Shown here piece by piece: positions 1-64,000 of a stretch of 64,000 bases of DNA (within the stretch, counting starts at the first letter, position 1; every line of letters begins with the position of its first letter). The position numbers were made by a program, and so were the translations under genes. The stretch comes from Closterium sp. NIES-65 (Eukaryota > Streptophyta > Zygnematophyceae > Desmidiales > Closteriaceae): contig CANXME010002658.1 of NCBI GenBank assembly GCA_948144175.1, positions 1 through 64,000 of the forward strand. Direction: 5' to 3'. A model generated the notes under the pieces. The model was not told the origin of the DNA and did no database searches. It was given only the letters and a program-made list of their open reading frames with translations.

Positions 1-640
1 GAGAGAGAGGGCGACGGAAGGGCGCGGAGAGAGAGAGCGCGACGGGTAGGAGGGGCGAGAGAGAGGGCGACGGGAAGGGAGCGGAGAGAGAGATCGCGAC
101 GGGAAGGGAGGGGCGAGAAGAGAGGGTGATGGGAAGGGAGCGGAGAGAGAGAGCGTGACGGGAAGGGAGGGGCGAGAGAGGAGGGGCGAGAGAGAGAGCG
201 ACGGGAAGGGAGCGGAGAGAGAGAGCGCGACGGGAAGGGAGGGGCGAGAGAGAGGGCGACGGGAAGGAGCGGAGAGAGAGAGCGCGACGGGAAGGGAGCG
301 GAGAGAGAGGCCGACGGTAAGGAGCGGAGAGAGAGCGCGATTCGAAGGAGGAGCGAGAGAGAGGGCGGAACGGAGAGAGAGAGAGATGCGATGGGAAGGG
401 AGGGGCGAGAGAGAGGGCGACGGGAAGGGCGCGGAGAGAGAGAGCACGACGGGAAGGGAGGGGCGAGAGAGAGGGCGACGGGAAGGGAGCGGAGAGAGAG
501 AGCGCGACGGGGCGAGCGACGGGAGGGGCGATCGGTAGGGAGGGGCGAGAGAAGAGGCCGACGGGAGGAGAGGAGGGGAGAGCGAGGGCGACGAAGAGGG
601 CGACGGGACGGGCCGACGAGATGGCGACGTGACGCGCGAC
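1..640. repeat. GA-rich tandem array
   Basis: The stretch is an imperfect tandem array of roughly 35-40 bp units that alternate GGGAAGGGAGCGGAGAGAGA and GGGAAGGGAGGGGCGAGAGA blocks joined by GCGAC. It starts before the window edge and decays toward 640. Open frames here are only Arg/Glu/Gly-rich artefacts of the repeat. I see no gene. Confidence 0.85.
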
Positions 641-1384
641 GGAAAGGGAGACGGGTGGGCGATTTGGCGAACTCGAGGATAGCATAGTGGGTGATGAGAG
701 GGGTGAGAGGAATGGCGACGGGAATGGGTTCTCTGTGATCGCGAGGAAAATATCACTACGCAGCAACGGCGACGAAGTATCACAAACAATCTAATGATAA
801 TTTCATTTCTATGCCGCATCAGCCTAATCCCTCGTCTCTGGCTATTCTATGCTAGGCAAGCTCCGTGAGTTAGGCAAGCTACGGTACGTGAATGGAGTTG
901 AAGTAAGCATATGTGGAACCCAGGCCCAGCTTGAAAGTCGAAGTCGGGTCCAACCATCAAAACGCACGACAAACAACTGTCGTGCAAATGTCGCATGCAG
1001 AAAATGCGAACGCGCGAGCACGATCTGATTTTTTTTTTTTTTGGCGGGAACGAATCACGTGTGTTCAGTCTGTGGAAGGGCGAATGCCCGGAACAGTGTT
1101 TTACACAGCCCATCGTCGTTCCAGTTTTGCTTCTTCTGAGCACGATTTCAAGTTGGATCCGCCTTCACTATTTTATATTTCGGTTTTTAACAGCAACTTC
1201 AAAACTGTTTTCCTTCGCATGAAGGATACTTGTTTATAATGTTGGTTGATTGACACACCTTGCTGTTCAGTGGCAAGATTCCCTCAGCAGGCTTGGTTGG
1301 GTTCCTATAGCATTGTCCCAGTATTTCCTAAAAGGATCCTTCTTCCTACCCCATCCATCCATGTAGAGCAGAGCAAGGTTTCTT
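641..1384. other. 3' flank of the SEC23-like gene, no gene seen
   Basis: This is non-repetitive sequence downstream of the decayed copies of the SEC23-like terminal exon. It contains a run of about 12 T near 1029-1041. No coding region, RNA gene or element boundary could be supported. Confidence 0.5.
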
Positions 1385-1922
1385 GGGGCAACAAAGCCCA
1401 TGCCCACCTTTCAGCCCAATGTTCCCATCCCACTCATCCACCCCATCCGTATCCTGTGCTCCTCCTTAATCAAAGAAACATCTCGTGTGTGCAGAGTACT
1501 ACTGCTGCCAATGCTTGTTGATGTTTACAATAAGATCCTCCCTACAAGTTACAACATCTCAGTCAAATCACTCCATATGAGTAGTTATATAAGGTATACT
1601 CTACTGCAGCATGTATTCTCGCACATCGCGAGCCATGGATGGCTTTTGAGGAACGCAACGAACCCCATGCCCACCGCCCCGCCCTCCATACCCCCATGCA
1701 CATCCTGCTCCTCAATAAAAAAACGACTCTAAATGGGGCTGTGCTGTGGTGTGCTGTGCTGCCCACTCTCCCCCCCTGCTCCTTTCTTCTCCCTTCTCTA
1801 CTTCATGTATTCTCGCACGTCGCGAGCGATTGACTCCAGGAAAGCAACAAAACCCATGCCCACCGCCCCGCCCTCCACGTCCCCATCCACATCTTGCTCC
1901 TCGATCAGAAACGTCTTCAAAG
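1385..1922 (-). repeat. Three decaying copies of the SEC23-like terminal coding segment
   Basis: Downstream of the stop codon at 2001 there are three further copies of the last ~125 bp of the gene, in the same orientation: 1798-1922, about 1612-1741 and about 1389-1492. The nearest still encodes an intact ending (IEEQDVDG to REYMK-stop). The second has frameshifts and the third is only recognisable in outline, so decay increases with distance. They look like serial tandem duplications of the gene end. Whether the nearest copy is ever used as an alternative last exon cannot be told from sequence. Confidence 0.85.
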
Positions 1923-2000
1923 GGGGCTGTGCTGTGTCGTGATGTGATGTGCTGTGCTGTGCTGTCTGCTCCTCTCCCCTCCTCCACACTCCTCCCTTCT

Positions 2001-5000
2001 CTACTTCATGTATTCACGCACATCGCGAGCAATCGATTCAAGAAACGCAACAAACCCCATGCCCACTGCCCCGCCCTCCACGTCCCCATCCACATCTTGC
2101 TCCTCGATCAGAAACGTCTCAAAGGGGGCTGTGCTGTCCACGCCTCCCCGGATGGTGATTGTACGCGGCGTGATTATGCGGTCGGCCTTCAGCCGGTTGA
2201 TGGTCGTCCGCAGCAAGCCTAGGAGGGACGGTTGTTGAGAGGGAGAAGAGGGGGAAGGGAGGACAAGTGGCATTTGTGACTGTACGTGGTGTGATTATGC
2301 GATCGGCCTTCAGCCTGTTGATGGTCGTCCGCAGCAATGCTAGGAAGGGGGGGAGGGAGGGAGGGACGCACAGAGGGAGTGAGGGGAGGAGGGAGTGAGG
2401 GGGATGACAGAGAGGAGATATGGGGTGTTGAGAGTGACAAGTGCTCCTGGGGAGGAGGCAAGCAGGGGACACGCATGCTAGGGTAAGAAAGAGAAGGGCT
2501 ACTCACCTGTTTGAGGCGGTGGGAAGGGAAGATCCGCAGGGGCTGCAGGCGAGTAGGAAGATGGGGCTGCAGGCGAGTAGGAAGATGGGGCTGCAGGCGA
2601 GTAGGAAGATGGGGCTGCAGGGGCTACGTACTGTGTTGTGGTTGAGGGGAAACTGTAACACTTCTTACTTGTTTGAGGCGGTGGGAAGGGAAGATCCGCA
2701 GGGGCTACAGGCGAGTAGAGGACGATGATGGTGCTCAAGACATCGAGCAGAAAGAACGGTCTGCAGGGGCTACTCGTTCGCGGGTAAAAGAAGATCAACT
2801 TACTCGTTTGCGGCGGTGGGAAGGGCAGGTCTCGTCTGCAGGGGCAGCAGGCGAGTAGAAGGCGATGATGGTGCTGAATGCACTGAGCAGAAAGATGGGG
2901 CTGCCGCTGGTGACGAGTGGTGCTGGTGATGTAGAGACACAAGCAGGTTCGGCTTATGGAACCAGAGGTGAACTTACTTGTTTGTGGTGGAGGGAATGGG
3001 AGGTCTGCAGGTGCTGCAGGCGAGTAGGAGACGATGATGGTGCTGAGTGCATCGAGGAGGAAAATTGGGCTGCCGCTGGTGACGAGTGGTGGTGGTGACG
3101 GTGAGTGGTGCATGTGATGGTGACTGGTGCTTGTGATGAGGCAAGTAGGGAACGCATGCTAGGGTAAATGAAATGTTACTCACTTGTTTGTGGTGGTGGG
3201 AAGGGCAGGTCGGGGGGAGCGGCGGGCGAATAAAAGATGATGATGGTGCTGAATGCATCGAGGAGGAAAATGGGGCTCCCGCTGGTGACGAGGGCAGCAC
3301 GGCTCAGGGAGTGGCGGGGGAAGGCGGGGCGGTCGGGAGTGGTGTAGGAGGAGAGGACGGGGTAGACAGCCCGCATGAGGAATGAAGGATCTAGAGAACT
3401 GCGGTGGGGGGGGAAACAGAGGGGTGAAGAGCGGTAGAGGTGGACAAGAATGAGGTACAGAGTGGTGGAGAAAGGTCGGTCGGGAGTGGTGAAGGAGGAG
3501 AGGACAGGGTAGACTGCCCACATGAGGAAGGGGGGGGTCCTGGGAACTGCGGTGGGGAGGGGCGGGAATGGCAACAAAGGGAGTGGGAATAGCAACAGAG
3601 GGGTGGAGAGTGATAGAGATGGAAAGAACGAGGTACAGATTGGTGAGAGAGTGAGGCGCAGAGTGGTGTAGGAGGAGAGGACTGGTTAGACTGTCCGCGT
3701 GAGGAATGAAGGGTCCAGGGAACTGCGGTGGGGAGGGGCGGGAATGACAACAGAGGGGTAGGACTGGTTAGACTGTCCGCATGAGAAATGAAGGGTCCAG
3801 GGAACTACGGTGGGGAGAGCACAAAAGAGCAGGAAGAGATGCAATGAAGCGTTGAAGGAGGGGAGTAGGAGGGTAGCACCAAATCGGGAGATGTCCCAAA
3901 ACACGTCTCAAATCTTGAGACATCTCAAGAACGTCAAGAATACCTTCAATTTTTACCAAGGTGACTTTTGAGTCGACTCAAAAGTCACAACGTCAAGAAT
4001 ACCTTCAATTTTTGCCCCACACCTTGGCAGCCACAGCAGAAGAATTCTGCAGACAGCTGGAGGGAGACAGGGGGAGGAGAACAGAGGTGTAGATAGGTGG
4101 AGAGAGTGGAAAAATGGTGGAGAGGGGTGGAGAGCTCTCACCTGTATAGGCAGTGCAGGAACGTGCGCAAGTCAGGATGCACCCGTTCCCTTGGCAGCTG
4201 CAGCAGCGGCGAGCAGAGGAGAGAGCTATAGAGGCCTAGGGAGATATTGAGCGGTGGAGTGTGGTGGAGGTGAGCAGAGATCTTACCTGTATAGGCAGTG
4301 CAGGAACGTGCGCAGGTCAGAGTGAACCCCTTCCCTTGGCAGCTGCAGCAGAGGAGATCGCAGGAGCGCAAAGGCAAGCCGCGGCAGCAGCTGCAGCTGT
4401 GGGCAGGCTGAGAAGGAGAGATCTAGAGGAAGGTGGGGAGAGAGGTGGAGAGCGGTACACAGTGCTCACCTGTAGAGGCAGTGCAGGAACGTGCGCCAGT
4501 CAGGATGCACCCCTTCTCGTAACATCTGCAGCAGTGGAGATCGCAGGAGCGCAAAAGCTAGCCGCAGCAGAGGCTGCAGCTACGGGCAGGCTGAGAAGGA
4601 GAGATCTAGGCGAGTCACAGAGTGGGGCTGGTTGAAATGAAGAGAGGTGGAGAGTGGTACAGAGCTCTCACGGTCTCACCTGTATAGGCAGTGCAGGAAC
4701 GTGCGCAAGTCAGGGTGAACCCCTTCCCTTGGCAGCTGCAGCAGAGGAGACCGCAGGAGCGCGAAAGCCAGCCGCGGCAGCGGCTGCAGCTGCGGGCAGG
4801 CTGAGAAGGAGACGTCTAGGCGAGTCACCGAGTGGGGTTGGTTGAACTGAAGAGAGGTGGAGAGAGGTGGAGAGGGGTGGAGAGCTCTCACGGTCTCACC
4901 TGTATAGGCAGTGCAGGAAAGTGCGCAGGTCAGGGTGAACCCCTTCCCTTGGCAGCTGCAGCAGCGGAGAGAGCTGGACAGGAGTACGGAGAGAGTGAGA

Positions 5001-8000
5001 GTGGTCGAGAGAGGGTGGAGAGCGGTGGAGAGTGGTCTCACCCGTATAAGCAGTGCAGGAACGTGCGCAGGTCAGGGTGAACCCCTTCCCTTGGCAGCTG
5101 CAGCAGCGGCGAGCGCAGGAGAGCAAAAGCCAGCCGCGGCAGCGGCTGCAGCTGCGGGCAGGCTGAGAAGGAGACGTCGAGGCGAGTCACCGAGTGGGGT
5201 TGGTTGAACTGAGCGAGGCCAAAGGCGTGGTTGTAGTGGGCCGTGAGAATGACCAGCCAGTCCTGCAGGAGCAACCTGCCTTCCCGTACTCCCTCTTCCA
5301 GCGATGCCCGAATGACCTGTGGGAAGGAAGAGGGAGGGGATGGAAAGGGCTGGTTGAACTGGGCGAGTCCGAAGGCGTGGTTGTGGTGGGCCGTGAGAAT
5401 GACCAGCCAGTCCTGCAGGAGGAGTCTGCCTTCCCTTACTCCTTCCTCAAGGGACGCTCTGATAACCTGTGGGAGGGGAGAGAAGGTGAAAGAGAGAGGG
5501 ACAGAAGGGGCTGGTTGAACTGGGCGAGTCCGAAGGCGTGGTTGTAGTGGGCCGTGAGAATGACCAGCCAGTCCTGCAGGAGCAACCTGCCTTCCCTTAA
5601 TCCCTCTTCCAGGGATGCCCGGATGACCTGAGGAGCAGTGGGGAGAGAGAAAAAGAGAGAGGGACAGGGACAAGGAGAGGGACGGAAGGGAGTCTGCCCT
5701 CCCTTAATCCCTCTTCCAGGGATGCCCGGATGACCTGAGGAGCAGTGGGGAGAGAGAAAAAGAGAGAGGGACAGGGACAAGGAGAGGGACGGAAGGGAGT
5801 CTGCCCTCCCTTAATCCCTCTTCCAGGGATGCCCGGATGACCTGAGGAGCAGTGGGGAGAGAGAAAAAGAGAGAGGGACAGGGACAAGGAGAGGGACGGA
5901 AGGGAGTCTGCCCTCCCTTAATCCCTCTTCCAGCGATGCCCGGATGACCTGAGGAGCAGTGGGGAGAGAGAGCGGTGAGAAGGAGTGGGAGAGGAGAGAG
6001 AAACGAGCGAGGGAAGGAAAGTGGGAGCACATAAAGACCCGCGAATGGCCTCGTACACGGCTTTTGAGAAGCCTACAAATCAGCAGTTAAACACCCATCG
6101 CGTGTAATGAGTCGATTTTTGAGTCGACTCAAAGATCCCGCGAATAGCCTCGTGCAGGACTTTTGAGAAGCCTAAAAATCAGCAGTTAAACACCCATCGC
6201 ATGTGCGAGCAAGGTGAGAATGGCTTCGTTACCAGCAGACTCGTATTTCTCCCTCGCCCCCCTCGCCACGTCCAGTCATGAAACATCTCAGATACAGGAA
6301 AACCTCATTCTTTTTAGGCGCCTTCAAAAGACGATTTTTGAGGCGCCTCAAAAGACGTCTCAAACACTGGAAAATCTTCTGAGTCGACTCAAGAACAGAC
6401 CCACCTTGTGTGTGAGAACATTTAGGGCGCGTTGCATTTGGCGCACATAGCTCAAAACTCAACTAACCACTTTGAACCATGCCGTAACGCTCTCTAAAAC
6501 TTCAAACTTCGACAAAAAAATCGACCCTGCAACACGCCCTTAGAAGAGCTCGTTATCAGCAAACTCGTATATCTCCCTCGCCCCCCTCCCACTTGGCCAA
6601 CCCCGGGTCCCAAGACTAGAAGAGGAGAAGAGAGGAGAGCACCCACCTTGCGTGTGATAACAGTCAGAATAGCTTCGTTATCAGCAGAATCGCATACCCC
6701 CCTCGCCCCCCTCGCCACATCCACACATATCATCTTCACTCTCAGCCTTCTCCTCCTCAGCACCACGCCCCCTTCAGCACCGCTCCTCTCCTGCTTCCAT
6801 CCTCCCCGTTCCTTCCATTACTCACTTGTGACTTACCTTGTGTGTGAGAACGGTTAGAATGGACTCGTTATCAGCAGACTCGTATATCTCCCTAGCCCCC
6901 TTTGCCCCACCCCTTCACTTCGCCAACCCCATGTCCCAAGACTAGAAGAAGAGAGGACTCACCTTGTGTGTGAGAACAGTGAGAATGGACTCGTTATCAG
7001 CAGACTCGTACATCTCCCTCGCCCCCCTCGCCACCTCCAGTCATAAGACGTCTCAACCACCGGTAAAGACGCACCTTGTGTGTGAGAACAGTGAGAATGG
7101 ACTCGTTATCAGCAGACTCGTAGATGTCCCTCGCCCCCTTTGCCACGTCCACACATATCGTCTTCACTCTCAGCCTCCGTCTAAGCACCACCCCTCTTCT
7201 CTTCCCACCCTTCCTCCCACTGCTGCTGCTGCTGCTGCTGCTCCCCACCCCACCTCCTCCCGCACCTGTCTCTCTTCCCCCCTCCCCCTCCTTTTCTCCT
7301 CCTCCTTCTTTCCCCTTTCCTCCCTCCATCACTCCTTCAGCAGTCCCGTTCACACCTGTAGCAGCCCCATCCCCGTTACTAGCCGCCCCGTTACCCCCCC
7401 CAACCCCCTCGCCCCTCTCCCCTCCCCCTTCCACCGGAATGATCACAGTATACTGAAACGCCAGTTGTAACACTGCTCCCCGGTTACCACCACCACTCCC
7501 TCCCTTCTCTCTCCCAGCCCTCCCCTTCACCCCAAACCCAGCCTTCCCCCGAAACTCCAAGTCAAATGCGTACGAATCAAATGGATCACATCTAATGATA
7601 TGATAAAGATTCTCATACTGAGCATCGGGGAAGAAGTGACCGTAGGCTCGGACGGCCCGAAGCTCCCGGGAGGTTCGGAGCCGGAGCACCCCGCCGAAAG
7701 CGGAGGGTCGGCAGAGCATGCGGTATATGTCTTGAGGGAGGGTAGCCTCGTCTAAAGAAGGGTAAAGAAAGAGAGTACCCCCGCTTTCCACACTTAAGCA
7801 ACGGAGAGAGGCTAGGTCACAGTATGGGACGGGCAGGGAAGAAGGGGTGGAGGGAGGAGGATCGGCAATGGTCACAGCAGCGACCCCTGCAGCAGCAGCG
7901 GCAGCAGCAGAAGCAGGATCTGTAGTTACCGCACCCCCGGCCTCTCTACTAGCATTTTCATCCCCGTTACTAGCATAACTCGGTACAGCAAACAGATCCA

Positions 8001-10405
8001 CGCACACCCCCGCTTGCACCGCAGCCGCAGCCAGCTCCCTATAAAACGGCGTCTGCTCCTGTAGCAACCCCTTATCCGCTACAACCGGGTCTGCTACATC
8101 CTTGGCGCTCCTGCTTCTCTGACTCGCCGCTACAGCCAGGCTGGCGAGAGCTGTATCGTACCGAACCGTACTCAACGCCCCCATACCATGGTTCGGGGCT
8201 CCAGAGAGGAAAACCAGTAATCTGGCCCCTACAAACGGGCCTACTTCCCCTGCGGCCGCTGCTGCCGCTGCTGCTGCGGCGATACTCACGTTACCCCCAC
8301 CACCGCCGCCACTTCCACTGGTATTGATGACGTCAGCTCGGAGGCCTCTGGCTATTCTAGCACTCGGACCATCCTCCATACCCCCTAAATACCTAATTAA
8401 AGCGTCCAAAGCCGTTCCGAAGCCCCTAACACCGTCCTTCCTCCCCCCTCTCTCCGCGTCCTTCCCTCCCTTCCCCCCTCCGCCCTTCCCCCCCGCGCCC
8501 TGCGCCGCTCCTCCCTTCCCCCCACCGCCCTTCCCCCCTCCAGACGCGTCCAAATCGAGGGGAGGAGGGTCGGGGCGGAGGGTTTCGAGAGCAGCAGCTG
8601 CGTGCTCCTTGTGACGCGAGAGGGACGCGAGGAAGGCGGGGAGGGGGAGGAGATCGCCCAGGGCTAGGGGTAAGCGGTGAGCAGAGGAGGCGGGGATGGC
8701 GACGGATTTCACTGCTGCTACGGGGCCTTGTAGATCATAAAGGCCGACCTGGTAGGGGGGGAGGGAGGGACGGAGGGAGGGACGGAGGGAGGAGAGGGAG
8801 AGATGAGTGAAGTGGGGTTTCGAGGGCGACAGCTGCGTGCTCCTTGTGGCGCGAGAGGGACGCGAGGAAAGCAGGCAGAGGGAGGAGGTCGCCCAGGGCT
8901 AGGGGCAGGCGGTGAGCAGAGGAGGCGGGGATGGCGACGGATTTCACTGCTGGCACGGGGCCTTGTAGGTCATAAAGGCCGACCTGGTAGGGTTGGGGGG
9001 AGTGGCGAGTGGTGGAGAGGGGTGGAGAGGGGTGGGGGGTGAGTGCAAAGGCAGGAGATCGCCCAGGGCTAGAGAGGCAGGTGGTGGGAGGGCGAGGCGG
9101 GGTTGGTGACGGACTTGACTGCTGCTACGGGGCCTTGTAGATCGTACAGACCCACCTGGTAGGGGGAGCGGACGGAAGGAGTGGTGGGAAGGGGTGGAGA
9201 GGGGTGGAGAGGGTTGTTAGGGGAGGGCTAAGGGCAGGCGGTGCGAGGGCGAGGCGGGGATGGTGACGGACTTGACTGCTGCTACGGGGCCTTGTAAGTC
9301 GTACAAACCGACCTGATAGGGGAAGGGGGGGAGTGGGGAGTGGTGGGGAGGGGTGGGGTGGAGTAGGGGGTGAGGTGCAGAGGTAGGAGGTCGCCCAGGG
9401 CTAGAGGCAGGCGGAGGGAGGAGGAGGGGGGGATGGCGACAGATTTGACTGCTGCCACCGGGCCCTGTAAGTCGTACAGACCCACCTGGTAGGGAGGGAA
9501 GGGGGAGGGGGGGGGGGAGGAGAGGGGAGGGAGGTAGGGAGAGAGGGGCAAGAGGGAATCGCCACCCCTAGTACTGCTGCTACGGAGCCCTGCAGGTCGT
9601 ACAGAGCGAATGCAACCCGAACAGAGCAGAAGGAGAACATAATACTCACCTTGCTTCCGAACGTAACCAGCCCGAACAGTGCAGCAGGCGAGAGCGCTTC
9701 TAACGCGGCCAGCAGCGAGCTCTTAACGAGTTCCAGAAACTCCTCTGAGCCTGACACGTCAACCATGGCGATATACACCGGCCGCTTGCGAATTTCCGCT
9801 TCGTCCAACACGTGGCAGCTGCTAATTGGCTCTCCCAACCCATGCGGAATGGAACCTGCGACCTCTCCGTCGCCCTGCGACTCTCCTTGCTCGAATTCCA
9901 CTTCGTCAGCGTCGCCCTCCGCGGCAACGTCCAGCTCGACGAGCGTGTGCGACAGCTCTGCGACGTCTGCGACGTTCGATCCCCCGTAGCGACGCAGCTC
10001 CGCGTCGCTGAACGGATTCACGACGTCGCACAGCGAGCACCGCCACGAAAACCGATCGATCGCACAGTACGGATTGATATACGCATAGCAATCCTCGCAC
10101 CGCGCCACGTCATCAGCTAGCGGAAGCGGCGCCGGCGAAAGCGCCGCGGGAAGCGGCTGCAGAGCCGTGCCGCCAGACGCAGAATTAAGAGACGACGACG
10201 AGCCGAAGCGCGGGAAAGAGGAGTTAGAAGACGATTTTCGAATGCTGCTTCCGCCGGTGCCGACGCTAGCTGCGACGCCGCTTCCCGGAATACCCGCTTC
10301 GTCATCTAGAGCGAATGGTTGGACGACGCAGCCCCACGGGAGACCCGTCGCATCGCGCGATTCCGGATCTAGCGGAAATTTGTTCACCGTGAAACGAATG
10401 GCCAT
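2001..10405 (-). CDS. SEC23-like COPII coat protein (five exons)
   Basis: This gene encodes a Sec23/Sec24-family protein resembling plant SEC23-type At4g01810. Sec23 is the GTPase-activating subunit of the COPII inner coat that buds vesicles from the ER. The exon model is 10405-9650, 8748-7075, 5316-5042, 3398-3184 and 2218-2001. All junctions are GT-AG and all phases close, giving about 1045 residues. The zinc finger is visible as Cys103, Cys106, Cys123 and Cys126, followed by the trunk domain (RPVYIAMVDVSGSEEFLEL to LVTFGSK), the beta-sandwich and helical regions (HFFPDAQYENL, PFYRELA) and the gelsolin-like end (IEEQDVDG, GFVAFLESIARDV). It is longer than the usual ~880 residues because of Gly-, Ala- and Ser-rich inserts in exon 2. 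The start is the first ATG of the conserved N-terminus (MAIRFTVNKFPLD). Introns and the 3' flank are full of partial exon copies. Family assignment is sure; the exact paralogue is less so. Confidence 0.92.
2283..2343 (-). repeat. Echo of the head of SEC23-like exon 5
   Basis: A second copy of the exon-5 start (RTTINRLKADRIITPRT) lies about 65 bp upstream of the exon in transcript order. It includes the preceding intron tail and ends before the rest of the exon. It is nearly identical to 2155-2218. Confidence 0.85.
2501..3092 (-). repeat. Four echoes of the tail of SEC23-like exon 4
   Basis: Copies of the exon-4 end (FSTIIIFYSPAAP to PFPPPQT), each followed by a donor-like GTGAGT/GTAAGT, lie at about 2974-3092, 2798-2925, 2664-2755 and 2501-2600. 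The intron sequence just past the donor (ACGCATGCTAGGGTAA) recurs at about 2471 and 3153, so the duplicated unit spans the exon-intron junction. The last copy also carries a short internal triplication (CTGCAGGCGAGTAGGAAGAT). Confidence 0.85.
3482..3812 (-). repeat. Three echoes of the head of SEC23-like exon 4
   Basis: Copies of the exon-4 beginning (SLDPSFLMRAVYPVLS-like), each preceded by the CCCCACCGCAG acceptor context, lie at about 3482-3553, 3662-3732 and 3755-3812. None continues into the rest of the exon. Confidence 0.82.
3930..4013. repeat. 28-bp palindrome between 25-bp direct repeats
   Basis: A perfect 28-bp palindrome (3961-3988, centre GAGTCGACTC) lies between two identical 25-bp copies of a sequence starting AACGTCAAGAATACC, at 3930-3954 and 3989-4013. 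It sits in intron 3 of the SEC23-like gene. The arrangement recurs elsewhere in the window. Confidence 0.9.
4137..4965 (-). repeat. Five echoes of the tail of SEC23-like exon 3
   Basis: Copies of the exon-3 end (PLLQLPREGVHPDLRTFLHC) with the following donor lie at about 4890-4965, 4677-4850, 4468-4635, 4283-4425 and 4137-4212. The 4677-4850 copy reaches back as far as the FNQPHSVTRLDVSFSAC region. The other copies are shorter. All are in gene orientation. Confidence 0.87.
5350..5950 (-). repeat. Five echoes of the head of SEC23-like exon 3
   Basis: Copies of the exon-3 start (VIRASLEEGVREGRLLLQDW) lie at about 5350-5474, 5514-5627, 5690-5734, 5798-5842 and 5905-5950. The three most distant form a clean tandem array of about 107 bp period that includes intron sequence (GGGACAGGGACAAGGAGAGG). 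Two nearer copies are long and reach the AHYNHAFGLAQFNQ segment. Confidence 0.88.
6038..6205. repeat. Palindrome between ~68-bp direct repeats
   Basis: The segments 6038-6106 and 6137-6205 are near-identical direct repeats (CCCGCGAATNGCCTCGTNCA to AAACACCCATCGC). Between them lies the palindrome TTTGAGTCGACTCAAA at 6118-6133. Intron 2 of the SEC23-like gene. Confidence 0.85.
6208..7045 (-). repeat. Five echoes of the tail of SEC23-like exon 2
   Basis: Copies of the exon-2 end (ARGARDVYESADNESILTVL) lie at about 6960-7045, 6836-6905, 6650-6745, 6540-6590 and 6208-6275, downstream of the real exon end at 7075. Two further palindromes, with cores GAGGCGCCTC (6336-6353) and GAGTCGACTC (6381-6390), sit between these copies. 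Confidence 0.87.
8812..9607 (-). repeat. Five echoes of the head of SEC23-like exon 2
   Basis: Copies of the exon-2 start (VGLYDLQGPVAAVKSVAIP) preceded by CCTACCAG-like acceptors lie at about 8812-8988, 9105-9161, 9262-9319, 9385-9492 and 9573-9607. The copy nearest the real exon (8748) is the longest and the best preserved. The farthest has lost the acceptor. Confidence 0.88.
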
Positions 10406-11053
10406 TCTGAAGGCTGGCGATCAACTCTTTTCGCGACTAGGGAACTGGTTACCGGATTGGAACGGATATCGGAGTGTTCGCGACCGTCGGCCTGATCAAG
10501 AGAAAACTTCCAGCTTTAGAAATGTCGCGCACGATAAAACGGTGGGTCGGCCACGGCATTGGCTACGGTACGAGAAAACAATGGAAACGAGCTGAGCAAG
10601 CTTCGGCTGATCATCGGAGGACGTCAAGTATATGAAATGGAATTTTTAGGGAGGTAACATAAGTAGTTTCAAGCAATGCGTAATATTTAGGTTTGGGGCG
10701 TTTAGGGTCGACAAGAAATGCACCGAGAGCGCACAATAGAGGATCTGTCCGGAACAGCGAAAGACGCTCCTAATTTTACCTGTCCCTAATCTCCTCGCCA
10801 GTGTCCCAACGAATCTGGATTCCTGATCATATTGAACGAACTTCTGCTGGTAGTTGAGCCCCCACCATGCTGTACCACACTGCATCCCACTGAGAGTAAT
10901 AGCACCGTGCACAACCACTCTAAAGGTATGACCTTTCGCCTTCTCCGAACCCAACGGAACAACATCTGTCCCGCCAAATCAGCCGTCAAGATCCAACTTC
11001 AAGAGATTCCTCGAAACGGGGAAGCGCGCCAAAACAGGAAACCCAATAATTAA
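10406..11053. promoter_or_regulatory. Intergenic region upstream of the SEC23-like gene
   Basis: About 650 bp separate the SEC23-like start codon from the tRNA gene; the region must hold the SEC23-like promoter and 5' leader. I see no convincing TATA box. The oligo-A at 11031-11034 reads as TTTT on the minus strand about 20 nt past the tRNA and is a plausible RNA polymerase III terminator. Confidence 0.4.
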
Positions 11054-11125
11054 AGGTTCTGCCGGGATTCGAACCCAGGTTGCTGGATTCAAAGTCCAGA
11101 GTGCTAACCACTGCACCACAGAACC
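11054..11125 (-). tRNA. tRNA-Gln (UUG)
   Basis: On the minus strand the 72-nt sequence folds as a full cloverleaf. The acceptor stem GGTTCTG pairs with CAGAACC; the D arm has the AGTGGTTA loop; the anticodon stem CTGGA/TCCAG encloses loop CTTTGAA, giving anticodon TTG; the T arm contains TTCGAAT; the discriminator base is U, as in other eukaryotic tRNA-Gln. Both internal promoter boxes are intact. No CCA is encoded, as expected for a nuclear gene. Confidence 0.96.
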
Positions 11126-11225
11126 GGTGTATGTCGAAAGACAGCAACATACATAACCAATTATCAAGTTAATCCAACTTAAAAGTTTAACTTGGCTATT
11201 GCTTAGTGTGTTTGTTTTTACAGCA

Positions 11226-14200
11226 ATGGCGTACCTCGGAACCACGTCAGCGGGGCTCGAATTCGCGCTACGAGATGAGGTGAGAGCCGCGCAGAGCACG
11301 GGTTTCTCTCTCGACCCGCACGCGAGGTGCGAGTACTGCAGCGCAGGTCGCTCTGGCATAGACCTACGCGGTCTTTGCGATTCAAATGTTGAGCGCTGAC
11401 CCATCGATCAGCCAAGTCTCCTGGGCTGTCTAAGTGGCGATTATGGGGAAAGCCTACTCGCAATGCACCGCTTCTGAGGACCCGCAACCTATAGTCTCTC
11501 CTGAACATTTGAAAAGAAATCCTTCGTTACCCACCAGACCATTTTAAACCACTCTTCACCCTCATTCTTACACTTCCCCCCGAATCTATGGTGCCAGCTG
11601 GCTGCCAGGCTGGCGGGGAGGGTGTCTGACGTCAGCGCGGTGCATGGCGGGGTGAGGTTCACCACTGGCGCTGCTGCTGAGGTGGGTGCGCGAAGGTTCC
11701 ACGAAAAGAGCGGGTAGTGATGATTGATCAAGAGGATGCGGGGAGGGGTATGATGGAAGGGATCATGAGAGGGGAAGATCATGAGTGACACCTCAATACC
11801 TAAATCTTAAACCCTGAATCTTGGACCCTGAGTTTTATACCCCGAATCTGAAACCCTGATTAACCCTGAATCTAAAATCTAGATTCTTGAACCTTGAATC
11901 TTACGCCTGAGCCCTAGTTAGTCTCTTCCCTTGTCCTGCTTTGGTTATTTTCTACTGAACGCAGGAGCTGCAGCAGCTGAGGGCGGTGGACAACCTATAC
12001 GCGTTTGTAGCCTCACGAGAGGTGCGTCATACGTCCGAGCAATGTATATACTGCTGCTGCCTTTCCTAAGTTATACCAAAATCAGAGACATTTATTCCTC
12101 GCGCCACCGCCTCCCTGCTCTGCTGCTTGACCAATCAGGACGTGCCACATGGCAAGGAGGCCGTTGACTACTTCACCGCACTGCCAGCTCAGGTATGTTT
12201 TGCAGTGTTTTCATCGATTGTGCACACTGCTGGCTCCACACTGCCAGCTAAGCAATGTCAGCTCAGCATGCCAGCTCAGCATTGGCATGCCATGACTGAT
12301 CAACTGTGTGCTCTGTTGTTTCCTACCTGGCATATCCTCACCTGCCACGTCAGCAGATAGACTGGCAGCCAGCCCTCTCGCTTTTCCACCAATGGCAGCA
12401 GCGCAGGGAGGATGGAATGACGTCAGCAGCATGCGAAAGCAGACAGGAGCTGACGTCATCAGCTGAAGAGCATGAAAAATCACCTGAGAGGAAGAGGCTG
12501 AGACAGGAGGGAGAGCATGCGGTGGCGGTAACACCTGGGGCAACAGACACTGCTGATGTGGCACCACCTGAAGGAGCACCTGGGGAAACACCTGAAGGAG
12601 CACCTGTGGGAACGCGTGAGGGAGGCAAGGCAGTGGCGGCGGCAGCGGCAGAGGCAGCAGCAGGAGGAGCAGCAGAGAGGCAGGGTTCCAGTGGGCTGCA
12701 GTTTAGAGTGACCTGCCATCGTGTGTGCATGAAGCTTACCAAACACGGGTTCTCCTCCCCTGAAGCCGCTGGTATGTGCTCTTTATATGCATGTATGTGT
12801 GTGCGTGTGTGCGTGTGTGCATGTGCATGTGGGGTGGGAACAACAGGAGCAGCAGAGAGGCAGGGATCCAGTGGGCTGCAGTTTCGAGTGACCTGTCATC
12901 GAATATGCATGAAGCTGACTAAACACGGGTTCTCCTCCCCTGAAGCTGCTGGTACGTGCCCGCATCTGCGCTTTCCCATGCATCTGCATTTGCACCCACA
13001 TCTGCACTTTCTCGCTCACAGGCGTATTGGTTAGTCTGAGTGTGCATCTCTTGGGATACCACTGTTACGAGGTGACTTTTGAGTCGACTCATAAGTCACC
13101 TCATCTGCACTTTCTCGCTCACGGTTCACACACCTCCCACCCCTCCTCTACTGCCATCACCCTTGTCTCACAGGCGCCCTCGGCGAGGGCCTTCTAGAAA
13201 TCTTCTCGTCCTGGACCGTCAGCCTTGGGCAGTTTGAGTGTGGGCCTTAGAGTATCACGGTTCACACACCTCCCACCCTTCCTCTACTCCCATCACCCTT
13301 GTCTCACAGGCGCCTTGGGCGAGGGCCTTCTGGGAATCTTCCCATCCTGGACCGTCAGCCTTCGCCAGTTTGAGTGTGAGTGTGTGCGCTACCAGCCGCG
13401 CAGCATATAATCAGTTGAAGAACGTAGTCTAATAAAAAGCGAGTCTTATCTTACTTTGATAATGTACTTAAGAATGTAGTCTGATGAAGAGCGAGTCTTA
13501 TCTTACTTTGATAATCCCTTTGGGTTCCCTGCTTGTGCATCTCCTCCTCCGTCTCTCCCCTCCCTCTCCTCCTCCGTCTCTCCCCTCCCTCTCCTCCTCC
13601 GTCTCTCCCCTCCCTCTCCTCCTCCGTCTCTCCCCTCCCTCTCCTCCTCCGTCTCTCCCCTCCCTCTCCTCCTCTTTCCCAGTGGACGTGCTAGCATTGA
13701 TCCGGGACTCCCATCTCACTAAGTTGCTCTCTCTCTCTCTGCCTTTCGTCCCCCCTATGGGTACGTTGCATGTACATCACTCCCCCCCTTTCCTTTCTTC
13801 CCTTCCCCCCTCTCTTACCCTGTCACTTTCCCTCCCCATCTCCCCTTCCCTCCCCCCTAGTGGACGTGCTAGCATGGATCCGGGACTCCCATCTCACGCT
13901 GCTCATCGCACTCATCTATGCGTGAGCATATTTCCGTTACCTTGCCTTCTGAGGCGCCTCAAAAGGCATACTTCCGTTACCTTGCCTTCTGAGGCGCCTC
14001 AAAAGGCATACTTCCGTTACCTTGCCTTCCCTTCCCTTTCCTTCCCTTCTCAACAACGTCTCGCCACACCTCCTCCTATCCCCATTTCCCCCTCGCTCAT
14101 TTCTTCTCCCTCTCCTCTCTGCTCCCCTTCCCCTCCACCACCCCCCAACCTCATAAACTCTCTTACAATGCAAACTGAATTCCTACACTCCATAGTGGTT

Positions 14201-17200
14201 CTATTTGCTGACATTCATCCCTCCTTCTAAACTGTGGACGCTCGATCGAGAAATCTGACTCTTGCAGTGATTCCCCGAAGAGAAGTGAAGAGGGATCAAA
14301 GGAGCAACAGGAACGGCAACTAAAGGAGCAACAAACAGAACAAGTGAAGGAGCAACAGGCAGAGCAAACCAATGGAGAGAGCAAGGATTTGGACAAGTGC
14401 GGCGGCAGCGGGGAGGGCAAAAAGAACGCAGGGAGGGCAATTCAAGCGAGATCACACAACGCAGAGAGACAGGTGGGTGTGGCTTGAGCTACTCCGCAGT
14501 CTAGGGGGTGGGGTGGGGTGGGGTGGGGTGGGGTGGGGTCGGCACGGTCGGGAATCAATGCTCCTTGTTCTCAGTTTTTGCTTAAGACTCTGCTGTATTT
14601 CTTGAAGTTCTGAACGTAAATCGCACGACAAAATGGGACAGGCAAGGCAAGTACCAGACTAATCAATACTTTTGAGTCGACTCAAAAGTCAGCATGGGAC
14701 AGGCAAGGCAAGTACCAGACTAATCAATACTTTTGAGTCGACTCAAAAGTCAGCATGGGACAGGCAAGTCAAGTACCATACTAATCATGACTTTTGAGTC
14801 GACTCAAAAGTCAGCATGGGACAGGCAAGACAAGTGCCAGACTAATCATCTACTCCTCCTCCGCTCCTCCCCCTTCACCTTCTCCCCAGCTCTACTCTTC
14901 CCTTCCCTACCGCAAGGCTCATGTTCCAACGTCTCCCATCCCCTTCCCGCTCCGCCTCCTCCTCCCCTTTCTCCTTCCCTCCACATACCCCTCCGCCTGC
15001 CCTTTCCCCCGTCCTTCCTCATCTCCCATCCCCCCAGCTCTACTCCTCCCGCTCCTACCGCAAGGCCCATGTCCTTCCCCATCACCCATCCCCCTCCCGT
15101 TCCGCCTTCCCCTCCCCCTCCCTCCCCTTTCCTTCCCTTACCAACAGCTCTACTCCTCCCGAGCCTATCGCAAGGCCCTCGTCCCAACGTCCCTCAAGCC
15201 CAGGTGGGTGTGTCTGTTCTGGTTACCGCGTGTCACATTCCCATGATGTGTCTTGGACCGCCTCACATCCCAGCTTGGGACACTCCCTCCTCCTCTCCAC
15301 CTCTACTCCTCCCGCGCCTACCGTAAGGCCCTCGTCCCAACGTCCCTCAAGCCCAGGTGGGTGTGTCTGTTCTGGTTACCGCGTGTCACATTCCCATGAT
15401 GTGTCTTGGACCGCCTCACATCCCAGCTTGGGACACTCCCTCCTCCTCTCCACCTCTACTCCTCCCGCGCCTACCGTAAGGCCCTCGTCCCAACGTCCCT
15501 CAAGCCCAGGTGGGTGTGTCTGTTCTGGTTACCGCGTGTCACATTCCCATGATGTGTCTTGGACCGCCTCACATCCCAGCTTGGGACACTCCCTCCTCCT
15601 CTCCACCTCTACTCCTCCCGCGCCTACCGTAAGGCCCTCGTCCCAACGTCCCTCAAGCCCAGGTGGGTCTGTCTACCGCCCACCTGTTTGCATTCCCACA
15701 AAACCCCATGATGAGACGTCTCAAAAGCCGTCTTCTTACACACGGGCTTTAAGACGCTCCTGAACTCAAGCCCAGGTTGCGCCTTTTCCGCTTCTCGCTC
15801 TGTCATCCTCCCCCCTCCACCTCTCCCCACCCCTTCTGGTTATTCCTTCCCTAGCCCTCCTGCAACTGGCTTATATCCGTGCTTACACCTCGCCACATCC
15901 CCACCTCCCTCCTCTCGTCTCCTCCCCCCTCTGCCCCTTTCCCCCCCCTCCTCAGCACAGCTTTCGCCCTCCTGCAACTGGCAAACATCCGCGCTTGCAC
16001 CTTACAACCTCTTCCTCTCCTCTCTTCATCCTCTCTTCATCCTCTCTTCATCCTCTCTTCATCCTCTCTTCATCCTCTCTCCTCTCTCTTTCCCTCTCTT
16101 TTCCCCTTCGCAGCACCGCCTTCGCCCTCCTGCAACTGGCGGACATCCGCCCAGGCGACATCGTGCTCGACCCCATGTGAGGCTCACTGTACTCGTTATT
16201 GAGCTGTATATGCGAACTCGTTATAGCCATCCACACTACAGGGAAGCACACCTGCCGCAGGCCTGTTAGCCTTGGCCCTCCTGCAACTGGCGGGCTTCCA
16301 CCCCGGCCACATCGTGCTCGACCCCATGCAAGTCCCTGCATACTCGTTATCAATATCCTCACATCATACTGGCCTTGCCATTGCCCTCCTGCAACTGGCG
16401 GGCATCCACCCCGGCCACATCGTGCTTGACCCCATGTGAGGCTTTTTCCTCGTTTACACATACTCTTTATTGAGTTGTAGAAAGGGGACGCACCTGTCAG
16501 TCACACACCTGCTGGCCTCCGCCCTCCTGCAACTGGCAGACATCCACCCCGGCAGAGCAACTGGCCTACTCAGCCCCATGACATGTAAGGTTCTATACTA
16601 GTCGTACTGTAGCCAGTCATACTCGTTATAGAGTGGCAGGGTACACACATGCCACAAATCTGTCTGCCTCCGCCCTCCTGCAACTGGCTGGCGGGCCTCC
16701 ACCCCGGAGGGGATAACAAATGCTCTGTGGCTGTTCATGCATGAGCACGCCTTGTATCCCTCCATATCGCATGTCACCGCACTAAATCCCTTCGTTCAAC
16801 CCCCCTTTTTCAGGTGTGGCTGTGGGACTCTCCCTCTGGAGGCTGCTGATTGGTTGAAAAGTTGCGTCAGTGCATTTGGGGGGGATAAAGATGCAGGGGC
16901 TGTAGATGCTGCTGCAACCAATAGCATCGCTTGGAGAACCGCTTTAGCCAATAGCAAAGCCTTGGGAATTGCTGCGGCGAACAGGAGCGCCTTGAGAATC
17001 TCTGCGGCCAATCAGGGCAAAGAGGAAGCCGCTGTAGCGAATGGGGATGCAGCAAGGAGGAGCCAAAAGGGCCACGTGGCAGGCTGTGATTGGCTGGTCT
17101 GGGATGCCTCTGCCCTGCCTCTGCGAACCGGCTGTGTGGATCGGGTGCTCTGTGACATGCCCTTCGGGGTGCGGTGTGGTGAGTGGTTCGAAGTGGTGAA

Positions 17201-19912
17201 GAGTGGTGACAAGCGGTGACAAATGGTGAAAAGAGGTGAAAAGTGGTGGAGGTGCTTAGTTGATGACTGGCTGTGGATCGGGTGCTCTGTGACATGCCCT
17301 TTGGGGTCAGGTGTGGTGAGTGGTGGAAAGCAGTGACAAGCGGTGCTTAGGAGGGGTGTCATGTGTGGATAGGGTGCTCTGTGACATGCCCTTCGGTGTG
17401 TGGTGTGGTGAGTGGTGACAAGTGGTGACAAGTGGTGACAAGCAAGCCCCATGCCCCGTACCCCGTGCCCCACTCTGCCTGTGTTCTCCATGCCAACCCC
17501 TGCATCCGCTGCTTCCAGGAAACTTCAAGATGAGAGAGCGGCTGTGCCCCGCAGTGATCCGGCAGGTGTGTGTGTGGAGGGGGGAGGGGGAAGGGGGGTA
17601 GAGGGGGGAAGGAGAGGAGAGAGGGGGGGGGAGGAAGAGGAAAAGGATGAGGTGAGGGGGAAGAACAAGAGGGGAAGTCGGTGATATGAGGGCAGTGGGG
17701 AGAGAGAGGCTGCGCCCTGCAGTGATCCGGCAGTGCGGGAGGGAAGGGAAGGGGGGGTGAGGGGAAGGGGGAGGAGGTGAAGGAAGAGGAGGACGGGAAA
17801 GATGGGGTGGATATATGACTTTGACAGGTGAGCGAAGAGGAGGAAATTTCTACATTATTACCTAGCTGTTTTTTTCCTTGTCAGCTTTTAATCTCCGTGC
17901 TCCTCCAAGCCACGAGTATTTCTTTCCATTATAGAAAATTTCCACATTATGATGTTCTTTTTCTACTTCCCCTTCTCTTTACCCTGCCCTGAAACTCTCA
18001 GGTTGCACGTGTACTGACCCCAGGCACTGGTACGTATGCATCCTGCTGCAACCCCCATTTCCTCAATTGCTCCAACGCCCGCACCCGCATGTGCCAGTCC
18101 CACCCAACCCATGCTCTCATCACGCACACGTGTGCTGACCCCAGGCACTGGTACGTATTCATCCTGCTGCAAACCCCCTCAAATCTGCCAGTTATGTGAA
18201 AATATTCAACCCCTCATGTCCCAATGATGTTGAGTATCCTGAGTCGTTGTTTCCCACACCTGTATGGCAAGTCAATTACTTGGATTCTCATAATCGCTTC
18301 AATCTGCTTGACTTTCACCCACTCCCTTGATCTGTCCGACCCAGTGTCAAGTTACCAATCATGTATACTCCCCACAACATAGTATTGCAATCCGATACCT
18401 TTCCACAAAAACCGAATGGCAAAAACTTGATTTTTTTTCTCATCACTTAGACGTGCTTGCCACACAGTTCCCAGGTTTGTGTCTTTCATTTCAATTCATT
18501 TTATTGGCCTGCTAATCCCCTTGCAGGACTGGCAGTGCTGATGGCGGTGGGCAGGGGCGGTGAGGGCAGCCGTTGAGGGGCTATCTGTGTGTCTGCGGGA
18601 GAAGCGATTGCTACATCCCCACCCCCTATCTCCCCCTTTTCATGTCCCGCTCTCCTTTGTCCCCCTGCTCCTTGCAGGACTGGCAGTGCTGATGGCGGTG
18701 GGGAGGGGCGTGAGGGCAGGTGTTGATGGCCAGGCAGTGTGTCTGCCCGTCTGATGCACTTGCTGCTGCTTTCCACCCCCCTCCCCGCCCCTCTTCTCCC
18801 CTCCTTCCTATCTCCTCCCTGTCTGCAGGACTGGCAGTGCTGATGGCGGTGGGGAGGGGTGTGAGGGCAGCTGTTGAAGGCCTGTCTGTGTGTCTGCGGG
18901 AGAAGCAACGACTGGCTGTGGAAATGGAGGTGAGGGGGGTGGGGAGGGGTTGAAATGGGAGCAAGTGAGTTGCCTCAAAGGCTCTCTGCACTCTACAGAG
19001 AAAGGCACAGTTAAAGGAAGGGGTGTGACTTGTGACTCGTGAGGGCAGCCGTTGAGGGCCTGAGCGTGTTTCTGCGGGAGAAGCAGCGACTGGCTGTGGA
19101 GATGGAGGTGAGGGGGGGTGGGTAGGGGTTGAAATGGGAGCAGGTGAGTTGCCTCAAAGGCTCTCTGCACTCTACAGTGAAAGGCACAGTTAAAGGAAGG
19201 GGTGTGACTTGTGACTCGTGAGGGCAGCCGTTGAGGGCCTGAGCGTGTGTCTGCGGGAGAAGCAGCGACTGGCTGTGGAGATGGAGGTGAGGGGGGATGG
19301 GTAGGGGTTGAAATGGGAGAAAGTGAGTTGTCTCAAAGGCTCTCTGCACTCTATAGAGAAAGGCACAGTTAAAGGAAGGGGTGTGACTTGTGACTCGTGA
19401 GGGCAGCCGTTGAGGGCCTGAGCGTGTTTCTGCGGGAGAAGCAGCGAGTGGCTGTGGAGATGGAGGTGAGGGGACGGGAGTGTGTATGGGGGAGGTAGTA
19501 TATGAGGCACATACACATATGTGGGGGGCGGAAAAAGAGGCGTGAGAGCAGCTGTTGAGGGTTTGGCTGTGTGCCTTCGGGAGAAGCAGCGGTTTTCAGC
19601 CGCTGGCTGTCGGAATGGAGGTTAGGGGGGTGGTGGGTGGGAGGTCGGGGGGTTCGGAATGAGAGGTGAGAGGTGTGGTGGTGGAAGGGAATGAGATGTA
19701 CGAGGGGGGTGAGTGGATGGTGAGGGGAATGGCATGTTCCATAATTATAGCATTATTTCAACATCACACCATTTACTGTATGTTGTTTTTCTTCTTCTCG
19801 TGACTTTGTCCAGGGTATTCGAGTTGATGTTTATGTGTTGGAGCGAACTGAAGCCGCTGTTCCGGACCCATCGCCACCAGCACCAGCAGCACACCGACAT
19901 GCAAGGAAGTGA
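11226..19912 (+). CDS. THUMPD3-like tRNA (guanine-N2) methyltransferase (15 exons)
   Basis: The product is a THUMP-domain class I methyltransferase of the THUMPD3/Trm14 type, which makes m2G in tRNA (in animals with TRMT112). My exon model is 11226-11279, 11598-11681, 11965-12021, 12139-12192, 12357-12771, 13310-13375, 13861-13921, 14268-14472, 15148-15203, 16114-16176, 16814-17178, 17519-17565, 18002-18029, 18829-18929 and 19814-19912. Every junction is GT-AG and the phases close to 584 residues (human THUMPD3 is about 500). Visible motifs are the N-terminal TTSAGLE, the THUMP segment FRVTCHRVCMKLTKHGFSS, the linker YRKALVPTSLKPS, the SAM-binding loop DPMCGCGTLPLEAA near residue 372 and the catalytic DMPFG near 487. 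A Lys/Gln/Glu-rich insert is exon 8. Many exons have partial copies in the introns, so the choice among copies was made by splice sites and phase. Confidence 0.88.
12841..12955 (+). repeat. Echo of the tail of THUMPD3-like exon 5
   Basis: A second copy of the exon-5 end (RQGSSGLQFRVTCHR, HGFSSPEAAG) with its donor follows the real one by about 180 bp. It is 90% or more similar by eye. Confidence 0.88.
12999..13122. repeat. 34-bp near-palindrome between 21-bp direct repeats
   Basis: A 34-bp palindrome with one mismatched pair (13069-13102, centre GAGTCGACTC) ends directly at the second of two identical 21-bp repeats starting CATCTGCACTTTC (12999-13019 and 13102-13122). Intron 5 of the THUMPD3-like gene. 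Confidence 0.88.
13174..13237 (+). repeat. Echo of the head of THUMPD3-like exon 6
   Basis: A near-copy of exon 6 with its acceptor (CTTGTCTCACAG) lies 136 bp before the real one. It lacks the GTGAGT donor, reading GTGGGCC instead, and hits a stop. The surrounding intron (TTCACACACCTCCCACCC) is duplicated with it. Confidence 0.85.
13545..13725 (+). repeat. CT-rich tandem repeat and echo of exon 7 head
   Basis: Five tandem ~27-bp units (CTCTCCTCCTCCGTCTCTCC) at about 13545-13677 form a long polypyrimidine tract. It ends in CCCAG and a partial copy of exon 7 (VDVLALIRDSHLT, 13683-13725). The real exon starts at 13861 after a second CT-rich tract. Confidence 0.82.
13928..14030. repeat. Three 40-bp units joined by two palindromes
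   Basis: The unit CATACTTCCGTTACCTTGCC occurs three times with a 40-bp period. The first two copies are each followed by a 22-bp palindrome with core GAGGCGCCTC (13945-13966 and 13985-14006, one mismatched pair each). The third has none. Confidence 0.87.
14633..14848. repeat. Four 35-bp units joined by three palindromes
   Basis: The unit starting ATGGGACAGGCAAG is repeated four times with a 61-bp period. Each of the three joints carries a 22-26 bp perfect palindrome centred on GAGTCGACTC (14668-14689, 14729-14750, 14788-14813). The fourth unit ends without one. Intron 8 of the THUMPD3-like gene. Confidence 0.92.
14884..15662 (+). repeat. Copies of THUMPD3-like exon 9, including a 153-bp tandem array
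   Basis: Exon 9 (LYSSRAYRKALVPTSLKP) is present six times. Two partial heads with acceptors lie at about 14889 and 15040. Then come four copies whose donors are at 15204, 15357, 15510 and 15663, an exact 153-bp period. Only the copy at 15148-15203 has both an AG acceptor and a donor. In the three later copies the base before the exon reads CAC instead of CAG, so they should not be spliced in. Confidence 0.9.
15857..16705 (+). repeat. Seven copies of THUMPD3-like exon 10
   Basis: The segment FALLQLADIRPGDIVLDPM or its start is present at about 15857-15890, 15964-15998, 16114-16176, 16272-16328, 16383-16436, 16518-16556 and 16672-16705. Only 16114-16176 has both a good acceptor and a CCCAT-GTGAGG donor. 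The copy at 16383-16436 has the donor and a complete reading frame but no AG directly before it. An 11-bp repeat (TCATCCTCTCT) fills 16019-16085. Confidence 0.87.
17272..17420 (+). repeat. Two echoes of the tail of THUMPD3-like exon 11
   Basis: Copies of the exon-11 end (VDRVLCDMPFGVR, then GTGAGTGG) lie at about 17272-17318 and 17364-17412. The second has a stop (GATAGG) in place of the Asp-Arg codons. Short GTGGTGACAAG repeats surround them. Confidence 0.85.
17566..18150 (+). repeat. Echoes of exon 12 and exon 13 tails
   Basis: The exon-12 end (RLCPAVIRQ) recurs at about 17703-17732 after a G-rich intron stretch. The exon-13 sequence (RVLTPGTG with GTACGTAT donor) recurs at about 18127-18150. 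Both are shorter than the real exons. Confidence 0.75.
18524..19610 (+). repeat. Echoes of THUMPD3-like exon 14, heads and tails
   Basis: Before the real exon (18829-18929) there are two head copies (GLAVLMAVGRGVRA, about 18524 and 18677). After it come four tail copies (GLSVCLREKQRLAVEME then GTGAGG) at about 19040-19110, 19224-19290, 19408-19470 and 19541-19620. The first three tails form a ~184-bp tandem array that includes intron sequence. Confidence 0.87.
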
Positions 19913-19929
19913 TGTAGTGCTTTTCTTGC

Positions 19930-20106
19930 CTGGGGATTCTACCCAGGGCATTCGAGTCGATGTCTGTGTGCTTGTCCCTGGAGGAAACTGCAATGGGAGA
20001 TGCAGTGGAGGGAGCTGCATCTCCCATTGTGGAACCACCACTGCCAGCACTATCAGCAGGACCACCACTAGCAGCACCATTAGCACGACATGCAAGGAAG
20101 TGATGT
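19930..20106 (+). repeat. Echo of the THUMPD3-like last exon
   Basis: The segment repeats CCCAGGGCATTCGAGT and ends with the same GACATGCAAGGAAGTGATGTAGTGCTTT context as the real stop region. It is interrupted by an unrelated insert of CACCACTA-type repeats. It lies just past the stop codon at 19912. Confidence 0.75.
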
Positions 20107-20159
20107 AGTGCTTTCAGACATTCCTACCAGTGATTTACCATAATCATTCAAATTCTTGT

Positions 20160-20780
20160 GTATGTATTGGATAGAACGACCTGCTGCTAGTGAGGTATAT
20201 ACTACATGGGATTGGATATGGCCTGCCTGGTGTCGACCCTACAAGCCCGGGTGTTGCGGGGTGAAGGCAACGAGTGGAGGAGAGGCAGGTAAGTGGGGAC
20301 TTGAGTGTCCATCATTCTAAGTGAAGGAGAAACATTCGTGATTTATGTACCACTCGTGAGGCACATAGCACATGGGATTGTACAGAGTCTGCCAGGCACA
20401 CCTTAGAAGCCTAGGAGAGGAAGGTTGGTTGGTAGGGCGCTTGAGTGCCCATGGTCCGTGTGAAGGAGAAACATACTTATGGATGACCCCACAAGCCCAG
20501 GTGATGCAAGGAAAAAGACAAAGAGTGGCAAAGAGGAAAAGTGGATTGGTGGGAGCTTCAGTTCCCGAAGTCTAGATGAGCGAGACACATGTCTTATCGA
20601 TGTACGGTATTAGTGAAGCATATACCACGTGGTATTGTGTAGCGTCTGCTGGACACAAACACATGCACAGGTGATGCTTTGGGAATTCTCGAGAGGAAAG
20701 GCAAATAGGAGAGGCTTCATAAGTGGTTACAAGCATGAGTAAGCGCACATACTCTATGCGAAGGCAGGGAGGCTTCATGC
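20160..20780. repeat. Imperfect ~150-170 bp direct repeats
   Basis: Three to four diverged units share the pieces GAGGTATATACTACATGGGA, CAAGCCCGGGTG, AGAGGCAGG and AAGTGAAGGAGAAAC. They lie downstream of the THUMPD3-like gene. No coding function is apparent. Confidence 0.65.
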
Positions 20781-20856
20781 TGAGGAGAAAGCTGCCTGGT
20801 AGGGTGCCCAGGATCTGTATAGGAAAATCAGAGGAAGAGAATAGAACTCAAGAACT

Positions 20857-21230
<374 letters not shown>

Positions 21231-21465
21231 CCACCACTGTTGCTGCCACTGCCAACACTGCCACTTCCACTGGTGCTGCTGGTGCTTCAGAATCGCAAAT
21301 GTGGTCTTTCTACTGCTCCTGCCACTGCTGCTGCTGATGTTGGTGCAGCTGCCACAGTTGCAGTTCCAATTGCCGCCAATGCTTGAGAGAACTGAAAAAG
21401 CACGGTGGTATATTTATGAGGTATATTTATGATTCAGATTCTGAGCCTCTGTTGTGGTATATTTA

Positions 21466-21972
21466 GGGCGCTTCACCTGTCGGTTCGAACAACACACTCG
21501 TTCGAACAGGCGAAACGTTACTCGTTTCGCCTATGTTCGTAGTGGTTTTCGTGACGTCGCGAAGCACAATTTCGCCAATTTGAACAGAGCTGTCACCTCA
21601 AGCACGATTTTCATCATCCCGCACGTTCGAACACGTTTGTTCGAACAGGTTGGGATAGGTGACACACAATTCCGCACAAACGACTGATATGATTGGTCCA
21701 CAGTCTTCCGGGTCGCCCATGAACGTTTGCGACCCGGCCAGACGTCGCCAATGTTTGGGACCCAATGTTTGGCGACGTCGCTCTTTTGTGGGCGACGTCG
21801 CTGTGTTCGAACAGACCGCGTGTGCGAATAGCGATGGCGTCACCTGTGATGGCCTGTGTCACATTCGCTCATTGTACGTATTTGTGTTCGAACTCATTTG
21901 GGATACTGTTCGTACAGTCAAACTGATACGTCGGTTCGGATTTTGGCCTTCCGCCCCTCAGGTGAAGCGCCC
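21466..21972. mobile_element. PIF/Harbinger-type MITE (507 bp)
   Basis: The element has 14-bp terminal inverted repeats (GGGCGCTTCACCTG at 21466 and its complement ending at 21972) and a TTA target duplication on both sides (21463-21465 and 21973-21975), as in PIF/Harbinger elements. It has no transposase. The palindromic motif GTTCGAAC recurs through it, together with CGTTTCGCC inverted pieces. Non-autonomous. Confidence 0.85.
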
Positions 21973-21978
21973 TTATGA

Positions 21979-22008
21979 GGTGACTTTTGAGTCAACTCAA
22001 AAGTCACC
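21979..22008. repeat. 30-bp palindrome next to the MITE
   Basis: GGTGACTTTTGAGT and its complement are separated by CA, three bases after the MITE target duplication. It belongs to the same dispersed palindrome family as 3961-3988, but no flanking direct repeat is seen here. Confidence 0.85.
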
Positions 22009-22059
22009 TTAATTCATGGTGCAGCTGTTGCCATGGCAGGGTTCGGCTCGAGCAATCCA

Positions 22060-22285
22060 AGACAACGCGAGCTCCATATTTTGCTGCTGCAGATCCCCAC
22101 CAGATGTTACCGGCACACTGCTGCTGCTCCTTCTCTTCAGTGGTGTGCCGGTTGGTTCTTTTGCTGCAACTACCTGTAAAACCCAACACGAGCTCTGGAT
22201 ATTTCTCCTGCAGATCACACCACTGCCGCTCCTATGCAAGCAATGGTGTGCCGGCAGTTGCATTTGCTGTAACTATTACCTGTTA
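22060..22285. repeat. Two diverged ~125-bp copies
   Basis: The pieces CGAGCTC, CTGCAGATC, TGGTGTGCCGG and GCTGCAACTA/CCTGT occur in the same order twice. No coding sense is seen. Confidence 0.6.
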
Positions 22286-22633
22286 ACACCTGCAGTCCCC
22301 AGTGTGCACCTCGCAATTTTTTTTTTTTTTTGTGCCCCTTATACATACATTGCATGCACTGTACATCAGGCCCTACGATATCAGAAAATTTTCCCTGAAA
22401 TTCCTGATTTTCAGCCTAGTTTTGTGTACCTACACTGAATTTTCAGTGTTGAGATTTTTGTGACACTGATTTTTTCAGCCTTTACTTCATAGCTAACACT
22501 GATGTTTCAGACTTTTATCGAAGTGTACACTGAATGCACATTCCGAATCCTTCCCGTAAAACACCCGAGACAATAAGTCAACCAACATTTCCTCATAATA
22601 AAATCATGGTTAAAAATGACTGAACATTGCGTC

Positions 22634-22850
22634 GATGAACTGGCTTAGTGGTTAGCGAAGTAGATACCGAATGGAAAGACTGCCGGTTGAAATCCCTCTA
22701 CTACCATGTTCGTGAAGGATACCCTTTTGCACAATCGCATGATATGATTGAAAATTCAGGCTTTTGTTTTCCGGAACACTGAAAATTCAGGCTTTTTGTT
22801 TTAGGAACCCTGAAAATTCAGGCTTTTTTTCACAGGGACCCTGATGCATC
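22634..22850 (+). mobile_element. tRNA-derived SINE-like sequence
   Basis: An A-box-like TGGCTTAGTGG starts at 22641 and a B-box-like GGTTGAAATCC (one mismatch) starts at 22684. The 43-base spacing matches that of tRNA genes. It is followed by three repeats of GAAAATTCAGGCTTTT at about 22750-22830. No cloverleaf forms, so it is not a tRNA gene. No target duplication was identified. Confidence 0.55.
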
Positions 22851-23179
22851 AACGTCCCTAAAAGTGAATCTGAGGGTCTGCTGTACATGATTTGCAAGTT
22901 CTGAAACCACAGCTCTGGTAGTTTTAGACAAGATTTGTAAATTGGCACTAGTGGGCCACATCAAAACGATAAGCACTTTTGAGTCTAGCTCAGGAGCGTT
23001 CTTTTTAGTATTAAATGAACAAATTTGTTTGTACGGTATCTGTGAATCTACAACAACAGATTTTTCAATTAAAACAACAGGACTACTGATCACCCATAAA
23101 TTACATTAACATCACAACAAAAAACTGAGAGCGTCTAGTCCTTGCAACTGTATTTATTTGCCACACCCATCCTCCATGA

Positions 23180-23245
23180 AATTACTGACGCTCAGAGTGC
23201 CCCTCCTCCCAGCAACGCAAACACGTCATGGTGCTGTGTGTTGCC
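23180..23245 (-). repeat. Echo of the 3' coding end of the WRKY-like gene
   Basis: The segment repeats 23295-23370 (the codons for QHHDVFALLGGG and DTVSISDFM) with about 85% similarity. It lies just downstream of the stop codon, as with the echoes of the two upstream genes. Confidence 0.8.
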
Positions 23246-23269
23246 ACTCTTAAGGGGCTTCAAAGGCCT

Positions 23270-28938
<5,669 letters not shown>

Positions 28939-30563
28939 TTTCTAGAAGTTCCCTAGAAGAGAAATTGTTGAATTCAGGCTGAGATTCTGCGCTATCTCAT
29001 TACAATGTGCCGTCTGCTATTCTTTGCCAGTGTGCAAGTTCTATTCCGAGAAGCAGCTCGCAGTGACGGTGAACGTTGGCACCAGCTGAAGAAAATGGGA
29101 GGAGGTTGTGAGAAGTGATACAAGAAAGCCAACCAACGCACTATTTGAGCATGAACCACTGATGCGACCACTGAGGACGAAGGCGGTGCACTTCAGGTAA
29201 ATTTTGTTTTGGCTGTAACGTGTGATCGAACCTGTCTCTATGTGGTGGAGATCTGGTGCTTCCGCCACTGTCGCCGCTGGCAATGAGGACGCGGGCACTC
29301 ACACCGATCCGTGAGGGGCAGGGATTAGAATTTTAGGTGGTTTCCTGATTACCATACATGTAAGCAAACTACAGTAAATCTCTACAGTTCTCGATTGCTA
29401 CCTCATATGCGATGTTCAATTGGGGCAACCGATCATCCAGGGATCCACGCCAATCTTTCGATCGGACGTCAGCGGTCAAGCAAGATCGATCGCTGGTTAG
29501 CGAGTCCGCGAAATTTCATTGTCAAACATCCGCGAAACACAATATACTTCACGCGACAAAACAGAGGGCGCAACTCCGTATACCCGGCTGTAAGGCGAAA
29601 CATTTCGGGGTTTCGACAAAAGGGAAAAAAATCGCTGTTACGCCGGACTGTACACACCCCACTGACGATCGTGATCACAAGTGGGGAGCAGATCACAGAA
29701 GTCCAATCGTCAAATGAACACTACGTTGATTAGAGAACAGTGCCAGAGGTTCGGTGAACACAAGAGATCCTACCCCGACCCTCCCGAGTGCCCGCGTCCT
29801 GAGGCACGTCCAGGAACATTCACGGGCAGTGCACAGTAAGTTAACGGCTGCAAGTAATTTTCGGGCAGGTCACGCGGCATCTCTGGCGATCACGTCCGTC
29901 ATCTCTTGCTAGTCCCAACGATCACGGGTCGCAACGCGAGGCTCACAACTGGACACCTGTGGTTGGAGTTGTGACCAATGGGAGCACGTACAGAAAACGT
30001 CGCCGTCAGGTTCAACAAAAGCCGACAAACTAGTGAACAGCTAGACGGGAGAATAATCATTGCAGTCGGCTAGTTTGCCGACGTCCAAACGAGTAAAAGA
30101 CGAACTGGCCGGCAATTTAGCCGGTAAGTTTTGGAGACCGTCAGAAATCAGCGCTACCTTGGGGATCCGCTCAGCTGCTGCCAGCAATATTATTTGTTGG
30201 ATACAGAAGCTGTGACCGCAAAAAGAATCATTCTATTCGCGAAGACGGCATCTTTACCAGCAGTCCGTCTGTTAAGCCTTTCGTTCCGCTAACGGCCGAC
30301 AATAATGGGCCAACAGAACGTCTAGCTAGACAGCTTGTACACATACGTGTGGATGCAACTGTTATACGTCTGTTGACCTGGGTGTATTGGCACCATTCGA
30401 GAACGACAAGCTGTCCTCGCTGATGTCAGGTCAAAGCTTTGCAGGGTGTTTGGCCCGGACATGACTACAAAGTCGGAGAACGATGAAAAAAACTAACTGG
30501 CTGAAAGGACGATGCATTTCACCTTGGATTTTGAGCATAGTGTGTCCAATTGTTACAGTAGAA
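28939..30563. promoter_or_regulatory. Upstream region of the WRKY-like gene, no gene seen
   Basis: The 1.6 kb between the WRKY-like start codon and the transposon target duplication has no repeats and no coding region I recognise. It presumably contains the WRKY-like promoter in its part nearest 28939. Small open frames around 29395-29733 lack any feature of a gene. Confidence 0.4.
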
Positions 30564-30724
30564 TTTGAATAAGGGAAAATATGTCACAGGTAACCATCAT
30601 GTGACCCAATAACGTCAATGGTAAAAATAAAAAGCGTACGGTAACTGTATCGAGTATCCTGACGGGCTTGGTAAGCGGGGTCACGGAATCAGTCACTAGC
30701 AACAACTAAAGAATCACGCGAATG

Positions 30725-31076
30725 TCCAGTTCGCTAACCAACTAGGCTAAAAGGGCATGTTTCCATAGTGGGTCAGCGCACCCATACCCCCACAGGACGA
30801 CACCTGTAGCCCTTAGGGAGACCACTTTGGGCCATTCCAGTGTCCACTTCCAACACTCCCCTCACTGGGAGGGCCCACCACTAGGGCACAGGAAGTTGCC
30901 AACAGCAGGAATCAAACCCCGGTCCTCCACGCTCACCGCACCATTTCTAGTTCGCTAACCAACAGGGCTAAAAGGGCATGTTTCCATAGTGGGTCAAAGC
31001 ACCCATACCCCCCCAGGACGACACCTGTAGCCCTTAGGGAGACCACTTTGGGCCATTCCAGTGTCCACTTCCAACA
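30725..31076 (-). mobile_element. tRNA-derived SINE inserted in the left terminal repeat
   Basis: The 352-bp insert is flanked by GCGAATG (30718-30724 and 31077-31083). The matching place in the right arm (51836-51842) has a single copy and no insert. On the minus strand there is an A-box-like TAGCCCTGTTGG (30970-30959) and a B-box-like GGTTTGATTCC (30918-30908). The body is a partial dimer: about 130 bp (AAAGGGCATGTTTCCATAGT to GTGTCCACTTCCAAC) occurs on both sides of the B-box segment. Confidence 0.85.
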
Positions 31077-31090
31077 GCGAATGGTAACAC

Positions 31091-31393
31091 ATGAAACCCC
31101 CTCCAGAAATTCCTGAAACCAGGCCGATTTCCCGCTCGCGCCAACTCGTGCGGAGAGGTTTGATGCACGCTTGTACCGTCGAGCCTCCAGCCCACCGTAA
31201 TCACACCACGACCCGACGTGCTGTACACCCCCCTGCCCGCTACGGTTCCAACCAAGTACAGAACCTTGACCCCATCGCAGCTCTCCAACTTACTTCCCGC
31301 CATCAGCTATTCCTCACGCTATTACTAGTAGCTATAGCTTTCGCCAGCTGGCTTCCCGTTCACGCATCCAAGGCGTTCGTTAGCAGCACCTGA
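31091..31393 (+). CDS. 100-residue open frame in the left terminal repeat
   Basis: The ATG-to-stop frame encodes MKPPPEIPETRPIS to SKAFVSST with a hydrophobic stretch (LFLTLLLVAIAFASWL). The same frame, with only a couple of replacements, is in the right arm (51526-51828). Sequence conservation between arms is expected for a terminal repeat in any case, so coding is not shown. No family recognised. Confidence 0.3.
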   Translation: MKPPPEIPETRPISRSRQLVRRGLMHACTVEPPAHRNHTTTRRAVHPPARYGSNQVQNLDPIAALQLTSRHQLFLTLLLVAIAFASWLPVHASKAFVSST

Positions 31394-31742
31394 CGTCTAT
31401 CAACGGTGCGTGCCTTAGCCCTAAATCCTTTCCCCATCCATTCACGTTTAGTCCATTGTTACTTGAAAATTACTACTAACATGAATGAATAAAGTCGATC
31501 AGACCGCTGTCGCGATGCGCCCACAAACCGGCGCGCCGAACAGCACATCGCCCGATGCATCAGGCCCGATCGTCGCGATATGCATCACGACGATCAGGAG
31601 CAGCCGCCGCTGCGATGCGCATTGCGTCCTGCTTTTGGCCGCTCCGCGCATCGCGCCGACCAGGCCGCCGCCGTCGCAATGCGCAATGCGGCCACCCTGC
31701 CGGGCGCATTGCGACGATCCGCCACCGTGATCCGCTAACCCG

Positions 31743-32457
31743 CCGCTCTCATTCCCTCTCACCCACTCTCTTACGCTCTCATTCCCTCTCACCCACTCTC
31801 TTACGCTCTCATTCCCTCTCACCCACTCTCATACCCTCTCATTCCCTCTCACCCACTCTCATACGCTCTCATTCCCACTCACCCACTCTCATATGCTCTC
31901 ATTCCCTCTCACCCACTCTCTTACGCTCTCATTCCCTCTCACCCACTCTCATACCCTCTCATTCCCTCTCACCCACTCTCATACGCTCTCATTCCCTCTC
32001 ACCCACTCTCATATGCTCTCATTCCCTCTCACCCATTCTCATACGCTCTCACTCCCTCTCACCCACTCTCATACCCTCTCATTCCCTCTCACCCACTCTC
32101 ATACGCTCTCATTCCCTCTCACCCACTCTCATACGCTTATTCCCTCTCACCCACTCTCATACACTCTCATCCACTCTCATCCACTCTCATACGCTCTCAA
32201 CCCCTCCCATCCACTCTCATCCCCTCTCATCCCCTCTCATACACTCTCATTCCCACTCATCCCCTCTCGTCCTATCTCACACACTATCATTCCCTCTCAT
32301 TCACTCTCATCTACTATCATACACTCATATTCACTCTCATCCACTCATCCCCTCTCATCCCCTCTCATCCACTCTCATCCCCTCTCATCCACTCTCGTTC
32401 CCCCTCACACACTCTCATTCCCTCTCATACACTCTCGTACCCTCTCCTCCACACACA
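31743..32457. repeat. 10-bp satellite, left array, first part
   Basis: The array consists of decamers CTCTCATNCC/CTCTCACCCA with some 9-11 bp variants. It begins right after the left terminal repeat and is broken at 32458 by a copia element. Serine/histidine/leucine-rich open frames across it are repeat artefacts. Confidence 0.92.
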
Positions 32458-32588
32458 TGTCAGAGTATTATAGCTGATGCATGTTTGTAGGCTATAGTGG
32501 GGTAGCACATATGGGGTACAGGGTTTCTAGGGTTGTATTTGTACCCAATCTTTCCTTAGTCATTTCATTCCTGTTCATTCTTTTCACA
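32458..32588 (+). repeat. Copia 5' long terminal repeat
   Basis: It begins TGTCAGAG and ends TTTTCACA. It is 131 bp, short for a copia terminal repeat. It matches 39751-39881 except for one T/A difference near the end. Confidence 0.93.
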
Positions 32589-32606
32589 TGGTATAGAGCG
32601 GGTCCC
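32589..32606 (+). other. Copia primer-binding site
   Basis: TGGTATAGAGCG directly follows the 5' terminal repeat. It resembles the initiator tRNA-Met complement TGGTATCAGAGC used by most plant copia elements, with one base missing. Confidence 0.75.
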
Positions 32607-32639
32607 TCCTAAGGACCGTTTTTTTTAAGGGCCCACCCA

Positions 32640-33535
32640 CGATTTTTTTTTCTGCCCGGAGCGCGCCCTATTCTCCCCGAGGCGCGCTCCCCCTAGTGCT
32701 TGTCGCGCTGCCCTTGTGGCGCCCCGAGAGTCGCGCGCGTGACTCCTTTTTTTTTTTTCGCGCGCGCGGCCCGGGCCCCACGTAGCGCTGGCCTTACGAC
32801 CGCGCCGCGCCGCCCTCTCGGCTCTGCCGCGCCGCGCCGCCCTCACGCCGGCCGCGCGGCCTCTTCGTCGCTGCAGCGGGCCCCGTCACCTGACGGCCCC
32901 GCCGTCCTACTCCCGGCCCCGCCGCTGCACCTTGTCGGCCCCGCCGCTGCACCCTAAAGGCCCCGCCGTCCCCTGTCACGGCCCTGCCGTCCCCTGTCAC
33001 GGCCCCGCCGCTGCACCCTGACGGCCCCGCCACTGCACCAGTCGGCCCCGCCGCTGCACCCTGACGGCCCCGCCGTCCCCTGTCCCGGCCCCGCCGCTGC
33101 ACCCTGACGGCCCCGCCGCTGCACCCTGACGGCCCCGCCGCTGCACCCTGACGGCCCCGCCGTCCCCTGTCCCGGCCCCGCCGCTGCACCCTGCCGGCCC
33201 CGCCGCTGCACCCTGACGGCCCCGCCGTCCCCTGTCACGGCCCCGCCGCTGCACCTTGCCGGCCCCGCCGCTGCACCCTGACGGCCCCGCCGTCCCCTGT
33301 CCCGGCCCCGTTCTGCACCCGAGCCGCCCTGCCGCCGAGCCGCCCGGGAGCCGAGCCGCCCTGCACCCGAGCCGCCCTGCCGCCGAGCAGCCCGGGAGCC
33401 GAGCCGCCCTGCACCCGAGCCGCCCTGCCGCCGAGCCGCCCGGGCGCCGAGCCGCCCTGCACCCGAGCCGCCCTGCCGCCGAGCCGCCCGGGAGCCGAGC
33501 CGCCCAGCAGCTGAGTCGCTGAGTCGCCGAGCCGC
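32640..33535 (+). repeat. GC-rich tandem repeats in the copia leader
   Basis: Between the primer-binding site and gag, an array of CGGCCCCGCCGCTGCACCCT-type units (about 32870-33310) is followed by GAGCCGCCCTGCCGCCGAGC units of about 48 bp (33315-33510). The leader is strongly structured and has no coding continuity with gag. Confidence 0.85.
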
Positions 33536-33635
33536 CCTTCTGCAGAGTTTCCCGGCCTGCCCTGCCTGGTGAGCACAGTCGCACTGTCACTGCGTGCTCT
33601 TCCCCTACTGCTTGCACTGCTTCGCTGTCGTCGTC

Positions 33636-36600
33636 ATGGCTACCCCTAGTGTCCTAGCTTTTGACGCTGAGGGTCGCGCCATTGATTTTGAGGTCTGGTT
33701 AGACGACCTGCAGCTGTTCTTACAGTGCGACAGGGCTGACAGCCTTTCTCTCTTTGACCTCACCTCTGGCGCCTCTCCTGCTCCTGCTGCTGATGCTGAT
33801 CCCACTGTCCGCTCTCAGTGGGCCACCCGCGATGCTGCTGCACGTCTTGCTGTGCGTCGCCACCTCCCTACCTCTGAGCGTGCGCACTTTAGTCAGTACA
33901 AGAGTGCTCAGACCTTGTACGACGCTGTAGTTGCGCGCTACTCCTCCCCTGCCACTGCTGCACTGAGCCGTCTCATGCTTCCCTACCTCTTTCCTGACCT
34001 CTCTGCCTTTCCCACTGTCGCTGACCTCATTACGCACCTCCGCACTAGCGACACTCGCTACCGCGCCGCCCTTCCTGCTGAGTTCTGCGCTAAGAACCCA
34101 CCCCCCATGTACATCGCTCTCTACTACGTAGTTGCGCGCCTCCCTGACTCCCTTCGCGTCGTCAGGGACCACTTTCTCGCAGTCTGTCCCACCACCCTCA
34201 CCGTCGACCTCCTCGAGAAGGCCCTCCTCGCAGCGGAGAAGAGCATAGTCGCTGTAGGTGCTTCTCGTGGTGACCCTCGCACCCCCATCTTTGAGGGGTG
34301 CTCTCCTTCCCCCTTGCTGCCTTCTGTTGCCTCTGCTGCTGCTGCCGACCTGCTTGGTCTTGAGTCGGTCGGCGCGGCGTCTACCCCTAGTGGGAGACGT
34401 CGCTCCAGCAAGGGCAAGGGGGGCAAGGGCGCGGGTGGAGCTGGAGGAAGCGGTGGCGGTGGCGGCGGTGGCGGCGGAGGGAGTGGGGGTGGCGGCGGGA
34501 CTAGTGGCGGGGGTGGTGGTGGTGGTGGCAGCAGCGGCGGAGACGGTGGTGGTGGTGCCAGCGGTGGTGGTGGAGGCAGCGGCGGAGGTGGAGGCGGCGG
34601 AGGTGGAGGCGGTGGAGGCGGCAGCGGAGGAGGCGGTGGTGGTGGAGGAGGTGGAGCTGGTCGAGGTGGTACCCAGCAGCGTAGCGGCGGTGGTGGTGGC
34701 CAGCGCTCGCACCGGCAGCAGCAGCAGCGCTCGCGGGACATCCCTTCGCCTCAGCAGCTTCGTGAGTGGTACGCTGGGCGTCAGAGGGGTGGGGGTACTG
34801 GTCCCTGCACCTACGTTCTTCGTTCCGGCGACCGCGCGGGTGAGCAGTGTGGGGGTGCCCACGCCACCCAGCGCTGCTTTGGCCGCCTGACGGACGCTTG
34901 GCGTCAGCAGTTCCCTGGGGCTAGTGAGATCCCTCGCTGGGATGAGCTTCTCAGGGCTGGTGTAGCGATCTTTGATCTTGATTTTGATGCTATCCTTACT
35001 GCTATGTATGTTGTGGATTATAGTGAGGAGAATGAGGGTTACCGGTGTTTTCAGCCCGACCCGGGCATTGGTACTGCTGCGCTAGGTGCTTGTGAGGCTG
35101 CTGCTCTAGGTGCCAGTGCGTCTGCGCTCTCAGGTACTGGTGAGACTGCGCTCTCAGGTACTGCGTCGTCCTCGTCCTCCCTCACTTTCACACTTGACTC
35201 CGGAGCTTCTCGCTCCTTCTTTCGAGACCGTACTACCCTTTCGCCGCTCGCCAGGCCGGTTGCGGTCTCCCTTGCTGACCCCTCTGGGGGTCCTGTCCTG
35301 TCTCACTTCTCCACTGTCCTCCCGTGTCCGGCTGCCCCTTCGGGCACCCTGTCGGGTCTGTACCTTCCCTCGTTCTCTACGAACTTGGTGAGTGGAGCGG
35401 ACCTGCAGGATGGGGGTGTTCACCAGTTCACTCCTGCGCGTCAGAGGGTGACCCACTGCACGGAGGCTCGCACAGGCCGACACCTGGCCACGTTCTCACG
35501 TCGGCCGGGGTCGAGTCTCTACACCCTGACCGTTGAGTCTCCTCCTGTCCCTGCGTCTGGTCAGGTGGCTGCGTCGGGTCAGGTACTTGCTGCTGCGTCC
35601 CGGTCAGGTCCTGAGTCTGCCCCCTGTTCTTGTCGCCTCCTGTCTCACGAGACTCTCCTGTGGCACCACCGTCTTGGCCACCCCTCCTTGCCCCGTCTTC
35701 GGAGCATGGCTTCCCGTGTCCTTGTCTCTGGTCTTCCCCAGTCTCTCCCTCCTCTCCCCTCCGGGCCAGGACCTTCCTGTGTCCCCTGTGTCGAGGGTCG
35801 CCTCCGGGCTACTCCTCACTCCTCCCACTTCCCCCCGACAGAGGCTCCACTGCAGACGCTTCACATGGATGTATGGGGCCCAGCCCCCGTCCGTGGGCAG
35901 GGTTACGAGCGCTACTTCCTGTTGGTGGTTAACGACTACTCGCGTTACACCACAGTCCTCCCCTTGCGCAGCAAGGGTGCGGTCACTGAGGTGCTGATCG
36001 ACTGGATCCGCGAGGCTCGTCTCCAGCTCAGGAAGAGCTTCGGCTCGGACTTTCCTGTTCTGCGTCTGCACTCGGACAGAGGCGGAGAGTTCTCTTCTCG
36101 CCTTCTGTGAGACTACTGTCGTGCACGGGGGATTCGCCAGACCTTCACGCTTCCGGACTCACCACAGCAAAATGGGATTGCTGAGCGCCGCATTGGCATG
36201 GTCATGGATGTCGCTCGTACGTCCATGATGCATGCGGCTGCCCCCCATTTTCTGTGGCCGTTTGCGGTGAGGTACGCGGCGCATCGGCTCAACCTTCACC
36301 CCCGGGTCTCTCGGCCTGCGATGTCCCCAGCCTTGCTGTGGACGGGGAAGGTTGGCGATGCGTCTGTGTTCCGTGTCTGGGGATCTCGGGCGTTTGTCCG
36401 CGACTTGTCTGCGGACAAGCTGTCCCCTCGTGCTGCTCCCTGTGTCTTCCTTGGCTTCCCCACTGACGCCCCAGGGTGGCAGTTTTACCACCCCTCCTCT
36501 CGTCGTGTTCTGTCCTCCCAGGACGTCACGTTCGACGAGTCCGTCCCCTTCTACCGTCTCTTCCCCTACCGCACTCCTTCCCTCCCCCCTCCCCCGGACT

Positions 36601-39539
36601 TCCTTGTGCCGGTTCCCCCCCCGGTAGACCCCCTCCCCCCTCAGGTTCCTGCCCCCTCAGGTGTGTCCCAGGTAGACGCCGTTGACCCGGTCGAGGTTAC
36701 TGGTGACTCTGGTGCTGCTGCGGGTGCTGAGCCTGGAGGTGCTGACTCTGGGGGTGCTGTGCGCGGGGGTGCTGAGCCTGGGGGTGCTACTGCTGGGGGT
36801 GCTGGGCCTGAGGGTGCTACTGCGGAGGGTGCGGAGCCTGGGGGTGCTGAGCCTGGGGGTGCTGTGCCTGGAGGTGCTGGGTCTGGGGGTGCTGGGTCGG
36901 GAGCTGCTGAGCCTGGGGGTGCTGAGCTGAGAGCTGCTGAGCCTGGGGGTGCTGCGTCTGGAGCTGCTGAGCCTGGGGTTTCTCCTGCTGCTGCGTCTCG
37001 CCGGGAGCCCCTCTCTCCACAGGAGCTGCGCGAGTGGTTCGCTCGCCGCTGGAGGCGTGCTCCTGAGTCTGGAGGTGCTGCTGGAGCTGGAGCTGGAGCT
37101 TCTTCGACCGTCGAGGGTGCGGGTGCTGCCGGTCCCGGAGCTGCTGGACCTGCGGGTCCTCCTGGAGCTGGAGCTGCTGAGGGCGTTGGTGCTGAGCCTA
37201 CTGCTGTTGGTCCTGCCGCTGGAGGTGTGGGTGGCGCTGGTGCTGTCGCTGAGGGTGGTGGTGCTGTCCCTGCTGAGTCTGGAGGTGCCGCGCGGCCTCG
37301 GCCGTACTTCGTTCCGCTCCTGCAGCAGGTTCTTGGTCTTTCTCCTCTAGTAGAGGGTCCACCGCCTGTCCAGTCGCAGTCCCTGCTGGAGCCTTCCTCT
37401 CCACTGCCTGCTCCCTCTCCTTACACTGGTCCTAGTGGAGGTCTTGCTGAGCGTCGTGAGCCTGCGTCTCGTCCCGCGTCGCCTGTTCGTGCTGCTCGCG
37501 CTAGTGGTCGCAGTTCGCGTCAGCGTCCTCCTCCTGTCCCTGGCACGCACCGGATGTCTTTGCGTCCGTCCACTGCTCCTCTTCGTGCCCCTTTGCCTTC
37601 TCCTCCTGAGTCCTCTCTTCCTGCGCTTGCCGACCCTGAGTCGGACTCTCTTCGTGCTGCCAGTCCTACTGTCACGCGTCTGCTTGCTACTGTCGTCACT
37701 GACCCCTCTTTTGAGTCCACTGCTGCGTCTGCTCTAGTCGCTGAGCTCGTCGACTTTGCTGCTCGCTGTCGTCTCGACTACGCTGCTAGTCTTGTTGCTG
37801 AGTCTGCGTCTGTCTGTCCTCCGTCCGTCGGGGGTGAGTGTGCTCTTGGCACGGACGTCCTAGAGGACAGGCAGGAGGAGTTACAGTGTCTAGCGGCTGC
37901 TTCACCTCATCTCGCGTCTGTACTGCTTGCCCCTGAGGGAGACCCGGATGCACTAGACATCCCGACTCCGCGTTCTTACGCGGAGGCCGTAGAGGGTCCC
38001 TACTCCTCTCAGTGGCAGGCAGCTATGGATGCAGAGATGGCTTCCTGGAAGTCCACAGGCACCTACGTTGACGCGGTTCCCCCTCCTGGGGCGAACATGG
38101 TCAGTGGCATGTGGATCTTCAGGGTGAAGCGGCCGCCGGGCTCTCCACCTGTCTTCAAGGCACGGTACGTTGCTCGTGGCTTCAGTCAGCGGTAGGGAGT
38201 TGACTACTTTCAGACCTTCTCTCCCACCCCGAAGATGAAAACTCTTCGGGTGCTGCTGCACATAGCCGCTCAGCGCGACTACGAGCTTCACTCTCTCGAC
38301 TTCAGCACTGCGTTCTTGCAGGGTAGCCTGCACGAGGAGATCTGGCTTCGCCGTCCACCTGGCTTCACTGGGACTTTCCCTCCTGGCACCCAGTGGAGCC
38401 TCCGACGGCCAGTCTACGGTCTCCGCCAGGCACCGCGTGAGTGGCACGACACACTGAGGACTACGCTTGCGGCTCTTGGGTTTGCTCCTTCTACTGCTGA
38501 CCCGTCGCTGTTTCTTCGCACCGACACTTCCCTGCCGCCGTTTTACATCCTCGTGTACGTCGACGACTTGGTCTTTGCCACAGCGGACACTGCTGGACTC
38601 GCCTACGTGAAGTCCGAGCTGCTGAAGAGACACACGTGCACAGACCTGGGTGAACTGCGCAGCTACCTTGGCTTGCAGATCACTCGGGACAGAGCACGCC
38701 GCACCATTACCTTGACTCAGTCACACATGGTGCAGCAGGTCCTTCAGCGCTTCGGCTTCATGTACTCCTTGCCTCAGGCCACTCCTCTGCCTACTCGCCA
38801 CTCACTCTCAGCTCTGCCTTCGGATGAGTCCGTAGAGTCGAGTGGTCCGTATCCAGAGCTTGTTGGCTGCCTCATGTACCTGATGACCTGCACACGACCT
38901 GACCTTGCATACCCTCTGAGCATTCTTGCACGCTATGTTGCTCCTGGGAGACACAGACCGGAGCACATGGCTGCAGCGAAGAGGGTATTGCGCTACCTGT
39001 GCAGTACGTCGGGCATGGGGCTAGTGCTTGGAGGGCGGAGTCCAGTGGTCCTTACCGGCCACGCGGACGCTTCTTGGGCTGACGACCAGGCTACGCAGCG
39101 GTCGTCACAGGGTTACACCTTCAGCCTTGGTTCCGGCTCTGTCTCGTGGCGGTCTACTCGCTCGTCTTCGGTTCTCGGCTCCAGTTGTGAGGCTGAGATC
39201 TACGCCGGAGCCATGGCTGCAGAGGAGCTTTGCTGGCTCACCTACCTGCTGACTGACCTTGGAGAGCCGCCTCGTTCTCCTCCAGTGCTGTACGTAGACA
39301 ACAAGGCCATGCTGGCCTTGTGTCGAGAGCAGCGCTTGGAGTACAGAACGAAGCACATTGCTCTCCGCTACTTCCTTGCTCGTGAGCTGCAGCAGCGTGG
39401 TCAGTTGCGACTTGCGTACGTGGCCTCTGAGGCCAACACTGCTGATGTGTTCACCAAGGCACTCGCGCCTTGTGACCATCAGCGCTTTTGCACCCAGCTG
39501 GGTCTTGTACCTGTCTTGCCTCACTTGCTCTCCTCTTGA
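33636..39539 (+). pseudogene. Copia gag-pol polyprotein with two in-frame stops
   Basis: One reading frame runs through the gag domain (MATPSVLAFDAEGRAIDFEV), a Gly-rich linker (about 34430-34700), a Cys/His knuckle-like segment (about 34800-34880), protease (LDSGAS), the pre-integrase LWHHRLGHPS, integrase (MDVWGP, HSDRGGEF), reverse transcriptase (YVDDLVFAT) and RNase H (GHADASW, SCEAEIYA). It is broken by TGA at 36108-36110 in integrase and TAG at 38193-38195 in reverse transcriptase, with no frameshifts. The ATG at 33636 is preferred over the upstream frame because the conserved gag start follows it. Gly- and Ala-rich spacers make it longer than typical copia. Confidence 0.92.
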
Positions 39540-39750
39540 CTTCACTTGTACTGTTACATATATATATACCTGCTCTTGCTTGTCTAGTTTTATATATATG
39601 TCTGTACTCCTGCATGTGAACTGGCCTCTGGCCCTGCTCTTGTGCTCGGACTGTGTGGTGACTTTGTGATCCACCCTGAGCTTGCTTTGCTTTGCTTTGC
39701 TTGACTGGTCTTGTGACCCCTTGTTCTCCCCCACTTAGCCTATGGGGGTG

Positions 39751-39881
39751 TGTCAGAGTATTATAGCTGATGCATGTTTGTAGGCTATAGTGGGGTAGCA
39801 CATATGGGGTACAGGGTTTCTAGGGTTGTATTTGTACCCAATCTTTCCTTAGTCATTTCATTCCTGTTCATTCTATTCACA
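39751..39881 (+). repeat. Copia 3' long terminal repeat
   Basis: This is the 131-bp partner of 32458-32588, preceded by the polypurine tract and followed by the target duplication ACACA. Confidence 0.93.
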
Positions 39882-40550
39882 ACACATTCCCTCTCATCCC
39901 TTCTCTTCCACTCTCAACCCCTCTCATCCCATCTCTTCCACTCTCATTCCCTCTCATCCCCTCTCCTACACTCTAATTCCCTCTCATTCACTCTCATTCT
40001 CTCTCATTCTCTCTCATCCCCTCTCATTCACTCTCATTCCCTCTCCTCCCCTCTGATTCCCTCTCATCCCCTCTCATTCACTTTCATCCCCTCTCATTCC
40101 ATCTCATACACTCTCATCCCCTCTCATCCCCTCTCATCCCCTCTCATCCCCTCTCGCACACTATCGTTCCCTCTCATCCCCTCTCATTCACGTTCATCCC
40201 CTTTCATCCCCTCTTATCCCCTCTCATCCCCTCTCATTCACTCTCATCCCGTCTCCTACACTCTCATACACTCTCATCCCCTCTTATCCCCTCTCATCCC
40301 TCTCACACACTCTCATCCACTCTCATCCTCTCTCATCCAATCTTGTTCCCCCTCACACACTCTCATTCCCTCTCATCCCCCCTCATCCCCTCTCACACAC
40401 TCTCGTTCCCTCTCATACACTCTCATCCCCTCTCTTCCACTCTCATTCCCCCTCATCCCCTCTCCTACACTCTAACCCACTCTCATACACTCTCATCCCC
40501 TCTCATCACCTCTCTGGTCCTGATTCCCCGTTCCTATCATCCCCTCTCAT
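39882..40550. repeat. 10-bp satellite, left array, second part
   Basis: This continues the decamer array that the copia element split (CTCTCATCCC/CTCTCATTCA units). It fades out around 40550. Confidence 0.92.
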
Positions 40551-40794
40551 TCCCCGTTATCTTCCTATGCTCATTATCCATCAGACCTCGTGGCACTTGT
40601 GATCAGCGTCATGTCTCACCCACTGCAATCCATGTGAGGTCGGGCCTATGAATTTAGGGTTGGCCTTCGCAGATCCTCGTGGCTTACAGTGCGTGGGTTC
40701 GTACACTCCATTGTAATGCCAAATTTCACTCACAAATTGCAATGTCGTGATGTTGATTGATCTCTATTTCATTTGGTGCTCTAGTTATGTCGAT

Positions 40795-41328
40795 GTGCAG
40801 GACTTTGACGTATGCAACATATTCAAGGGGAAAGTTTATCCGTCAGCCGCAGAAGCGAGGGAGGATGTTCAGTTGTATTGTCAGCAGAATATGATTAGGG
40901 AGTTCTACTATTATAGTCGCAAAGAACTTATCGAGGTACGGTGCAACTCGATGAGGAATTTGAGTTGGGTTGGTGGAGAGGTAAGCAGCAAAGATGAGTT
41001 ATGTCCCTTCCGCATTGTCATACAAGGGTCCAAAAACAGAACCATGAAGGTCTCGCTAGCTAGCTTGAGGCATGCCGACCTATGTACATCTGGTGCTAGG
41101 AGTGTTAGGAAGATAGCTGTCGGAGTGTGTACAAGGGAGACGGCAAATCACCATGACGATGACGGACCCACCAAGAGTGCCGGATACATCGGTGGACGGG
41201 CGCGGGTTGAGGACTGCGAAGGGCGTGGCTGCAAGACACATACTATGCTGGTTGCAGGAGATGGGATGGCGGAAGGAGAAGAGATGAGAGGAGCTTACCT
41301 TGTTCATACACCTATGAATGTTATCTAA
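40795..41328 (+). pseudogene. Second Mutator-transposase N-terminal fragment
   Basis: The translated segment VQDFDVCNIFKGKVYPSAAE, LIEVRCNSM, CPFRIVIQGS and LRHADLCTSGARSVRK is clearly homologous to the start of the transposase at 47049 (NIYKGKLYPTAIAAREEV, LIEVWCKSM, CPFRVVMRG, LDHADRCVTEAARIR). It points the opposite way and the similarity stops about where the transposase core would begin. It is probably a truncated relict, or part of another gene carried by the element. Confidence 0.7.
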
Positions 41329-41539
41329 GGTGACGGTTATGTGGAGATTAACTCTACAACGGTAGTGAGCTAAACTACAGGGTTGGCACGAACTACTAGA
41401 GGTGATCGTAGCTTTGCTTGGTTCCTTAGTGCTTGCACATTCACGGGAGAAATTGGCAAGAGTTTTCACTAACAAAGTTGGAATTCAGAATCATTCAAGA
41501 AGGAATCACAACAATGACTACATCAGGCACCTAGCAACC

Positions 41540-42100
41540 CTGCAGCTAGCCTGGTCGACCGCCAGCGCAGCTCGGTCGACCGCCTGCCAGCATTGCGTAG
41601 AGGAGTCGTGCCAGCACTGCAGAAGGGCGACCTGCCAACAAAGCAGGTCGACGGCGTGCCCCGTAGAACACAGCAGTGCGCGCGCTCGCAGGTGTGCGCA
41701 GACGATTGGCCCGACTTGCCTCGTTGGGCATCCGTCGGCTGTTGTCTGCGCTGTCTGCGCCTGACGAGCCACATCGACTTCGGGATACCAGCCCGAAGTC
41801 GACTGCGCCATCGCGATCTCGACGACGTTCATGAGCCTCTGCAGAACTCGTCGAGCAGGTTACCCGGTCGACATGGTCGACCCCTGGTGCTCTGGTCGAC
41901 CCTCAGGTGCCTCTGGTCGACCACTGGGTCCCTCTGGTCGACCACCAGGCGCTCCTGGTCGACCACAACTCCCGTCGAGCTACCCCCCTAGTCGACGGAC
42001 CCCTTCCATCGACCAGGTCTGCTTCGTCGACCTCCCGAACGGCCCACCCGTCGCACAGACCAGTCAGTTGTAGATGTCGAGCTCCATGGTCGACAGCAAC
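41540..42100. repeat. Block dense in GTCGAC motifs
   Basis: About 13 GTCGAC hexamers, mostly as TGGTCGACC, occur within 560 bp, spaced about 20 bp apart in the densest part (41890-41965). The sequence has no convincing gene. Confidence 0.8.
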
Positions 42101-42689
42101 ACCACAGCGGTCCACGGCAGCTCGATGTAACTTGTCGAGCAGCTATCCCACTGTGAACGGTCGGCTGCTACTCTCGTGCATCCGACCAAGTCGTCGGCGT
42201 TGCCCAAGCGAGGGCGGGGCCAACACTCCACTCCTGTTAACAGGTTAGAGGGTGGGTAAATTGGTGTTGGTGGTTATTAGGGCGTATTCCTACGGCCTCC
42301 TATTTAGAAACCTCCTATCAAGACTGTACCTTTTGCCTGGTAAAAGTAGCGAGAGATTTTGGGTTTAGGGAATTTTCCAGTGAGTAAAAACCGAACAACA
42401 CTTGTGTTTGAGATAAATATGACAAGTAAAAATTTTGCACACCGAACAACACAAACAATAGAATGATGCAACTAGAAGATGTTAAACATTTGATACTACC
42501 TGTTTTAAATGTTATATAGGCACCATACACTGACATTGGAGTATTTTGATACCCAAAGCCCCCACCATTCGTGACGTTGCAGAGACAATGTGGGAAATAA
42601 AAGAAAAGGACATGTTATCAAACCAGGTGTAGAGCGCTCAAGAAGTCAATCATGTATCCATGAATAATAACATGCATAGCCCACACGTT
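42101..42689. other. Spacer inside the Mutator-like element, nothing recognised
   Basis: This stretch is AT-rich from about 42240 and has no open frame of note, repeats or element ends. Confidence 0.5.
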
Positions 42690-44317
42690 CTACTGCAAAG
42701 AGCTGTTGCTGTTCTCGTATCCCTGTTGGCACGACGACCTGTTGTGCATACCAGACGCCGACCCCTCGACCTCCCGTTGCAATGGCATGCCTACATGGCT
42801 CCAACGTTGCTCCAGACCTGCAACATTCCCATGCATTGGCATTCCCATGCGTCCCCATCGTTGGTTAAGGGCTTGAACGTACCCAAATTGCCCTTGTAAC
42901 GCATCCTGGGACCCAAGTTGGCCTCTCGTATCCTGCTGCCCTCCCATCCTATGCTGCCCTCCCATCCTATGCTGCCCTCCCAACCCCTGCTTCCCTACCA
43001 GCCCCTGCTGCCCTCCCAACCCCTGCTGCCCTCCCAACCCCGCCTGTCCGCCGCTCCCCTGCTGCCCTGTCATCCCATGCTGCCTTGCCATCCCCTGCTG
43101 CCCTCCCAACCCCTGCTGCCCCCCCAACCCCTGCTGCCCTCCCATCCCCTGCTGCCCTCCCAACCCCTGCTCCCTTGTCATCCCATGCTGCCCTGTCATC
43201 CCATGCTGCCCTCTCAACCCCTGCTGCCCCCCCAACCCCTGCTGCCCTCCCATTCCCTGCTGCCCTCCCAACCCCTGCTCCCCTGTCATCCCATGCTGCC
43301 TTGCCATCCCCTGCTGCTCTCCCAACCCCTGCTGCCCCCCCAACCCTTGCTGCCCTCCCATCCCCCACTGCCCTCCCAACCCCTGCTCCCCTGTCATCCC
43401 ATGCTGCCTTGCCATCCCCTGCTGCCCTCCCATCCCCTGCTGCCTTCCCAACCCCTGCTGCCCTCCCAACCCCTGCTGCCCTCCCAACCCCCGCTGCCCT
43501 CCCAACCCCCGCTGCCCTCCCAACCCCCGCTGCCCTCCCAACCCCTGCTGCCCTCCCAACCCCTGCTGCCCTCCCAACCCCTGCTGCCCTCCCAACCCCT
43601 GCTGCCCTCCCAACCCCTGCTGCCCTCCCATCCTCTGCTGCCCTCCCAACCCCGCCTGTCCGCTGCTCCCCTGCTGCCCTGTCATCCCATGCTGCCTTGC
43701 CATCCCCTGCTGCCCTCCCATCCGCTGCCGCCCTCCCAACCCTGCCTGTCCACCGCTCCCCTGCTGCCAGGCCATCCCCTGCTGCCTTGCCATCCCCTGC
43801 TGCCCTCGCAACCCCGGGTGTCCTCCCATCCCCTGCTGCCCTCTCAACCCCTGCTGACCTTCCATCCCTTCCAATCCGCTCCCACCATTTTGTTCCAACC
43901 GTTCAGCTCCTCCCTGTTGTTCCGTGGTAGACCGAGATCCATATCTGCCTCTGCCTCTCCCTCTCCCTCTTCCCCCTCTCCTCGGCTTGCATTGCGTCCC
44001 CTGCCTCTGCCCTTACCTCCAGTTGTTGCACGTTCCTCTCCTGCCTGTCTTGCCACATCACACTGCAGGAATAATCCCTGCATCCGCCGTATACGCCCTG
44101 CAACCACGTCATCTGCAGTCCTCAACCCTTCCACCCGCTCGGCCACCGAAGTATCCGACACTCGTCCCGCCTGACTCTCTTGGGTGATGTTTATCTGTGT
44201 CCCCGCCGAATTATCTGTGAGTGGGCAAGTCTGAGTTCGTGGTTGTGCGTTCACCAAGACCAACATCACCGGCAGTTCCGGGATCCCTACCAAACACCTC
44301 GACCAGCGCCCCACCAT
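42690..44317 (-). CDS. GQQG-repeat open frame and its charged leader
   Basis: From about 43900 to 42690 one frame encodes some 75 short repeats of GGQQGL/GQQGM with ARQHGMTG variants, 402 residues, ending in an unrelated tail. Upstream (44317-43844) a different frame encodes a charged segment (VAERVEGLRTADDVVAGRIR, then RG- and EG-rich). The two frames overlap, so a splice or frameshift must join them if this is one protein. It follows the transposase on the same strand and may be its C-terminal extension or a second element gene. No known family. Coding is uncertain because codon-level repeats also give long frames on the other strand. Confidence 0.4.
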
Positions 44318-47049
44318 ATGTCACGGCATCACGATCATCCCGTCCCTCCTCATCCACTTCACCAATCCCTTCAACCAAACCGACACTCCCATCATCCTCG
44401 CTGCACGACTCCTCCTCCACATCACCTGGCTGTCCTTGTTTACGCATGGCTTGGCACCTAATCCCTCTGCGGTGCGTTCGGTTGCAAGCGTTGCACAGGG
44501 CTACATGCACTGCACCATCTGCGTCCGTCATGGTTTGCACTGACAATTGCCCTGCGGGGGTTTGTAAAGCTTCCCACAACACTCTGTTGGCTGCACAAAC
44601 CTCGCAAGTTCGGGCATTATGACCGTACTCACCGCACTTTCCACACTTGCGCAACTTGATTGGGTCCATCTCTCATGTGGACCACATTCTACGCTTTGGT
44701 GGCCGACCGGCCTTCTTCTTGTAGACCGGAGGGAGGGTAATGCCGTCAGGGACCACAGAGGTTGGGTCGAGAAGTCGGATCGGCGTTCTGTACACTTGTT
44801 GCAGTGCTGAAGTTGTGTGATATTTTTGGATCACTGCGTGCGCCCTCTGAGCACCATTTTTTAACACGGCGAAGATGTGTACGCATGGCAGCCCGTATTC
44901 CCTGTTTTTGGGATAAATGGGCGAAGAGGTAAAAAGGGATTAACGCATGACTGAAACCAGCAAGAATAGCTAAAACCTGCAGGATTTCATCACACACATG
45001 AACACATGGCTTAAAGAAGCCCACATTCAGCAAATATGATTACGGCAAGCATATGTACACACGACACTTTGGCGACCTTATGCCCCTGCATGGGCAAGGT
45101 GGAGGGATAGGGAAGGTTCTTTGAGTTGTAGGCAACTAGACATTTCAATTTAAATAGAATATCGCATATCGCCATATTCCCCATGTCGCACGGGGAAGGC
45201 TCGTGATAAATGGGACAAATGGGCATTAAGTTAGAGAGGGTATAACGTAGGAGAAAATGGGCATAAGGTTGTAGACAACATGATAATAGCAGCAGGAACG
45301 AGATTACATGGCTCTTAGGCCGCCCCAAATACCACTGATGTTGGGATAAATGGGCAGGAAAGGGGATTTCATAAGTTACGCAGACCTATTATGATAACTG
45401 GGGGCTGAAATTTAGAGTGGGTACAATATGAGGGTTGATCTTGCATGACATTTGGGAAGCTGATGAACACAATATTCAAGTATACACCAGTGAAACATAC
45501 GCTAGGAGTGCTAAAAACAGAACCTAAACACCACTTACTTGGTGTAGCCACATGAGCAGCAGGTGTCTGCAGGATCCTCGGGGTTTGTGGTCACGACTCG
45601 CCTCTCGTCCCCTTGGCGTACTATGTACTCGTGTTCCCCCGATTCAGCCACCCTGTATCTTTTGCCCTCATCGCGATTCCCGATGACTATTGGCTTTGTC
45701 CTGGGAGGGAAGTCAGCAACTGTCATCTCGGAGTATAATTGGCGCCTCTCTTCGATCTTCGTTGATAGCTTATCTGCCAAGCCTAGCAGCACCTGCGGCG
45801 GACTCTTATCCCGCAATCCCGAAAGCGACGCATGGTGAGACTCAACGGGATTGGAAGACAAGCAACCGTAACGCGGTGCTCCAAAATAAGTTTTCGCCCA
45901 CTTAACACCCAACCCATTGTCCACAAGGTACGAGGATCCACCAGGACATTCCATCTCAATTTTTTCCATTGACTTGAGGTACACAAGCTCCGTCAAAGCC
46001 GCGGCAGCTGCAAGAATTCGTCCGTCCAGATCTGTCCTGAACTTGTTTTTGAAGTTTCGAACCAAATGGGTGATGCAAAAAGACTCCCGTACAAGGGGGA
46101 GACAAGTGGATGTGGTGGATATACATGCCCCTCCCTTATCATGCATCATGACAAAGTCGGAGGAGTTCACCTCCGGAACGGCCTCTAGCAGGAGATTGAA
46201 TAGGAAGGCGCATGCATGCTTGTTTTCCCCCTCCACCCATGCACATCCCAGCATAACAAGTTGGTGTTGGCTATCCAACATGCATATGTTCAAGGTGTAT
46301 CCCCCCCATGCGGTCTTATTATGACATCCATCCGCAAAAATGATGGGCAGACAAATCATGACCGCATCTCTCGCCCCTGGAAATATAATTCTTGCACGGT
46401 AGAAGAGATTTCCCCGCCTGACCATGGACACGACAGATGAGGGGTTTTTATCCTTGAACTTTCCTAACAGGTCCTCCATGTATTGAAATCCATCGTCTCC
46501 ACAAAACGGATCCGCATTCCTCAGCTCAAAGAGCACCTCGCGCGCAACCGCGTACGAGCACTCCACACGTAAAACCGCCTTAACATGACTCATCAGCGCA
46601 TGAGGTCTCATGCCGCCATGCTTTAGCATCTCACGCGCAACCTCTTTGACTTCATCCCTCCGAATCCTTGCAGCTTCGGTGACACACCTATCGGCGTGAT
46701 CCAAATCAGCCACCGTGACCCGCAGGTTACTATAGCGCGGTCCCCGCATGACAACACGGAATGGACACATCCCTTCTCCGATGTGCACCTCCCCACGAGG
46801 CCATACCTTGCCCTCCATGGACTTGCACCACACCTCAATGAGATTCGACCGATTATAGCGGAAATAGGGAGCAAATGTCTGCTGCCTATAGTACAACCGC
46901 ACCTCCTCCCTTGCTGCTATAGCAGTTGGGTAGAGCTTCCCCTTGTAAATGTTGACAGCATCATCTTCCTGCACATCAAAATTGCTACAGGACCAAAAAA
47001 TAACGGATGGAGGGATACCACACGGAAGTTTGCAAGTTATCTTATACAA
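44211..47049 (-). CDS. Mutator-like transposase (multi-exon)
   Basis: The main exon (47049-45539) encodes a FAR1/MULE-type N-terminal DNA-binding region (NIYKGKLYPTAIAAREEV) and the MULE catalytic domain with IIFADGCHNKTAWGG, FVMMHDKGG and CITHLVRNFKNKF. It ends in CSC at a GTAAGT donor. A downstream exon near 44970-45010 supplies the CVH half of a SWIM zinc finger (CxC...CxH). The next exon carries the usual MULE tail (LPPVYKKKAGRPPKRR) and a zinc knuckle (CGKCGEYGHNARTC, about 44610-44650). An in-frame TGA lies between tail and knuckle (44673-44675). The enzyme cuts and inserts element ends. The true start is uncertain: the frame at 47049 does not begin with a clear ATG and a small 5' exon is likely. 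Confidence 0.8.
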
Positions 47050-47099
47050 CTCTTGTTTGGAAATGAACGATGGCTGATGTTAACAATACACTTTAGCTA

Positions 47100-47279
47100 G
47101 TTTGGACAATAAGACCATGCAGATTCAACATGTGTATTCAACCTCAGCCTCTCACCTTGAACGTATGAGGCGAAACATGTTGTTCCTCACGACCGCCTCA
47201 AGCTCTGTTGGACAATAAGACCATGCGGATATAAGGTGTAGTATTGTTCATAAGAGAGAATGGAAGGGGGGAAATTGAG
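47100..47279. other. 5' region of the transposase gene
   Basis: Two copies of GGACAATAAGACCATGC (about 47105 and 47208) flank a unique stretch. It probably holds the transposase promoter. Nothing else is recognised. Confidence 0.45.
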
Positions 47280-50200
47280 AGCCTTTCAAGAGTTAGGGGA
47301 CAAGAGAGAATGTCACACAGACAAGAGAGTGTATGAGAGCGTATGAGAGGGGATGAGAGGGGATGAGAGGGGATGACAGGGAAAGAGAGGGAATGAGAGG
47401 GAATGAGAGGGAATGAGAGTGAATGAGAGGGGATGAGAGGGAACGGGAGTATGTGTACGGGGATGAGAGGGGATGAGTGTGTATGAGAGGGGATCAGAGT
47501 GTATGAGAGGGGCTGAGAAGGGATAAGAGGGGATGAGAGTGAATGAGAGTGTATGGAAGTGTATGAGAGTGGATGAGAGCGGATTATGGGGTATGAGTGT
47601 GTATGAGAGGGGATGAGAGTGTTTAAGAGTGTCTGATAGTGCATGAGAGAGGATGAGAGGAGTTGAGAGTGTATGAGAGTGGATGAGGAGGGATGGGAGT
47701 GTGTAAGAGAGTGTATGAGAGTGTGTGAGAGGGGATGAGAGGGGATGAGAGGGGATGACTAGGGATGAGAGTGCACAAGAGTGAAAGGGAGAGTATGAGA
47801 GTGTATGAGTGTGTTTGGGAGTGTATAAGAGGGGATGAGAGTGCATATGATAGTGTATGAGTGGGTATGAGTGGGTACGAGAGTGTATGAGAGTCTATGA
47901 GAGGGAATGAGATGGGATGAGAGGGGATGAGAGGGTATGAGAGTGAATGAGAGTGTATGATAAGGGATGATGAGAGTGTATGAGAGTTTAGGAGAGTGGA
48001 TGAGAGTGGTTGAGAGTGTATGAGAGTGTATGTGAGGGGATGAGAGTGTATGAGAGTGTATGAGAGTTAACGAGAGGGGATGTGAAGGGATGAGAGGGGA
48101 TGAGAGTGTTTAAGAGTATCTGATAGTGCATGAGAGAGGATGAGAGGAGTTGAGAGTGTATGAGAGTGGATGAGGAGGGTTGAGAGTGTGTAAGAGAGTG
48201 TATGAGAGTGTGTGAGAGTGTTTGAGTGGGGATGAGAGGGGATGAGAGGGGATGAGAGGGTATGAGAGGGGATGTGAGGGGATAAGAGGGGATGAGTGCT
48301 CATGAGACTGTATGAGAGTGTATGAGTGTGTATGGGAGTGTATACGAGGGGATGAGAGTGTATATGAGTGTATATGAGTGGGTACGAGAGGGTATGAGAG
48401 TGTATGAGAGGGAATGAGATGGGATGAGAGGGGATGAGAGGGGATGAGAGTGAATGAGAGTGTATGGAAGTGTATGAGAGTGGATGAGAGCGGATTAGGG
48501 GGTATGAGTGTGTATGAGAGGGGATGAGAGTGTTTAAGAGTGTATGATAGTGCATGAGAGAGGATGAGAGGAGTTGAGAGTGTATGAGAGTGGATGAGGA
48601 GGGTTGAGAGCGTGTAAGAGAGTGTATGAGAGTGTGTGAGAGTGTATGAGATGGGATGATAGGGAATGAGAGGGGATGAGAGGGGATGAGAGGGGATGAC
48701 CAGGGATGAGAGTGCACGAGATTGAAAGGGAGTGTATGAGAGTGTCTGAGTGTGTATGGGAGTGTATAGGAGGGGATGAGAGTGTATATGATAGTGTATG
48801 AGTGGGTATGAGTGGGTACGAGAGGGTATGAGAGTGTATGAGAGGGAATGACATGGGATGAGAGGGGATGAGAGCGTATGAGTGTGTATGAGTGTGTATG
48901 GGAGTGTATAAGAGGGGATGAGAGTGTATATGAGTGTATATGAGTGGGTACAAGAGGGTATGAGAGTACATGAGAGGGAATGAGATAGGATGAGAGGGGA
49001 TGAGAGGGGATGAGAGTGAATGAGAGTGTATGGAAGAGTATGGGAGTGGATGAGAGCGGATTAGGGGGTATGAGTGTGTATGAGAGGGGATGAGAGTGTT
49101 TAAGAGTGTCTGATAGTGCATGAGAGAGGGTGAGAGGAGTTGAGAGTGTATGAGAGTGGATGAGGAGGGTTGAGAGTGTGTAAGAGAGTGTATGAGAGTG
49201 TGTGAGAGTGTATGAGATGGGATGATAGGGGATGAAAGGGGATGAGAGGGGATGATAGGGGATGACCAGGGATGAGAGTGCACGAGAGTGAAAGGGAGTG
49301 TATGAGAGTGTATGAGTGTGTATGGGAGTGTATAAGAAGGGATGAGAGTGTATATGATAGTGTATGAGTGGGTATGAGTGGGTACGAGAGTGTATGAGAG
49401 TGTATGAGAGGGAATGAGATGGGATGAGAGGGGATGAGTGGGGATGAGAGTGAATGAGAGTGTATGATAAGGGATGATGAGAGTGTATGAGAGTTTAGGA
49501 GAGTGGATGAGAGTGGTTGAGAGTGTATGAGAGTGTATGTGAGGGGATGAGAGTGTATGAGAGTGTATGAGAGTGAACGAGAGGGGATGTGAAGGGATGA
49601 GAGGGGATGAGAGTATATGAGAGGGGATGAGAGTATATGAGAGGGGATGAGAGTGTGTGAGATAGGATGAGAACGGATGATAGGAAATGAGTGTGTATGA
49701 GAGTGAGTGGGTGTGTATGAGGGGATGGGAGTGTATGAGAGTGAGTGTAGGAGATTGATTGAGAGTGGTTGAGAGTGTCTGAGAGTGTATGAGAGGGGAT
49801 GAGAGTGTATGAGAGTATATGAGAAGGGATGAGAGTGTATGAGTGTGTACAAGAGAGTAGGACGGGATGATAGTGTATATGATAGTGGATGGGAAGGTAT
49901 GAGAGTGTACAAGAGTGTATGAGAGTGTATGAGAGGGGATGAGAGTGTATGAGAGGGGATGAGAGTGTATGAGAGGGGGTGTGAGGGGATAAGAGGGGAT
50001 GAGTGTGAATGAGAGTGTATGGAAGTGTATGAGAGTGGATGAGAGCGGATTAGGGGGTAAGAGTTTGTATGAGAGGGGATGAGAGTGTATCAGACAGTGG
50101 ATGAGAGGGGATGAGAGTGTATCAGACAGTGGATGAGAGGGGATGAGAGTGAATAAGGGTGTATGTGAGTGTATGAGAGAGGATGAGGGGTTGAGAGTGT

Positions 50201-50870
50201 ATGCGAGTGGATGAGGAGTGATGAGAGTGTGTGAGAGTGTATGAGAGGGGATGAGAGGGGATGAGAGGGGATGAGAGGGGATGTGAGGGGATGAGTGTGA
50301 ATGAGAGTGTATGAGAGTGTATGAGTGTGTATGGGAGTGTATAAGAGGAGATGAGAGTGTATATGAGTGTATATGAGAGTGGGTACGAGAGAGTATGAGA
50401 GTGTATAATAGGGAATGACATGGGATGAGAGGGGATGAGAGCGTATGAGAGTGAATGAGAGTGTATGGGAGTGTATAAGAGGGGATGAGAGTGTATGAGA
50501 GGGAATGACATGGGATGAGAGAGGATGAGAGGGGATGAGAGTGAATGAGACTGTATGATAAGGAATGATGAGAGAGTATGAGAGTTTAGGAGAGTGGATG
50601 AGAGTGGTTGAGAGTGTATGAGAGTGAATGAGAGGGGATGAGTAGGGATGAGAGTGTATGAGAGTGAATGAGAGTGAATGAGAGGGGATGAGAAGGGATG
50701 AGAGGGAAAGAGAGGGAATGAGATGGAATGAGAGTGAATGAGAGGGGATGAGAGGGAATGGGAGTGTGTGAGGGGATGAGAGGGGATGAGTGTGTACGAG
50801 AGGGGGTGAGCAAGAGGGATGGAGAGGGGATGAGTGTGTATGAGAGGGGGTGTGCGAGAGGGATGGAGAG
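47280..50870. repeat. 10-bp satellite, right array
   Basis: About 3.6 kb of decamers GAGAGTGTAT/GAGAGGGGAT form the reverse complement of the left array. Higher-order copies are visible: the block with GTTTAAGAGTGTCTGATAGT and GAGGAGTTGAGAG recurs near 47620, 48105, 48530 and 49100. Long His/Ser/Leu/Pro open frames here are artefacts of the period. Confidence 0.93.
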
Positions 50871-51110
50871 AAGACTCAACGTAACTAGAGGGGACTAGAG
50901 AGCAGTCAAGCACGAGATAGCATAAAAGAAAAGCCTGGCACGAGAGAGGGAATTGACGTAATCGAGGCTTTGGCCGGGGATGACACGGCATGCGAGGGAG
51001 TGAGGAAATATGGGTAGGAGACAAGAGAGCACGAGAGGGGAGGCTAGCAGACGAGAGTGCATGGGCACCCTGGCCTCGGCGGTGGCCAGAGAGGCGCGAC
51101 GCGCTGGGCG
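50871..51110. other. Spacer between satellite and right terminal repeat
   Basis: This is 240 bp of GA-rich unique sequence without a counterpart in the left arm. No gene. Confidence 0.5.
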
Positions 51111-51987
51111 GCGGGTTAGCGCATCACGGTGGCGGATCGTCACAATGCGCCCGGCAGGGTGGCCGCATCACGCATTGCGACGGCGGCAAACCTGGTAGGC
51201 GCGATGCGCGGAGCGGCCAAAAGCAGGACGCAATGCGCATCGCGGCGGCGGCGGCCCGGTCGGCGCGATGCGCTTTGCGACCCGAAGCTGGCCGCCATGC
51301 GCATCGCGGCGGCGGCTGCTCCTGATCGTCGCGATGCATCTCGCGACGATCGGGCCCGATGCATCGGGCGATGCGCTGTTCGGCGCGCCGGTTTGTGGGC
51401 GCATCGCGACAGCGGTCTGATTGACTTTATTCATTCATGTTAGTAGTAATTTTCGAGTAACAAGGGACTAAACGTGAATGGATGGGGAAAGGCTTTAGGG
51501 CTAAGGCACGCACCGTTGATAGACGTCAGGTGCTGCTAACGAACGCCTTGGATGCGTGAACGGGAAGCCAGCTGGCGAAAGCTATAGCTACTAGTAATAG
51601 CGTGAGGAATAGCTGATGGCGGGAAGTAAGTTGGAGAGCTGCGATGGGGTCAAGGTTCTGTACTTGGTTGGAACCGTAGCGGGTAGGGGGGTGTACAGCA
51701 CGTCGGGTCGTGGTGTGATTACGGTGGGCTGGAGGCTCGACGGTACAAGCGTGCATCAAACCTCTCCGCACGAGTCGGCGCGAGCGGGAAATCGGCCTGG
51801 TTTCAGGAATTTCTGGCGGGGGTTTCATGTGTTACCATTCGCCTGATTCTTTAGCTGTTGCTAGTGACTGATTCCGTGACCCCGCTTACCAAGCCCGTCA
51901 GGATACTCGATACAGTTACCATACGCTTTTTATTTTTACCATCGACGTTACGGGGTCACATGATTGTTACTTGTGGCATATTTTCCC
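51111..51987 (-). repeat. Right terminal inverted repeat of the Mutator-like element
   Basis: This 877-bp arm matches 30573-31742 minus its SINE. It has an extra ~63 bp of GCGATGCGC-rich sequence (about 51245-51305) that looks like a local duplication. It ends at CATATTTTCCC and the 9-bp duplication. Confidence 0.92.
51526..51828 (-). CDS. 100-residue open frame in the right terminal repeat
   Basis: This is the twin of the 31091-31393 frame (MKPPPEIPETRPIS, hydrophobic LFLTLLLVAIAFASWL). The frame is intact in both arms. It may be chance conservation through the repeat. Confidence 0.3.
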   Translation of the reverse strand: MKPPPEIPETRPISRSRRLVRRGLMHACTVEPPAHRNHTTTRRAVHPPTRYGSNQVQNLDPIAALQLTSRHQLFLTLLLVAIAFASWLPVHASKAFVSST

Positions 51988-51996
51988 TTTGAATAA

Positions 51997-53063
51997 AGCG
52001 ACTGCGATGACTTCATTGGTGTCAGCAAAAAGGTCAACGCTGAAGCGCATGATGGATTAACGCACGCCCAGCCTATCATGGGAGGTTTGTAATCAACCCC
52101 ATTCCGGGGCGGGCGGCACGCAAGTCGAACCCTGAAATCGAAGGGTGTCCCACACGAATGGACAGACGGGTTGACACTTCAGAAGCAGGCTTTTGTTTTT
52201 GCGTGTCATTTTTCCGTGTTGCCCGCGGCCAGCCACCTGGCAGGCCAATCCATCGATATCTCGGTTTGTAGGTCTAGTTGGAGCGTTTTTTCCATGCAGG
52301 TTCGAGCAGTTAGCAGAATTTGCCCAGTAGGGTACAACTCTTTAGTAATGGGGTGGTTCGTGAAATAGCTTTCATGGACGAGGTGGAAAATGAAAGGAGA
52401 CGAATTGAGAGTGCCTGGTGTACACAAGATGCCCGTTTGAATAGCCCAAGGTTGCCTTGTAAAGAAGGCTCTTTAAGTGATTATATTATTTCGCTAAGTT
52501 TTCGTCAGTTCGCACCTAGCAAAAAGGGCTTTTAAAAGATTTTGTAACTCTGTTGACCGTTTGACGTTGGTCTCTTCTGTTTAACTTCGGTTTTTGTGGT
52601 TCGGATTGCTCGAGGTGCTTGTAAATGGGGTGCAACTGCCTGGCACCCTAATACACGGGTGCAGAGTTTCCATCGTGGGCAGGGCAAATTCGCGCTCAGG
52701 GGTTGGGCATCTTGTGTATTGGCCAAGTTGACTTTTGGAAACTCCAGTGTTTCAGAGTAGCAGTCATAACAATCTCATAACAAAATAAAACACGGAACTC
52801 TTGTAAAATAAGTAAAATTCTCTTAACCAGCGTAATCCTTCATTGTGAGGACATGGACTTCGTTTACTGTAGCCTGAGAATATGGTATTCCTCAGGGTAT
52901 TCCTCTTCGTTTGTTTACTGCGTCCGATTAACTGTTGCGTGCTCATAAACACCTCACAATAATCCAACATACCAAGCATAAAAAGCATGTGAGCTCAATC
53001 AAGCATCGCAACGTAAATTGTTAGCATTTTATTCCATCGGGAATATATAAAAAAAAACCCACT
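51997..53063. other. Intergenic region, nothing recognised
   Basis: This covers the right flank of the transposon and the 3' region of the first kinase gene. It is moderately AT-rich. No gene, RNA or repeat could be supported. Confidence 0.5.
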
Positions 53064-56000
53064 CTAGAATGCCTTGGACCGATTGAACTTACTGAAGAAG
53101 ATCCGTCTCTCACCCTGCTGCTGCTGTTGCCTACCATGCTGCAGCTCAAGCCATCCCATATTCACACCTCCGTCAAGTTTCACGTTTTCATCAATCGCAT
53201 GCGTACACCTGGACCGACATTTTCTTGGACCCTTCTCCTCACTGTCACACACCTGCGCCAAGTCCCTATTTGCACAAATAAGCAAGGCTTCGCTGCCCAA
53301 ACGTCTGCCGCTGCTGCCGCCGCTCCTGTCACTGCTGCCACTGGAAGATGCAGTGACTGGCAAATGGAACCCATCCGTTTTACTCCCACTGCTGGTGTCC
53401 CCATCACTCTCACCACCACTGCTGCTGTGATCAGGACTAGGGTTACCACCAGCACCACCAGCAGGAGAACCAGGAGAGCGAATGGAAGGTGAAGGGGAGA
53501 GGAAGGGGTAGGCTGACTGAAGAGTATGTGCGGATTTGTGCCTTGTGTGTGTGTAACTCCCTCCCCATGCGCCGACGGAGGTGGCTGTACCAGAAGCTGC
53601 AGAAGCGGCGGCATGTTTGAATAAGTTGGTGGAAGAAATGGCCAAGGATGTAGCGGTGCCAGAATGAGAGGCGACAGATGTAGCAGCAGGGTGTGAAGAT
53701 CTGTGGAAAGCATCAAAGGGATTTGCCTCCAAGGCCCTGGATGGGTGGGCAGCAGTACAGTCCACACAATGGGCGGAAACACTGGGAGTATGCACTGAAG
53801 CAGCAATATCTGCAGCAGCATCCACAGCAGCGGTGTGGGCCCTATCAAGTACTTTCCCTCCCTTGGTTTGGCTGCTTCTGTGTCGGAGACCTCGCATGGG
53901 ACCAAGCCCAATCACTTCCCGTCCTGGTCCCAGCCTTTCAGAAGTTTGAAGAGAAAACCTGTAATCTGCTGCTCTTGCGTCTGCCTCAGTAGTGCTCGCA
54001 TCTGCCTGCTCCTCTGTGTTCTCATCTTGAAGTGATGGTGAGGAAGATGATGGGACGCTTCCCAGATTATGACCACTTGCTGCTTCCCCCTCACTCGTGC
54101 TGCTGCTACTGCTGCTGCTGCAGATGTTGTCATCTGTGTTGTTTTTCATGTAGCCGACAGAATTGCTGTCACATTCGCTGTGGCTGACAGCACCAGTAAC
54201 ACTTCTGTAACGGTTACCAATCCCGAGACTCATCAGATCCGCGAGGTTGCTTATGCTCCGGCTGATTGTCCGCAAAAACTTTCCACCTCTCATGCCCTTC
54301 GAACTCGAGCTTGTAACGAATTCGGAGTTGGCAGTAGCGGATGCTTTGGAGACTGAGCTCAGGCTCTTCAGCAGTTCAGCCGAATCTACCGCGCGCGAGC
54401 CAAACAGCGTGCTCCTAGATCGGTCCGAGGACGCGGAAAAGGTGTTCCTCCGCTGCAGCCGGGGCGGAAGATTGGAGGATTCGCTTGCTAGAGTGGTGCC
54501 CATGACCCTCCCGCCGTAACAGCTGTCTTTATTTTCGCCAAACTCGCTCATTTCCGCGAATTCGTCGTCGCCAGCGTCCGTTTCGCAAACGCTGCCCAAC
54601 CCACCAGCACATTTCATGGGTCCCCGTCGCACCGTAACATCCTTCGCGTTCAGCCACGGGTGGTTAACGACGTCATTGATTGACAAGCGGGCGGCAGGCT
54701 CAATCTCCAGCATGCCGAGAATCAAATCTTTGACCTCCGCCGAGACTCGCAGCCACACGTTGGATCCCCGCTGAATCTCGCCAGCGAAGAACAGGTGCGT
54801 ATCCCCGGTATCAGCCTCCTCGCTAAGAGCATCTCCGCTTTCACGAGGAAACATCAGCCGTGCTAAATGATCGCGCGCGTGAGCAATTTGGCGGATAATC
54901 TTCCGCTCGTGCGGACCCGAGAAAGGGACGGACGACGACAGAAGCGCGAAGAGAACCACTCCCAGCGACCACACGTCAGCTTTCATCGGGCATTCCGTTC
55001 GCGTCGTCGCTTCTCTTTCCAATACAATCAGCTCCGGCGCCGCGTACTGCATCCAGCGTAAGCATTCTTCCCCCGCGAACCGCGACTTCCCCTCGAAGCT
55101 CCCCCTTTTCACAGCGTCGCGAATCCGCGACTCCACTGACGCCACATTTCCACTGCCGCCCGCCGCTGCCATGTCACCTGCAGCCGCATCTCCTACAGCC
55201 GGGAACACAGCCACATTCTCCGCACTTCCAAAATCCGCGAGCTTCGCGAACACAGCAGCGCAACCCCCATGTGGCGCGGCGCGCGGCGATACTAATCCGG
55301 TCTCGGAGAAACCACTGCTGCTAGCCTCACACGTTTCGGAAGCACACCCGTGCGGGTACGCGGAACAAATGCTTGAAAGGGAGCGCGTGCGCGATCTGCG
55401 CGATCCCGCCGCCCCGGGTGGAAATCGGCGCGAGCTTAAGAGCACGTTCTCGAGGCGGATTTCCCCGTGAGCGACGCCGCTCTGATGGCAAAATTGCACT
55501 GCCGCCGCCACCTGACGGAAAACAGCGCGCGCTTCGGGCTCGGGAAGGGCCCAGTCGCGGTTTCTTCCCCAGCCGCCGCCGCCGCTTCCGCCGGAAACGT
55601 CGCGGGAGACCGCGTGCAGCATGCGACCGGATTTTCCGCGTTGAAAGCTGAGGGTTCGCGAAATGCTGCGTGAAATTCCTCGGCTGCTGCGGGCGGTAGC
55701 ACCGAAGGCACCATCATTGAAGGAAGCATTGCTACCGCCACCGTCGGCGAGATTATAGACGTCCGGAGCGCGTGCGCCATTTCGAATAACGGATTCTACA
55801 ATGTAGGTTAGCAAGTTACCCGAGTCGCAGAATTCCCAGGTTAGATACACCGCGTCGGCGTCCTCGAAAGCTCCTTTGAACGTGAGAATGTTCGGGTACT
55901 TCCCGGAAAGACCCTCTGCGACAGCCACCTCGCGACGAACGTCGTCATGCGACGGCTGTAGTCGAGCCGCGGTAGTCGCAAGCGAGCTGTCGCCAGCTTC

Positions 56001-56195
56001 GGTGATTTTTTCGCTCGAGCTTCTGAGTGTCGATTTGAGGATCTTCTTGCAGGCGATCTGCTCGCCTGTGTGACCGTCTTCGCACAACCAAACTGTCGCA
56101 TGACGACCCTGACCAAGGATTCGCAGGAACAAGAGATCGTCAGGAATGCGACCTGGACGGAGAAGGACGGAATTCGCAACCCGCTGTCTCCTCAT
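53064..56195 (-). CDS. Serine/threonine kinase-like protein, copy A
   Basis: This is a single-exon gene of 1043 residues starting at MRRQRVANS. The kinase domain has the glycine loop LGQGRHATV (28-35), the ATP lysine in IACKK (Lys50), DFG (Asp321) and YAAPE (near 385). The catalytic loop reads HGEIRLEN, with Glu245 where the catalytic Asp of HRD stands. Two inserts lengthen the domain: about 75 Ser/Gly-rich residues before DWALPEPEARAVF and about 60 between the catalytic loop and DFG. The C-terminal half is a low-complexity, Ser-rich tail. It looks CAMK/CDPK-like in overall pattern but no family is assigned. A direct duplicate lies at 57867-60633. Confidence 0.82.
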   Translation of the reverse strand: MRRQRVANSVLLRPGRIPDDLLFLRILGQGRHATVWLCEDGHTGEQIACKKILKSTLRSSSEKITEAGDSSLATTAARLQPSHDDVRREVAVAEGLSGKYPNILTFKGAFEDADAVYLTWEFCDSGNLLTYIVESVIRNGARAPDVYNLADGGGSNASFNDGAFGATARSSRGISRSISRTLSFQRGKSGRMLHAVSRDVSGGSGGGGWGRNRDWALPEPEARAVFRQVAAAVQFCHQSGVAHGEIRLENVLLSSRRFPPGAAGSRRSRTRSLSSICSAYPHGCASETCEASSSGFSETGLVSPRAAPHGGCAAVFAKLADFGSAENVAVFPAVGDAAAGDMAAAGGSGNVASVESRIRDAVKRGSFEGKSRFAGEECLRWMQYAAPELIVLEREATTRTECPMKADVWSLGVVLFALLSSSVPFSGPHERKIIRQIAHARDHLARLMFPRESGDALSEEADTGDTHLFFAGEIQRGSNVWLRVSAEVKDLILGMLEIEPAARLSINDVVNHPWLNAKDVTVRRGPMKCAGGLGSVCETDAGDDEFAEMSEFGENKDSCYGGRVMGTTLASESSNLPPRLQRRNTFSASSDRSRSTLFGSRAVDSAELLKSLSSVSKASATANSEFVTSSSSKGMRGGKFLRTISRSISNLADLMSLGIGNRYRSVTGAVSHSECDSNSVGYMKNNTDDNICSSSSSSSTSEGEAASGHNLGSVPSSSSPSLQDENTEEQADASTTEADARAADYRFSLQTSERLGPGREVIGLGPMRGLRHRSSQTKGGKVLDRAHTAAVDAAADIAASVHTPSVSAHCVDCTAAHPSRALEANPFDAFHRSSHPAATSVASHSGTATSLAISSTNLFKHAAASAASGTATSVGAWGGSYTHTRHKSAHTLQSAYPFLSPSPSIRSPGSPAGGAGGNPSPDHSSSGGESDGDTSSGSKTDGFHLPVTASSSGSSDRSGGSSGRRLGSEALLICANRDLAQVCDSEEKGPRKCRSRCTHAIDENVKLDGGVNMGWLELQHGRQQQQQGERRIFFSKFNRSKAF

Positions 56196-57789
56196 CTTAA
56201 CCAAAAATAGCAAAACTTATCAATCTACCGAACCACGTCTTTTTCTGAAGCACTAAGCGGAGAAACAATGTAGGTAGTACGAGAGACGTAACGAATCATC
56301 CGCTTTAGCTTGGATTGGCTGAATCCAAGGCATGATACAGCAGATATACTTTTAATGGCTATGGGAAGCCATGGCCTGTGGAGAATTTCTATGAAAACGT
56401 GGAGATTCACATGTTCGTGGCAGACTTGAACGTAGTGCAATTTCTGCTCGAAACCAGTCTGGGGCCATTTTGGCGGGAAGCAACAAAATTGGTGGTGGTG
56501 GGCCGTCAAGCACCTCACCAAAACGTACCTAAATAATCTTCACCGCACCGAAACTTACCGCAACCACCGACACCGTACCTTCCATTAATGCATGATCTGT
56601 CTGCTTCACGACCAGGTCAGGACACGGAACTTGACCCATCATCCTTCACACAACTTCAACTCTGAAATTCTGGCATGTTAATTTTCATGCCCGTACATTT
56701 GTTCCTTTCGCGGAAGATATGCTTACTAATTCTAGAAGTTACACAGAAGCAGGCTCGGCACACACGGGTCCCACTATTTTCAGCCTCAAAAGGTATTTTC
56801 TCCATTATCCTGCCCGAATCACGCCTGACAACACATTCGTTGGATATTGCAATATCTGCTACGCAACCAGCAAACATTTGAGGACACCCTCCCCTGACCA
56901 ACAGAGCAGGACGTAGCGGACCGCCAATGCGGGTGGTGCATGGTGGATGCCACCCCACCTCTGCTGACGTCAAACGCATCGCCCTAAATTACTGTATCTG
57001 ACAGGTGGTAACCGGAAGGCGCTGGGTTCTCCAATCAGAGCAGCCATACGTCGATTGCACGGAGGGTCGGCGAAACAACAAAACCTGGTGGATTGCCCAT
57101 GCATTCCTACAGACCAATCCGCAATATTTTAGTACACCTGATGCCCGTTAGAGTCCCCCACACTTGGGTCTTCCTCTGGGCTTATAAGTGATTTTGGCAT
57201 TTCGCCCAGTTCGTCAGGTTTCGCCTAGACTGCCAGGTGCTTTTATCTAACACTGGTTGTAACACGTTTGTTTTATTCCGCACAATGCAGGGCGGACTTA
57301 CTTGTTGTTTGTTGGTGGACCTGGTTACCACTGCAATTTCATTAAAACAATGCACCCCATTACAAGACATCACCCATCTCATCACAAACAACATCTCTCC
57401 CCCACACAGCATACGAACCAGCCCAACCCCGCCAATTAACAAGCCCCACCTGTCTCCCATGCAAAGTTAACATGGATTGCACCAAGCTGATGTCAATGTG
57501 CACGAGTCTTGCACATTTACAGCACCGAAACGAAATCAACACAAGGGGGTATCAACACCCCTCGCATCCTCGTCCACTCGGCCGCATCCAGGAACCCGCC
57601 CATCACGGCGGGCGCCCCTGCTTCAATGAGCTCATGGGGGCGAGCCGCCTGCTGAGCCAGGGTGACCCAACGCGGGGTCGGCGCCGTCATCTACGCCGGC
57701 AGCACACGCCCACGGCGGCGAGGGGTCTCCGCCTGCATACTGGCGGGAGCCTCCCACATCTCTGGCGCCGGCACATTCGGCGGCTCCAT
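56196..57789. other. Region between the kinase copies
   Basis: 56196-56630 is the upstream region of copy A and is similar to 60640-61116 upstream of copy B, including CTTCACGACCAGGT at about 56605-56620. That marks the empty site of the gypsy insertion. 56660-57790 has no counterpart in copy A. 57540-57780 is GC-rich and partly open on the minus strand (VTLAQQAARPHELIEAG) but is not recognised. Confidence 0.5.
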
Positions 57790-57866
57790 CGCGAGCGGGG
57801 AGTGTGTGGGGATCTGTGCCTTGTATCTGTGTAACTCCTCCCCCAAGCTCTTGCTGTTTTGGTTGT

Positions 57867-60633
57867 TTAAGTAGCAGCTACAGCAGCAGCAACACCACGT
57901 TCACATGAGCGACTGGAAGAGTCAGAATAGGCTGTAGCGGTGAGAGAGCGAGACATGGCAGATGTAGCAGCAGGGTGTGAGGATCCGTGGGAAACATCGC
58001 AGCAACTTCCCTCCAAGGCCCTGGAGGGATGTGCAGCAGTACAGTCTACACAACGGCTGGCCTCAACAGAAAAAGGAGCATGCACTGAAGCAGCAGCACT
58101 GGCAGCAGTGGTGCAGGTCATGTGAGGTATTTCCCCACCCTTGGTTTGGCTGCTTCTGTGACGGAGACCTTTTATTGGACCTAGCGAGATCGCTTCCCCT
58201 CCTGCTCCTAGCCCCTCGTGAGTGTGAAAAGTAAATCTGTACGGTGCTGCTTGTGCTTCAGCCTCAGCCGCTCTTGCCTCTTGCTCCTTTGTATCCTCCT
58301 CTTGAAGTGGTGGTGAGAAAGGTGATGAGAAGCTTCCCAAATCATCACCAGTAGCGCTGCTCATTTTGCCGCCGAAACTGCCGTTGGTGTTGTTTTTACT
58401 GTAGCTGACGGAGTTTATGTCCCAATCACTGTAGCTGACAGCGCCAGGAGTATTGCTGCAACGGTTACCGCTTGCGCGACTCATCAGATCCGCGAGGTTC
58501 CCAATGCTCCAGCTGATCGTGCGCATCAGGAGCTTTTTACCTCTCATGCTCTTGGGGGCTGTGCTTGTAACGAAGGGGGAGTTGACAGAAGCGGATGCTG
58601 TGGGAACTGATGAAGTAGCCCTTTTGTGCTCGCCCTTTTGTTCAGCCGAATCCACCATCCGCAAGCCAATCTGCGTGCTCCTAGACCGGTCCGAAGACGA
58701 GGCAAAAGTGTTCCTCCGTCGCAGAGGTGGCGGAAAATTCAAAGATTCGCCTGCCCGAGTGTGACTACTGCTGCCTCTGCCCTCCCCGGCGGATGCTGTG
58801 GAAACCGAGTTTGTCCTTTCGTGCTCGCGCTTTCGTTCAGCCGAATCAACCAAACGAGAGCCGATCGGCGTGCTCCGGTCTGAAAACGAGGAAAAGGTGT
58901 TCCTCCGCCGCAGCGGCGGCGGAAAATCGCTCAATTCGGCGTTACAGCTGCCTGTTTTATCGCCGATATCGTTCAGCTCCGCAACTTCATCGCGTCCAGC
59001 GTCCGTGTCGCAAACGCTACCCAGGCCACCAGCGCACTTCATGGTTCCTCGTTCCCCCGTTTCCTTCGGGCTCAGCCACGGGTGGCTAACAACGTCGTTA
59101 ATGGACAAGCGGGCGGCAGGCTCGATTTCTAGCATGTTGGAAATCAAATCTTTGGCTTCCGCCGAAACGCGCAGCCACACATTGGACCCCCTCTGAATCT
59201 CGCCGCCGGAGCTCAGGCTCGTATTCCCGCCAGCAACCTCCTCGCTAAAAGCATCGGCACTTCCTGACGGAAACATAAGCTGTTCTAAATTATCTCGCGC
59301 TACCGCAATCTGACGGATAATCTTCCGTTCGTGGGGACCCGAAAAGGGGACGGACGACGACAGAAGAGCAAAGAGCACCACTCCCAGCGACCACACGTCA
59401 GCTTTCATCGGGCTTTCATTCCGCGTCGTCGCTACTACTCCGGACTTGGTAGACTCTATCTCCGATACAATTAGCTCCGGCGCTGCGTATTGCATCCAGC
59501 GTAAGGTTTCTTTTCCCCCGAAGCGCGGTGACTTCCCACCGAAGCTCCCCCTTTTCACGGCGTCGCGTATACGCGATCCTACTGACGTCACCGCTCCACT
59601 GCTGTCCGCTGCTGCCACCTCACCCGAAGCGACATCCCCCACAGCAGAGGTCCCAGCCACACTCTCCGCACTGCCGAAATCCGCGAGCTTCGCGAACACA
59701 GCAGCGAAACCGCCATGGGAGGCCGCGGCGCGCGGCGACTCCAACCCGTCCCAACCGAAACCACCGCTACTATTAGAAGCACTTGCCTCATACGTGCACG
59801 CGTGTGAGAACGTGGATAAAGCATCTGGAAGGGAACGTCGCCCCCGCCGGGACGAATCGGCGCGAGCTTAAGAGCACGTTTTCGAGGCGGATATCGCCGT
59901 GCGTGACGCCGCTCTGGTGGCAGAATTGCACTGCAGCCGCCACCTGTTGGAAAATCGCACGAGCGTCAGCCTCGGGAAGAGCCCAGGTGCAGTCTCCCTC
60001 CCAGGTGCCGCCGGCGCCGGAGACGGCGTTGCCTTTGCGGGGTGTCGCGGGCGGCTTGCGACCAGATTTGCCGTGTTGGAGGCTCAGGGTTCGCGAAATG
60101 CTGCGAGAAAGTCCTAGGTTGGTGCCGGTGGGAACACAGAAAATAGCTTCATCATCCCAGTTAGCAGTTCTGCCGCCGTTGCCGGCGAGATTGTACACGT
60201 TGGGTGCGCGTCCGCCGTCTCGTTGCGCGGATTCGACAATGTCGGTTAGTAGGTCTCCCGAGTCGCAGAATTCCGAGGTTGAATACACCGCGTCGGCTTC
60301 CTCGAAGGCTCCTTTGAGCGTGAGAATGTTGGGGTGCTTCCCGGAAAGACCCTCTACGACAGCGACCTCGCGACGGACGTCGTCATGCGACGGTTGTAGT
60401 CAAGCTGCGCAGGTCGCAGGCGAGCTGTCGCCAGCGTCGGCGATTTTTTTGCCAGAGCCTCTGAGCGTCGATTTGAGAATCTTCCTGCAGGCTATCTGCT
60501 CGCCTGTCCGACCGTCTTCGCACAACCAGACTGTCTCATGGCGACCCTGGCCGACAATTCGCAGGAATACGAGGTCGTCAGGAAGTTGACTTGGCCGGAG
60601 AAGGGCAGAGGTTGCAACTCGCTGTTTCCGCAT
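57867..60633 (-). pseudogene. Serine/threonine kinase-like protein, copy B (broken)
   Basis: The reading frame begins MRKQRVATS at 60633 and is homologous to copy A through the kinase domain and Ser-rich tail. A TGA at 60400-60402 replaces the CGA arginine of copy A (codon 78). A deletion around 59750-59840, after the catalytic loop, shifts the frame. The later frame 59744-57867 remains open (ADFGSAE, YAAPELIV, WSLGVVLFALLSSSVPFSG). Unlike copy A it keeps the canonical catalytic Asp (HGDIRLEN). An ~85-residue block (PPPLRRRNTF to VDSAE) is tandemly duplicated inside. The C-terminus is shorter than copy A. An intron spanning the frameshift is possible but the TGA would remain. Confidence 0.82.
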
Positions 60634-61116
60634 GTTTGCTAACTTTGGCGAAATGTACCAATCTACTAGCCACGTCCAGTTCCAGAATACTTGGAAAAGA
60701 AATGTAGATAGTAAGAAAGTAGCAACAATTTCTCTGCCTTGCTTGCTAATGGTGGTTGTTTCCTAGGCGTGTCGAGATGCAAGCAAGAGACTCTTCGTGG
60801 CTGAAGAAAGCCATAGCGTGTGAACTATTTCTATGCAGACGTGGAGATTCACCAGTTTGATTGTAGCGATGTTGAACGACCTCAACACGAAAGCTTCAAG
60901 GCAATCTGACAAGGAATCGTTGAAAAGCAAGCAATTCTCCTCGTCTTTTGTGATGCGCGGAGGCGGCGACAAATATCGTGGTGGTAAGGGGAAGTCAAGC
61001 GCCTCACCAATCACAAGAACGAACCAAAAACCATCATAACCGCACCGAAACACATTGCAGCTAGCGTCACCGTAACCTTGCGTTTGGTGCTTCATTCTTG
61101 GAACTTCACGACCAGG

Positions 61117-61444
61117 TGTTACGGGTGCAATGGATCGAAGTAGCGAGAATTGCACTAAGGTGTCAAACGAGTACAAAGATGTGAGCGAAGGCATGAGCGA
61201 ACATTTATACGCGAAACATGCAAACGGTAACGCGGTGCGTGCGAGCTAGCTAGTGCTATGCTGGCAGCAAGGCTCAGGCTAGTCCCGAAGCGTAGGCCGA
61301 CACGGCCGGGCCAGCAGTGCGAGGTTTCGCAAAACAGTGCGCACGAAGTTGGCGAAGTCCCGTTAGCAGTAACGAGCGAACAACGGCTGTTGCTGTACGT
61401 GATGTAGTCGGGCTCCGTAAGGAATGCCGAGAAAATTCCTTACA
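61117..61444 (-). repeat. Gypsy 3' long terminal repeat
   Basis: The 328-bp repeat begins TGTAAGGAATT and ends ACCCGTAACA on the minus strand, with a TATA-like TATAAATG near 61205-61212. It directly follows a G-rich polypurine tract (61450-61464). Confidence 0.85.
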
Positions 61445-61479
61445 CTACTCTCCCCCCCCCCCTCAAGTAGCCCCCTCCG

Positions 61480-62415
61480 CTACGCGAGTGCATGTATATC
61501 GCGGAATCCCCGGCTCCTCAGGTACACTTGCAGGGCAGGGTGGTTTTCAATGTTGGCCAGGGGCACCCAGCTATCTTCAGTTGGCGTGCAGTCCTTCCAG
61601 CGAACAAGGAATTCAATCCTCCTGATTCCCGTGGGGTGGCGAATCCGATGACTCAGAATTTTTTCGGGTTCGATGATCGGCTCTGATGCAGGGCGAGTCA
61701 TGGATGGTGGGCGGTGGCGAGGCAGTTGGCTTGTGGTTGGGATGTATGGGCGAAGCAAGCTGACGTGGAACGAAGTGCTGATGTACCAGTCGGTCGGTAA
61801 TAGTAGGTGCGCGGTTACTGGCGTGATCATGTGGCTGATTTGGAATGGGCCACAGTAGCGCGGTCGAAGTTTTGGTACGTCGGGCAGTCGCAGATTTTGC
61901 GTGTCGAGCAGTACATAATCCCTTGACTGGTATGTGACAGGGCGGTGGTGGCGGTCAGCGTTGCGCTTAGCAATGACGTTCACTTTTTTAATAGCTTCTG
62001 TGGCTCTGGTGCGGGCAGCTTGCAGAATTTCGGCGAATTGCTGTGCGCGTGGTGTTGGGTTGTCCGGACTCGGCGTCATGGGCACTGTAGGATTTTTCCC
62101 GTAGTTCAGGTAGAACGGGGACTGCTGCGTCGTCACTGACGTGGCGTTGTTGTACGCGAACTTGATCAGCGGCAGCTGCTGCTCCCAAGTCGTCGGGTCG
62201 TCGCACGTGGTACAAATCAACTTCTCCATCGTCTGATTCGTCCGCTCTGTTTGACCGTCGGTCTCGGGGTGGTACGACGAACTGAACTGCAACCTGGTTC
62301 CGAACTGCTCCCAGAGGCTCTTCCAGAAGTTGCTGGTGAACTTCGTGTCCCTGTCGCTGATAATCGCTGCTGGTATCCCGTGCAGGCAAACAACAGCTGC
62401 GATGAACATGAGAAA
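61480..62415 (-). CDS. Gypsy integrase C-terminal half with chromodomain (partial)
   Basis: The frame encodes the integrase second half (LHGIPAAIISDRD, SSYHPETDGQTERTNQ, KFAYNNATS, QSPFYLNYGKNP). A linker follows, then a chromodomain (EFLVRWKDCTPTEDSWVPLANIENHP) ending at the stop at 61480. This is the arrangement of chromoviruses, which target insertion through histone recognition. The protease, reverse transcriptase and first catalytic Asp lie beyond the copia insertion and outside the window. The remaining frame is open. Confidence 0.9.
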   Translation of the reverse strand, partial: FLMFIAAVVCLHGIPAAIISDRDTKFTSNFWKSLWEQFGTRLQFSSSYHPETDGQTERTNQTMEKLICTTCDDPTTWEQQLPLIKFAYNNATSVTTQQSPFYLNYGKNPTVPMTPSPDNPTPRAQQFAEILQAARTRATEAIKKVNVIAKRNADRHHRPVTYQSRDYVLLDTQNLRLPDVPKLRPRYCGPFQISHMITPVTAHLLLPTDWYISTSFHVSLLRPYIPTTSQLPRHRPPSMTRPASEPIIEPEKILSHRIRHPTGIRRIEFLVRWKDCTPTEDSWVPLANIENHPALQVYLRSRGFRDIHALA

Positions 62416-62417
62416 AC

Positions 62418-62537
62418 TGAAACGAGAATGAGAATGACTAAGGGGAAGTTGGGTACAAGTACAAACCCTAGAAAAGCTGTACCCCATATGTGCTACCCCA
62501 CTATAGCCTACAGCAGCTATGTCATATAAATCCGACA
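62418..62537 (-). repeat. Second copia element, 3' long terminal repeat
   Basis: The 120-bp repeat begins TGTCGGAT and ends CTCGTTTCA on the minus strand. It is preceded by the same TATGGGGGTG polypurine tract as the first copia and is clearly related to but diverged from 39751-39881 (shared GTAGGCTATAGTGGGGTAGC). Confidence 0.87.
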
Positions 62538-62748
62538 CACCCCCATAGGCAAAGTGGGGGAGAACAAGGGGTCACAAGACCAGTCAAGCAAAGCAGAGCA
62601 AGCTCAGGGTGGATCACAAAGTCACCTCACATTCCGAGCACAAGTTCAAGGCCACAAGGCTAGTTCACATGCAGGAGTACATATACATATATAAAAGGCT
62701 AGATAAGCAAGAGCAGGTGTATATATATATGTAACAGTACAAACAAGG

Positions 62749-64000
62749 TCAAGAGGTGAGCAAGTGAGGCAAGGTAGGCACAAGACCCAGCTGAGTGCAA
62801 AAGCGCTGATGATCACAAGGCGCAAGCGCCTTGGTGAAGATATCAGCAGTGTTGGCCTCAGAGGCCACGTACGCAAGACGCAGCTGACCACGCTGCTGCA
62901 GCTCACGAGCAAGAAAGTAGCGGAGAGCAATGTGCTTCGTTCTGTGCTCCAGTCGCTGCTCCCGACACAAGGCCAGCATGGCCTTGTTGTCTACGTACAG
63001 CACTGGAGGAGAACGAGGCGGCTCTCCGAGGTCAGTCAGCAGGTAGGTGAGCCAGCGAAGCTCCTGAGCAGCCATGGCTCCTGCGTAGATCTCAGCCTCA
63101 CAACTGGAGCCGAGAACAGAAGACGAGTGAGTAGCCCCCCACGAAACAGAGCCGGAACCAAGGCTGAATGTGTAACCCTGTGACGACCGCTGCGTAGCCT
63201 TGTCGTCAACCCAAGAAGCGTCTGCGTGCCCAGTGAGGACCACTGGACTCTGCCCTCCAAGCACAAGCCCCATGCCCGACGTACTGCACAAGTAGCGCAA
63301 CACCCTCTTCGCTGCAGCCATGTGATCTGGTCTGTGTCTCCCAGGAGCAACATAGCGTGCAAGAATGCTAAGAGGGTATGCAAGGTCAGGTCGTGTGCAG
63401 GTCATCAAGTACATGAGGCAGCCAACAAGCTCTGGATACGGGCCACTCGACTCTACGGACTCATTCGAAGGCAGAGCTTAGAGCGAGTGGCGAGTAGGCA
63501 GAGGAGTGGCCTGAGGCGAGGAGTACGTGAAGCCGAAGCGCTGAATGACCTGCTGCACCATGTGTGACTGAGTCAGGGTAATGGTGCGGCGTGCTCGGTC
63601 CCGTGTGATCTGCAAGCCAAGGTAGCTGCGCAGTTCACCCAGGTCAGTGCACGTGTGTCTCTTCTGCAGCTCGGACTTCATGTGGGCGAGTCCAGCTCTG
63701 GCAAAGACCAAGTCGTCGACGTACACGAGGATGTAGAACGGCGGCAGAGAAGTGTCGGTGCGCAGAAATAGCGACGGGTCGGCAGTAGAGGGAGCAAACC
63801 CAAGAGCCGCAAGTGTAGTCCTCAGTGTGTCGTGCCACTCACGCGGTGCCTGGCGGAGACCGTAGACTGGCCGCCGGAGGCTCCACTGGGTGCCAGGAGG
63901 AAAAGTCCCAGTGAAGCCAGGTGGGCGGCGCAGCCATATCTCCTCGTGCAGACTGCCCTGCAGGAAAGCAGTGCTGAAGTCAAGAGAGTGTAACTCGTAG
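62749..64000 (-). pseudogene. Second copia pol, reverse transcriptase to RNase H (partial, one stop)
   Basis: The frame matches the first copia from STAFLQGSLHEEIWLRRPPG through YVDDLVFA to the RNase H end (GHADASW, SCEAEIYAGAMAAQEL). It has an in-frame 9-nt deletion after YVDDLVFAR and a TAA at 63478-63480 where the first copia has TCA. Otherwise it is open and ends at the stop at 62749. Confidence 0.88.

Follow-up and report, generated by a model that had tools for sequence, protein, structure and literature searches.

Exon stuttering in two genes of the streptophyte alga Closterium sp. NIES-65

Two genes of Closterium sp. NIES-65 carry 57 same-strand copies of parts of their own exons in the adjoining introns and past the stop codons. 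We identify the pattern as exon stuttering, here in an alga. An earlier note on this DNA had taken it to be undescribed, but exon stuttering on chicken dot chromosomes was published in February 2026, as the accessible text of Hron et al. 2026 (PMC12954441) sets out. New here is the result that most differences between the copies and the coding exon are synonymous. Both genes lie in the window, by which we mean the whole stretch of 64,000 nucleotides analysed (contig CANXME010002658.1, positions 1 to 64,000).

The SEC23/SEC24-like gene (2001..10405, minus strand) has five exons (S1 9650-10405, S2 7075-8748, S3 5042-5316, S4 3184-3398, S5 2001-2218) with an open frame of 1045 aa. Its open reading frames matched Sec23_trunk and zf-Sec23_Sec24 in Pfam, and the protein has homologues in Closterium and land plants; viral contigs checked for its relatives held none. 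The THUMPD3-like gene (11226..19912, plus strand) has 15 exons and an open frame of 584 aa (T1 11226-11279, T2 11598-11681, T3 11965-12021, T4 12139-12192, T5 12357-12771, T6 13310-13375, T7 13861-13921, T8 14268-14472, T9 15148-15203, T10 16114-16176, T11 16814-17178, T12 17519-17565, T13 18002-18029, T14 18829-18929, T15 19814-19912). The T11 frame contains a UPF0020 methyltransferase domain (Pfam), and Closterium homologues were found. All 20 exons of both genes were located, GT-AG borders occur in 18/18 introns and the reading frames are uninterrupted throughout.

For the census, each exon was compared by blastn with its own gene region, and same-strand rows outside the source exon were counted. 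One of the 58 rows (19088-19120), a weak 33.7-bit G-rich match within another copy, was excluded; 57 were kept, of which the SEC23/SEC24-like gene has 32 and the THUMPD3-like gene 25, close to the approximately 31 and 25 that the earlier note had counted. Its description of heads upstream and tails downstream also stands: in the 58-row census all 25 tail-only rows lie downstream of their exon and 17 of 18 head-only rows upstream, the one exception being the excluded row. Four rows are whole-exon (T6 once upstream, T9 three times downstream), and 11 reach no exon border. The phrase "nearly every junction" was too strong, since copies are present in 13 of the 18 introns; the exon census found none in THUMPD3-like introns 1-4 and 7. 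Intronic copies number 53, and 3,772 bp of the 10,971 bp in the 13 introns is exon-derived (0.34). The remaining four lie beyond stop codons. Neither these nor the codon-phased differences described below figured in the earlier note.

The published exon-stuttering settings gave 52 adjacent-intron matches of at least 20 nt, 42 of them of at least 42.1 bits, and none in the gene's other introns or in shuffled introns. On the opposite strand the same settings returned no match in adjacent introns and three in other introns, all sub-threshold. A dust-filtered control was noisy: it gave 58 same-strand against 3 antisense matches and one match in reversed sequence, while the other gene had 0 on one strand and 1 on the other; the remaining window gave 20 matches on the plus strand and 114 on the minus strand. 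Unfiltered, codon repeats of S2 and T5 were behind nearly all matches, among the matches listed. Near direct repeats account for 0.83 of the intron bases of one gene and 0.54 of those of the other, whereas they are far scarcer in intergenic stretches (0.00-0.13 of bases). Copy-bearing introns (n=13) have a GC content of 0.56 and 2.5 G4 per kb, against 0.50 and 0 in copy-free introns (n=5; GC p 0.001), a difference that may be cause or consequence.

On the minus strand, S2 has five head copies (8815-8983, 9050-9155, 9224-9312, 9379-9485, 9573-9604) and six tail copies (6963-7045, 6837-6906, 6647-6775, 6549-6585, 6405-6420, 6202-6274). S3 is preceded by five head copies in a 107-bp array (5347-5457, 5507-5627, 5694-5734, 5801-5841, 5908-5948) and followed by five tail copies (4902-4981, 4682-4850, 4472-4640, 4289-4419, 4144-4223). 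Three heads (3474-3529, 3661-3722, 3760-3804) and four tails (2978-3086, 2806-2917, 2669-2753, 2508-2592) belong to S4. S5 has one head copy (2276..2337) and three tail copies past the stop codon (1798-1935, 1610-1747 and 1388-1407, the last of just 20 nt).

On the plus strand, T5 has one tail copy (12845..12951), T7 one head copy (13683..13719), T12 and T13 one tail copy each (17700..17733; 18127..18150) and T11 two tail copies (17272-17315, 17362-17407). The single T6 copy, upstream (13174..13239), comprises the whole exon with an AG acceptor, an open frame and a GTGGGC donor (GTGAGT in the coding exon), and could be an alternative exon. T9 has two head copies (15038-15074, 14890-14933) and three tail copies in 153-bp units (15301..15662), each the whole exon without the acceptor AG. 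Two heads (15956-15992, 15854-15879) and four tails (16269-16327, 16377-16435, 16515-16553, 16666-16688) derive from T10. T14 has two head copies (18678-18746, 18527-18605) and four tail copies in 179-bp units (19039-19107, 19218-19286, 19397-19465, 19536-19591), and T15 has one tail copy past the stop codon (20072..20103).

Copy spacing ranges from 82 to 262 bp with a median of 151 (57 copies), and 18 of the 57 spacings are divisible by 3, as at random. This spacing and the whole-unit differences between two loci support repeated short tandem duplication in which one breakpoint falls within the exon, the other falls beyond it and one exon stays complete, as the earlier note had proposed with the second break in the intron. 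Its claim that copies decay with distance holds as a weak overall trend (pooled Spearman -0.29, p 0.03), but the sign is mixed among series. Under the published settings the source-to-border distance has a median of 0, and is at most 1 base in 23/42 matches and at most 2 in 28/42.

A second locus in the same genome, on contig C105, differs from window positions 1-20,556 by 40 mismatches, and its exons align without gaps. The window copy is longer by 306 bp (2 x 153), 358 bp (2 x 179) and 108 bp, amounting to five copies: two T9 tail units, two T14 tail units and one T10 tail unit are missing at the C105 locus. The arrays are apparently still changing copy number; these differences rest on the assembly and compare two loci of one genome, not individuals. 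The earlier note had set absence from every other gene of the species as a refuting condition, and the check did not refute the pattern: a third gene, on C105 (672.25-673.75 kb), has two head copies upstream, five tail copies downstream of the stop and none in antisense. This gene had no convincing Pfam or PDB match, and it may resemble a formin tail. A phase screen over 200 kb of C105 flagged 9 of 206 repeat pairs as phased, against approximately 2 expected; five come from the third gene, and the other four, as far as they resolve, resemble tandem or low-complexity repeats. The same screen flags 7 of 72 pairs in the window and thus misses most copies.

Differences between copies and coding exon number 102/1363, 50/1365 and 315/1352 at codon positions 1, 2 and 3, and 18/242, 8/247 and 67/244 in the third gene. 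Changes private to the coding exon follow the same phase (3/0/21), whereas those private to single copies show a mild third-position excess (31/805, 25/811, 43/808). This excess disappears when each series' highest-third-position copy is dropped (15/525, 15/531, 13/527), a choice that favours a phase-free outcome. Stops in the copies number 4, compared with 121 non-synonymous codons, which is close to what chance would give, and of 12 indels 9 shift the frame. On frame, stops and the codon phase of private changes, we rejected the reading of copies in general as coding exons, T6 excepted. The exon parts of the three youngest units differ at 19/191 positions, more than their intron parts at 5/261 (p 2e-4 for the units pooled; 0.05 for T9, 0.02 for T14 and 0.11 for T6 taken singly). 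From these sequence comparisons we infer past recombination between the coding exons and diverged functional alleles.

Where the window and NIES-68 proteins differ, 79 of 110 position-by-copy cells agree with the window protein, 20 agree with NIES-68 and 11 show another state, which makes a NIES-68-like donor unlikely, and we rejected it. For the THUMPD3-like protein a resident diverged paralogue was likewise rejected as the source. A diverged functional THUMPD3-like copy was sought in the genome, and the best 20 scored matches all fall on two near-identical places, the gene and its second copy, so the inferred diverged source must be in other individuals or lost.

We simulated random-breakpoint tandem duplications of approximately 150 bp that were retained only if both exons remained complete, leaving out whole-exon duplications by assumption. 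Depending on the starting intron length, this yielded 46.6 +- 9.5 or 73.0 +- 8.8 intronic copies (53 observed) and an exon-derived share of 0.25 +- 0.05 or 0.37 +- 0.05 (0.34 observed). The simulation brackets the observed copy number, so targeting of junctions is unnecessary.

As the anatomy of the series shows, short tandem duplications of approximately 80-260 bp have recurred across exon borders. Their breakpoints need no targeting, a step that the simulation supports: duplications that break coding sequence would be lost, the survivors would place heads upstream and tails downstream of an exon that stays complete, and introns would grow. Whole units are gained or lost with the exons intact, like other tandem repeats, as observed in three arrays of one assembly. 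Coding exons may repeatedly have recombined with diverged functional alleles of an interbreeding complex, and the copies would consequently differ mostly synonymously although they evolve about neutrally. Copies are probably without function, in which case splicing must use the outermost sites of each intron. We consider this account as a whole, from exon stuttering by untargeted duplication through unit turnover and exon recombination with diverged alleles to functionless copies, likely to be correct. The scarcity of intergenic near repeats speaks against it, as random genome-wide duplication does not predict this, though transposons and turnover confound the comparison. Further points against it are that the scored matches held no diverged THUMPD3-like copy, that the simulation leaves out whole-exon duplications and that the T6 copy could be used. 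A more ambitious version is conceivable but rather unlikely: the arrays would be both archive and exchange ground, where unequal recombination of diverged functional alleles makes copies and keeps swapping exon ends between array and coding exon. Intron growth, array turnover and synonymous exon divergence would then be one process, likely genome-wide in Closterium.

The synonymous differences could also arise without allele exchange if the copies were successive snapshots of a single coding lineage that decay neutrally, the third-position excess reflecting faster synonymous change in the exon. Changes shared by subsets are indeed nearly all at third positions (coding-exon-unique 4/2/26, other 14/2/51, in 357/355/354 columns), as if copies had branched off in turn, and the 20 cells with the NIES-68 state keep what the window exon lost or never had. 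This reading nevertheless requires a synonymous rate in the exon approximately 5x that of copies 30-880 bp away (third 0.233 vs second 0.037). It also fits poorly with border-side intron parts that hardly align (median identity 0.81 vs 0.76 in shuffles) and with the greater divergence of exon than intron parts in the youngest units, and we think it rather doubtful. A role of the copies as donors that convert the coding exon, with bad copies selected against, would explain why exon parts look recombined in young arrays, but the undepleted stops and frameshifts and the weak codon phase of private changes make it very unlikely.

Alternatively, the copies may be used: their splice sites, kept by selection, would regulate splicing as decoys or alternatives. 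At the exact border, 19/22 head copies retain the acceptor AG and 24/31 internal tail copies the donor GT (20 and 25 with one base of slack, the extra tail, of T12, looking like chance); long pyrimidine tracts persist in head copies despite changed sequence, and the T6 copy has every part of an exon. Yet such retention is compatible with a branch of approximately 0.03 per site. Of the 8 copies that were scored as broken, 7 have lost their alignment at the border. The spacings ignore multiples of 3, stops and frameshifts are not depleted, some copies lie past stop codons (third gene included) and whole units are absent at the second locus; we regard this use as unlikely. Arrays made or mis-sized by the assembler are the least probable explanation, and we give it almost no weight. 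Units in the youngest arrays are 97-99% alike and could be collapsed or expanded, and the two-locus unit differences depend on the assembly; however, identity to the source exon is 72-93% for most copies, which cannot therefore be duplicated reads. Translated copies moreover turn up in proteins predicted for other strains, among them the T14 head copies and, in Naga37s-1, an S3 head copy that has a residue change and a breakpoint of its own. The read N50 for NIES-65, given as 30 kb in the accessible text of PMC10407611, exceeds every array here.

That a streptophyte alga provides a clear case suggests a general route of intron growth, not a quirk of bird microchromosomes. Closterium is haploid and its crosses are known, which makes the gain and loss of units observable, and since the copies record past exon states they can reveal the recombination history of exons and alleles. 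Judging by predicted sequence, translated copies seem to have entered public Closterium gene models: P0121 has 676 aa against 584 aa in our THUMPD3-like model, and P0140, P0144 and P0141 have 1497, 1532 and 1314 aa against 1045 aa in our SEC23/SEC24-like model. This is a practical annotation cost.

Several known systems resemble the pattern. Whole-exon duplication and mutually exclusive exons also place extra same-orientation exon-like sequence in introns. Here 4 of the 57 copies are whole-exon, and 56 do not amount to a full additional exon having an acceptor, a donor and an open frame (53 partial, and three T9 copies without AG); T6 alone could qualify. Minisatellite or VNTR arrays likewise gain and lose whole units, but the Closterium arrays are seeded from unique exon-border sequence, are many per gene and have highly diverged units. 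Intron gain by tandem genomic duplication, as outlined in PMC4974935, shares a short duplication touching coding sequence, which there is rescued by splicing, whereas all 57 copies here lie in modelled introns or past stops.

Within the open-licence literature, PMC12954441 was the single report found for partial exon copies of this kind in introns, with none for Closterium; the accessible text of PMC10407611 does not mention the pattern. The system described in PMC12954441, which adds gerbil genes as data not shown, shares with Closterium the direct tandem copying of lateral exon parts, mostly together with the splice donor or acceptor, into the adjacent intron, an intact coding exon, repetitive introns, exon parts of tens to hundreds of bases and, apparently, varying unit number. 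In >90% of the chicken cases the source is no more than 1 base away from the border, and in birds the phenomenon is associated with, not defined by, a GC-rich, G4-prone setting (PMC12954441). The published screen marks 12/18 introns here against 3.4% of dot-chromosome introns (PMC12954441), which is no fair density because the two genes were picked for the pattern. The main text of PMC12954441 contains neither "synonymous" nor "codon position", whereas codon-phased differences were measured here. Unlike the bird microchromosome cases of PMC12954441, the host is a streptophyte alga, copies also lie past stop codons, and variation is seen between two loci of one genome rather than as intron length variation within a species.

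The SEC23/24-like gene (2001..10405, - strand) is predicted to comprise five exons (S1-S5) encoding 1,045 aa, and the THUMPD3-like gene (11226..19912, + strand) 15 exons (T1-T15) encoding 584 aa. Exon placement was guided by Closterium homologues and borders were set by splice sites. Every one of the 18 introns has GT-AG borders, and the two reading frames are open. The family labels derive from Pfam matches and homologue names, and the THUMPD3-like protein is nearly letter-identical to parts of proteins from strains NIES-64 and NIES-65.

Both genes carry serial partial copies of their own exon ends. Searching every exon against its own gene region and counting same-strand rows outside the source exon returned 58 rows, or 57 copies in 21 series after removal of one weak G-rich match. 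Head-only rows lie upstream in 17 of 18 cases, the sole exception being the dropped row, and all 25 tail-only rows lie downstream; four rows span whole exons and 11 end short of a border. Copies are spaced 82-262 bp apart (median 151; quartiles 126, 178), a distance divisible by three in 18/57. Four copies lie beyond stop codons. Under the published settings for exon stuttering, a pattern described on chicken dot chromosomes, 42 matches pass, all in adjacent introns and none anywhere else. In the two genes, near direct repeats make up 0.83 and 0.54 of intron bases. They cover 0.39 of positions 1000-2000, mostly beyond the SEC stop; the remaining measured stretches have 0.00-0.13, except the simple-repeat tract at 47-51 kb (0.89). 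This intergenic comparison is rough because of low-complexity masking and transposons. The five copy-free introns are short (117-346 bp), with a GC of 0.50 versus 0.56 in introns with copies. A 16-bp palindrome, TTTGAGNCGNCTCAAA, is present at six window positions (3967, 6118, 6337, 14671, 14732, 14793), all inside the two genes and three of them in a 61-bp array, against an expectation of 0 from shuffles.

Copies commonly retain their splice sites. Of 22 head copies, 19 have the acceptor AG exactly at the border (20 with one base of slack); of 31 internal tail copies, 24 have the donor GT there (25 with slack). This retention fits recent neutrality and does not require function. The single T6 copy spans the whole exon with AG, an open frame and the donor GTGGGC, and could be an alternative exon. 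The T10 tail copy at 16327 has GC-AAGT as its donor in place of GT.

We modelled tandem duplications of ~153 bp placed at random, retaining only events in which both exons stayed complete and discarding any that duplicated a whole exon. Starting from introns like the five copy-free ones yielded 46.6 +- 9.5 copies with an exon-derived share of 0.25, and starting from the two shortest only yielded 73.0 +- 8.8 copies and 0.37; the genes have 53 intronic copies and 3,772/10,971 exon-derived bp (0.34). Targeting of duplications to junctions is thus not needed for the observed pattern. On this reading, the one-sided arrangement follows from selection.

The differences between copies and coding exons in the two genes are codon-phased: 102/1363 at first, 50/1365 at second and 315/1352 at third positions, counts that are not independent because copies are related to one another. 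Differing codons comprise 287 synonymous, 121 non-synonymous and four stop changes. Decay to AT as the source of the third-position excess was ruled out, as third-position GC is 0.71 in copies versus 0.69 in exons. Changes private to single copies number 31/805, 25/811 and 43/808 at positions 1, 2 and 3, a mild third-position excess, and 15/525, 15/531 and 13/527 without each series' copy of highest third-position rate, a set selected against such excess; the true phase lies between the two. Changes private to coding exons number 3, 0 and 21. Stops are about as frequent in copies as expected at random, and 9 of the 12 indels are frameshifts. We read the copies as now evolving about neutrally, from sources that already differed from today's exon by ~0.2 per third position.

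If copies had been taken from one coding lineage at different times, and synonymous change ran at the neutral rate, the third-to-second ratio would be expected to lie little above 2; the observed ratio is 6.4. Alignment of intron parts next to borders is poor, and worst for heads (median identity 0.81 overall, versus 0.76 in shuffles). Pooled over the three youngest units, exon parts differ at 19/191 bases versus 5/261 in intron parts (p 2e-4; T9 p 0.05, T14 p 0.02, T6 p 0.11); these units were chosen for intron parts aligning far above shuffles, and second T9 and T14 units were left out. The T9 unit has three synonymous changes inside 10 nt and 97 identical intron bases. We infer that the coding exons probably recombined with diverged functional alleles. 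For NIES-4550, another strain of the complex, a hybrid origin is reported, as is recombination among genes that differ in origin (PMC10407611). Two observations count against such recombination: the 20 best-candidate matches scored in this genome (874 Mb, 2,400 contigs) include no diverged THUMPD3-like copy, all falling on two near-identical places, and by state the copies group with the window (79 of 110 position-by-copy cells) rather than with NIES-68 (20; other, 11).

A second contig, C105, carries a near-identical locus of both genes, with 40 mismatches (35 of them at 13000-20556, in the THUMPD3-like half) and 32 gap events against window positions 1-20,556. The exons have five mismatches and no gaps across 4,893 bp. 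In the window the T9 tail array is longer by two units (306 bp), the T14 tail array by two (358 bp) and the T10 tail array by one (108 bp); three 25-bp units (75 bp), a 40-bp stretch and three shorter ones of 14-20 bp are likewise absent from C105. Conversely, C105 alone has a G-rich stretch of 121 bp and two others of 35 and 11 bp. The loci as assembled thus differ by five copies and five exon bases, and these unit differences suggest that the arrays are live.

A codon-phase repeat screen over 200 kb of C105 led to a third gene at 672.25-673.75 kb. Upstream of its stop-ending exon lie two head copies, each after CAG; beyond the stop are five tail copies, of which three contain the stop itself; the opposite strand there has none. 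Differences from the exon are 18/242, 8/247 and 67/244 at codon positions 1, 2 and 3, omitting ~10 nt at the exon start. Pfam and PDB gave no convincing family.

Other strains were compared through predicted proteins. Naga37s-1 has two diverged proteins that look enlarged by translated copies: P0140, whose first 321 residues are 99% like the window, and P0144, which includes a NIES-54-like stretch. The S3 head copy closest to the exon is common to the window and P0144, with identical breakpoint and copy-specific residue, the S3 head array of P0140 differs, P0125 has T14 head copies and NIES-54 P0001 seems to contain a translated copy from beyond the SEC stop. Some copies thus seem to predate the strains and others to be strain-specific.

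Elsewhere, the window begins with a GA-rich minisatellite and flank (1-1000), a dispersed repeat with at least 105 genome matches, many at 90-97%. A long TGC/GCN array (20857-21229) is followed by an open frame of 1,741 codons that matches WRKY close to its start (23276-28498), a retroelement fragment with a GAG-pre-integrase and a below-cutoff integrase match (33573-36107), an open frame matching MULE transposase (45541-47079) and a simple tandem repeat tract of ~4 kb that reads open in more than one frame (47200-50900). The 51-64 kb stretch, poor in near repeats (0.03), includes two neighbouring protein-kinase ORFs (53070-56216 and 57870-59867, - strand) and a retroelement fragment with Tf2-1-like SH3 and chromo domains (61486-62571).

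Exon stuttering in chicken copies lateral exon parts with their own splice site through the adjacent intron (PMC12954441), and the two window genes fit its operational definition. Copy density is not fairly comparable with chicken, as both genes were chosen for the pattern. What is new relative to chicken is the lineage, the copies past stop codons, the codon phase of the differences and the presence within one genome of two near-identical loci that differ by whole units.
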